Source of the DNA: Micractinium sp. NFX-FRZ
Taxonomy: Eukaryota; Chlorophyta; Trebouxiophyceae; Chlorellales; Chlorellaceae
Direction: 5' to 3'
DNA length: 64,000 nt
NCBI GenBank assembly: GCA_029339195.1
Contig: JAPTJF010000193.1
Span: 1 to 64,000, forward strand
The notes beneath the pieces were generated by a model. It was not told the DNA's origin. It searched no databases and saw only the letters and a program-made list of their open reading frames with translations. Positions 1 through 64,000 of the stretch are shown here, in pieces (positions within the stretch are counted from its first letter, which is position 1; every line of letters begins with the position of its first letter). The position numbers and the translations under genes were made by a program.

Positions 1-1
1 G

Positions 2-3000
2 GGTGCTGGGGCGGGCACATGCGACGAGCAGCACGGGGGTGTTGCCGCTGCCGCTGAGGAGCTGCAGCAGGAGGTGGGTGCTGCTGATAGTAGCGAGCAG
101 CCGGCTGCGGTTGCCGGTGAGGTTGAGGAGCAGCAGGTGGGTGCTGCTGCTAGCAGCGAGGAGCAGGAGGCGCGTGCTGCTGCTAGCAACGAGGAGCAGG
201 AGGCGGGTGCTGCCACCACCGAGGCGGCAGCAGTGCCAGCACCCACAGCAGCAGCCACTGACACGAAGGACAGCTGCTCTGGCAGCGAGCCGGTGCAGCA
301 GCCCAGCGAGCTGCAGCCAGTGGACAGCAGCGCCAGCGGCCTCTCGCCGCAGATGTCGGTGCGGCAGCGCCTGGAGATGCGCGAGCGGGAGCGGCAGCAG
401 CAGGCGGCAGCAGGCGCGCAGCTGGCGCCGCCGGCAGAGGCTTCCGGCAGTCCTTTCTCACCGGTGGGTGCTGCGAGTTAGCTGCTGATTGCGGCTTGGG
501 TGCTGGCTTTTGCTTGCAGCTGGGTGCAGGAACTTGCTTACAGCACAGCTGTTTTGAGGTGGCTAGGGCGTTCCATCACAGCCGTCCTCACTGCCCTTCA
601 CTGCCCTCTTCCTGGTCCACTTTCTGCAGCGCCCTGGCCGCTCCCCAACCCCGGCTGCCTCGCGCCCGCACAGCCGCGTGGCAGGGTCGCCCTCCCAGAG
701 CCGCCTGGCCAGTGGCCACAGCTCGCCGGCCCTGACGCCGCGCCGCCCCCCCATGGAGCGCCGCATGGCTGGCGGTGCTGCCAGCGCTGCTTCTGCCAGG
801 AGCCCGCCGGTGTCGGCTCGCGGCAGCCTGCGAGAGGGTGCTGCTCGCGGCGAGCCCAGCTATGCCAGCAGCCACGGCAGCGGCACGTCCAGCCGCGTGA
901 GCGGTGACGGCAGCTATGTCTCCTCCCTGCTCCGCCCCCCCGCGGCCTATGTGGCGGCGGTGGAGGCCACTGAGAGCCGGCGGCAGCTGCGCGCACAGGC
1001 CAGTGTGCCCTCCACCTACAAACCCAAGGTGTGTGTGAGGAGGCAGGCTGGGTTGCAGCATTGTCGGCCTGCCACCACCGCCTCACATGTTTCTCTGCCG
1101 CCCAGCACCCTGCTTGTCCACACCTCGCCCTGCCCCGCCCCAGCCTGTGGCCGCTCATCCTTGGTACACCCACCGTGCCTTCAGTCAACCATCCCCACTG
1201 CGTTGCCTCCAACGTCGCCCCTCCCCCTGCAGGCCACACAGTCCCGCCCCTTCAAGCTGGAGTGCAACGAGCGGGCCAGCTACGACCACACGAGGGTGGC
1301 AGAGGAGGCCAAGCTGACCAGCGAGGAGCGCAAGGCCAGGCAGGCACGTGGGTGCTGAGACAGGGTGCTGCTCATGAGACAGGGTGCTGTTTGGTGGTTG
1401 GTGCCCAGCTGCTTGGTCTGCTGCTCTTGGGTGCACTGGTAAGGGCAAGCTGATCAGTGCAAGGAGGAAGGCCAAGCAGGCACATGGGTGCTGCCTCACG
1501 GGTTGTGGATGCGGGCAGCAGGTGCCAGTGGGTGCAGGCCTCTATATCGTGGAGGCACGTGCCTCAACCTGAACATGAGCTCTCATCTGTGCACTCGCAC
1601 TTGTTGCGCTCAAGTTGCTGCCTACCTGCGCATGTTGCCGCTGCATACATTTGGTGTCCTGACACGGTGCTTGCTGCCTGTACTGCCCCCGCTGCCCTGC
1701 TGATTTGCAGGCGGTGGCGGGGCGTGAGGAGCTGGCTCGAGAGCTGAGCCAGGCGCGCGAGCGCTGCCGCCGCACGCTGACAGCGCAGCCCATGCGCCCA
1801 GCGCCGGCGCGCACAGCTTCGGTGGGTGCCACCGCTGGGGTTGAGCCAAAGTTGCTTGCCGCTGGCAGAGGGTCCATCTTGCATCTACCCACTGTCTGCT
1901 GGCCCTGCCAGTTGCCCTGTGATCCTGCCTTGCAAGCAATGTGCCCCCACTCTGCCATGCTCCCCGCCTGCCTTGCTCACCGACCCATCTGCCTGCTCCT
2001 GCCCTTCTCGGCTTCCATGCCCGTTCCATGCAGCCCCCCGTGTTCAAGCTGTTCAAGCTGGCCTCACTGGAGCGCCACGACGCATATGCACAGGCGTTTG
2101 AGCTCAAGGTAAGGGGTACCCATGCAACCGGGCTCTTCTTGGCAGTACGTCCCCGCCCCATGCTGCTGGCCCCATGCATGACCAGCCACGGGTTCAATCT
2201 GTGCCTGCAGACCTGCTCACCCAGCTGACCTACCGCCTGAACATGGCATGCAGGTGGCGGAGCAGCAGCGGCAGGAGGGGGAGATGCACCGCCTGGCCAG
2301 GTGGGTGGCGCGAGGGCAGTTTTGCTGGCGACCCAGATGCGCACCTGATGCGGTGCATAATCTCGTGGGTTTGAGGGGGGCGGGCGTGGAGGAGGTGGAG
2401 AAGGAGGTGGAGCGGAGAGCAGTCACAGGGCGAGAGAGGCATCAACCTGGGACGGCTGGTAGTGCCTGCTGCATGCCGCCATCCCCTCATTACTCACTCG
2501 CCTCTGCCTGCCTGCCTGCCTATGCAGCCATGGCAGCCGCACGCCCTCCCGCATTGGCGCCCTGCACGGCGGCGGCAGCGCCAGCCCCAAGGAGGGCGGC
2601 AGCCCGCCCGCGCTGGCCACAGGGGAACGGGCGGTGCGCTATGCTGAGCGCAGCATGAACCGGCGACAGCGGGATGAGGCGGCGGCGGCAGCCAAGGAGG
2701 CAGAGCGGGTGGCGCAGCTGGTGGGTGGGTGGGAGGGACAGGGCGGGAGGGACAGGGCGGGATGTGAACCTGGGGGGAGCAGGCGTCAGTGCCCTGCTGC
2801 CACTGTCTGCCTGCTGTTTTGCACTCTCTGGTGCCACCTGGCGTGTGCGGCGTTCAGTCCTTGCCTGTTCACTCGCCCGTCGGCATGCAGACTGCGCAGG
2901 AGAAGGCGGAGGAGGAGGAGCGGCAGGCGCACCGCTTCAAGGCACGCCCCATGCCCGACTTTGCCGCCCGCCCTGTCTTCACTCCCAAAAAGGACAAGGT

Positions 3001-3382
3001 GAGGGTCGAGGTGCTGCTTTGCCGCGCTTGGTGCTACCCGGGGGGGTCGTGAAGAGCTGGGTGCAATGCGGCACGCCCAAAGCCCTCGGCTGAGGGGCAA
3101 ACTACCAGTGCATCTGCCGTGTGTGTGCGCTAGGCAGCGTCTCTTCTGCGCCCTGCCAGCAGACTGCCACTGCTCCGCCACCCATCTCCCAGCACCCTAC
3201 CGCCGGTGCTCAATCATCTCATGCAGGCCAAGCCATGCACAGTGCCCTGCGAGTTCCGGTTCAGCGCACGCTTTGGTGCAGGCAGCGGGGAGGCGCAGCT
3301 TGCGCAGGACACGCCTGGCAGCAGGCCAGTCACTGCGCAGGGCACGCCGATGGGCAGGACGGCGACCAGCAGTGGAAGGTGA
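2..3382 (+). CDS. TPX2-like microtubule-associated protein (5' partial)
   Basis: Nine exons join in phase: <2-463, 630-1028, 1233-1343, 1711-1821, 2034-2108, 2254-2300, 2528-2720, 2891-2998 and 3227-3382 (TGA). They give 553 visible residues, and the frame is open at the window edge, so the start lies outside. The first ~155 residues are acidic and Ala/Glu-rich, followed by a Ser/Arg-rich linker. The seen motifs resembling the TPX2 family are RPFKLECNERA (around residue 292), a Glu/Arg-rich helix, then FKARPMPDF and a Lys-rich run near residues 480-505. Known TPX2/WVD2 proteins bind microtubules and, in the founding member, help build the spindle. Intron 3 needs a GC donor (CAG|GCACGT), because the GT four bases later breaks the frame. 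TPX2 membership is inferred from motifs only; a generic coiled-coil protein is the alternative. Confidence 0.62.
134..207 (+). repeat. Coding minisatellite, 36-bp unit, about two copies
   Basis: Two near-identical 36-bp units in exon 1 of the TPX2-like gene encode a repeated Ala-Ala-Ala-Ser-(S/N)-Glu-Glu-Gln-Glu-Ala pattern. A weaker copy precedes them. The unit length is a multiple of three, so copy-number change keeps the frame. Confidence 0.7.
1447..1493 (+). repeat. Intronic echo of exon 3 end plus donor (TPX2-like gene)
   Basis: This intron 3 segment is a diverged copy of 1311-1357, shifted by 136 bp. It carries the last codons of exon 3, the GC donor and the first intron bases. It can be read as K-L-I-S, then a shifted stretch ending KAKQ, against the true KLTSEERKARQ. 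Confidence 0.75.
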
Positions 3383-3566
3383 CCAGACACATGGCCGCGT
3401 GTGCCAGCAGCTCCGACCCGGCAACGGCATTGGTGCTGCTCAAACGTAATCAAACTTTAAAAGCATGTATCTGCCTCTCCTTCTGTCCACATGTGAATTG
3501 GACGTTATACAACTTGTTATGCAACTTGTTATTCACCCGCCCGGTCACCTGCATGAATGGCGCGCA

Positions 3567-3571
3567 TGTAA
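3567..3571 (+). terminator. TGTAA polyadenylation signal, TPX2-like gene
   Basis: TGTAA, the usual green-algal polyadenylation signal, lies 185 bp past the stop codon. Assignment is by position and strand only. Confidence 0.5.
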
Positions 3572-3881
3572 AGCAAGCACGACAGCAGCATTGCCAGGAC
3601 AGGTCGGGGCTGTTTTGCAGCAGGCAGGCGCTTCCCTGCACAGCACAGCAAAGTCTGGGTTCTGCATATACTTTAACACAGGTAGGCATGGCTGCCTCGC
3701 CTGCTGCCGTGCCTGCCCCAAGTCTTCCTTGCTCTCACGAACCATAACGTGACTTCTCAACAGCGTGCCGCTCTGCTGCATGCACAGGCCTTTCCTCCCT
3801 CTTTTCTACGCCACCTCCTCCAAACCTCTGCTCTGCTCCTGCCGCCCCCAATGCTGCCTATGTGTGGGCCTGTGAGAGAGC

Positions 3882-3886
3882 TTACA
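3882..3886 (-). terminator. TGTAA polyadenylation signal, ATP2
   Basis: TGTAA on the minus strand, 485 bp past the ATP synthase beta stop codon, implies a 3' UTR of roughly 0.5 kb. Confidence 0.5.
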
Positions 3887-4370
3887 ATCTCGCAGCTCCC
3901 GCGGCGGCAACTGCAAGCATTCCCCGCGCAGCATCAACTGCGCATCTTTTGGCCCAGGCTTGCGTGAAAAGAGGAGAGCTGGTGGTGAGGCTGTATCATC
4001 GTTTGGGGTCAACATTGTTGAGAGGCGGCGCCAGGCCGGTTGCCAGGCTGGCACGCCCGCCCCGCCCGCGGCATGCTAAGCACAGCAGGCTCGGCCCACT
4101 GCTGCCGTGGTGCGGGACGGCGCACGCGCCGGAAACTGGCCAGTCGCCCAAGAGGTGTGGTGGCGGTGATGAGGGAGAGCGCTGCGGGCGTGGCGTGTCT
4201 TCAGGGCGGCCGCTGTGCTACGCCGCGGCGCCTTGGCACTCCACGCAGCACGTGCCCCGCGCGCCTCCCCCGAGCCGGCTGCTGCGGCCGGCCCGTCTGC
4301 GCTGCTCCGCCGGCGCTGCCGGCGTGCAGGCAACCGCCCGTGGCAGGCGCTAAGCTCCGGGGCGTGAAGC

Positions 4371-7145
4371 TTACTTGTTGGCCGCCATCTCGGCCGCCAT
4401 CTTGTCGGCCTTGTCCATCACCTCCTTGATGTCGCCGTTCTGAGGCAGGGAGGCACAAGACAGAGAGGGGGGATGACGTAAGCACGTTGGAATCGGTGGG
4501 AAGCGCGGCCTTGTCAAGTACCTCCTTCATGTCGCCGGTCTTGAGGCAGGGAGACAGAGAGACACAGGGCAGGACAGGGAGGGATAGTGTGCCAGCACAT
4601 GGGAGGTTGGGGTGAGGTGACACACTGTGCCAGGGGTTTGGAGGGATGCAAGGAGAAGCAGGGGGTTTGCAGGTGGGAGGGTGGATGGGGTGAGCTTGTT
4701 ATGCTTGCAGCCGCCAGGCTGCAGCCAACCTTTTACCGCCCCGGCACAGCTCTCAAACCACAGGGACCATCCACTTGCCAGCGTCCCAGTGCCATGAGCG
4801 CCACGATGCATCACAGCACAGCACATCCCCCCCATGATGTGCGCCCGGCTCATTACGCCCCCCATGATGCATGGCCAGCTCAGCATCTGCCCTATGCACA
4901 CGTCACGCTCACCATGTAGAAGGCCATCTCGGGCAGCTCGTCGTACTTGCCGTCCAGCACGCCCTTGAAGTCGGCAATCGTGTCCTTCAGCTCCACGTAC
5001 TTGCCTGCAGGCAAGCAGTGACAAGAGGAAAGGGCAGGCGGAAGCAGCCTGAGCAGGCAGGCAGTGACCAGAGGAAAAGGGCAGGCGGAAGCAACCTGAG
5101 CAGGATACAAAGTCGGCGCTCGTGCCCCTCATCTCCACAGCGCTTGCACGTGCCCCAGTACTGTGGTCAAGTTGGAGGTATGAGGGGGCGGGGCGGTGAT
5201 GAATGGGGAGGCGGCACGGAACGAGGCACAAGAAACACTTGGGGCAGCGCCTCCGGCAGCCCAACAGCTTTTGCGGCGCCACAGCACACACAGAAGTGGC
5301 CGGCGCAGCTCAGCGCACCTGGCGTGCCGGTGAACACCTCGGCCACGGCAAAGGGCTGGGAGAGGAAGCGCTGGATCTTGCGCGCGCGCGCCACGGTCAT
5401 CTTGTCCTGCAGGTGGCACGAGACGAGAGGCAGGCAGGCGGGGGAAGGTCGAGGGTCGAGGTGAGGTTTGGATGAGATGGGCGGCCCGGGTGTGAACGGG
5501 CCCTGAGGTTGCGGCTCCAGCGCAGGCCGCACCAAGGGACCACCCAAGGCAGGGTGCAGCAGATGCACGGCGGCATGCCCAGCCGCCGGCCCACACACCA
5601 CCTGGGTAGCTCATTTATAAGCCCAGCTCCCCAAAAATCACAGCCACTGACCAGCAACCGAGTAGCAGGAGAGGGGGGACCGGCTCGCATGACCAAAATG
5701 CTCCCAGTGCCCGCTCACCTCCTCGGACAGCTCATCCATGCCCAGGATGGCAATGATATCCTGCAGGTTGCGGTAGTCCTGCAGCACCTTCTGCACGCCA
5801 CGAGCCACTGCAGGAGGGGGGCGGCGACATGATGCAGGCGACACAGAGGGGTGGGGCTGGGTGAAGGAGGATGCCAGGCAGAGGGGCGACGGCATCCAAG
5901 CATCAACCCTCTCCAAGAACACCAGGGCCTGTGGAGGAGCAACCGCTGCGCAACTGTCAGACCGCGTCGGCCGGCCCCAGCTGTCCCGCCGCCGCCTCTT
6001 GAGAGCAAGGGGAGGCGAGCGGGCACTGCTGCCGCCCAGCCGCCCACTCACCGCCGTAGTGCTCCTCTCCCAGGATGCGGGGGTTGAGCATGCGGGAGGT
6101 GGAGTCCAGGGGGTCCACCGCCGGGTAGATACCCAGCTCTGGAGGTGGGGGGGCGGCGGGGGGGGCAGTTTGTGTGGGGAGCTCAGGGAAGGGGCGAGCG
6201 TCGACCCAAGGGGCGGAGCCCTGTTCTTCTTGACAGGGAGTAATTGCCGTGGGACTGGCTGACAGAGGGGATGGCACGGATGGGACGATGCAGGGAATAG
6301 GGTTGCAGCCGAGGCAGGGAAGCAAGGTGGGGCACAGCACAGGCTCCCGGCTGGCCAGCAAGCCGCGGCACAGAGCAGGGCAGCGCACCCGCAATGCCGC
6401 GGGACAGCACGGTGGTGGCGTCCAGATGCGCGAAGGTGGTGGCGGGCGCGGGATCAGTCAGATCGTCGGCAGGCACGTAGATGGCCTGCCAGGGGGGGGG
6501 GAGGGGGGCAGCGGGGGCAGGGGCACAGAATGAGCGAGGGGCAGGCAAGGGAGGCAGCGCTGGATGTAACCCTGCTGCACAAATTGTCCTTGTTGGAGGC
6601 GAGACAACCAGGCCGGACACCCACATCACCTCTAGCCCCACACACCCTCACTGTTCCTTACTCACTGCACTGGGGCGATTGAGCGCTTTGGTGGCAGTGG
6701 CTGCTGCACCCTCCCAACCCTTCCTAAACACGGTGCAACCCGTGCAGACATGCATAACTACAGAAGGACAGCCCAGGCGCACCTGCACGGAGGTGATGGA
6801 TCCCTTCTTGGTGGTGGTGATGCGCTCCTGCAGCTGGCCCAGATCGGTGGCCAGGGTGGGCTGGTAGCCCACGGCCGAGGGGATGCGGCCCAGCAGCGCA
6901 GACACCTCGGAGTTGGCCTGGGAAGGGGGGGTGGGGCGGGGAGGGAGGGAGTGAGGGGGCAGTGACAGCAGGGTGAGGAGGGGGAGCAGTGCAGGGCAGG
7001 AGGGCGGTGTCCACTGGAGCAGCACACCAACCACCCATCTCACGGGCATGCCACCCATCCTGTGTACAAGGGGGCACCACATCCCTCTGTACAGGATGCC
7101 TTGGCGCACACATGGAGCGAAATGAGGGCAAGCCCACCTACCTGG

Positions 7146-7187
<42 letters not shown>

Positions 7188-10100
7188 CCCTCCTCGTCAC
7201 GGAAGTACTCGGCAACGGTGAGGCCGGTCAGCGCCACGCGGGCACGCGCGCCTGGCGAGGGGAGGGAAGGCACAGGAGAGACGCGTTTTGTGAGCGCTTG
7301 CTTGCTTAACGGGCAGGGCAGGGAAGGCCACGCGCTGTGTGTGCGAGGCGCTCGGCGCAGGCGCGGCTCATGGGCTGCGCCTGACGCCACGCACCCGCAC
7401 CGCCAGCTCAGCACCCCTGCCAGCTCACCCGGGGGCTCGTTCATCTGGCCGTACACCAGCGTCACCTTGGAGTCCATCTGCTGGTCCCCAAGCTTGATGA
7501 CGCCTGCAGGTGGGGGGTGGGAGTCGGAGGGGAGGAGGCACGGGGGTCAGGGCGCCCGGGTGGGGGGGCGTGCAGCCGGTGCGGCCACACAAAGCGCGCA
7601 TGCTGCTTCTTCACTGCTCCCGTGATCCACGCCATGCAATGTGTGAGGACACTGCCGCTGCACCCACTGCACTTGGGGGACGAGCCCAGGCGGGCAGCCG
7701 GGGCAGCGCGGACCAGCAGCAGCAGCACCCATGTAGTGCTAAAAGGCACCGCAACTGCACACACTGCACGCAGGAAGGCCAGACCAGGTGGGCAGCAGGC
7801 GCAGCACCCACCAGACTCGATCATCTCGCGGTAGAGATCATTGCCCTCGCGGGTGCGCTCGCCCACGCCCGCGAACACGGAGAAACCACCTGCTCGCAGG
7901 GTGGCGCAGCAGAGAGGAGGGCGGGGCGGCACACGGGTGATCAGCAGTGTCGCTGCTGCTGGCACTGGCTGCCGCTCTCGAGGGGGGCATGCATAGCGAG
8001 ACCACGCACAGCAGGTATGCGTGAGTCCGCACAACCTTGTGCCCCCTCAGCCAGCATGAACAGCACCGCCCCCGTGCTGAGGGAACACTGGCAGCTGGCG
8101 GGCGATGCGCGACATCCCCTGGGCTCACCGTGCCCCTTGGCCACGTTGTTAATCAGCTCCATGATAAGCACGGTCTTGCCCACGCCGGCACCGCCGAACA
8201 GGCCAATCTTGCCACCCTTCTGGTAGGGGGCCAGCAGATCCACCACCTGTGGGGCGGTTTGAATAAGGAGGGGAGGCAGGGGCGGGGGGCTGGGTGAATG
8301 CAAGAGCCGCGCTTCTATGGAATTAGCACGAGGTTGCCCCATGAGGTCAAAACCCGCAGACAGGCAGACAGGCAACGTGCGTGCAGCCCTTGTTGGCGGG
8401 CGCAGGTGGGCAGCCATCGTCGCCCCCGTAGTAGCCACTGCCAGCTTCTTTTCTAGCGCACTGTTCTCATGTCGATCCCAGTGCTCCTGCTCCGCCGGCG
8501 CCAACCTCGCTGGCCCCCACTTCCTCGCTTCTTCCCACCCCCCGCGTGTCTGCCCCATCGCGCACCTTGATGCCGGTGGTCAGAATCTCCTGCTCCACAC
8601 CCTGGTCCACAAACAGCGGCGCCTCGCGATGGATGGGCCAGGTCACCTTGGAGGCTGCACAGCAGGGCGCAGCAGGGCACAGCACGGCGTGGATGAGCAC
8701 ACAGCAGGGCACAGCACGGCGCGGCACGGCGCGCGTCCCTGTCGAAACCAGGCTTCGCCCTGTCCACCTCAAGACAGCGCAGGTGCTGCCGCCAGCTGCC
8801 GGCCCCTGCCAGCGACCTGCCCAGCGCGCTGAAAGCACTGCCCTGCTTCCTGGCGCGTCGCCACCTGTATTCCTCTGCCCTCTACAGCCTGCACACCAAC
8901 ACCAGCAGGCAGGCAGCCCAGCCGCCAAGGCCGGTCCTCCATCCAGCACCACCAGGCACCTCAGCGCGCCACGGCAGCACCGGCCCAGCCGCCGACAGCC
9001 GGCAAGACTTGGCATTGCACACCATTCCAAAACACCATGCTGCACAGCGGCACACAGCACTGGCATGCTAAAGAGCTTTGGCTACGCATGCGGCCTTCTT
9101 CGCCCACCAAACACCTCACCCACCAACCGCCCTGCAGGGGTGATTCCAGTCCAGAGTGGTGCACTAGCAGTAAGGAAGGGGCACTCACTGATGGGGCCCT
9201 TCTCGTCCACGGGCTCTCCAATCACGTTCATGATGCGCCCCAGGGTCTCGCGGCCCACCGGCACCTTGATCGGCTCGCGCGTGTTGATCACGCCCTGGCC
9301 GCGGGTCAGGCCGTCGGTGGCGTCCATGGCAATGCAGCGCACCTGCGGGTGGCATTGGAGGGTCGTGGCGGTGCGCTCATGCGTGGTGCAGCACTGACAG
9401 GCGTGCACAGCACAGGCATGAGAAGGGCAAGGCGAGCGTGCGCAAGCAGGGGGCGGCCAGGGCGGAACCTGGGGGATGACGCACTGCACTCTGGCCAGCT
9501 GAAGTGCCGCGCCACGCTGTGCAGGTGAGCGCCCTGTGCGCAAGGCGCACGCCTGCGTGCCCTGCATGAGCACTGCGCGGCCGCCACCTACACCCCCTTC
9601 CAACAAACCATGCCCATGTCGCACCCAGCACCCAGCAGCCGCCAGCACCCACCCACCGTGTGGTCGCCAGTGTGCTGCGCCACCTCCAGCACCAGCCGGA
9701 TCTCATGATCGGCCACCTCCAGCGCCGACAGGATGGAGGGCAGCTCGCCCTCGAAGTGCACATCCACCACGGCACCAATGACCTGCCAACAAGGGGGAGC
9801 AGGCGGGCGGCCCCGCGCTGAGATAGCAAGGCGGAGGGGCGGGCGGAGGGCGGGCGAGAGACGGCATGGGCCAGCCCTCCCACCGTGCCCTGTCACGCCT
9901 CGGCGGGCTGCAATCGGTCACGAGTGAGCCTCAAGGGCTGCGATGGCGCCGCTCGGGTGGCAAACCCCCCGCGATGGCGCTGCGGCACACCCTGCTCCTC
10001 AACGGCGCACAGCGACTTCCAGGGCCCTCCAGCGGCACCAGGGACTCCCCAGTCACCCCCGCATGCCAGCAAACGTCACTGAAGACGCCAGTAGGCTAGG

Positions 10101-10305
10101 GTCTGTGCACCCTGCAGCAGTGGCATCGCCCCACAGTCGCCCAGCTTGCCTGGGTAATCTTCCCCTCGGCAACGGTCTCCTTCACGGGAGCGGGCTCCGC
10201 CGCCGCAGCAAACCGGCGGACCAGCTGCAGGGTGGGCACCGCCGATGCGGCGGCCACGGACGGCGCGAGGGCCGCCAGGGACCCGCTGGCAAGCTGTGAC
10301 AACAT
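4371..10305 (-). CDS. ATP2: Mitochondrial ATP synthase subunit beta
   Basis: Catalytic beta subunit of F1 in the mitochondrial F1Fo ATP synthase, forming ATP from ADP and phosphate. Fifteen exons (transcript order): 10150-10305, 9657-9782, 9189-9342, 8566-8654, 8129-8246, 7812-7889, 7429-7503, 7142-7251, 6783-6917, 6389-6485, 6052-6138, 5719-5807, 5319-5406, 4913-5004, 4371-4439. All joins are in phase and give 520 aa. Residues 1 to about 35 are a basic/hydroxylated mitochondrial presequence. Seen: Walker A GGAGVGKT at residues 193-200, the catalytic-Glu segment [11 protein letters not shown], Walker B-type [10 protein letters not shown], and DELSEED formed across exons 12/13. It ends MAAEMAANK. 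Intron 1 requires a GC donor (CAG|GCAAGC) to join GKITQ to VIGAVVDV. The start has a good ATG context (GCAGCCATG). Confidence 0.97.
4508..4552 (-). repeat. Intronic echo of ATP2 exon 15 start
   Basis: A diverged copy of the exon 15 acceptor and first ~12 codons sits 100 bp upstream in intron 14. It reads [11 protein letters not shown] against the true [11 protein letters not shown]. The copied acceptor has decayed from CTCAG to CTCAAG. Confidence 0.8.
5013..5154 (-). repeat. Tandem ~47-bp repeat and exon 14 echo in ATP2 intron 13
   Basis: Two copies of a ~47-bp unit (gtgac(a/c)agaggaaa motif) lie at 5016-5105. They are followed at 5109-5154 by a degraded copy of the exon 14 start (true segment 4967-5006). 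The whole block looks like nested tandem duplication of the acceptor region. Confidence 0.65.
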
Positions 10306-10524
10306 GGCTGCGGCTACACTAACAGGGGCGGGACAGAGGGAGAACCCCGACTGTTTACTCCGCCCTGCCACCTGGCCATGCCAAGCATGAACCTGCACCC
10401 CACGGGCCTTTGGCACGCCTTGGACGGGTCCGATCATCGAGGGGCGCTATCAGCACATCGTGTGCCGGGGCGAGGGTCCCCTCGCCCACCTCCTGCGATC
10501 ACCGGCAGTCAGCATACTTCAGAA
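10306..10524. promoter_or_regulatory. Shared divergent promoter region, ATP2 / metallopeptidase
   Basis: Only 219 bp separate the two start codons, so both transcripts must initiate from this short GC-rich interval. No TATA box is evident. If an upstream in-frame ATG at 10378 starts the plus-strand gene, the gap shrinks to 72 bp. Confidence 0.5.
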
Positions 10525-13500
10525 ATGCTGGACTCGCCAGCACTGGAGGGAAAGCAGCGGCTGGAACTTCTCAAGGCCTTGGAGCAGCTCACTGCCGCAG
10601 CGTTCACATCGAAACTACAGACCAGCAGCAGCGGTGGCGGCGGTGGCACGACCGCCGCCGCCGCCGCCGGTGCAGCCGCCCCTGCTGCCGGCGAGCCATC
10701 ATCTGCTGCCCCTGCCGCCCAGCCAGGCACGGCCGCGCTGCTGCGTGCAGCGCTGCAGCAGCAGTTCACCGGGCTGCCAGAGTACTCGCCCGCCTGGTAT
10801 GCCGCATTGGACGCGGCAGCAGCGCGGCAGCAGGCACAGCGGGATGCGGTGGTGGCGGCGCTGAGCACGCTGCCCCACGGCTTCTCAGCGTTGGATCGGT
10901 GTCTGATCACAAACGCAGCGCTGGTGTCCGGCAAGTACCAGGCCTTCTACCGTGCCTGGGTGGCGGCTGTGCAGGTAGACACACAAGGGAGGCTGGGGGG
11001 CAACCTGGCGGGTGGTGCTTGGAGTGGGACCGAGGGAGGTCGGTAGCGTGGCCACCATGGCCCTGGCTAGCTGGCCTGGGCGCTGCTGCAAGCCACAGGC
11101 GGCGCTGTTGGCCGCCAGCATGTAGTGTAGTCCCCTTGCCACGCACCCACACCCCACACCACACCACACCACAGCCCGCTCATTACAGTTGCACCCTCAA
11201 CAGGGCCATCTAACGCCACACCACACCACAGCACAGCACTCTCACCTCAAGCGCACCCACGCCCCGCTTGTTTGCCCCCCCCGCCCGCCTCCTACACCAC
11301 GTGCTGCCACCTGTGCAGGGCAATGCCCTGGCTGCTGAGCTGGCGGAGGCTGACCGGGCGGGGCGGCTGCCTCGTGAGCTCTACAACCACTACACCATCA
11401 TTGTGAAGGTGGGGTGGGGGACCAGGGACAGCGGGCAAGTGTGTGCCTCAAGAAAGGGGGAAAGCAGCCAGAGAAAGACAAAGGTGTGTGGTTGGGGATG
11501 CAGGGGTGGAGGCAAAGCGCACAGCAGCGGCAGTTTGGGAGCTGTGCAGCAGCCCTTTTTTGACAGGGCCATTGCAAACGTGGGAGAATGCGTGGGGGAG
11601 GTGCAGGCAGGCAGACTCTGCCAGCCCTGCAGCACGAGCGCTCAAGAGGTGCACGTGTGGGCCGGTGCCCCCTCCCCTCCGTTGACCCTGCCCATGCCGC
11701 CGCCTCTGCCCCAGCCGCCCTCTTGCCCCCCGCCACCTCCCAAGTCTCCCACGTGCCCTGCCCGGCCCTCCCTCCTTCCTGCCCCAGGCCCCCGGGGGCG
11801 GCTACTCCCAGGTGCCATATGCCGCCTACTTCCCTGCTGAGGTGGCAGCCATTGTGGATGAGCTGGACAAGTTTGTCACGGGTGCGAGCCAAGCGGGGCT
11901 TCAGGCAATTTCTCCTTGTTGTATGTTATTTGTTGGTTTGCCTTGCGTTGTTGTTTCTTTATGGAGGGTGGTGCATCGCAGGGTCGTCGGGGGCCGGGCT
12001 GGCTCCGAGCGTGGCCCTCCAAGCTGGTGCAGGTGCCAGGGAGGGGAGGGTGAGCACATGATGCGGGCAACTGAGGGCTTCCGAAGCCTCCCACCTCGCT
12101 CCTCGGGAAGGGTGGGGCTGCCGGCAACAGCCCGCTAGGCCCGTGCCTATTCACATGTTCCGCACGTCTGCCTGCCCCTGCCACCCCCCCTTTGCACCGG
12201 CCTGCAGTGCTTACGGACACACCCACCGACCACCCCCAAGTTAAGCTGCAGTACCTCGCCTACCTGCAGCAGTACAGGTGCGGCAGTACCTGGTGTGGGG
12301 CATGCAGCAGTGCAGTGTCCCGCGACCCGGGAGGGCAGGCGGCCTGCCGTCTCTGCTGGCATGTCCCTGCTGAGTGGCTGCCCGCCTGCTGTGCTAGCTA
12401 GCCGCCCGCGCCCCAGCCTGCGTGCTGCTGTGGTTGACGTCACAGCCCGCGCCCGCGACTGCTCCTTCAACCCGCGCGGTGCCTTCCCAGCTGCCTCCCC
12501 TGCCTTTGCACTGGCGTCCATGCTCTGGCTTGCCGCTCCTCATCAATCCTTGCCCCGGTCTGACTTCCCCGGCCCTGCCCTTGCTGGCCCCTCCCCCAGC
12601 AGGGCGTGCCTGGCTGAGACGGACATTGACAGGCTGGAGGACAGCTGGCGCCAGCTGGATGGTCTGTGGATGGCAATACGCTACCCCATACAGGTGGGAC
12701 AGGTGGTCAGGCATGGCTGCAAGCCTGGAGCGGCGGCAGCGGCACGTGTGGGGTTGGCGTGAGGAGGAGGTGCCTGCCGTGTTCCCATGTTGCAAGGCTT
12801 CAACAACCAGCGGCTGGACACTGTTAGCCTCCGCCTCCTGCTTTCGTCATGGTGCCCTCATCAACGCTTCCCCGTCCGGTGTGATTGCCCCCTGCTCAGA
12901 TTGTTCATGACATCGAGTACGGGTACTGCGACCCGCTGAGATGCAAGGTGGGGGTCCCAGGGTGGGCATGGGCATGTGTCTGACAGAGTAGTTGGGAAGG
13001 CACAAATGCAACCAATCGTTGTGTCCATAGGTGGAGTGCTGGGGTTGCTGCAGCTGGCATGCATGCCCACCTGCCCGCCCGCCGCGGCTTAGACCTGTGC
13101 AACGCCAGCACCGCTTCCTGCTTGCCTTCCGCCCCCCCTCCCCAGGCACGTCCCTGCCGGCCCTTGGGCTGCTGGCTCTTGAGTGTGCGGCGCAGGCTTG
13201 GGGGCCATATGTGGGTGCTGCTCACACTCGCGCTGCTCATGAATCGCTCATTAGTTGCTGCTCAGTGGCCCTGCAGGTGCAGCCCGAGTTCTCTCTGCGC
13301 ATCTTGGACGACTCATACGAGCGGCAGAACAAGACCATACAGCAGATACAGGTGCAGCCCCAAATTGGGGGGGCCGGGCAGCGAGGGATTGGCAGGCAGC
13401 GAGGGTGTGTTTGAGCTGCACGATGCACCAAAGTGTGTGGTGTGTGTGGGACAGGGCACACCCGGCACGCTTCCAAAAGGCTTCCACATGCTGCACATGT

Positions 13501-16500
13501 CACAAGGTTCCAGAGCGGAGCCTAGTTTCCACACGGTGCCTGGGACCCTGGCAGAAGAAATGGGGCAAAGCTGGACATGCAGATGTCAGCAAGGGGCTGC
13601 CCATGCTGCCTGCTGCCTTGCAGGGCGTGATGGAGTCATACTTTGAGAAGCGCAGCGGCCCCCTGGCGGCCGCCGGCCTGGCGGGCCTGCGCCGCAGCAG
13701 CGCCGGCCTGTACTACCTCCCCTTCCTCACCGGCGCCAGCCTGCACTTCCGCTTTGCGGGGCAGAGCATCCCCAACAGGCGAGGGCGGGGCGGGGCACAA
13801 GATGGGTCCGGCGGGGCACAAGATGAATGAATACGCCCTTAGTGCACCCTCCACAACCCACCTAGCGTGCCCCTCAAAACCTCGGGGGTGGGGTGGTTTG
13901 GGTGGCCAGGTCACGGTGCGCTGGAAGGGGGCTGGAGGATATCCCGCACCTCCAAATGGAGGGAGTGCAATTGCCCGCCTCTGCCTGAGCGACACCCCAC
14001 CCCGGCCCTACTCCTCATCGCTCGCCACCCTGCCCCACGTTACCCCCCACCCGGTCGCCCTCCCCCCCTGGCAGGTCGGATGTGCGTGCGCAGCATGGGG
14101 TCAAGATCTTTTTCGACCCGGTGGCGGCGGACACGCGGGCGGTGGCGGCGCGGGAGCTGGCCCTCCAGGTGGGGTTGGTGCCCGCCCCTTCCCTCTGGGC
14201 ACGCGACACCGGGATGGGGTGGGAAGCCCGCCATGCAGCCCCGGGGACCTACAATACAGGGGTGCAGGCGGCGCACACACCGGGCCCAACCTCAAGCCCA
14301 GACAGTCCCACGCTGCCCTTCCCAGCCCGCACACCTTACTAAGGTGTTACCTTGCCCCTCCCTTGCACACACCCTCATGTCCCACCCTGGCACCCCCCCG
14401 GCATCCTTCCCCTGAAACACCACCCTTGCATCCCACCTGTGCGCACACACACAAACGCAGGTGCTGGCGGACCCCTCCCGTGCCGAGGCCGTCCATCCCC
14501 TGGACTCCACCGTCTTCCTAGTGGCCCCGCACGAAGTGGGGCACGCCGTGTATGGGCTGGATGCCTTGCGGGAGGTGAGTGGCTGTGGGTGTGGATGTCA
14601 CTGACTACCCTGCTTGCAGGCAGGTGGGGGGCTGTGAAGGTTGTTGTGCATGGAGCATGCGGGAGGTGAGCAGCTGTGTGTGTGGGTGTCATGGTAATGC
14701 ATGCAGGGAGGTGGCGTGGCAGGACAGCCTGTGCCACTGGCGCGTCCGCCACGCCATGCACATCGTCCTCCACGCTTGGCACTTGGCCTGCCCGCCTGCC
14801 GACCCTGCAGGACCGGCCCACCCAGCTCCATCGTCCCGCCATGAAGTGCACCGCCAGAAAAGTTCCGAGCTGACCCGCTTGCTGCCCACCCTGCCTGCCC
14901 CTGCCCACCCGTGTTGCCAGGTCATCAAGCCGGCCACCAAGACGCTGCTGGAGGAGCCGCGTGCTGACCTGGCTGCGCTGCACACGCTGCGCCTGATGCG
15001 CGAGGGCAACCACCTCTCACAGGCGAGGCGGGCGCTGCTGTGCTCACATGCTGGCACCACCAGATGTGCTGGCAGCATCGTTCGGCACCGCGCCACACAG
15101 CATCGCATCGCATCGCCCCTCACAGCACAGCACAGCGCAGCACAGCACAGCGACGCATGCGTCCCCGGTTCCGCACAGCATGTGCGCCCTGTGTTGCTCA
15201 CCCCTCCGCCCTCCCTGCCTCCCCTTGTGCCGCGCCACGCAGGAGAGCGTCGAGCGCCTGCTGTGCTGCTTCCTGCTCTCCGACCTGCGTCGCTTCGCGG
15301 CCTGGGACAGCACCGCCACCCGCCCTTACACAGGCAAGCGCCGGCGGTCGAGCGCCGGCAGGGCTGCTGCTGTTGGTGAAGTGCCTGCAGTCCAGGGCCT
15401 GCAGTGCAGGCAAGCAGCCGACGAGTGCGGCGCTCATGGCCCACCCAACAGCGCGCAGTGGATGGCGCTGGCACTGCCGTGCTGGGGTGGCAGCTTCGTT
15501 GACACTGCCAAGGCCATACTCAATTCACAATTGACCCGGCTCAGAAGCCGGTTTTGCCTCCCTCCGGCTGGGAGCCAACAGAACAACTCCTGCTCTGCCC
15601 AGCCTGCGCCCTGCCACCCTGCAGCAACACAACAGCCAAACGCTGGTGTGCATGGGCCCTAACCCGACTGCAGTGAGCGCGGTGTGCTGCCCAGCCTGCG
15701 CCCTGCCACCCTGCAGCAACAGCGAACAGCCAGCCAAAGCCTCCAATCGTGCCCCCCAACCCTGCTGTGTACTGCAGTGAGCGCGGTGAGCTGCTGGGCG
15801 CGGGCCGAGGCGGTGGGGCTGGTCACGCTGTCGCCGGGCGACCGCAGGCTGGTGATGCACGACAGCAAGGTGGGGGTGCCCGAGGAGGTGACAGAGCTGT
15901 TGTGACCCAGATCAGCTGAGGAGGTGCCAATGAGTGCAGGCTTGTAATGCACGACAGCAAGGTGGGGGTGCCCGAGGAGGTGACAGCCAAAGGGGTGCCG
16001 CTCTCCCCTCAGCGTTCGGGTGACCCCCTCTCCTGTGTCAACCTTTGCTGCCTGCAACTGTTGCTCTGCCACACATCACCTGCTGCCTCTGTCGCTGCCC
16101 GGCTTCAGGTGGATGCCTTCCTGGCTGAGCTCCCGCCTGGCTGCACCTCTTTCTCATCTCTCTCCAACCCTCAGCCTGCTGCCTCTGCCGCTCCCCGCCT
16201 TCAGGTGGACGCCTTTTTGTCTGAGAGCTCCCGCCTGTTTGAGTCGATCCTGGCGGCGGAGGATGCCATGGATGGACGGCGGGTGGAGGAGATCTTGGCC
16301 CAGGTGAGGTGCCTGTTCAACTCCCCTTAAGGGTGTTTATCTTTGACACGTTACTATGTAGGTGGGGTGCAGCCAGGGGCAAGCAGGCAACTTGTGCGAC
16401 GGCATGCGGCTGCTGCTGCGCCCGCCCGCCTGCCCGCCCGCCTGCCTGCCTGGCCCACATGCCTGCCTGCTGGCCCACATGCCTGCCTGCCTGCCCGCCA

Positions 16501-16734
16501 AGCACTGTCCCGCATGGCTCAAGCTTGCCTGCCGGCCCTCCCAATCCCGGCCCACTGCCCTGGCCGCAGATGGAGGCGTGTGAGAGCAGCGCCATTGTGC
16601 AGCACCTGGTCAGGCAGCTGTTCCGCCCCCCACCACGTCAGTCAGCAGCAGCAGCAGAGCCAGCCGACGCACCAGAGCCGACCCCGGGGCTGGCCACAGC
16701 GGCGGCGGCGGTCGCGGCACCCGAGCGTGCATGA
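10525..16734 (+). CDS. Putative HExxH zinc metallopeptidase, 609 aa
   Basis: Fifteen in-phase exons: 10525-10974, 11319-11408, 11788-11881, 12208-12277, 12603-12693, 12900-12947, 13277-13351, 13624-13778, 14075-14168, 14461-14574, 14921-15022, 15243-15333, 15778-15869, 16205-16303, 16570-16734. The product has no signal peptide or membrane helix. Residues 413-417 are HEVGH, a canonical zincin zinc-binding/catalytic motif, and EEPRAD follows at 438-443, as expected for the third zinc ligand of a gluzincin. This resembles dipeptidyl-peptidase III-like (M49) layouts. The ~610-aa length and the RYPIQIVHDIEYGYCDPLR region also recall bacterial CiaB-family proteins; both are recollections, not searches. 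Introns 8, 11 and 12 need GC donors (GCGAGG, GCGAGG, GCAAGC). The start is uncertain, with an in-frame ATG at 10378. The substrate is unknown. Confidence 0.8.
14659..14693 (+). repeat. Intronic echo of metallopeptidase exon 10 donor
   Basis: Copy of 14568-14602 shifted 91 bp, keeping GCGGGAGGTGAG, that is, the last exon codons and an intact-looking GT donor. A cryptic 5' splice site is therefore possible. Confidence 0.75.
15600..15722 (+). repeat. Duplicated segments including exon 13 acceptor echo
   Basis: A ~30-bp AGCCTGCGCCCTGCCACC-type segment occurs at 15601-15630 and again at 15693-15722. Between them, 15666-15689 copies the exon 13 acceptor and first codons (true site at 15778), shifted 105 bp with CTGCAG intact. 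Confidence 0.75.
15937..15986 (+). repeat. Near-perfect 50-bp tandem copy of exon 13 end plus donor
   Basis: Matches 15844-15893 with about two mismatches in 50 bp, shifted 93 bp. It spans the last nine codons of exon 13 (RLVMHDSK), the GTGGGG donor and the start of intron 13. This is the best-preserved echo in the window and presumably the youngest. Confidence 0.85.
16080..16146 (+). repeat. Intronic echo of exon 14 acceptor and start
   Basis: Copy of 16177-16243 shifted 96-97 bp. It includes the pyrimidine tract, CTTCAG acceptor and first codons (VDAFLAELPP against the true VDAFLSESSR). The acceptor is intact, so an alternative exon start is conceivable. Confidence 0.8.
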
Positions 16735-17792
16735 GGCTCGCTGGGCAGCCTGAACGCTGGCCAGATGCCCCGGCCTGTCCGCCAGCTCTGTGTGCATGTA
16801 TTGTAGACTAACCAGTCATGACCCTTCTGTCTGCCATACCCTGGTGCCACGTCTGCACCTGCCGGCGCATGTACATGCCAACCACATGCAGCAATCATCA
16901 TGCCGCTGGTCAACAATGCGCCATTTTCCCTCCCTTGTTGTTGTGGCCAGCCCCATCTTGCTTCCCGCATTCCTTTTCCCATACCTTCCTTCCTGGCCCT
17001 GGTGCAATTGCACAAGCTGTAGATAACATTGCTCCTCTGCCCGACTGCCTTGCACGCTCCTTGACCAACCTTTATCACTGCTGACTGCCTTGATGCGGCC
17101 TCCGCCCTTCCCTCGTCTGCTCCCCGCACGTGGGCTGCTACCGACTTGCTGACTCACTCACGGGGTGTGCCCAATTTGCAACCCCAGAAGCCTGCCCGAT
17201 GCAGAGCCTCGTTTTGTGTACATAGCTCCCTGGGTACTCTTGACGGGCACTGGGAGGAGCCACCTTGCGGAGTGACGCTCTCCATCCCCTCCCCCATGCA
17301 GCGCCACATTGTCTCATCTAGGCAGCTCCACCAGGCTCCCTGGACCAGGGACACTCAGCTGGCTGGCTGGCCACCAGCAGACTGTCGCACCTAACGAATC
17401 AAGAATTGAATGAAACGATTGATTGATTGAGCTGGATGGCTTCGAGTGGCAGGCTGGCTGCTTGCTGGGGTGTAAACAGCCGCGATAGGTGCGCCAGCTG
17501 GACCGCTGTCCTGGGACGCCTGCATGTGTGCACCGCCGTACTTTGCCTCTCAGCTTTCCGCAGTTGAGGCTATTGGCCAGGCGCCACTTTGCACTGCAGC
17601 CATTCCATGTTAACAGCTGGTTCGTGTGGCAACAAGGCAACGGATCACGCCAGATGTGGAGAAGCGGCACGCGCCACCCTGACGGTCACGGCACACGCGA
17701 GAGGCATGCGACACAGTGTCAAGCAGGAGCGGGGCAGGGAGCAAGGGACCGATTGGGGAGCCGCACAACGGGGGAAGACCGCGAGCTCTTTC
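16735..17792. other. Convergent 3' intergenic region (metallopeptidase / EF-Ts)
   Basis: No exon is supported in this 1.06-kb gap. It should contain both 3' UTRs. A single TGTAA on + at 17471-17475 lies 736 bp past the metallopeptidase stop, further than at most genes here, so its use is doubtful. A short (GATT)n tract lies near 17415-17430. Confidence 0.5.
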
Positions 17793-20700
17793 TCAAGCCG
17801 TGGCCTTCAGCGTCTCCGCCACCTCAGCAGCAAAGTCTTTTGCCTCCGTCTCCAGCCCCTCCCCCACCTGCACCCGCACGAAGCCAGACAGCTGCAGCTC
17901 CGCCCCAAGCTGCTTGCTGGCCTGCTTGAGCACATCTTGGACCTGCAGAGCGGGGAGGGAAGCGGCGGGAGAGTGGGCGTGAGCTCACAAGGGAACAAGG
18001 TGGCAGGTCGCTCGGAGCTGCTTGCTGGCCTGCTTTAAGACATCTTGCACCTGCAGGGCGGGGGGACGGTGGGCGTGAGGGGCAAGTTGGAAACTAAACG
18101 GGCGGCAGGCTGCTGTGCCGCAGCACATCTTGAGCTCGCAAGCAGGGCCAGGGGACGGGGAGCGGCGGATGGGGAGGGTTGCCCAACAACACGGCAGGCG
18201 TATCAGCAGGGTGCGGTATGTGCGGTTGGCTGCACGAGCATTTCCGGGAGCGGCAAGAGGCGGGGATGTTTGGGAGGATGGGATCGTGGGCGAAGAACAG
18301 CGGTATTACAGTGGGGTGTGAGCCTCGCCAAGTGTGGTACACGCCTGCTCTAGTGGGCACACCCTAGATGCCCTGCTCTTAGCAAGGAGCAAGCCCCACA
18401 CCGTAGTGCCACACTGTACTGCCACACCCACCTTTTGGTCGCCATCCATAATGAATGCCTGCTCCAGCAGGCACACATCTCCATAGTACTTGTCCAGCCG
18501 CCCAGCAACAATCTTGTCAACAATCTTCTCCGGCTTGCCTGCGGCGGGGCGGGGGAGGGGAGGGCAATCCGGACAAGGGATGAGGCAAGGGATCTGGGCC
18601 CCGCCCTGCACTTTGAGTTCCCGCCCCCCTGGCAATCTGGAAGACAGCTCTCCCAGTCCCCCATCCCACCCTTCCCTTACCCTGCTCCTCCGACTTGAGC
18701 GCCTGCTCCCGCAGCAGCCCAAATACTGCCACCCTCCACGCACCGTCCCACCCTCCCGCCCCCGCTCGCCCGGCTCCAGCGCCTGCTCCCGCAGCACCCA
18801 CCTCTCCTGCACCTCACAACCCACGTGCAGACCCACCACTTCTTACAACCATTGCCTGCGCCCTCCCCCGACTTGAGCGCCTGCTCCTCTAGAGCACACC
18901 GGCAGTCCTCAAATCCACATTCACTCACTCAGGATGGAACCCACTTCCTACAACCATCGGCTGCACCCCCACCCGACTTGAGCGCTTGATCCGTTGGCAC
19001 CCACCTCTCCCCAAACTCACCACCCAAGTGCAGGCCACGCACGTGCAGGCCCAGGTCCCAAAGCCCTTGCCTGCGCCCTCACCCGACTTGAGCGCCTGCT
19101 CCCGCAGCACCCTGCTCTCCGCCTCCAGGGCCTCCGAGGGCACGGCGGAGCGGTCCAGGAACTTGGGCTGGGCGCCCACCACCTGCATGGCCAGCTTGTG
19201 GGCCAGGTCCTGCAGGCACACAAGACCGTGGCAGGGAGGGGGGGAGGGAGGGGGGAGGGAAAGGGGCAAAGGTTGTTCAGGAGATGTGATGCATTGGGGT
19301 GGGCCCACACCACCTGCATGGCCAGCCGGTGCGCCAGGTCCTGCCAGGCAGTGGAGTGGCAGGGAGGGAGGGAGGGGGGGAGGCAGGGAGGGAGGCTCAG
19401 TCAAGGTCGCAGTAGGGGATTTGGGTGGGGTGCCACCCGCCTGCATGGCCAGCTTGCGATCCTGCGCAGCGCGGATGAAGTGAAGTGCAGTGCGGTGCAG
19501 GGGTGCCAGAGTGGCAGGGCAGCTGTGCAGGGGCAGCGGTGCGGGAGGAAGCACAGAGCAATGCCCGCCTGCCGCCTCCCTGCCAACCCATTGCCTGCAC
19601 GCGTGCCTGTCCCCGGCCCTTCCCCATTCCGGGCACCGCCCTCCCTCTCACCCACCGCCCCGCACCTGCGCCGCCGCCGCCGCTTCTCCGGCCAATGGCG
19701 CGCCGTTGCCGCTGCGCAGGGCCACCAGGCCAGCAATGCGTCCCAGCCCGGGGGCCACGCTCTGGTGCATGTAGGCTCCAATCACGCCCCCCGGCGCCTC
19801 CAGCCGGAAGGCGCGCCGCAGCCGGATGTTTTCCCGCACCGACCCCGCCAGCCCCACCACCGCCTCCTCCAAGCTGCGGTCGAGCAGGCGGGCAGGCCGG
19901 GAAGGCAGGGCAGAGAGGGATGGGTTGGCCACGGCGGCGGGGGCAGCATAGGGTGGCCATGTGGGGGGCAGCAAGGGGTGCACAGGTGGGGGCGGCAGGA
20001 TGCTGTGGCATCATCGTGCATGCCCAGGCCGCTGCTGGGCACTCCTGCCAGCGGACGTGCCGCCTCTTTGGGGGCTGCACCCGCCCCTGCCGGCCCATAT
20101 GCCATGCAAGGCCCAGCACTCCCACCCCCCTTCCTGCAAGCCTCACTTGCTAACCCCAGGGCATGGTCACCCCCCGCCGGAGCATCCTCCGCTACCTCAC
20201 ACACACCTCCCCCCTCCATACTCACCTGCCGCCATCCGCAAACCCTCCCTCCACCCTCACCTGCCGCCCCCCGGCATCGCCGCCCCCCGCAGCGCCTCCT
20301 CCCCCAGCTCGCTGCCGCTGCCGGGGCGCAGCGTCGCCACGCCCAGGGCCGCTGCCGCAGCGGACCCAACCAGCGATCGAAACTGCTCGTTGCGAGCCAC
20401 AAAGTCTGTCTCGCTGTTGATCTGCACACGCAATGGGAGTTTAAGCACAAAGCTTGTTTGGTGGTCGAATCGCATTGATATCATGGCAGGTAAATCAACA
20501 GGGAGGACCGGTTGTGTGCCGTTGACACTGGTAGAAGGTCCCAGCAAGCACAACCGACCGTTGTGTGCCATACACAACCCGGTCTCCCCTGTTGACCTGC
20601 AAGCTTTGGCAGACATCAGGCGTACCACCAATGCTCCGCTCATGTCGTTCCTGCCATGAAAGGCTCCCCCCTCCCGCCTGCTTCCACTGTTGAACCTGAG

Positions 20701-21381
20701 GGTGGTGGGTTGCTGCCGCCAAGCGCTGACCAACAGGCTGCCAGCAGGCCACCCCAAGGCACCTCCTCCTGCGCTCCCCAACCCTGCCCACCCACCACCA
20801 CCATCATTATCAACAACACCCTGCCTCACCTCCACCACCGCCGCCACGGTGTCCCGCTGCGCAAGGCCCACCAGCCCCTCGGCCGCATGGCGGGAGGCCT
20901 TCTTGGTGGCCGCCGCCAGCCCCTTCTTGCGCAGCTCTGACACCGCCGCATCTGTTGTGAAGTGGCTCAAAACGGCCACAGCAACGGAAGCATAAGTTCA
21001 GGATGGTTTGGTGATTCGGGGGTGGGCCAAGCCAAGCGGAGCAGGCGGCAGCGGCGGCGGCAGGCAGCGGCGGCGGCGGCGGCGGGCAGCAGGGCGGGTG
21101 CAGCATCAGCCACTCTCGCTGCGAATATGCAATCATGTGAGCTATGCATCGTCCGCGCTCAGCCATCGCGGTCCCCGCTCACCCAGGTCCCAGCCAGCCG
21201 CCTGCAGCGCCGTCTTGACGTCGGTCATTGGCGCGCCGGTGCGTTCCCGCAGCTCCTTGATGAGCTGTAGCTGATTGGCGGGCGCCGCCGCCAAGAAGCG
21301 TAGCTGCTGCAGGCCAGCAAGTCCGCCATGCCGAGCGGCCTGCAGGCGTGCAGCTTGCCGCAGGGTCTGGAGCAGCGCCAT
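17793..21381 (-). CDS. TSFM: Organellar translation elongation factor Ts
   Basis: Guanine-nucleotide exchange factor that recycles EF-Tu-GDP to EF-Tu-GTP in organellar protein synthesis. Seven exons: 21183-21381, 20830-20951, 20261-20421, 19666-19873, 19083-19209, 18432-18538, 17793-17942; 357 aa, all joins in phase. Residues 1 to about 35 are Ala/Arg/Leu-rich with no acids, consistent with a mitochondrial (possibly plastid) transit peptide. Seen: an N-terminal UBA-like segment ([20 protein letters not shown]), the EF-Tu-binding signature [11 protein letters not shown], the MHQ motif (GAYMHQSV) and the C-terminal [19 protein letters not shown] module. It is a single-domain form without the S1 domains of plastid PETs/polyprotein EF-Ts, which favours mitochondria. 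Introns 2-6 are swollen by repeats described separately. Confidence 0.95.
18011..18056 (-). repeat. EF-Ts exon 7 echo with intact acceptor
   Basis: Copy of 17903-17948 shifted 108 bp upstream in intron 6. It keeps CTGCAG and reads [12 protein letters not shown] in the same frame as the true exon, after which it diverges. Confidence 0.85.
18687..19100 (-). repeat. Five-copy tandem array of EF-Ts exon 5 3' end
   Basis: The true end of exon 5 (REQALKS plus donor, near 19083) is followed by four diverged copies near 18975, 18866, 18777 and 18687, spaced 89-109 bp apart. Each keeps the (E/D)QAL(K/E)(S/P) codons and several keep a GT after them. Together they form most of intron 5. Confidence 0.85.
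19301..19469 (-). repeat. Two echoes of EF-Ts exon 5 start
   Basis: Segments 19301-19348 and 19426-19469 copy the exon 5 acceptor and first codons (true 19172-19216; [13 protein letters not shown]). They read roughly [13 protein letters not shown] and [10 protein letters not shown], shifted about 130 and 250 bp into intron 4. Confidence 0.8.
20495..20594. repeat. Hairpin-forming inverted repeat in EF-Ts intron 2
   Basis: Imperfect inverted arms of about 23 bp (20495-20518 and 20572-20594; TCAACAGGGAG...CTCCCCTGTTGA) enclose a ~53-bp loop. The loop region itself contains the perfect 7-bp stem GTTGTGT-GCCAT-ACACAAC at 20560-20578. No flanking target-site duplication was identified. It could be a small MITE-like remnant or a structured intronic RNA. 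Confidence 0.6.
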
Positions 21382-23051
21382 GGAGGGAAGTGACCGAGAA
21401 GGAATAGGGTTTAGCTTTAACTTGCAGCCAGCCCAGCTAGCAAGGTTGCAATTGGGGTGGCGCCGCCACGGCACTGAACTGACGCCTGACCGCTGAATCG
21501 AGCATGGGTGGGGTGGCTGGGGAACAGGCTACCCCTCTGACCGCTGGCTCATTGAATGATACATCCACTGACTGTGTGGGCCCTCCATGGCAGGTACGCC
21601 GCCACAGTTGCTGCATGCCGGCAGCAAAAAACGGGGTCCTGCGCTCTGCAGGAGGGCGCTGCCGCCCTGCCAGAGCCTTCCGGCCCTCCCGCCCAACGTC
21701 AATGACCAATCTGAGAGAGAGTGCTGCGGTGCCGCGGCTGCCCACAGGAAGTGCAAACACACCGCACGTGTGCCTCCAGGGGGCTCCCCCCCGCCTGCGC
21801 CCTCAGGTCACTGCTGGCGCCAGGCTGGCGCATTTGCCCAGGTCTGGGAGCGACAACGCTGTGCTATGTTGCACAGTGAGGACGGTGCAAGCATGGACAT
21901 TCTCATCCCTCCCTCCGGCTGGCGTGCACCCTTTGCTGGCATGCGCCCCGTTGCTGGGGTCCTGGCAAGTTCGGCAGTCACTTCAGCTGCACAGCGTGCC
22001 CTGCTGCCAGCGCTGGTTCCGCTGCCAGTTCGTGCTTACGGCATCCACCCTGCTGGGACACATGGCATGCGCCCACCATGCCCCCGTGCACTGTTCATGC
22101 CAGCACATGTTCCAGCCTCAAATGCAGGGCTGCTGCACGCGTCCCGGGCGCCTGCATGGGCAGCAAGGGCCCTGGGCTCCTCCACAGATGAGCGAGTGCA
22201 GCACGATATACTCGGCAGCAACTGTGCTGTGTGCGCCCTCGGGGCATCATCAGCTGAAGCAGCCTGAGAGGCACTGGGCGAGGGCTGCTGCTGTTTGGGA
22301 GGCGATGGCCGCTGCCGGCAGCACAGCCTCTTCCCTGCACCTCGAGCGGAGCAAGCGCTTGCCGAACGCCGCACTGTCGGGTGGCTCACAGCTGGCTCGC
22401 AAGCTTTCAGACAGGCGCAGATGCCCGCCTCACCAGCCCATGTATGCTCGCATATTGCTTTCTGCTGGCAGATTTGGTTGCCCCCAGCCCATCCCCCCAC
22501 CCGGCTGCTTGTACTGCTCGCTTCGACCGCTCCTTCCATGTATCCAGGAGCTGTCCCCGGCATCGGGCACTTGGCCCGAGGCCGCTCTGTCGGAGGCAAG
22601 TTGGACTCAATGGACCTCCTTGAGAAACACATGGGCTCAGGCAGTGGAGAAACAGTGAGGATGAGGCTGTATCAAACCCCTCGGCTGTACCATAACCCCT
22701 GCTGACCAACCCTGCCATTACGGCGGCGGCGCAGGAGGCGGGGACACCGCTTGTGTTGCGGCACCTCCAGGCCCTGGGCCCTGCGCTCGGTTCGTTGCCA
22801 CATACGGCCGCCCTCAGCTGGTTTGAAAGCACCGTAGGTGGTAAGCCTGGATCCCAGTGAGAAACCCAAAGCGGCGGCCCCGATGAGCTGGCTGCCCTGG
22901 CTTTATCAACCTGCGGCTGGCGACCGCCGCATCCCAAACTCCCGCAGACCGCACGCTTCAAGCGTAACTTCTTATCACTCCTTTATCTATCACAGACTGC
23001 CCTCCCTCTCTTCCCCTGCAAGCCCTTCAGCTGTGCTCGGGCCGCAGAGGC
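21382..23051. promoter_or_regulatory. Divergent intergenic region, EF-Ts / paralogue A
   Basis: 1.67 kb between two divergent start codons. It should contain both promoters. A long uninterrupted plus frame (21504-22658) has no recognisable domain and looks compositional. Two exon-like pieces at 22550-22850 are listed separately. Confidence 0.4.
22553..22849 (+). other. Possible orphan exon pair, cupin/JmjC-like by eye
   Basis: A stretch ending GSGET at a GTGAGG donor (about 22653) can join in phase to a segment after GCGCAG (about 22735) reading EAGTPLVLRHLQALG and ending ALSWFESTVG before GTGGTAAG. The PLVLR...WFESTVG spacing loosely recalls the N-terminal edge of JmjC/cupin-8 proteins. No further exons could be joined, so it may be a gene fragment, an upstream exon of an unplaced gene, or chance. 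Confidence 0.2.
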
Positions 23052-24297
23052 ATGTGCTGCCCCGCTCCCCCTTTGTGCAGCCCCGCTGCAGTGGTGGCGT
23101 CGGTCTTTGCCGATGAAGCGTTCAGCGCTGCAGAGGTGGCCGAGCTAGCCCAGTGGCTGCTTGACGAGCCGGGTGAGGCGGGGAATTGCTGAGCCTGTTG
23201 CCTGCCGTGCCACTCCGTTGTTCATTGTGTTCAACGAGAGCGGATTCGGGATGGTGTCCCGCCTGTTGAGCTGCATCCCGCTTGGGCTGCCCCGCGTCTT
23301 GCTCAAGCTGCACTCTGACCCTGCTTCAGGCCGCCTCTCTGCTCCCTGTACAGAGCCCAGGCCACCTGAAATCAGCTGTGCGCTGTCACGCACGCAGCAA
23401 GCGGCGGCAGTGAGTGCGCCCCACTGTCCGGGACCGGCCCGTCCAGCCGCTTGCGCGGGCGTCCTCTTCAGCGTGACCGTCCCCACGTGCACCACCCCTG
23501 CGCCTCGCTCCCCCTTCTTCCAAGACAGCCATGCCTACTGCAGCTGGGGGTGCGGCGCGGCACAGCGCATGGCCAGCCCGCCGGGCAACTGTGCGGCCAA
23601 CACTGGCGGTACGGCAGAGCCCGCTGCCACCGCTGCGGCTGCTGCTGACAGCGTGATAAGCTGGCTGTCAGGCTGGGCGCGGCTGGCCGCAGAGGCGGAG
23701 GGCCTCAGCAGCACGTGCGCCCTGCAGCAGCTGGCGGTGCTGCAGCAGGCTTCTGCCCGCCGGCGCAGCTGCCACAGCCTCGCCACGGTCGCTCGCTCCC
23801 CTCCACCACCGCTGGTGGCCCGAGCAGCCGACGCTGCTGGACGCAGCCCCAGCAACAGCGCGGCCTCCTCCTATGTGCGGCACGCTTATGAGGCCAGCCT
23901 GGAGGCTGATGCCAACAGCGGCGGCAGCAGGAAGCGTGTGGCAGCAGCAGGCAGCAGTGGACGCCAGGCGTCGCTGCCCACCACAGGCGCTGCCGCCCAC
24001 ACATGTGCCACCTGGTGAGCTGCTGTCTGTTTGTTGCCTGCCCCGGGATGGGGGTGCAATCAGAGGGGGTGTAGGTGGGAGGGCCTGGGGTGGCCTGGCG
24101 CCCCTGCCTGGCGTGGTGTCCACGTGCCCACCACATCCCATGCCGCCCCCACGTGCGCGCCTGGAGATCTCCCGACACGAATGCTGTGCTCACCCACCAC
24201 GTAGCGCCCGCCAAGCCCGCTGCACCCCACTCACACCTCCTCCCCGCCTACACCCTGCCTCTCGTGCAGGGGCAGCAACAAGCGCCGCCACTGCTGA
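23052..24297 (+). CDS. Unrecognised SWLSGWARLA-family protein, paralogue A
   Basis: Three exons (23052-23172, 23411-24014, 24270-24297) give 250 aa. I do not recognise the family. Exon 1 starts MCCPAPPL and ends AELAQWLLDEPG, matching paralogue C (start MC, end ATFADWLLQMPG). Exon 2 is long, Ala/Ser/Pro-rich and probably disordered. It contains ADSVISWLSGWARLA (about residues 120-134) and basic GGSRKR. The protein ends WGSNKRRHC. Intron phases are 1 and 2, as in B and C. There is no signal peptide or membrane helix. The conserved Trp-rich motif plus basic tail suggests a short interaction motif in a nuclear or scaffold protein (inference). The acceptor of intron 1 (GGCAG|TG) is the least certain junction. 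Confidence 0.65.
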
Positions 24298-25766
24298 GCA
24301 GCACGAGCTCGTCAAGCCAGGCAGCCGCACCGCTTGCCAAGCCAGCCACTGGCCCGCAAGCATGCCTGCCCCCGCCGCGTTTCCCGAGCGCAACTCAACG
24401 CCGCCGATCACTGGCACCGCAATAAAGTAAGCGCCCCCTATTGGGTGCGGCTCCTGCTCATCATGTGGAGCTGCGCCTGAGCCCCACCACATGTGAACCC
24501 CAAACTGGCATTGATGAGGAACCACACGCCCCCCTCTCCTTCTTCACCTGTTTTGCCCATCTCCGCCTTTCCTTTCACAAATTCACCTTTCTTTCTTTCT
24601 TTTCTTTCTTTCTTTCCTGTTTCTACTTGCTGGCAGCAGCGTAATCATGCCGGGGGCTTCCCCCCCTCTGCGTCGCGCGCCGCTGCTCACCATTTTCCTG
24701 CCCATCCTTTCATGCATGATGACACAATCCCTCCCGCCTGCGTGCCGCCCCCCTAGCTCGCCGCTGCCCGATGCACACCTGGCACCCTGCCTGTTTTTTG
24801 CCGCGCCTTCGCTTCGTGACCTCCCTACTAATTCTGTGTTCCGCACAACAAGCCGTCCCATGCTGCCCCAGCCGACTCCTGCCCCGAGCGCCGATTCACG
24901 CCTCCCCATGTTGCTGCATGCACTTGCCTGCCTGCCCTGTTCACAGTTTTCAGTCAGCACTCCATGCCACCTCTTCCCCTTACAATAATGAGCGCTCACT
25001 TGCCGGGAACGCTTGGCCTCGTCACCCCGGCCTGAACCCCCATGCCCTGACGGGGGCATCCTTGTCGCAAGTTGCATCGCTTCCCTTCACCCGCTCACCC
25101 TCCAACCCTCTCCCCTCCGCCCCAATCGCCTTCCATATTCCTCCTGCTCTTGTCGCGCCCCGCCCTGCACGGTTTGCCGCCATCCTCCCTGGGTGTGCAG
25201 CACCAAGGCCAGAGCACCCTGCCCCCAAGATGTGCCCCGAAATCATGTGTGTTAGCCCATGCACCCCATTGCCCTCTTCACTTAGCTGCGGCACCGCCGC
25301 ACTCGCCTTCGTTCCCAACCCAACCCCACGTGTTGTGCCCCCTTGCTGGCCACCCCTCGTCGCGTCTCACCACCCCATCACATGCCGTCCGCCTCCTCAT
25401 ACCCCCAGCCATATCAACAGGCAAGCTCATTCACATTTGCTCAACTGTAACGCTATACTGTAACAACCAACAACCAACGGGTGCTGGGCCAGCTGCTTGC
25501 CCTGGTGGCACTGCATGAATCTGAGGCCCCCGGCGGCCCCACGGCAGATCTCTGGAGATGCCCGGAGGGTCCACAGAGGTTGAGTGAGGGGGGCGTAGCA
25601 AGGGTTTCGTCACGGAGTACTGACACCAGGGTCATTGGCATGCGGTTGAGCACTGGTGGACCTCCGTGCAGTCCATGGGAGGGGGTGCTGGAAGTAGCTG
25701 CTGGCGGCAGGGCAGCTGCCGCCGGGTGCGCGCTTGGCGGTGCAGGTATCCACTTACTGCAGGTAC
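24298..25766 (+). other. Long G-poor 3' region of paralogue A, then upstream of B
   Basis: No exon is supported. From about 24440 to 25440 the plus strand is strikingly C/T-rich and G-poor. It contains a (CTTT)n tract at 24588-24617 and ends at TGTAA signals at 25446-25450 and 25459-25463. I read this as a ~1.15-kb 3' UTR. The remaining ~300 bp, where G returns, would be the upstream region of paralogue B. Confidence 0.6.
25446..25463 (+). terminator. Paired TGTAA polyadenylation signals, paralogue A
   Basis: Two TGTAA motifs 13 bp apart lie exactly where the G-poor tract ends, about 1.15 kb past the stop codon. They are followed by CAACCAACAACC. Confidence 0.6.
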
Positions 25767-26925
25767 ATGCCGAGTGCGGCGCAGCCTCTGCGCAAACCCA
25801 CCCTCCTCGTGATCCGCTCCCACAGCCGCCGCCGGCAAGCTCTCGTTATGCTGCTGGCAAGCCAGTCGCTGGTTGACGCGCTCTTTCCCAGTCTCGATCT
25901 CGAGTCCCTGTTGAGGATGGAATCATGGATGCTGCCACAGGAACTGCGCTTCAAGAGCCTTGCAGGTCGGACTTGCAACAACTTGCCTCAGCTTCCTGTG
26001 CACACTCACTTTGCCCTTCCGACACCGTCTCCCGCGTTGATGGCGACGCTTATTGCTCCTCTGCGCCCCCTTATCGCAGGCCGTGAGCGCTCGCAGAACC
26101 CGGTAGCTGCCCTGGCAGCCACACCCCCGCCGCTGTTTGCGCCGCCCACCCGCCCGCCCGTGCCAAAGGTCACTTCCCTCCCCCTGGTGCCGAGCCCGGT
26201 GTCGGCTTTCTCCCCCACCTGGCATCACAGCACAACAGCTGGGCCCTCACCTGGGTGTAGCCCCAGCCCCAGCCGTGAGGTCACCGCTACCAACGCCACC
26301 GCAGCCGACGCCCGCGCGAGCAGCGTCACTGCTTGGCTGGAGGGCTGGGCCCGGCTGGCCCAGCAGCCAGAGGTCATGCCAGCTGCCGCCATTCCGCAGC
26401 TGCCTGTCTCGCTGGGCAGCAGCGCCCGCAGGGGCAGCGCTGCTCCCGCAGCCCACCGCAGCAGCGCCGCGCCGCTCGCTGCCGGCAGCTCCCGCGGTGG
26501 CGTCAAGCGCGGGCGGGAGCAGCAGGCGCAGCCGGCCACCTGCCGTACCGCCTGTCACGCGCGCACGGCTGCCTGGTACGTCCTGTGGGCTCCTGCGCAC
26601 TCTTTTGGCCATCCCATGCACCCTACTGCGGGCACCCTGCTGACGGCTGCTGTGCAGTACCGTACCGCGCTAGCGTGCCTCGCCTGGCACTCGCTGCCTG
26701 CGCACGGCCCTGTCCCTCACCCCACCCTGCTGCCACTCGCCACCCCTCCCCTCCCCTTCCGTGCGCTGCAGGGCACCTCGCCTCACTCACGCTGGCACCT
26801 CCTTTGCGGCCTACCAGACCGCCCGCAGCCCAAAGCAGCCGCGGCACGGCGAGCGGGCCGCAGGCGTGCCCGCCGCCGGCGCCCTCATCGCGCCCGCTGC
26901 CGCTCCCTTCTCCCACGGGCGCTGA
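25767..26925 (+). CDS. Unrecognised SWLSGWARLA-family protein, paralogue B
   Basis: Three exons (25767-25965, 26080-26575, 26772-26925) give 282 aa. It shares with A and C a short first exon with a D-x-(L/A)-(F/Y) ... WML/WLL helix (SLVDALFPSL...ESWML), intron phases 1 and 2, a Pro/Ala/Ser-rich exon 2 carrying ASSVTAWLEGWARLA, and a basic stretch (GGVKRGREQ). Its exon 3 is longer (AGTSFAAYQTARSPKQPR). The intron 1 donor (GTCGGA) is weak. It was chosen because it gives the phase seen in both paralogues. The frame also stays open through that intron, so retention is possible. Position next to A on the same strand suggests tandem duplication. Function unknown. Confidence 0.6.
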
Positions 26926-27805
26926 TACATCCCCGGCTGGTGCCGCCCCAGCCCTGTCTGGTCGCTGGCCCTCAAATCTGAGCAGCCCCCGCCGCTCTGC
27001 GCATGTGTGCACAAACACAACACAGACACACTGCACGTACGCCCCCCATCCACTGCCCTGACGCCTCTCTTTCCCTGCATCTCCGCCCTTTGTCCCGAAT
27101 GCATCCAGCTGCCCGACACACAGCCTCCCATAGCCCCGCACTTGGTACCCCACAGCTCAGTGCAACCCTCGTGTCGCGCATACATATGCCGACCCTCTGG
27201 CCTCTGCTCTCATGCACCCCGCCTCCCCTCCTGCCCTCCCTCGCCTGCCCTCCCGGCTCTCTGTCCCACATCTTTCTGTCGTGGTTGTGCCCCTGCCGCC
27301 CTGCTTCCATGCGCAACCGTAAACTCGCTCTAGTACTGCCTGAACTCAGCTCACCCGCACCCGTTCACCCTGCTGCACCCACCCCCCACTGCCACCTTTC
27401 CTACCTATCCTCACTTCACAGCCATCCACCCCTCCATGGCCCGCCGCCCCGATTACCCATCTTAGTGCACGAGCAACCCTGCGCCGCTCAGCCGCGTGCT
27501 GCGGCACCCGCCCCTCACGTCTCATCTCAGCGTACAAGCTCAGCCGGTTTGTGCTGCTGCCACATCATCATTACCTTCCCATCCTCACAACCCGGCCGAC
27601 AGGCTGATCACTCCCCACGCTGTTTTGCCATCATCCGGTGTATCTTTGCATATTGAAGCCGGCCAACTGCCGCCAACTGCAACAACCGCTCTGCCCTACC
27701 ATCTGTGCACACCTTTTTGTGTTTTAATTTTTGCACAGACCCTCTGCCAGAGCGCATCTCCTGCTGTGTTTTCCATAAGCCTCTCTTAGCTGGCTGCGCC
27801 GCTGC

Positions 27806-27810
27806 TGTAA
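27806..27810 (+). terminator. TGTAA polyadenylation signal, paralogue B
   Basis: TGTAA about 0.88 kb past the stop codon at the edge of the G-poor tract. Confidence 0.5.
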
Positions 27811-27877
27811 CAGCATGTATCACAAGGGTTCAGCCTTGGGCGTGGAAGCGAAGCCGGGTTGCTGGCAAAGGCGCATG

Positions 27878-27927
27878 CACACACACACACACAGGCACAC
27901 ACACACACACACAGGCACACACACACA
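27878..27927. repeat. (CA)n microsatellite
   Basis: Three blocks of CA dinucleotides separated by AGG interruptions, in the convergent 3' region. Confidence 0.9.
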
Positions 27928-28103
27928 TTAAGCAAGGTCGCTCTGGGGCGCCCCGGCACGAGTCTAGCAAAGGCAGTGCTGTGCTCAGCTGCATGCTCCC
28001 TCACAAGATGATAGCTGGGCGCCCACGCTGCCGCTTTGCCTCGGCCCGGCCCGCCGCCCGGCTTCAGCGTTGCACAGCCGGCAGCAGGAGCCTCCGTGTG
28101 CTG

Positions 28104-31100
28104 TCAACTCGCCGCCACAGCGCCGCTGCCGCCGCCGCTCCCCCCGCCGCTCTGCTGCCCCTGCTGTGCCGCCACGGCCGCCTTCATGCTCCTGTAGTGC
28201 TGCCTCACCATGTCTGCATTGAAGGGCATGCCCATCTGAGCAGAAAACCTGCATGGGAGGGGAGGGATGGAGGGAGAGGTGGGAGAGGTGGGAGGCGGGG
28301 GTAGGCAGGGGCGTGAACGTGTGTTTGGGCTGGAAGAGGGGCGGCAGCGGGGCGACGCTGGGGCTCGCCTGCCCGCTAGGCAAGCAGCCAGCCAGGCGCC
28401 GCCGCAAGGCAGCGTGGAGCAGCGCCATTCAGCAGGCAAACGCAGCGCATGCCTGCTTGGCTCGGGGGAAGGCACGCGTGCAGGGCGCATACGGCATTCT
28501 GGGCAGGACACGCAGGGCAGCAGCTGCGCCAAAGCAGGCAGCGGTGCGGGGGCCCAGATTAGCAAAGTGAGCATGAACTGGTCACACAGCGTGCTCACCG
28601 CTCGCAGTAGGCCACATATTCTTCCTCCCCCATCAGTTGGACATTGGCGGCTGCCGGGGGGCCTCCCACCGCATCAGCGCCTCCACCGCTGCCGCCGCCG
28701 CTTGCGTCCTTGCCGCCATCCCCTGCTGCCTCCCCGTCTCCCGCTGCAGCTGCCGCTGCTTCCGCATTCTCTTTGCCCTCACCGCCGCCGCCGGCGGCAG
28801 CCTCTGCGGGCTTGCCGGCGCCACCCGCGCCGCCGCTGCCGCTGCCCCCGTTTTGCACCTCTTTCAGCTGGTGGAAGCGCTCCACATACTCCTCATAACT
28901 CATCCGCAGCACATCCAGGCGGTTGTCCCGCTCCCGCTCCCGCTGCAGCCGGGGCGCAGCAGCGCCACTTGGCGGCGGCCCGCCATACTCCCTGCGCGGG
29001 CGGGGCGGGCAAGGCGGGCGGGCGGGTAAGGCCGGAGATTCAAGGTGTGCGGCAGTCTGGTGAAGGGGCAGCAGCAGTGGTCTCATGCCCTGCATGCTGT
29101 GGTGAGCTTCAAGATGCATCAAGGAGTGCGGCCAGCCGGGCGCAGCCGCGCCCCACGCCCAGGCACCTGCCGCACTAATGGCTGGGCAGCGCAGGCGGCT
29201 GCGCTGGCTGGCAGCCAACGTGCCGGCGCCAAGACCGGAGCAGTGCAGCGATCAAAGGGTGGGAGCAGCGGGGAGCAAGAGGCAGGAGCAGGGCAGTGTG
29301 GAAGCAAGAGGCAGGAGCAGGGCAGGGCAGGAGCAAGAGGCAGGGCAGTAGGGCAGTGCATGAGCAAGAGGCAGGGCAGCAGGGCAGTGCAGGAGGAAGA
29401 GGCAGCAGGGGCACGTGCCTGGGGGCGGGTCCCGGGAACTCTCGGGCAAGGTGCGGCGGGGGCGGGCCGTAGCCGGGGCGCCCGGGAGGGGCGCGGTCGT
29501 GCAGCCGCCCAAAGGGCGGCGGGCCGTCCCTGGGAGGCGAGGGGCGGGCGAGCACGGGAGGGGGGAGTAGACAGCGGGTGGGTGGGCCAGGCGGGCCAGG
29601 CAGGCGCAGGCAGGCATGGCAGGTAGGTGCGCTGGGGCAGCTCTTGGTAAGGGCCCGGGAAGGGGTGCTGAGGGGAGCGCTGCCTGCCCGCGTGATTGCC
29701 CTCCTCCTACCCCGGAACGTGCACCTCGCCCAGTGCCTGCCCACCTGAAGTGCGGCGGCCCGTCCCGGTAGCCGTGTGGGGGAGGACCATCCCAGAAGGG
29801 CGGCGGGCCGTCTCTGCAGGGACGGCACAGGCGGGTGAGAAGGCAGGTGGGCAGGCCAGCTGGGGGCCTGGCTGAGGCCATGCGCCGGCAAACGGGGAAC
29901 ACTGTGCAGCCTCTGGCCGACCGGCTTGAGGGGTTGCATGAAGCACAGAGGAGCTGTCCGGCGCACGTTGGCTAGGGCTGGCTGGCTGCCGTCGCAAGCA
30001 GCGCCCGCAGCACTGCGTCGCTCGGAGGCGCCCAGGGTGCACCCTGGCGCCCCCGCCACTGCCACCCCCGAGCACACCATGCTTGCCTGAAGGGCGGGCC
30101 GCCGCCGCCGCGGGGGTGCGCGCCGTCAAAGCGGGGGTCGTATCGCCCCCGCTCCCGCTCCCACTCCCTCTCCCTCTCCCACTCGTGGGGCCGCTCCTCC
30201 TGCTCCCGCCCGCCCCCATAGCCGCGCCCCTCGCGGCCGCCCTGGCCCCCAAAGCCAGGCGGCGGGCCCAGCTCAGCCATGGACCCAGGCCCGCCGCCGC
30301 CGCCACGCTCCCCGCCTGCAGGCTCCCTCTTCACGCCGCCGTCCTTGCCGACGGAAGCGGCGGGCAGCGCCATGCGGCCAGCTGGCATGCCGCCCGCCGG
30401 CCGCATCCCCGCCGCCATCACGCCTGCAGGGGGGCACATGAAGCACCAGCGTGAGAATGGCATGCTGACAGGCATGTGCGGCGCAACATGCCACTAACTG
30501 TTCGAGAAACAATGTTGACACGGCGTGCGCGGCCAGCAGGCAACTGCAGCCTGAACCTGACATGGACCCGCACGCCAGTGGGCGCACTGTTGGCCAGCCT
30601 GCGGATCTGCCTGGGGGCCGCCCAGAGGCATCCGTACGCTGTGACACCAAGCCAGCTGGTGCTGCTCTCCCACAGCCCCGACACCCGGGACCCTAAACCC
30701 TTAAACCCTAAACCCCAGCGGCCCCCGCACCTGGCATCCCTCCCATCATCATTGCCGCCGCCATTGGGTTCATCATGCCTGCGGGAGGACAGCGGGTTGT
30801 TTCTCATCAAGCCAACAGTTGACTAGGTTGAGGTGCGTGAAGCGGCCGTACTCCACCTGCCCCCACCCCCGCTTGCCCGGCTGCCCCGCCCCGCACCTGC
30901 ATCGTTCCACCCGCCCCGCCCCCACCCTCCCTGTTCACCCCGCCCCCACCTGCCGCCGCTGCCTGCATCATCATGGCTGGGTTCATCATACCCATGGCCA
31001 GCATGGGGTTCATGGCATGCATGCCCTGCATCGGATTCATGCCCTGCATGCCCTGCACCAGTGTGTGCGTGTGGGAGGGGGGGAGGGCAGAGGGCACATG

Positions 31101-33386
31101 GTGGAAGGGCAGAGGGCACATGGTGGAACACAGGGTACCAGGCCGCCACGTCATCCTCAATGGGGGTTCAGGCATTGATCTAGTGCAGGCCGCATGGTGG
31201 CTGGGGCAGCTGCTTTGGGCGGGCAAGTCAACCGCGGGCTGCGCAAGGACAGTATGGGGTCCAAAACAGCACGAACTCTTCGAATTTGTGCTGCCACGGC
31301 GGCGGGCGGGCGGGCAGGCACAAACTGCAGCGGCAGCAGCTTGGGTGGTGCGTGCACGCGGCAGCAGGAGGGCGGGCTCTCCCAGGAGCTGCCTCCCTTG
31401 CCAGCTCAGCCCCCACTCCTGAACTGTGTGTGGTTTCGAAGTTTGAAACAAACACCACCAATGACAATGCCTCACCATGAGGAAGGGGTCTGGCATGCCC
31501 ATCAGTCCGGCGCCCACCATGCCGCCCATGCCGCCGCCCATCCCCATTGCTCCAGCTGCCCCGCCGCCGCCCATGCCGCCGCCGCCGCCGGGGGCGGCCT
31601 TCTGCTCGCCCGCCGCATCGACGCCGCTGCTTGGGGGCTTTGGGCTGACGGTGGGCGCTTTCTGGAGCAGACCCAGCAGCTCCTCTGCCACTTTGGGGTC
31701 GATCTCTGGAGGGGAGGCAAGGACTTGGGAAGGCAGCGGTGTCAGGGATGGAATGAGAACTGGGGCGGGGGCTCCCGCTCTGTCTGCAGTACCAGCGAAA
31801 GTTCTTCTTTCACAGGCGGGAGCCGTCAATGCAGGGGGAAGCAGGTGGCTTCACATTAACTGTGGACATTTCGTGTGGAGCCAAGCATGCACTTTTGACC
31901 GGCGGAGCAGGGCAGGGCAAGGCAGGCAACTGCAGGCCCCGACATAGCCTGACATGGTCTTGACAGCGACAGAGCACCACTGCCGTACTGTACTGCACCC
32001 AGCCGCAGGCGTTGGGAAGCAGGCGCGATTCAGAAGCGGGCGGGGCGCACCTGTGCCATCCTTTCCGGCCCTCACTGGCTGGGGCGGGTCGCTGAGGGGG
32101 TTGCTGCAGCAGCGACGAGGGCAAAAAGGCAGGTGGGGGGCTGAGTTCCAGGCAGGTGCAACCACCCGATCTGCTGTGCATGCTGTGCGCTGGCCTTCAC
32201 AGCAGCTCTGGCGGCGTCACAGAAGGAGCGTGGCCACAGCACAAACGGCACCGCCTGCTTGCGGGTTGGCGGCAGCACAGTCCAGCGGAGGCATCTGGCA
32301 GGGCAGCGGCAGCAGGGGAGAGGCAGCACGGCACGGGCAGCGCGGCAGTGGCAGCAGGGCAGTGGCTGCACGGCACGGGCAGCGAGGCATACAGGCAAGG
32401 AGGGCTGCGTGCCACGAGAGCACTTGCAAACTGTGAGAAAAATGTGCGGTGACATGAGGAGGAAAGCCAGTGTGTGCCCACATGAGGTGCTCCGCCTCGC
32501 TGTACGCCACGTCAGCACGCCTGATCCACTCGACGTGGCACGCCGCCATGCTGCCGCCCCACGTGGCGGCCTGCAAAGGCAGGCAGGCGGGAGGTGCGTC
32601 GGGGCAGCGCCAAGGCGGGGGAAGGTGAGGGGCGGGTTGCCTGGCGGGCGCAGCTGGCAAGGTGCAGCATGCGAGGGATGTGTGCAGTCCAGACCGAGAC
32701 CACGCAGCCCAGAATCCTGAGCACGCATGCATTCTCCATGCTGTCCCACCCCCCCCAGGCCTTTAAGAACACAGGCTGCCCAGAAACTGTGCTCGGTGCT
32801 CACCCCCTGGCTGTCGGCAGGGCTGGTCATGCGGGCACAGCCCTGGTAATTGCCGCTCATGGTCACCGTGAAGATGAACACCACGCCCTCGCCTGCGGTG
32901 GGCGCACGCATGCATTACAGGGGTTCTCATTGGGGAGGCAGGGCTGTGGGCGTGAACCCCACGCCCTCGCCCACAGGCTGCGCATGCAGCGAGCGTTAAC
33001 AAGCGTGCGGAATAGCCCAGTGGTCTATTCGGGAATAGGCACCCCGCCCTTGCATCGCCCAAACAGGCCAGGGGGCGACAGCAGTGCATACAAGTGCAGC
33101 ACAGTTGGGCATTGCTCGCGGGCCGGCAGGGGCGGAGGGTGTTTAGAAAGTGTGTGAAAGGAGTTAGCACCCAACTGCGACGGCTTTGCTGCGGTGGCCG
33201 GGGGGTGAGCAAGCAAGGGCCCCACACATGCACACCAGGCTGATCAACGCGGTTCTAGCACTCACCGCTGGCAAACGCTTGGTTCACTTTGTCGCACACG
33301 CTGGGCGAGACGGGCCACATGCGGCGGTGGTGCGCACGCTCCAGCAACCGCGTCTCGGCGCAGCGCATCAGGAAGTAGCGCGGCAT
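28104..33386 (-). CDS. YTH-domain RNA-binding protein, 595 aa
   Basis: Predicted reader of N6-methyladenosine in RNA. Twelve exons: 33266-33386, 32804-32892, 32482-32570, 32051-32103, 31476-31705, 30950-31052, 30731-30778, 30087-30423, 29745-29813, 29419-29529, 28599-28991, 28104-28248. The YTH domain begins at the start Met: PRYFLMR, W24, VVFIFTVTMSGNYQGCARM, ATWGG (W74), VEWI (W85), then HLINPLSDPPQPVRAGKDGTEIDP to about residue 130. This is the order of YTH in CPSF30-L/YTHDC1. It is followed by Gly/Met repeats, an RE/WE-rich stretch (EREREWERERGRYD), DGPPP repeats and a C-terminal module (SYEEYVERFHQL; MPFNADMVRQHYRSMKAA). There are no CCCH fingers, unlike plant CPSF30-L. The ATG context is GCCGCCGCCATGC. 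Introns 8 and 10 need GC donors (GCAAGC, GCACGT). Confidence 0.88.
29265..29410. repeat. Minisatellite in YTH-gene intron 10
   Basis: Five or so imperfect units built on GGAGCAAGAGGCAGG/GGGCAG, about 25-30 bp each, in the last large intron of the YTH gene. Confidence 0.8.
30691..30716 (-). repeat. Interstitial telomere-type tract in YTH-gene intron 7
   Basis: About three and a half CCCTAAA units (one with an extra T) on +, so the transcript strand reads TTTAGGG. Confidence 0.85.
31080..31132. repeat. Two-copy ~22-bp tandem repeat in YTH-gene intron 5
   Basis: GGGCAGAGGGCACATGGTGG occurs twice in tandem in the intron upstream of the Met-rich exon 6. Confidence 0.8.
32310..32400. repeat. Minisatellite in YTH-gene intron 3
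   Basis: Imperfect repeats of GGCAGC and CACGGCACGGGCAGCG units, about 45-bp higher-order period, two copies. Confidence 0.65.
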
Positions 33387-33618
33387 GGCGGCGGCCGACC
33401 TGCCCTGCTGCCCTCCTGCCACCGGCACACCCAGGCAGGGAGTGATGCAGCTGCAGCCGGAACCGGGTGCCTGGCTGGCCCTCCTCTTGCAAGCTCAGCT
33501 GCTTCACAATAGCCCCAAACGGAGAGCGGCAACTCCTGCTACCTGCTCAGCTTCCTGCTCAGCTGCCTGCTCCTTGCTCAGCCTCAGCCTCAAGCCAAGG
33601 CTCCTGCGGCAGCCCTGC

Positions 33619-34330
33619 TCAGCCCCAGGCGGGGGTGAGGGCGTAGTTGACCACCAGGCGCCCGTCCACGGCAAAGGCGCTGGCCAGAACGCTGATGCGC
33701 TCCTCCAGAGCGGGGCAGAAGGCTTCCTTCAGATACACAAACTGTGCAAGGCAGGGGCAGGCGAGGCAAGGAGGCACTGGTTCAGCAAGCGGTGTTCAGC
33801 AAGAGGTGTGGGTGCTCCGACGGCGAACAGCAGGGCAGCAGCTTCAGCGGCAGCAGGCAGCAGCCAGTGCCAGGTGCAATCACTCGGCGGCACCCCGCCC
33901 CATCAACTTGCAGGGACTCACAACTTGGTCCCTGCCCAGTTTGCGCCTCAGGAACTCCACAATCTTTGCAAACTGCTCCTCCCCACTGATCTGCAAACAG
34001 AGCGCAAGATGAATGAGAGGAGATGGGCCAGCAGCAGGGGCAGCGGCAGGCGGCGGGGGCGGGCGGCGGCAGCACGACACGGCCTGCTGCCGGGGCGCAC
34101 CTTGACCTTGTTCTGTCTGAGAATGGGGGCGTCGCCGGTCTGCTTGAAGAGCACTATGACTGCGGCAGGGCAGGACGCGAAAGAGCGGGGAGGGGTCTGG
34201 CGATGTGAGGGCGCGCAGCGGCTGTGCAACATTGCATAGCAATCTGGTTCCACAGCATGATCTAGCCATCGGGAAGCCAAGCGCCGGAAGCAAGCGACCT
34301 GCCTTTGCCGTCGGAGTTGCCCGCGCTCAT
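33619..34330 (-). CDS. ATG12: Autophagy ubiquitin-like protein ATG12, 92 aa
   Basis: Ubiquitin-fold modifier that is activated by ATG7, passed to ATG10 and joined through its C-terminal Gly to ATG5; the conjugate drives ATG8 lipidation on autophagosomes. Four exons: 34303-34330, 34101-34159, 33922-33990, 33619-33741, exactly 29 + 23 + 40 codons. Seen: KVIVLFKQTGDAPILRQNK, ISGEEQFAKIVEFLRRKLG, FVYLKEAFCP, and the family-typical end LVVNYALTPAWG with the reactive Gly92 as last residue, so no protease trimming is needed. It is close to the plant ATG12 length (~95 aa). Intron 1 requires a GC donor (AAAG|GCAGGT); this start was chosen because its 28-nt exon supplies the one base needed to keep VIVLF in frame. 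The stop lies 232 bp ahead of the YTH gene on the same strand. Confidence 0.93.
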
Positions 34331-35088
34331 TGCTGGGCGCGCATGCTGGCTGGGAAGTGTCGTACAATTACACCCGACAAGGTGCCGGGCGATCCACGCG
34401 GCCCGATGTGCTCCTTTCACACCGCCGCTGAGGTGGCAGGCGGGGCGGCGGCAGCGGCAGTGGCACTTACTCAACCGAGTGCTTGCAATAGCCTCTCTTA
34501 CTTCTGCATCGGCAACTTGTCACTGTGATATTTTCGCTGGCCCGGGGCAATGGGCTCGCCAAGCTAGATAGTCAGACAGGCAGCCAGGGTTGCTTTACCC
34601 GACCCCGAGAGGCAGCTCTCTGCATCCCGGCAGCACCCTGGCTTGAATAGGCTTGACGTGCCTGACAGCTCTTCATCACTTCATATACTATCAAGAGCTT
34701 ATTGAGGTATGCATATCAGATACTGGCCAGTGCAATCTTTGCTGGATGAAGGCCCACCGCGGCGAGACCGCCGCCGGCGTCCACCTCCCGCTGCCGCCAT
34801 GCTGTGTTCCATGTCGGAGCATGCTGCAGACTTTCAGGCCACCGGCAAACGCACTGCAGGTGCAAATTCACCTGCACGTTGCACTGCACTAGGTGGGCAC
34901 GCTCCAGCGTCACTCGTTGATCGGGCTTGCTCCACTCCCAGGCTTTGCGGCGGGACAGCACACATCGTAGTCGAGACAGCGCTCAAAGGGCTCTGTGACG
35001 GAAGCGGGCGCAGCAGGACTCGGGCCGCAACGAGCCGCCCTCTCTCTGTAGCCCGCACCGCGGAGCGCCCTCGGGCGCGCCTCTGGCA
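34331..35088. promoter_or_regulatory. Divergent promoter region, ATG12 / DHX16
   Basis: 758 bp between divergent start codons. It contains a locally AT-rich stretch (34670-34730), unusual for this genome, including CATATACTATC. I see no conserved exon or repeat in it. It is probably a shared regulatory region. Confidence 0.45.
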
Positions 35089-48359
<13,271 letters not shown>

Positions 48360-48390
48360 TGAGCGCCTCCCAAGACAACGATGGACAGGC

Positions 48391-48450
48391 AGTGTGAGCA
48401 GGCCAAGAAGCTGCCAAAGGAGCTGGGCAAGACGGCGGGGGAAACGTGAG
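48391..48450 (+). repeat. Echo of DHX16 last exon after the stop codon
   Basis: Reads QAKKLPKELGKTAGET-stop, a copy of the protein's C-terminal QAAKKLPKTVGKAAGEA-stop, about 92 bp downstream in the 3' UTR. Confidence 0.85.
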
Positions 48451-48789
48451 GCTCCAACACTGCCTCCTAACAAGAGGCCAGCAGTGCTGCCCAGCTGGAT
48501 CTGTGGATGCTGGGGGAGGCGGCGAGGGGGGCGTGAGGGCCCCATGCCCCTTATTAGACACCCGACTCTGCCCAGGACGTACGGCAGCACAACAGCAGCA
48601 CAAGCGCATGTCGGCAGCATGACAGCAGCAGGAGGAGGCGCAAAGCGGCGGTGCGGTGCGGTGGCGGCGCTGTGCCTGCCCTTGCTGACCGCGCGCTGTT
48701 CAGGCCCGACGTGCATGTGCCTGTGCCTGCGGGTCGCCTGGCCCGAGTCCCCCTTATCCACTGGTTCAGGATGATGAACATGTGGTTGA

Positions 48790-48794
48790 TTACA
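48790..48794 (-). terminator. TGTAA polyadenylation signal, paralogue C
   Basis: Minus-strand TGTAA where the G-poor transcript tract ends, about 1.6 kb past the stop codon. Confidence 0.45.
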
Positions 48795-50375
48795 ACGGTT
48801 AGAAACTGGCCTCGAAAGTGCTCACAGGGTGGCGTGATGGATAAGAAAGAAGTGTGGCCTCCAACAGGCGCCCCGTGGGGCACGCGGGCCGTGACCACAC
48901 AGGGCAGGGTGCAAGGCAGCGTGTGTGCCTGGGGAGGAAGAAAGTGCAGGGTAGCGGCATTCGTGGGCAAGTGGAGAGTGGTGGCATAACTTGGAGCCAG
49001 GCGGGCCTCGGCTGTTGGGGTGAGAGGCGAGGACTGGAAGGAAGTTGGGCGGGCGCACGCACATGCGGCGCCGGCGGGACATATGGGGCTGCAGGCGGGA
49101 GAGTGTGTATGAAAATTGAAGGGTGCAGTATGCACTGGTGTGGGGCAGGAAGCTTAGGCAGGTGGGGCGCTATACTCTATGGGCCATGAAACAGGCGAGG
49201 GTGCAGAGCAGATGGGCGGTGTGTGTATGTAGGGAGGGTGGCAGGGCTCATGTATAGAAGGTGAGGGTTCAGGACGTAGGGGATGCAGCGGGAGGGCGCA
49301 TGGTTGATTATGGGGAAGGGATGGGTGGGCACGAGTGGAAGGGAACGAGGTGGGGACAGGCGGAGTAACAAAAAGGTGGCCTTGATACATGGGGGGTGGA
49401 ACAGGTGGTCTTGCAGTGGTGAGGCGGAAAGGACTGAAGGAGGGGGAGATGGGGGGCTCCCGCGGTAAGCATGGTGAGGAGGGAGGGCTGGGGAGCGAGT
49501 GGTTGGGGTTTGAGTTGGGGTGCCATGCTGCTGTTTGGTTCCAATCAAAAGGGGCGGTATCTAGACAGACGTGTGCGGCACAGGAAAGGCAGACGGGCTG
49601 GGGTGGCGGAAAAAGGGCGACGTGTGGCGGCGGCGGTGCACAAGGGGTGCACCGCGCCGCACAAGAAAAGTCGTGGGCGTGACATTGGAAGGGAGGGGGT
49701 CGTGGGTGTGTTGGCCGTGGCTGTGCGCAGATGGGGGATGTGCCTGGCCTCGCTGTGGGAGGGGAGGCAGCGAGGCCAGAAGCGAGCAACTGGAATGAAG
49801 GGTGCACATACAGTCTTGGGTGTGGTCAGCGAAAAACTGGGGTGCGTGGGGTTCACGTGGGCAGCTGAAGGGGTCAGCAAAAGGCTTGGCTTGGACAAAA
49901 GCAGGAAAACGGGTGGCTCCCTTCACAGGGCAGCACTGGCAGGACCGCTCAGGGTGGCTCCTGCCGCAGGCGTGCGGCAGGGCGGGGCCAGGCGGGGAGC
50001 CCGCTCATATGAACGACACGCGCTCGCGCTAGGCTCTGGTCAGTTCACGGGGCGCACGAAGGAGCAGCCGTGTGCAGAGGCGCACTCGGCTGGGGCGGAG
50101 TTTCGCAGGGAAAGAAGAGAGACGTGAGCGCGCGCTGGGCAGGGCGCACGCGAGGAGAGGGGACATGTAGGTCTTGGGCCGCGCTGGCTGGGCGGGCAGG
50201 GGCAAGCCGTGTGATGTCAAGGTGTCTTGAAAAGTAGGTGCAAGCAGGGGTGCCGGGGTTGCGCACGTGGCCGCTGGATGCTTAGCCCGAACAGCAGGAA
50301 TCGGCGCTTGGGTGTGGGGCAGGGCAGGGCGAGGGCGTGGGCCGGCCAGGCAAGGCCAGCGATGGCCTCTGCCGT

Positions 50376-51622
50376 TTAGCCGTACAGCTGGGCCAGGCAA
50401 TGCGTGGCCTTGGCGAGTTCAGCCTCCAGCTGCTGCCGCCGGTGGCTCAGGCTCTCCAGCGTGGGCTGAGCTGGCGCCGCGCTGGCGGCCCGCTCACACC
50501 TGCACCAGGGTGCAGCATGGGCGGTGGGATACCGCATGCGGCATGGCGGCCGCTGGCAGGCAGGCGGGCAGGGGCACAGCCAGTGCAGGAGGGGTAGATG
50601 CAACGGAAGATAGAGGGGCAGCCAGGGGGACAACGGGCCGGCGGGAGCTTACCGCACAGCCAGGGCGGCTTCATGCACGGCCTTCACGAGGTTGCGAGCC
50701 CAGGCGGGGGCATCCCGCGCCGCCGCCGCCGTCGCAGCGCGCTGCTGCCTGCGCTTGTGCTGCCGCTTGCTGGCGCCCGCGTGCTTGGTGCTGAGTCGGA
50801 CGCCCGTGCGCTGCAGGGAGGTGCCAGGGCTGCCAGAGCTGCTGCCGCTGCGTGTGCCCTGGGGGGGGGAGGAGGCGACCTCCAGAGAGGCAGACGCTCC
50901 AAAGGGGCTGCCGACGCCGGCTGGCCGGCTGGCTGCAGAGCTGCCTGAGGGCTTGCAGGGGCTGCCGCAGCGCGTGCTGGACTCTGATGTGGCCAGGCGT
51001 GCCCAGCCAGACAGCCAGGACACGACAGCGTCGTCGGCGGCTCCCCTGCTGGACAGCGGCGGCGTGGCGGGAGCGGTGGTGGTGCAGGCGGGAGCGGAGG
51101 AGCGAGGGCCTGCCGGGCAGGTGGTGCTGCAGGGCGTGACGACAGGCCAGACGTTGCCGCTGCTGCCGTCAAAGGGGGAGGGTTGGGTGGGGCACTGCGA
51201 CAGCGTGAGCGCTGGTAGGGGTGCGGCGTGCGGCAGGTGGTCCACCGGCGCCGGCAGGCAGCTGGCGCTGCGGGGCGCGGCCTCCACCGAAAAGGCTGGC
51301 ACGTCATCTGCGGTTGGGAACACGCGGGGCAAGGAGGTGAGCAAGGAAATGGAGGCGGGTGGGGGCCGTGAGCTCCCCTCTCTCGAGAGCGACCGGAGCC
51401 ATGCCAGAGCACTGGCCCCACTGCAAGCGCGCTTGCACGCATGCGCTTGAAACCATGAATCACAGGCAGGGGAAGGAGAACCTCCGGAGTCTCACCTCCT
51501 GGCATTTGCAGCAGCCAGTCTGCGAATGTAGCGAGCTCGTCGCAGTAGAGAGGGTCTGTCCACACCTCCTCCACGACTATGAAGTCTGGAGGCTGCACAG
51601 GGTTGAGAGGCCCTCGGCACAT
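50376..51622 (-). CDS. Unrecognised SWLSGWARLA-family protein, paralogue C
   Basis: Three exons (51496-51622, 50653-51307, 50376-50499) give 301 aa with clean splice sites (GTGAGA, GTAAGC; GCAG acceptors). Exon 1 reads MCRGPLNPVQPPDFIVVEEVWTD... and ends ADWLLQMPG. It aligns to the start of paralogue A. Exon 2 is Ser/Pro/Ala-rich and probably disordered, with DDAVVSWLSGWARLA near residue 140 (DNA about 50995-51045) and a basic cluster (SKRQHKRRQQR). It ends in an amphipathic helix. Exon 3 encodes a short coiled-coil tail (LESLSHRRQQLEAELAKA). Phases 1 and 2 equal those of A and B. An in-frame ATG at 51709 would add 29 residues; 51622 was kept because A starts at the same point. Function unknown. 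Confidence 0.75.
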
Positions 51623-52188
51623 TGCGGGTGCGGCCCTTGCTTGCTTGTTGCTTGCTGTGAGAAGGAATGGCGTGCCTACTGTGAGCAAGGATGCGTGAAG
51701 TAGATACACGTGTTCCGAGACAAGGAGAAACTACGATGCGGCCTGGGCCGCCTCCGACGAGTCATCATGCTTCCAATGCCCAAAGGGCACAATTTGTGAG
51801 GCACAATCACATCTGTAGGCAAGGTGACTCGGGACGCCGGTCAGCAGACCCGGAAGGACATCCTGGGGCGTGTTCAGCCAGGATGGGCGCTGAGAACGCG
51901 CGGGATACCGGCTCCCAGACGGCAGGGGCGGGCCGTCCCGTACATTCTTCTGGACCTCGCCTGCGCCACTCTTCTCCACTGCTGATTCTGGTGTCTTTGA
52001 CCCGTTGTGGCCTCGAACAGGAGCTAGGCAACTAGGGGCTGTCCATTGTCAGCACTGCACCCCCCTATGCAGTTGTGGTGCCGCACATGACCTTGCCCTT
52101 CCATTCTCTTACCGCGCCTGTACCTGCCAATCACCGCCCTGGTGACGCAGGGGTCGACCGTCAGACACAACGCTTACATCCCAGCCCC
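51623..52188. other. Intergenic region, coiled-coil gene 3' / paralogue C upstream
   Basis: 566 bp between two minus-strand genes. It must hold the 3' UTR of the coiled-coil gene and the promoter of paralogue C. A minus TGTAA lies only 11 bp after the coiled-coil stop (52174-52178), probably too close to be the sole signal. Nothing else is recognisable. Confidence 0.45.
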
Positions 52189-53961
52189 TCACATCAGCTC
52201 TTTCAGTGCTGCTGCTGCCTCCTCTGCCTGCAGGCGCAGGGCAGCAATTGTGTCATCTTTCGTGGCCAGCAAGGCCAGGAAGCGTGCCTGCAGCGTACCA
52301 AGCTCTGCCGCCTTGCGCTCCCGCACCGCCGCCAGCCGCTCCTCGGCCTCAAGCCTGCCAGCCTCCAGCGCCGCCTCATGCTGCGCCTCGCACTGCGTAG
52401 CGGCTGCCGCCACCCGCGCCGCCTCCTGCTCCGCTGCCTCCCGCAGCGCACGCTCCTCCTCTGCTTGCTGCTGCCAGGCAGCGGCATCCGCCTGCGCCGC
52501 ACACTGCCCGGCACGGGCGGCCGCCAGGCCGCGCTCCAGCTGTGCATACCGCCACTGCAGCGCTGCATGGGCCGCCGCCAGCTCCTGCTGCTGCTTCCCC
52601 AGGCGCGCTGTGTGCACCGCTGCCTCTGAACGGTAGCGCTCATCCAGGGAAGCCGCAGCCGCCTCGGCCTCTGCCGATAGGCGGGCTAGCTCGGCATCCT
52701 GCCAGGTGGCATGTGAAGGGTGGGGGATAGAGTTCAAGGGGAGCGCACATGGACGAGGCGGTCGGAAAAGGCGCACAGAAAGAGTGGCGCATGCAGACGG
52801 CGATGGGCGAGGGGCATCGACAGGGGCCCAGCCGGCGCAGGATTGCACACGCGTGCAGACCGCAAAGGGCTGCCTTAAACGGGAGGTGGCAATACCAGTC
52901 ACAGATGCCAACGTGAGTGAAGGTGATGAAGCACTGCGGTGTTTCAAATCCATACAAACCCTCCCTGGCAACCGGCACGCGCTGCAGCACTACTCACCAA
53001 TGCACGCTGCTGGCGACCCAGCTCTGCCGCCGCCGCTGCCGCCGCAGCATCCACCTCCTGGCGCAGCACAGCCTGCTCTGTGGTGTGCCGCTGGTGGGCG
53101 GCCTCCAGTGCAGCGGCCAGCTCGTCTGCCCGTGCCGTCAGGCCGCGCTTCTCCCTGCTGGGCAGGCAGAGGAGCGGTGTTTCATACGGCAAATGCTGGT
53201 GGTGTGGGTCGCAACGGGCTGTGCCCAGCGCTGAGCCCAGTGGGCAGGCCTGGGCCCTGGTATGTGTTCCATACGGGAGCAGCGCGTGGGTGCATGGCTG
53301 ATGGCATCAATGAAAGCAGTACTTCCTTCCCGCCCGCCCTGGTCGGCGCGAGCCGCACCTCTCGTACAGCCGGCGGGCGCGCGCCGCCTTTTCGAGCTGG
53401 TCTCGCAGCGTAGCTTGCGCTCGCTCCAGCTCGCTGCGCACCTCCGCCTCACGACCCGCAGCCTCCTCCTTGGCAGCACGGACCAGCGCAGACTCAAGCT
53501 GCAAGCGGGGGCAGCTTGACGCAGGCAGTCCAGTGAGGGACCGGCGGCGGAAGGGCGGAGGTGGCGGGTGGCGGGGCAGTCAACAGGCACCGCAGCCCAG
53601 CAGCTCCACCGCTCCTGCTGGGTCCCCACTCGCCACTCAACAACAAACACTCACGTTCTTGCCGGAACGGCTGCTCCTGCCGCCCAGCGCCTGCGCCCAC
53701 TCGTTTCGCAGCTCCAGCAGCTCGCCGCGCAGAGCGCGGTACTCTCCCACGTCCATCACTGCGAATATGGCATCCAACCGAGCTATTAAGCAGGGCGTGC
53801 AAGCCCCATGACGCCACATGCCCCAGCCGAAACACCCAGCCCTCACCTCTGCAGAGCGAGGCCGCCCCCCGAGAGTTCTCCTTGCTGCCTGGTGCGGACA
53901 TGGCTGTATGTTTGGACGCCGCCGATATGGGGGACATGGAACTCATCTCTGAACATGACAT
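52189..53961 (-). CDS. Coiled-coil protein, 341 aa, function unknown
   Basis: Five exons (53847-53961, 53655-53758, 53359-53498, 52998-53154, 52189-52698), all in phase with GTGAG/GTGCGG donors. The first ~38 residues are Ser/Met-rich (MSCSEMSSMSPIS). From about residue 40 to the end the chain is a nearly continuous Glu/Ala/Arg/Gln coiled coil (GEYRALRGELLELRNEW, ELERAQATLRDQLEKA, RADELAAALEAAHQ, and a 169-residue last exon). It ends ATKDDTIAALRLQAEEAAAALKELM. That C-terminus vaguely resembles centrosomal/ciliary coiled-coil proteins such as CEP131, but such similarity is easily produced by composition. No enzymatic motif, signal peptide or membrane segment is present. Confidence 0.85.
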
Positions 53962-54619
53962 CGCCACCTCTCCCGCCAGCTGCCACCAGCCGTGGCGCCG
54001 CCCGCCGAATGCGGTTTCAAAGACGACAAATCAGCCTGTTTTGTGCAATTCTACCTAATAGCACACACTTCAAACTGTTGGGCAAATGCCTCAAAACGCG
54101 TTGAGGCACTTCTCGACCAATCAGACCAGTCAAGTTGGAGGAGGGCGGGGCTGGCGGTCCACCAGCCTGGGCGCCGGGGCGCCATCAGCACCTTTACCAG
54201 CCTGCTCCAACAGCAGCGCTGACCGCTTGTTTGGTAGGCTGCAGCACTGGGGCAAGCCTTCGGGCTGCCATCCTGACTCAAGAACTACCTTCTCGGTCAA
54301 GCCTGCACCCACCTTGCACCAACCGAACCGCCACCAGTCGGGTGGGAGGCCAACTTGATCAGGGCAACACACCAGCATCGATTGGGGGCAGACCCAGGTC
54401 ACGCCAATCGCTGCACATGTTGCAGTGATCACGGCAAGCAACTCAATGGGTGGAGAGTGTAGCCTGCGCGGCCCCGTGTTGCCCCCGTCCAGTGGCGCCC
54501 GGTGGCGCCGCCTCCAACCGAGTGCTTCTCCCCGCTGGCGTCCATTCCCCGCGTACCTGTCGGTCCCACCCCGCTCCCGGAGGCCCAACAACTCGGCGCA
54601 ACAGCGGCAAGGGCGCAAT
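53962..54619. promoter_or_regulatory. Divergent promoter region, coiled-coil gene / VAMP7
   Basis: 658 bp between divergent starts, with AT-richer patches (53990-54110, TCAAAACGCGTTGAGG palindromic stretch at about 54092-54107) consistent with regulatory DNA. No exon is supported. Confidence 0.45.
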
Positions 54620-57011
54620 ATGCCGCTGATATACAGCTTCGTTTCTCGTGGGAACACGGTGCTGGCGGACTACACCTCCTACACGGGGAACTTCAGCACA
54701 GTGGCTTTGCAGGTGCGTTGGTCACCCGATCGCGCTGGCCCGTGCGCCCGCCGCGGTGTGCGTCAAAACTGCCGCTGGGCGCAGGGGCTGCAAGCCAGCG
54801 GGTGGAGCAGGCCGGCAAGTATGTTCTGCGGGGGCTGTGGCAGCCAGCTGACGCGCGCGGGAGCTGGCCCTCGCACTGGCGGCGCGCGTCTCCCCCGCCG
54901 CCCACCCCCGCCGCCGCCGCTGCTTGCACACCTTGTGCACGGCCCTGCAGGCGCTGGAGAAGGGGGCACAGGGCGCCAACGCCAAGTTTACCTACTCCTG
55001 CGATGGCCACAGTGAGTACTATGAGTGGCCGGGGTGTGTTGGCGCTTGGCAGCCCAGCAACCTGCCACCCCTGCCTCCCCTGCTGCTGCCTCCCGCTATG
55101 CAATGTGCGACCAGGCACAACAGGTGCTTCAGGCTTGCCTCTTCTAACGAGCAGCTTGGACCAACCCACCTGCCCTTCCCATGCAGCCTTCAACTACCTG
55201 TCCTCCAATGGATACAGTAAGTGCAGTGGTGTGGGAACCCCTGGTGCTCATGCATGGGCGGCAGCGGTTGCGTGCTGCATTGTGATCAGGCGTTTGAGCT
55301 GGCATTCGCATTGCTGGGAACATTGCACTCTACACCACTTGGCCCGCCCAGGTTGCACTCAATGCACCCCCCACGCCCTCGTTCCCCGCAGCCTTCCTGG
55401 TAGTCGCGGACGAGCAGTTTGGGCGGCAAATACCGTTTGCCTTCCTGGAGCGCGTGCGCGAGGAGTGGCAGCAGAAGTGGGCGGAGAAGGGGCCCGCGGC
55501 CACGGCGCACTCGCTGGACAAGTCCTTTGGGCCGCGGCTGAAGCACTGGATGGAGTACTGTGAGCAGCACCCGGAGGAGCTGTCCAAGGTGGCGAGCGTG
55601 CAGAAGAAGGTGCAGGGGCGAGGGGGGGATGGGTGGGGTGGTCTGTGCAGGGCGGCGGCTGGGCATGACGCTGCAGGGTGGCTGAGCGGGGTGGGGTGGA
55701 GAGTGGTGGGAATGCGGGCAGGATGTCAGCGGGGCAGGCAACCAGGGCAGGGCAGGGGCACCCTGCTGCGCTATTGGTGGATGCTGCAACTGCTGGGTGC
55801 AAGCAGACGAGGGACGTGTGGGCAGCACAGCCCTGGCTGCTTTCGGGCAGTGGCGATGGTGTTAGAAAGCCTGGCTAGGATTGCAGCAGCGTGTGTAAGG
55901 GCAGCGCTTGTGCGCTGTCCGCCGTCCCATTGTGCTATGGGCGGAGCTGCTGCACCGGACCTCTTCTCTTCACCCCTTCCGCCACTCTCTCCCACCTTCC
56001 CAATGCCAGGTGGATGAGGTGAAGAACATCATGGTGGACAACATTGAGAAGGTGCTGGAGCGGGGGGAGAAGATTGAGCTGCTGGTGGACAAAACCGACA
56101 ACCTGCGCTTCCAGGTTTGTTGATGGGGGTGCGCTGCGCTGCCTATTGGGCCGGGGCGGCGTCTGCCTGGGCGCTGGACCCAGTCAAGAGCTGGGTTGCT
56201 GTAGCTGCCGCCGCTGATTCATCACTGCGGGTTTCTGAGGGGTTGTGGAGATGGTGGAGCGGAGCGGATGTGGTTGTGTTTACCTCTTTCTCAAGTGTAT
56301 CAGGGCACGCTCACCTGACAGGTGCAGGCGGGGTGTGAGCCCTGCCCTGCTCACCGCTTTTGCGGCTTGATCAAACTCCTGGTCACGTCATGCCCATCCC
56401 TTGCCCTTCCTGTCCTTTGTCTTGTGATGTGGTGCAGGCAGACAAGTTTCACAAGACGGGGCGGCAGCTGCGCAGCCGCATGTGGTGGCAGGTGGGTGGG
56501 GCTGGGTGGGTGGGCAGGCATGCAGGAGCGATGACGCCGTGCCCCGGCCTGTTCTGCACCCCCGATTGCATTTGCGCTGCACGTCACCCATGCATGCCTC
56601 TTCACTCGTGTGTGGCGTGCCCACTACGGCATGCCACTGCATGCCCCAGCTCTTCGTGTGTGGCTTGTGCTCCTCTGCGCGCGCTGCAGAACATGAAGAT
56701 GAAGCTGATCATCGTCGCCATCCTCCTCCTCATTGCGTGAGCAGCGGGCTGGGCATGCCTGCCCTGCCTAGCCTTTCCATGCAGTTGCGGCAGCACCGGT
56801 CAGCTGGCAGCGAGTCGCAGGCACTGTTCTGTCGCTGTGCTGCTCAGCTGCTTTTCCAGATGCCCGCTGATGGCTGCGCTGTCGCCGCTAGCATGGCCCA
56901 TGTGCCCTGCCGTGCTCCCTGCCCACGGTGCTCCCGCCCCCTGCTGTCTCACCCTGCAGCGTCATCATCTTCTGCGCCGTCTGCTTCGGCGGCGGCAACT
57001 GCTTCAAGTAG
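54620..57011 (+). CDS. VAMP72: VAMP7/VAMP72-type longin R-SNARE, 219 aa
   Basis: Membrane fusion protein of the secretory/endosomal system. It pairs with Qa, Qb and Qc SNAREs. Eight exons: 54620-54712, 54951-55011, 55187-55216, 55392-55609, 56010-56114, 56438-56491, 56690-56736, 56960-57011. Residues 1-125 form a longin domain ([18 protein letters not shown]...[23 protein letters not shown]). Residues 135-187 form the SNARE helix with the zero-layer Arg at 152 ([16 protein letters not shown]). A tail anchor [21 protein letters not shown] spans about residues 192-212, leaving a six-residue lumenal tail. Length and layout match plant VAMP72 (~220 aa). The family is clear; whether it is a plasma-membrane (VAMP72) or vacuolar (VAMP71) form is inference. 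Confidence 0.95.
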
Positions 57012-57395
57012 CTCAGCCTGCCAAGCCGCCCTGCGCCTGGAGCAGCTGCGCGGCCAGGGCAGCGCCGGCACCGCGAGCGCGCCGGCATCTCTATGCCCTC
57101 TGTCCCACCGGTTTCATGAACATCACTCGGCAGCCCGCTGTGGCCACAATGGCAGCACGGCGCGCCAGCCCACACCCTTCTGACTGAATGTGCCCCCTCA
57201 CCTCCCCTCACTTCTGCTACATTCTGACAGTGCGCTGCCCCCTGTCCGCATGTGTGTACAGTACCTACCTTGCTACTCGCTCTCTGTCCTACCCCAGCAC
57301 TGCCCCCAACGACACACCACACATCCGCTTCTAGCCATCTTCCTGGCGCTTTGCCAAGCCGCACGGCTGCGGGAGCCTTGCCTGACTTTGGCTCT

Positions 57396-57400
57396 GTAAC
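57396..57400 (+). terminator. TGTAA polyadenylation signal, VAMP7
   Basis: TGTAA 385 bp past the stop codon on the coding strand. Confidence 0.55.
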
Positions 57401-58000
57401 CACGCCAGTTCAAAGTGAAGGCAGGCGAGGAGGGTGTGCACATGTCTGGATGTCAGCGGACGCCTGTGTTGGGGCCCAATCTGGCGTTGTGTGGTACTTT
57501 ACGAGCACAGGTGCCTGTGCGGGCTGGGGCCCCCACGCCCCGGCTGCCTCTTGTCTTTCGGTTCGCAAGTAGCAGCTCAGAACGACCGTGGACCGATGAA
57601 AAACGAAGCAAAACGAAGTGCTGGGTGCAAGGGATTCAGGCTGGGGCAGCCACAGGCATGCCAACGTGCGCCGCTGCCTACAGCAGCTGCTTGGTGAGCA
57701 CGGAAGGCATCGTTCGGCTCTGGGCTAAGCTTGAGCCTGCCTGCTTGGGCACGGGACTGCGCCTGGTGCAGGGCGCAAACTGCCAGCAAAGCAGAGAGAA
57801 GAACTGGTGGCCCTGGCCTGGTGCCAGCAGTACCGCGGCCCTGTTTCCCGCCAAGCAGCTGCCTCTCCCATCAGAGGTGGGAGAGCCAAGCTCTTCGGTA
57901 TACCACGCAATTAACCGAGCTCGATTGATGAGCTCGATTGATCAAGGGCGGACGAACAAGGAGGCGCTCGCTGAGTGGCCTCTGAGTGGCCTCCCAGCTG

Positions 58001-58360
58001 GGGCCAGGCGCAGTACCACCCACCTGCCGCCCACACACTTGAAATTTGAGCAAGGCCAACGGTTGCCCTCCAGCGGCATTATCCTGCCCACGGCCGCAGA
58101 GTTCTCCATTCGCTATTCACGTGTTCAATGTAGGAGCACCTGTGGCCCCAGGGCAAGGGGCCCTCCCTCCCTAGCCAGGCGCAGTACCGTCCGCACGCGC
58201 AAGAAGACCCCACTGTCCAAGCAACGGTCGCCCACCGGCGGCTTTCTCCTGTCCACGACCGCATAGTTCTGTAAGCTCATGGTAAAAGGTTTGACGGGTG
58301 CCCCTTGGCTACATGCCAGGGCTCTGCCGCCCTGGCCAGGCGCAGTACCGTCCAAGCCCT
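58001..58360. repeat. Diverged tandem repeat, ~161-171-bp period
   Basis: GCCAGGCGCAGTACC recurs at about 58003, 58174 and 58335, and an AACGGT(T/C)GCCC...CCGCA(G/T)AGTTCT block recurs at 58058 and 58223 (165 bp). Two full units and part of a third can be traced. On the minus strand the units read with weak protein similarity to each other. Confidence 0.7.
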
Positions 58361-59252
58361 CCACAACCGCCAACCGCCCGCGGGACTGCCTGCTGCTGCC
58401 CGGGCGGCCAATCAGACCTGCAGTCGCCTGCTTGTAACATTGTGACATGTCGAGACCATACGCTACGGGGCAGAGAGCGTCGGCTCAGGCTTGGTGCCAG
58501 GCACGGCAAATCCAGCATTCGCAGATGGATGGTACCCGGCGGCGCAGACCGACGCGGCGGTCAGCTGGTCAGGTGGGGCCACCCCAGCTCACTTGCCGCC
58601 CAGCACTATTAAGCCTTTGTTAAGGCCTTTCGTTAAGGGCATACTCGAGTGCAGGGAAGCATATGGCGCAGAGGACGTGTCGCTGCTGGCTGCCGCCCCA
58701 GCAAATGCCCATGTACTGCAGTCAACCGGCGGCCGCGGCAGACCGGCGCCGGTCGGGGGGCTGTTGGCAGCTGCCGGCCTCAGCCGCCAGGCCCTCTCCC
58801 CTGCAGAAATGGTCTGATCCGCAGCACCTGCACCTGAATTTCCACACCGATGTGCCCAGAAACCCGTGGGCCCGCGAGTATTGGAAGGTGAAGCGGTGTG
58901 GCAGCGGCTGTGCTGTACAGCCGATTTTTTTGTTGCCTTGAGATATGAAGCGCAGACACAAGAGCGCCCTGGCTGATCGCGTGGGTGGCCTGGGGCAGCG
59001 GTGGAACCCCCTGCTGCAGGTCTCAGCCTTCCCCGCATGAATTCTATTGCAATATGATCAGTGATAGTCCTAAGACGCCTGCACATCCCCACGGGGAGGA
59101 AATCCCGACCGCCCGGTGACTGGCCCGCAGACCTCAGACCGGGTGCCACGTGGCACAATGACCTCAAAGGCGGGAAGCATGCTGGACCATCGCCATTGCA
59201 ATTCAATTCATTCCCTCCGCCCCCGCCCAAGCGCATCCCGCCGTGATTCAAT

Positions 59253-62200
59253 ATGGCGGGGCGGGAAGGCAGCAGCGTTGCACAAGTTGAAGCCTCTCTA
59301 GCAAAGGACTGCGTCTCCTCTCTGAGCGTGGCCATCCAGCAGCTGGGTCTCTCCATCGATGGGTTCTATGATTGGCCTACCAAGCAGGGTGTGCAGCAGC
59401 GTGACCTGCTCGCCATGGCGGCCGCGGCCTGTGCTCCCGCCTGTGTAGCGGCTCTGCTCGGTGCTGGCGCCGATCCCAACGCCGCCAGCCCATCTGACGG
59501 CAACACGGCGCTGCACTGCGCCTGCAGCAACGCCAGTAGCAGCACAGCCCGCATCGTTGCTCTGCTCGTGCGAGGGGGTGCGGACAAGCTCCTCCCCAAC
59601 CGCGCAGGCTGCACCCCCTGCGACCTGCTCACCCTAGAGACCACCCAGGTGGGAATTGAGGGCCGGCGGCGATGCCGGGGTGCCGGGGAGGTCCCACTAG
59701 CCGTTTCCCGCCGCAGCGCCCTGGCGGCACCGCCCGGGAGTGGCGGCGCAGGGCAGCCTGCCTGCCCTCTGCCAGCCATGCACCTGCCTTGCTGCAGCAG
59801 CCCCTCATCCCAGACCCTTGCATCGCTGTTGAGCGCTCACCGCGTGCCGCTTCCGCCCCTTGACTGTGCGCCAATTGGCCGTTTGAACCCCGCAGGCGGC
59901 ACAGGCGCACGAGGCGCCGCCGCCCGAGGAGTGCGGCGACCTGCTGCTCCCAGAGTACAGCACCGATGACTTCCGCATGTTCTCCTTCAAGATCGACTGC
60001 TGCCCCCGCCTGTCCGAGTCACACGACTGGACGCTGTGCCCCTTCCAGCACCCAGGTGACTGCAAGGGTCGGGGCGGGCCGCACGCGCTGTGCCGGTGCA
60101 AGTACCACGCGTTGCGCGCGCGTTCAAACCGGCCCCCGCAGTTGCTGCCGGTAGGTTGACCACGCTGCCTCATGTGCGCTGTCTCGCCCTGCCGCAGGCG
60201 AGAAGGCGCGGCGGCGGGACCCCCGCTGCTACAAGTACCAGGGCCTGCCCTGCCCCGATTTCCGCAAGGTACTGGGGAGGGTCTAGGCGGGCGGGCGGCG
60301 CTTCCCGCCGAAAGCAGGGACCCGCCTGAAGAGCGGGCCATCCCTTGTTCCCATACCCCCCTGCCCTGTTGGGGGTGCCTTGAAGCTTGCAGCGGTCGAC
60401 TGCACGCTGTCTGGGCCTGTTCTGCGGGCATGCCGCCAGCGGCGGGAAAATTGAATTGAATGTGTGCCTCCCCGCCTCCCCCACTGTATCGCCTCCCCCT
60501 GCAGGGCACCTGCAAGCGCGGCGATGCCTGCACCTTTGCCCACGGCGTCTTCGAGTGCTGGCTGCACCCCAGCCGCTATCGCACACAGGTACGGGGCATG
60601 GCGGGGGGCGGGAAGTGGTGCCTGGGTGTCCAGCTTCCCCGCAACTTCCATGCTGGCCGAAACCGGACCAAGGCGGTCCGCAGCAGGCCAGACCGGACCA
60701 AACCGGACTGCCAACTTCAAATGATGACATTACACTATTAAGCTTGATTCTCTGCCCCTCGGGACCTCCCCTCCCTTACTCACTTCTCCTGTCAACCCTC
60801 CCTCTTTGTCATGCACTGCAGCTGTGCAAGGAAGGCGCTGCCTGCCGCCGCAGCGTCTGCTTCTTTGCACATGCCGTGGACCAGCTGCGCGAGCCGACCA
60901 TGACGGGGGCCGGTGAGCGCAGCCGCCCGGCCAGCAGTGCCAGCAGCAGGCTCAGTGCTGCCACTCCCCACCCCCTGCCGTTGGGGCGGGTGTGTGCAGG
61001 CAGCGCGGGGCGCTTTCCGAGGTGCAACAGTCGGCAGGCGGCCCTGGGCACAAGTCCAGTACGTTGCACGGGCAGCGCACGCTTCCCTACCATCACCCAA
61101 GTTTTTCCCGCCCTTGCTCCGGCAGCTCCGTCCCCGCCCTCACTCCTGTGCCTGTGCCTGTGCCCCTCCCTCCTCCCCCATCTCCCGCACCCGCCCTTGT
61201 GCCTGCAGGCATCAGCCAGCCCGGCTCGCCCCGCGGCCTGCTGCTGCCCGGGGAGGAGAGCCAGGACACCCCCCGCTCCTGGTCCCCCACCCCTGCCAGC
61301 AGCGAGGACAGCGTCAGGATGCTGGGCTGCTCAGCAGGTGGGCGCACAGGGCTGAGGCTGGGCGGGTTTGCTAGGGTTTGTGCGATACTGCAGTGGCCGG
61401 GCTGGTGCCAGAACGCTTGAATTGCATGGCAGCAGCGAGGACAGGGTCTTCGTGCTGGACGGCTTGCAAGCGGGGCGACGGTTGGGTGTGAGGGTTTAGG
61501 GTTTAGGGTAACGGTTGGGTGGGTGTTCTTACATGGCAGCTGCCCCCGGGCCCCCCCTTATGTGGCTTCTCGCCTGACGCCCCCACCTGCGCCCGCCCTC
61601 CGGCGCCCCCGCCTGCAGACTCGTTTGCCAAGTTTGGGTGCGCCGCCGCCGCCGGCAGCGCGCCTCAGTACGCGCAGTACGGTCGGCGCCACCACCCGCT
61701 GGCCTGCTCCGCCGACAGCGGCGTCAGCAGCCTGAGCAGCACTCCGGTGCTGGAGGGCTCCCTGGCCGCCTCGCTGGCAAACGGCGGCGACTCGCTCTGC
61801 CTGGAGCGCACCCTCTCCTCCCTGTCCCTCACCTCTGACGACATGAGCCAGGTGGGTGGAGGGGCAGCGGGGGGAGGTGCTGGGCTAGAGGGTGGCGTGG
61901 GCTGGCCTAGATGGCAACCGGTGGGGGCTGGCTGTCCCGAGATTGCACCTGCTCCCCCCTGTCCCTCACCTCCGACGACATGAGCCAGGTGGGGAGAGGT
62001 GCTGGGCTAGTGGGTGGCGTGGGCTGGCCTAGATGGCAACTGGCAGGGACTTGCTGACACTAGATGGGGGTTTAGGGGTTAGGGGCAAACCCTATCGCTC
62101 TGCTCCCTTTGCATCACCTCCGACAGGAGCCACTTGGGTGGGCAGCAGGGAAGGTGGGCAGGTGGGCAGAGCTGTGGGCGCTGCATGCCTGCCACTGCGC

Positions 62201-62711
62201 CTGCCACTGTGCTCACCTTCCACCCCTCCCTGCCCTGCATCCCACGCCCCGCTCACCCCTGCAGGCGGTTGCGCTGCAGCAGGTGGCAGCTGGCGGCATC
62301 GCCAACCACGCCGCTCTGCTGGCCGCCACCGCGGCCGCCGGCGGCTGGCAGCTGCAGCACTCTGACGCTCTGGCGCTGGCAGCCCACGGCGGGGGCCCGC
62401 TGGCCGCCGGCCTGCACAGCATGCTGCTGCCGGATGCCGCCACGGTGCAGGCGGCCGTGCAGGCGGCAGCGGTGCAGCACCACCTGGCCATGTACCAGGC
62501 TACGGCAGCAGCCGCCGGGGGCGCCTCTGGCGGCCTGCTGGGTGGCGGTGCGGCGGGGCACGCAGGCGGCGCGACGGCGAGCCTGCTGGCGGCGGCGGGC
62601 GTGCGGCAGCCGCTGCACCCGCTCTCCCTCAACCTGGGCACCAACCTGGGCCACCCGCACTACCACCACCACCACAGCATGGCGCCCTCCTGCTACGCTG
62701 GCGGGCTGTGA
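59253..62711 (+). CDS. Ankyrin-repeat RR-TZF (tandem CCCH zinc finger) protein, 536 aa
   Basis: Predicted cytoplasmic/nuclear RNA-binding regulator of the plant RR-TZF family, which acts in mRNA turnover and stress responses. Eight exons: 59253-59648, 59896-60055, 60198-60268, 60505-60588, 60822-60912, 61209-61337, 61619-61851, 62265-62711. Residues about 50-130 hold two ankyrin repeats ([39 protein letters not shown]). The Arg-rich RR part follows ([11 protein letters not shown]...[22 protein letters not shown]), then CCCH 1 ([19 protein letters not shown]) and CCCH 2 ([16 protein letters not shown]), exactly the C-X5-C-X4-C-X3-H spacing of the family. The C-terminal half is Ser- then Ala/His-rich and disordered. 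N-terminal ankyrins match the ANK-type Arabidopsis members. Confidence 0.95.
61491..61508 (+). repeat. Interstitial telomere-type tract in TZF intron 6
   Basis: Two to three TTTAGGG units in transcript orientation, flanked by two copies of ACGGTTGGGT. Confidence 0.85.
61812..62060 (+). repeat. ~125-136-bp tandem duplication of TZF exon 7 end plus donor
   Basis: 61812-61917 (LTSDDMSQ codons, donor and intron start GGGCTAGAGGGTGGCGTGGG) is repeated at 61946-62040. The copied donor GTGGGG is preserved. Confidence 0.88.
62066..62085 (+). repeat. Degenerate telomere-type tract in TZF intron 7
   Basis: GGGGGTTTAGGGGTTAGGGG, a loose TT(T)AGGG array in transcript orientation. Confidence 0.65.
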
Positions 62712-64000
62712 GCTCAGCTCATGCCCTGCCGGCGGTGCAAGCCGCAGCGCCCATGCCTGGCGGTAGCCCGCACCAAGGGAGCAGTGGCCCAGCGGGTCAC
62801 CGCGCCACGCCTGCTTGCTGGCCCCTTGCCCCCCCTTACCACCACACCCTACACCACCTTTCCGGACCTCATGATGATGCGACATGCTGTACGTGTCTGG
62901 CCTGGCCGGGGCACTCCTTTCCTGCCTCCCTGCCTCAAGAGTCTCCAACGCACCCGTTTCGAGCACCGATTTGACCACACGCTCACACGCTCATTCTGCC
63001 TGCCCCCAGCGATCGCAGCGCGGCGCACCCTTTCCTGCCCCGCCTGCCTCCCCCCAGTTTTCTGAGCGCCCCCTCGCCTCCTGAGCGTGCCAAGATCTCT
63101 GCTGCACCCCACACTGCGCACAGCCCCCCCGGTCCTTTGTCCCTGCACCTTCCCGGCATGCGCCCCTGCGCATCCGCCTTCCCCCCCTGCTTCCGCACAC
63201 CTCCCCACGGTGCCATTTCAGAGCCGCATACAGCACCCAAGCACTGCCCACCCCTCTTGTGCTGCTTCCCACGGCGAGCACGGAGCAGTGCGATGGCTGC
63301 ACTGCCCTGCCCTGCCTCCCCTTCCCCTTCCGCTCCGCCTTTCATGCACGAGTCCCCCCTTTTCTACGGTACACACAGGTTGCAGTACAGCAGTGCACTC
63401 ATCTCTCCCTTGGCACCCCCCCTGTGCCGTGCGTTGGCATGCGCGCCTCCCCTGGCGCCCCTCTCCTCTCCCCTCCCCGCCCTGTTGGCACGTTGTCCTC
63501 CCCCCACCCCCTCCCATCTTCCCCTCCCTGCCTCGCGCTCCAGGCCTGGTTATATACTAACACTCCGACCCCCACCCGGCCCCCGGCCCACCCTGAATAA
63601 CAGCCGCCCACCTCCACCGCCCTCCATGGTGCCCCGTGTCCCCCAGCCCGCCCTCACTGCTCGCTCCCGCCCTGCTCCTGTGGCACCCTTGCCCCGCGCC
63701 ACACCAGCAGAGGGGTGTAGAGGCCGGCAGGCCCTGTTCCCCCTTTTCCTGCGTCCCTGAATCCTCCCGCCACTACCCCTGCCGCCCCCACACCTCACAC
63801 GACCCACTCATAGCACAATGAACGCACCCTCCCACCCCCTCCCGTCCAATCCAAGAAATGTCGCGTCTGATTTTTGCAAAGGCTTGATGCCCAGCCACCC
63901 GCCCTCGGCCCCTCCCACCATCCCCCCGCTGTACCTCACCCCGCCTGGCTGAGCCGGCTGCTGCAGCAAGCAGCCGTCGTAAGCCCGCCTGGATGGCGCC
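62712..64000 (+). other. Long G-poor 3' region of the TZF gene
   Basis: No exon is supported to the window end. From about 62880 to 63960 the plus strand is very C/T-rich and G-poor, like the 3' regions of the SWLSGWARLA paralogues. No TGTAA is found, so the transcript may end beyond the window or use another signal. Confidence 0.5.

Follow-up and report, generated by a model that had tools for sequence, protein, structure and literature searches.

Decaying direct copies of exon edges in adjacent introns of Micractinium sp. NFX-FRZ and their possible bearing on intron growth

Introns of Micractinium sp. NFX-FRZ contain diverged direct copies of the edge of their own neighbouring exon, and such a copy was confirmed in 58 of 553 introns. 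It is probable (roughly 60%) that the copies stem from small local direct duplications, most likely tandem or partly tandem, which are hidden by splicing, decay and are filtered by tolerance. Some long introns of this genome would thus preserve a legible history of intron growth. The analysis covered the window, that is the whole stretch of 64 kb, and 24 other loci of the same assembly. Self-alignment was performed on 264 kb, and the junction tests on 304 kb holding the 553 introns. Gene models were obtained with a self-trained gene finder; they were checked by homology for DHX16, the DUF7897 gene and, up to its last exon, ATP2, and had Pfam support for EF-Ts, a Longin/synaptobrevin gene and the TZF gene.

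Self-alignment yielded 231 nearby pairs in the real sequence compared with a mean of 1.0 in three block dinucleotide shuffles, while an alternative scoring was abandoned because it failed to tell the real sequence from the shuffles. In the junction test, in which exon edges were compared with their own intron at a score of at least 36, matches were obtained for 33 of 553 donor and 31 of 553 acceptor edges. All 64 were direct, and inverted copies of exon edges were found in 0 of 553 introns. At the same score neither reversed introns nor a random other intron gave a match (0/553 donor and 0/553 acceptor edges in each control). That each copy resembles its own neighbour, as originally predicted, is supported. 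The intron flanking the exon's other end matched in 6 of 480 and 2 of 482 cases, exon interiors in 1 of 184, and mid-intron segments in 20 of 335 (both directions, no complexity filter). Introns scoring per junction amounted to 18 of 120 in the window, 10 of 34 in DHX16 and 0 of 15 in ATP2. Outside the window, copies were present at 16 of the 24 sampled loci, which bears out that the phenomenon is wider than the window. Simple repeats abound in this GC-rich region, and a low-complexity filter removed 123 of the 231 self-alignment pairs ahead of several counts, as might be expected if the pairs came from low complexity and chance, or were an artefact of assembly or of haplotypes. This explanation has next to no probability, as the copies typically diverge by 10-25% with indels and are spread over many loci, and the reversed and random-intron controls were empty; a chance origin was rejected on these controls and the shuffles.

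Alignments were found in all six genes in which copies had been predicted (TPX2-like, ATP2, metallopeptidase, EF-Ts, DHX16 and TZF). The TPX2-like fragment, which has no Pfam match, keeps its name from the original prediction, and the predicted metallopeptidase corresponds by Pfam match to a DUF7897 gene. Outside DHX16, the following edges and copies were aligned:

1306-1357, plus strand: TPX2-like, working donor edge (38 exon and 14 intron bases), 79% identical to 1442-1493
1442-1493, plus strand: TPX2-like, decayed intronic copy of donor edge 1306-1357, shift 136
4406-4465, minus strand: ATP2, last-exon acceptor edge with stop codon, taken as working
4506-4567, minus strand: ATP2, intronic acceptor-edge copy, shift 100, 84% identity
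14567-14600, plus strand: DUF7897 gene, working donor edge
14658-14691, plus strand: DUF7897 gene, copy of donor edge 14567-14600, shift 91
15595-15690, plus strand: DUF7897 gene, copy of intron 3' end and acceptor edge, shift 92 (108-base alignment, 75%)
15687-15794, plus strand: DUF7897 gene, working intron 3' end and acceptor edge (alignment and orthologues)
15844-15894, plus strand: DUF7897 gene, working donor edge, ...HDSK|gtgggg (alignment and orthologues)
15936-15986, plus strand: DUF7897 gene, copy of donor edge 15844-15894, shift 92 (96% over 51 bases), tail homology none by eye
16079-16139, plus strand: DUF7897 gene, copy of the next acceptor edge (16175-16237), shift 96
16175-16237, plus strand: DUF7897 gene, working acceptor edge
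17908-17955, minus strand: EF-Ts, working acceptor edge (alignment; EF_TS Pfam match)
18016-18063, minus strand: EF-Ts, copy of acceptor edge 17908-17955, shift 108
61768-61865, plus strand: TZF, working donor edge
61905-62002, plus strand: TZF, copy of donor edge 61768-61865, shift 137, with homology extending into the intron (61869-61943/61991-62065)

In DHX16 thirteen exon-edge pairs were counted from alignments, and, in the window, a further copy was aligned at a coding end:

36930-36968, plus strand: copy of acceptor edge 37102-37140, shift 172
39400-39432, plus strand: copy of acceptor edge 39509-39541, shift 109
39921-39983, plus strand: working donor edge, intron start gtgagg (alignment and solved-chain homology)
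40028-40090, plus strand: copy of donor edge 39921-39983, shift 107, 86%
41727-41750, plus strand: short copy of donor edge 41589-41612, shift 138
42444-42501, plus strand: copy of acceptor edge 42541-42602, shift about 100
43120-43168, plus strand: copy of donor edge 43016-43064, shift 104
43805-43861, plus strand: copy of donor edge 43667-43724, shift 138
44224-44283, plus strand: working donor edge
44326-44390, plus strand: copy of donor edge 44224-44283, shift 102, with a recognisable intron tail as well (z 10.8)
44459-44506, plus strand: copy of acceptor edge 44553-44598, shift 92-94, in the same intron as donor copy 44326-44390
45161-45364, plus strand: copy array of intron end and acceptor edge 45419-45476
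46947-46984, plus strand: copy of acceptor edge 47060-47097, shift 113
47243-47361, plus strand: two further copies of donor edge 47119-47186
48401-48449, plus strand: copy of the coding end with stop codon 48311-48359, shift 90

At 48401-48449 the same phenomenon was seen at a boundary that is not a splice site.

Where homology could decide, in DHX16 and the DUF7897 gene, the exon-side (outer) junction is the working one. The solved chain 5z56_x reads straight across it in DHX16, and algal orthologues do so in the DUF7897 gene, where three of them read RPYTVSAMSCWARA across 15687-15794 and have HDSK|VDAFL or near variants at donor 15844-15894. For ATP2, homology leaves the working edge undecided, the solved chain having aligned to the copy and not to the last exon. 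The gene finder called some intronic copies exons (in ATP2, at 4486-4539, and in EF-Ts), a warning for gene annotators that intronic exon-edge copies can be mistaken for exons. This call very likely explains the score of zero in ATP2, whose counts are therefore too low.

The copies lie at a median shift of 107 bases from their source. Among the 60 pairs with shifts of up to 220 bases, the middle half fell at 97-136 and the 5-95% range was 67-190, so that the shifts spread more widely than the predicted 90-140. The copies are dead: in 58 pairs, mismatches were nearly even over the codon positions (77/667, 87/674 and 110/671), and 38 of 42 gaps in the exon part broke the frame, on which grounds functional alternative exons were rejected. 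That selection keeps the copies as decoy, backup or alternative splice sites is very improbable. A recognisable exon edge, often with its splice site, is retained, as such selection would have it, but the mismatch and frame patterns speak against it, as do shifts spread evenly modulo three (20, 22 and 19) and a splice dinucleotide preserved in no more than 34 of 53 scorable copies (11 of 64 were not scorable), which is near the neutral expectation of about 0.74 derived from 0.86 identity per base. Introns with a copy were longer by about one unit, or about 128 bases (358 versus 230 bases, p 1e-12). Legible copies make up 2.1% of intron bases and occur in the 58 introns, so that the predicted description of introns as built from such copies is too strong.

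In the reading that we favour, small direct local duplications would arise genome-wide with shifts mostly of 70-200 bases (median 107), most likely through replication slippage or when breaks or paired nicks are repaired with errors. If a unit crossing the border between exon and intron were duplicated, the exon-proximal copy would stay in use and the other would land in the intron. Splicing would remove the intronic copy, the protein would be unchanged, the intron would grow by about one unit, and the unused copy would decay neutrally with time. On the intron-facing side of the pairs (49 pairs, shift up to 150), further decayed homology was detected (mean z 2.65, 39% above 2), and on the opposite side it was not (mean z 0.27, 10% above 2), as a tandem unit predicts. 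Full-length tandem arrays were also present, namely at 9053 in locus L021 (95-base unit), at 2085 in L020 (71-base unit, 96%, within an intron) and at 634 in L008.

Two observed features resist a simple tandem model. Among young pairs (identity of at least 0.9, n=20), tail z exceeded 2 in 45% and lay below 1 in 50%, whereas simulated uniform duplication of full tandem units, with assumed indel rates and uniform ages, gave 68-94% and 2-26%, respectively. Of 60 copies, 4 began less than 43 intron bases from the working site (search target from intron base 15), whereas simulations gave 39%. In addition, matches reached a median of 10 bases into the intron versus 23-38 simulated. For donors and acceptors alike, the exon part of these 60 pairs was 14-65 bases long, and it exceeded 60 bases in 2 of 60 compared with 37% simulated. 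Tolerance could be the reason for both the short exon parts and the 43-base avoidance. The proposal that tandem duplication across junctions lengthens introns thus holds in that the copies are direct and adjacent, introns with a copy are longer and the exon-side junction works where homology could decide; the full-unit simulation disagrees with the data in detail.

The ten tail-less young pairs (z below 1; e.g. 46947/47060 in the window and 9696/9773 in L021) would be accounted for if a break in the intron were filled by about 50 bases copied from within about 100 bases, leaving an unrelated spacer. The pair 44459/44553 points the same way in having a clear pyrimidine tract at the working acceptor only, though its tail z is 2.9, and passages of a review (PMC7407515) describe non-tandem insertions of this type in rice. 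According to the same passages, however, synthesis-dependent end joining leaves direct or inverted repeats (PMC7407515), and inverted copies were lacking in all 553 introns; exon-interior templates are nearly absent (1/184), and tail-side homology and full tandem arrays are present. Displaced templated insertion is therefore considered unlikely as the general explanation.

The placement of the copies relative to splice junctions was measured in several ways. Junction pairs numbered 38 where 12.3 were expected under uniform placement. Junction and mid-intron matches stood at 55 versus 13 (ratio 4.2; simulated 1.4-1.6), and by a separate measure at 54/739 versus 9/296 (ratio 2.4; simulated 0.6-1.3). 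In the former set the search target began at intron base 43, and its exon extents were set against simulations with an identical target. The junction, with at least 4 intron bases, was included in 38 of 52 pairs versus 0.49 expected from placement (p 3e-4), and not always, as had been predicted. Such figures, together with the confined exon part, would suit a junction-centred mechanism, such as breaks coupled to transcription or splicing, by which about 35 exon bases are duplicated together with the splice site. When pairs were age-matched, however, the junction rate ratio was 1.21 (p 0.43; small classes, 10 versus 9), although a looser age cut gave a 2.47-fold excess (p 0.008). Similar copies also occur at start and stop codons (5 of 114 coding ends; e.g. 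48311/48401 in the window and 4658/4749 in L020), inside introns and in intergenic DNA, and tolerance is one reading of why the first 43 intron bases are avoided. Of 76 independent pairs, 8 were intron-only and 3 intergenic-only; per kb of start positions the rates were 0.12 and 0.06, respectively, and 0.51 for pairs with one exonic copy, and one intergenic sampling gave 0 matches in 289. Splice-junction targeting is thus not supported despite the raw excess, and a junction-centred mechanism is improbable. An equally small chance is given to the view that junction-centred copying of about 35 exon bases and the splice site, to a place about 100 bases off in the intron, has been a main driver of intron growth in this alga, with the confined exon part, the excess over simulation and the missing tails as its signature and not as effects of tolerance and decay. 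Under local duplication filtered by tolerance, the copies would seem concentrated at junctions because the working copy is held constant, which keeps a pair with an exonic copy legible for about double the time, and because duplications wholly within exons or too near the working splice site would be purged. The placement of the copies is only partly explained in this way.

The origin and growth of introns can seldom be traced, as non-coding DNA quickly loses its history. The exon half of a duplicated junction is a preserved template, from which the spectrum and rate of small duplications, and the places where they are tolerated, may be read in a single genome. Related algae would allow a direct test of whether intron length reflects mutation bias or selection.

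Duplication has been discussed before as a source of intron sequence: Zhuo, in 2007, reportedly traced human introns to tandem arrays, and Gao and Lynch, in 2009, are said to have treated internal gene duplication. The listings of a literature search gave no sign of the pattern of decaying exon-edge copies in neighbouring introns. Intron gain by AGGT tandem duplication, as partial accounts present it, likewise involves a local tandem duplication masked by splicing; it was rejected here, since an intron start resembling the next exon start was found in only 3 of 553 introns and an intron end resembling the previous exon end in only 1 of 553. In the potato RdRp gene, a tandem duplication across an intron-exon boundary made a new intron (Ma, Lan and Niu, 2016; PMC4974935). 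In that case, as in our copies, the duplicated unit crosses the boundary and carries splice signals along, but there one gene gained an additional intron, whereas here existing introns are lengthened at many loci with the outer junction in use. Introners, outlined in parts of PMC9860276 as dispersed families that make new introns, with green algae among their hosts, share with our copies the link of repeated sequence to introns. Unlike these, the two copies searched genome-wide (40028-40090 and 44459-44506) matched only themselves and their own source, and a dispersed repeat family was rejected for both. Comparison of different introns with one another gave 110 matches on the plus strand and 28 on the minus strand (E up to 1e-3); the best 20 of the 110 were 25-104 bases long, the best two lay within one array, and several of these 20 joined different contigs (e.g. 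104 bases, 73%). Parallels also come from rice, where patch-mediated break repair is described as producing local duplications of 10-1000 bp (Vaughn and Bennetzen, 2014, via passages of the review PMC7407515) and where insertions are reported to be wholly or partly tandem, or else to derive from a template no more than 200 bp from the break. Tandem, partly tandem and nearby non-tandem duplications are common to both; the rice class, as characterised in those passages, consists of genome-wide insertions, and the tie to decayed splice junctions is the feature found here.

Copies of exon edges are present beyond chance in the introns of this genome (66.07 Mb in 838 contigs). The sample consisted of the window (bases 1-64000 of contig 193), with a GC content of about 66%, and 24 further 10-kb stretches, one adjoining the window and the rest (23) on separate contigs, 304 kb in total, of which 264 kb entered the earlier analyses including the pair search. 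Gene models were obtained with a purpose-written, self-trained gene finder, which returned 551 introns with a median length of 237 bases, covering about 49% of the sequence, and exons with a median of 110 bases; the junction test comprised 553 introns because introns near stretch ends were retained. The DHX16 model was consistent with the solved DHX16 chain and the DUF7897 gene model with algal orthologues, while the ATP2 model matched its solved chain as far as the last exon; at that point the chain was aligned to a copy called as an exon by the gene finder. In about 7% of predicted introns, the second intron base is C according to the trained donor profile (putative GC donors). The gene at window 10525-16734, originally described as a metallopeptidase, is a Pfam DUF7897 match, and its Micractinium conductrix relative is labelled ciab isoform A by its source. 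M. conductrix is placed in the Chlorellaceae, Trebouxiophyceae; for one window protein the best match was 71% and the closest named relatives were from Micractinium (68, 65 and 59%) and Coccomyxa (52, 51 and 51%), which places the DNA in or near the trebouxiophyte green algae.

Local self-alignment (shifts between copy and source of 15-450, score of at least 72) yielded 231 pairs, compared with 1.0 on average over three block dinucleotide shuffles. After removal of 123 low-complexity pairs, the remaining 108 peaked at shifts of 90-110 (28 pairs). For the junction test, each exon end or start (60 exon bases and 12 intron bases) was aligned to its own intron, with matches in 33/553 cases for exon ends and 31/553 for exon starts, while reversed and random introns gave none. 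The intron on the exon's far side was matched in 6/480 and 2/482 cases, exon-interior queries matched in 1/184 and mid-intron segments in 20/335 (both directions pooled). Altogether 58/553 introns carried a copy (window 18/120, elsewhere 40/433; p 0.09), with copies at 16 of the 24 loci outside the window and in 8 of 72 introns of the four loci added last. Together with base-level alignments, this bears out the prediction that introns hold copies of the adjoining exon edge with its splice site. Introns with a copy had a median length of 358 bases versus 230 without (p 1e-12), and copies occurred in 51/268 introns of at least 240 bases versus 7/285 shorter ones; legible copies account for 2968 of 143,818 intron bases (2.1%).

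In DHX16, for example, the same 13 protein letters (not shown) followed by gtgagg are present at 39921 and 40028 in the base-level alignment. Based on nearly evenly distributed mismatches (77/667, 87/674 and 110/671 per codon position) and off-frame gaps in the exon part (38/42 not a multiple of three), the copies are non-coding; the splice dinucleotide is intact in 34 of 53 scorable copies. The solved DHX16 chain continues beyond the 13 letters without the copy, and DUF7897 orthologues read HDSK/VDAFL, or a near variant, over a junction whose copy is intronic, showing that the outermost junction stays in use at these two places. Two copies searched against the whole genome returned only themselves and their source. 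Comparison of different introns with one another gave 110 matches on the plus strand and 28 on the minus strand (E up to 1e-3), some linking separate contigs (e.g. the window and stretch L003, 104 bases, 73%). In EF-Ts, a number of copies overlap one another at window 18661-19456, their shifts being close to 80, 105, 131, 203 and 258; some of these copies are called exons by the gene finder, giving repeated KLAMQDLAH-type stretches.

The original prediction had asked for a genome-wide excess of junction-spanning over other self-matches, and in raw counts from the sample an excess was found: among 72 clusters, 38 pairs had one copy spanning a junction versus 12.3 expected under uniform placement, with 8 intron-only pairs (15.6 expected) and 3 intergenic pairs (12.9 expected). 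In 335 introns of at least 220 bases, 55 junction matches versus 13 mid-intron matches remained after complexity filtering, a measure for which simulating uniform duplication and subsequent decay produced a ratio of just 1.4-1.6; a second measure gave 2.4 observed versus 0.6-1.3 simulated. However, a junction pair diverges along one branch only, because its working copy is constrained. When pairs were age-matched by identity cut-offs of 0.90 (one-branch) and 0.80 (two-branch), 10 exonic pairs stood against 7 intron-only and 2 intergenic pairs, and the excess was no longer significant (rate ratio 1.21, p 0.43). A stricter cut (0.94/0.88) gave 0.81 (3 vs 4), and a looser one (0.85/0.72), at which two-branch pairs are hard to detect, gave 2.47 (25 vs 11, p 0.008). 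Copies were also found at 3/63 stop-codon and 2/51 start-codon ends, with 9/296 intron-interior and 0/289 intergenic matches under the same sampling. Coding 3' ends including the stop codon are duplicated downstream with shifts of 90-91 at two sites (window 48311-48449 and 4658-4803 in stretch L020), the same kind of event with no splice site involved. Splice-junction targeting is therefore an unproven, less likely alternative, and general local duplication, which combined with readability and tolerance would produce the pattern, is the most likely cause.

Copy position is restricted. Among 60 junction pairs with shifts up to 220, the exon part exceeded 60 bases in two (simulation 37%), and in four the copy started less than 43 bases into the intron from the working site (simulation 39%; donors 1/30, acceptors 3/30). 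The acceptor-side gap may shield the branch point and pyrimidine tract. Just as well, the restriction could stem from a junction-centered mechanism. Combined with unit sizes tailing off at large values, the restriction could create the peak near 100 with no special unit length; in 21 of 23 intron-only complex pairs, shifts were spread across 15-130.

Three features point to tandem-type duplication. Orientation is direct only, with no inverted copy among 553 introns and all copies on the same strand. Homology continues beyond the match (the tail) towards the intron, with a mean z of 2.65, and not towards the exon (0.27; 49 pairs with shifts up to 150). Complete tandem arrays with similar unit size occur, for example in stretches L021 (at 9053), L008 (at 634) and L020 (at 2085), two of which are:

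L021 9053-9376, tandem array with a 95-base unit, four copies by shifts of 95, 190 and 283, about 91% identical
L020 2085, tandem array in an intron with a 71-base unit, 96%

Each unit of the young L021 array contains an exon edge with its splice site and the beginning of the intron, and the array is well suited to reading duplication ends. Against a simple whole-unit model, 10 of 20 pairs with an identity of at least 0.9 had no detectable tail (z <1), where simulation predicts 2-26%. Therefore some copies are partly tandem or displaced insertions, or have lost their tails via other changes. A comparable mix of duplication types is described for rice insertions in the review PMC7407515, where paired nicks are put forward as a hypothesis of the authors.

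Among the open-licence papers listed by literature searches, no report was found of many introns in one genome with decayed copies of their own junctions. Duplication of exonic AGGT is presented in PMC3443670 as an accepted route to intron gain; a signature of this route was borne by hardly any introns in the sample (3 and 1 of 553). Tandem duplication over an intron-exon boundary is described in PMC4974935, a single case in which a new intron was made.
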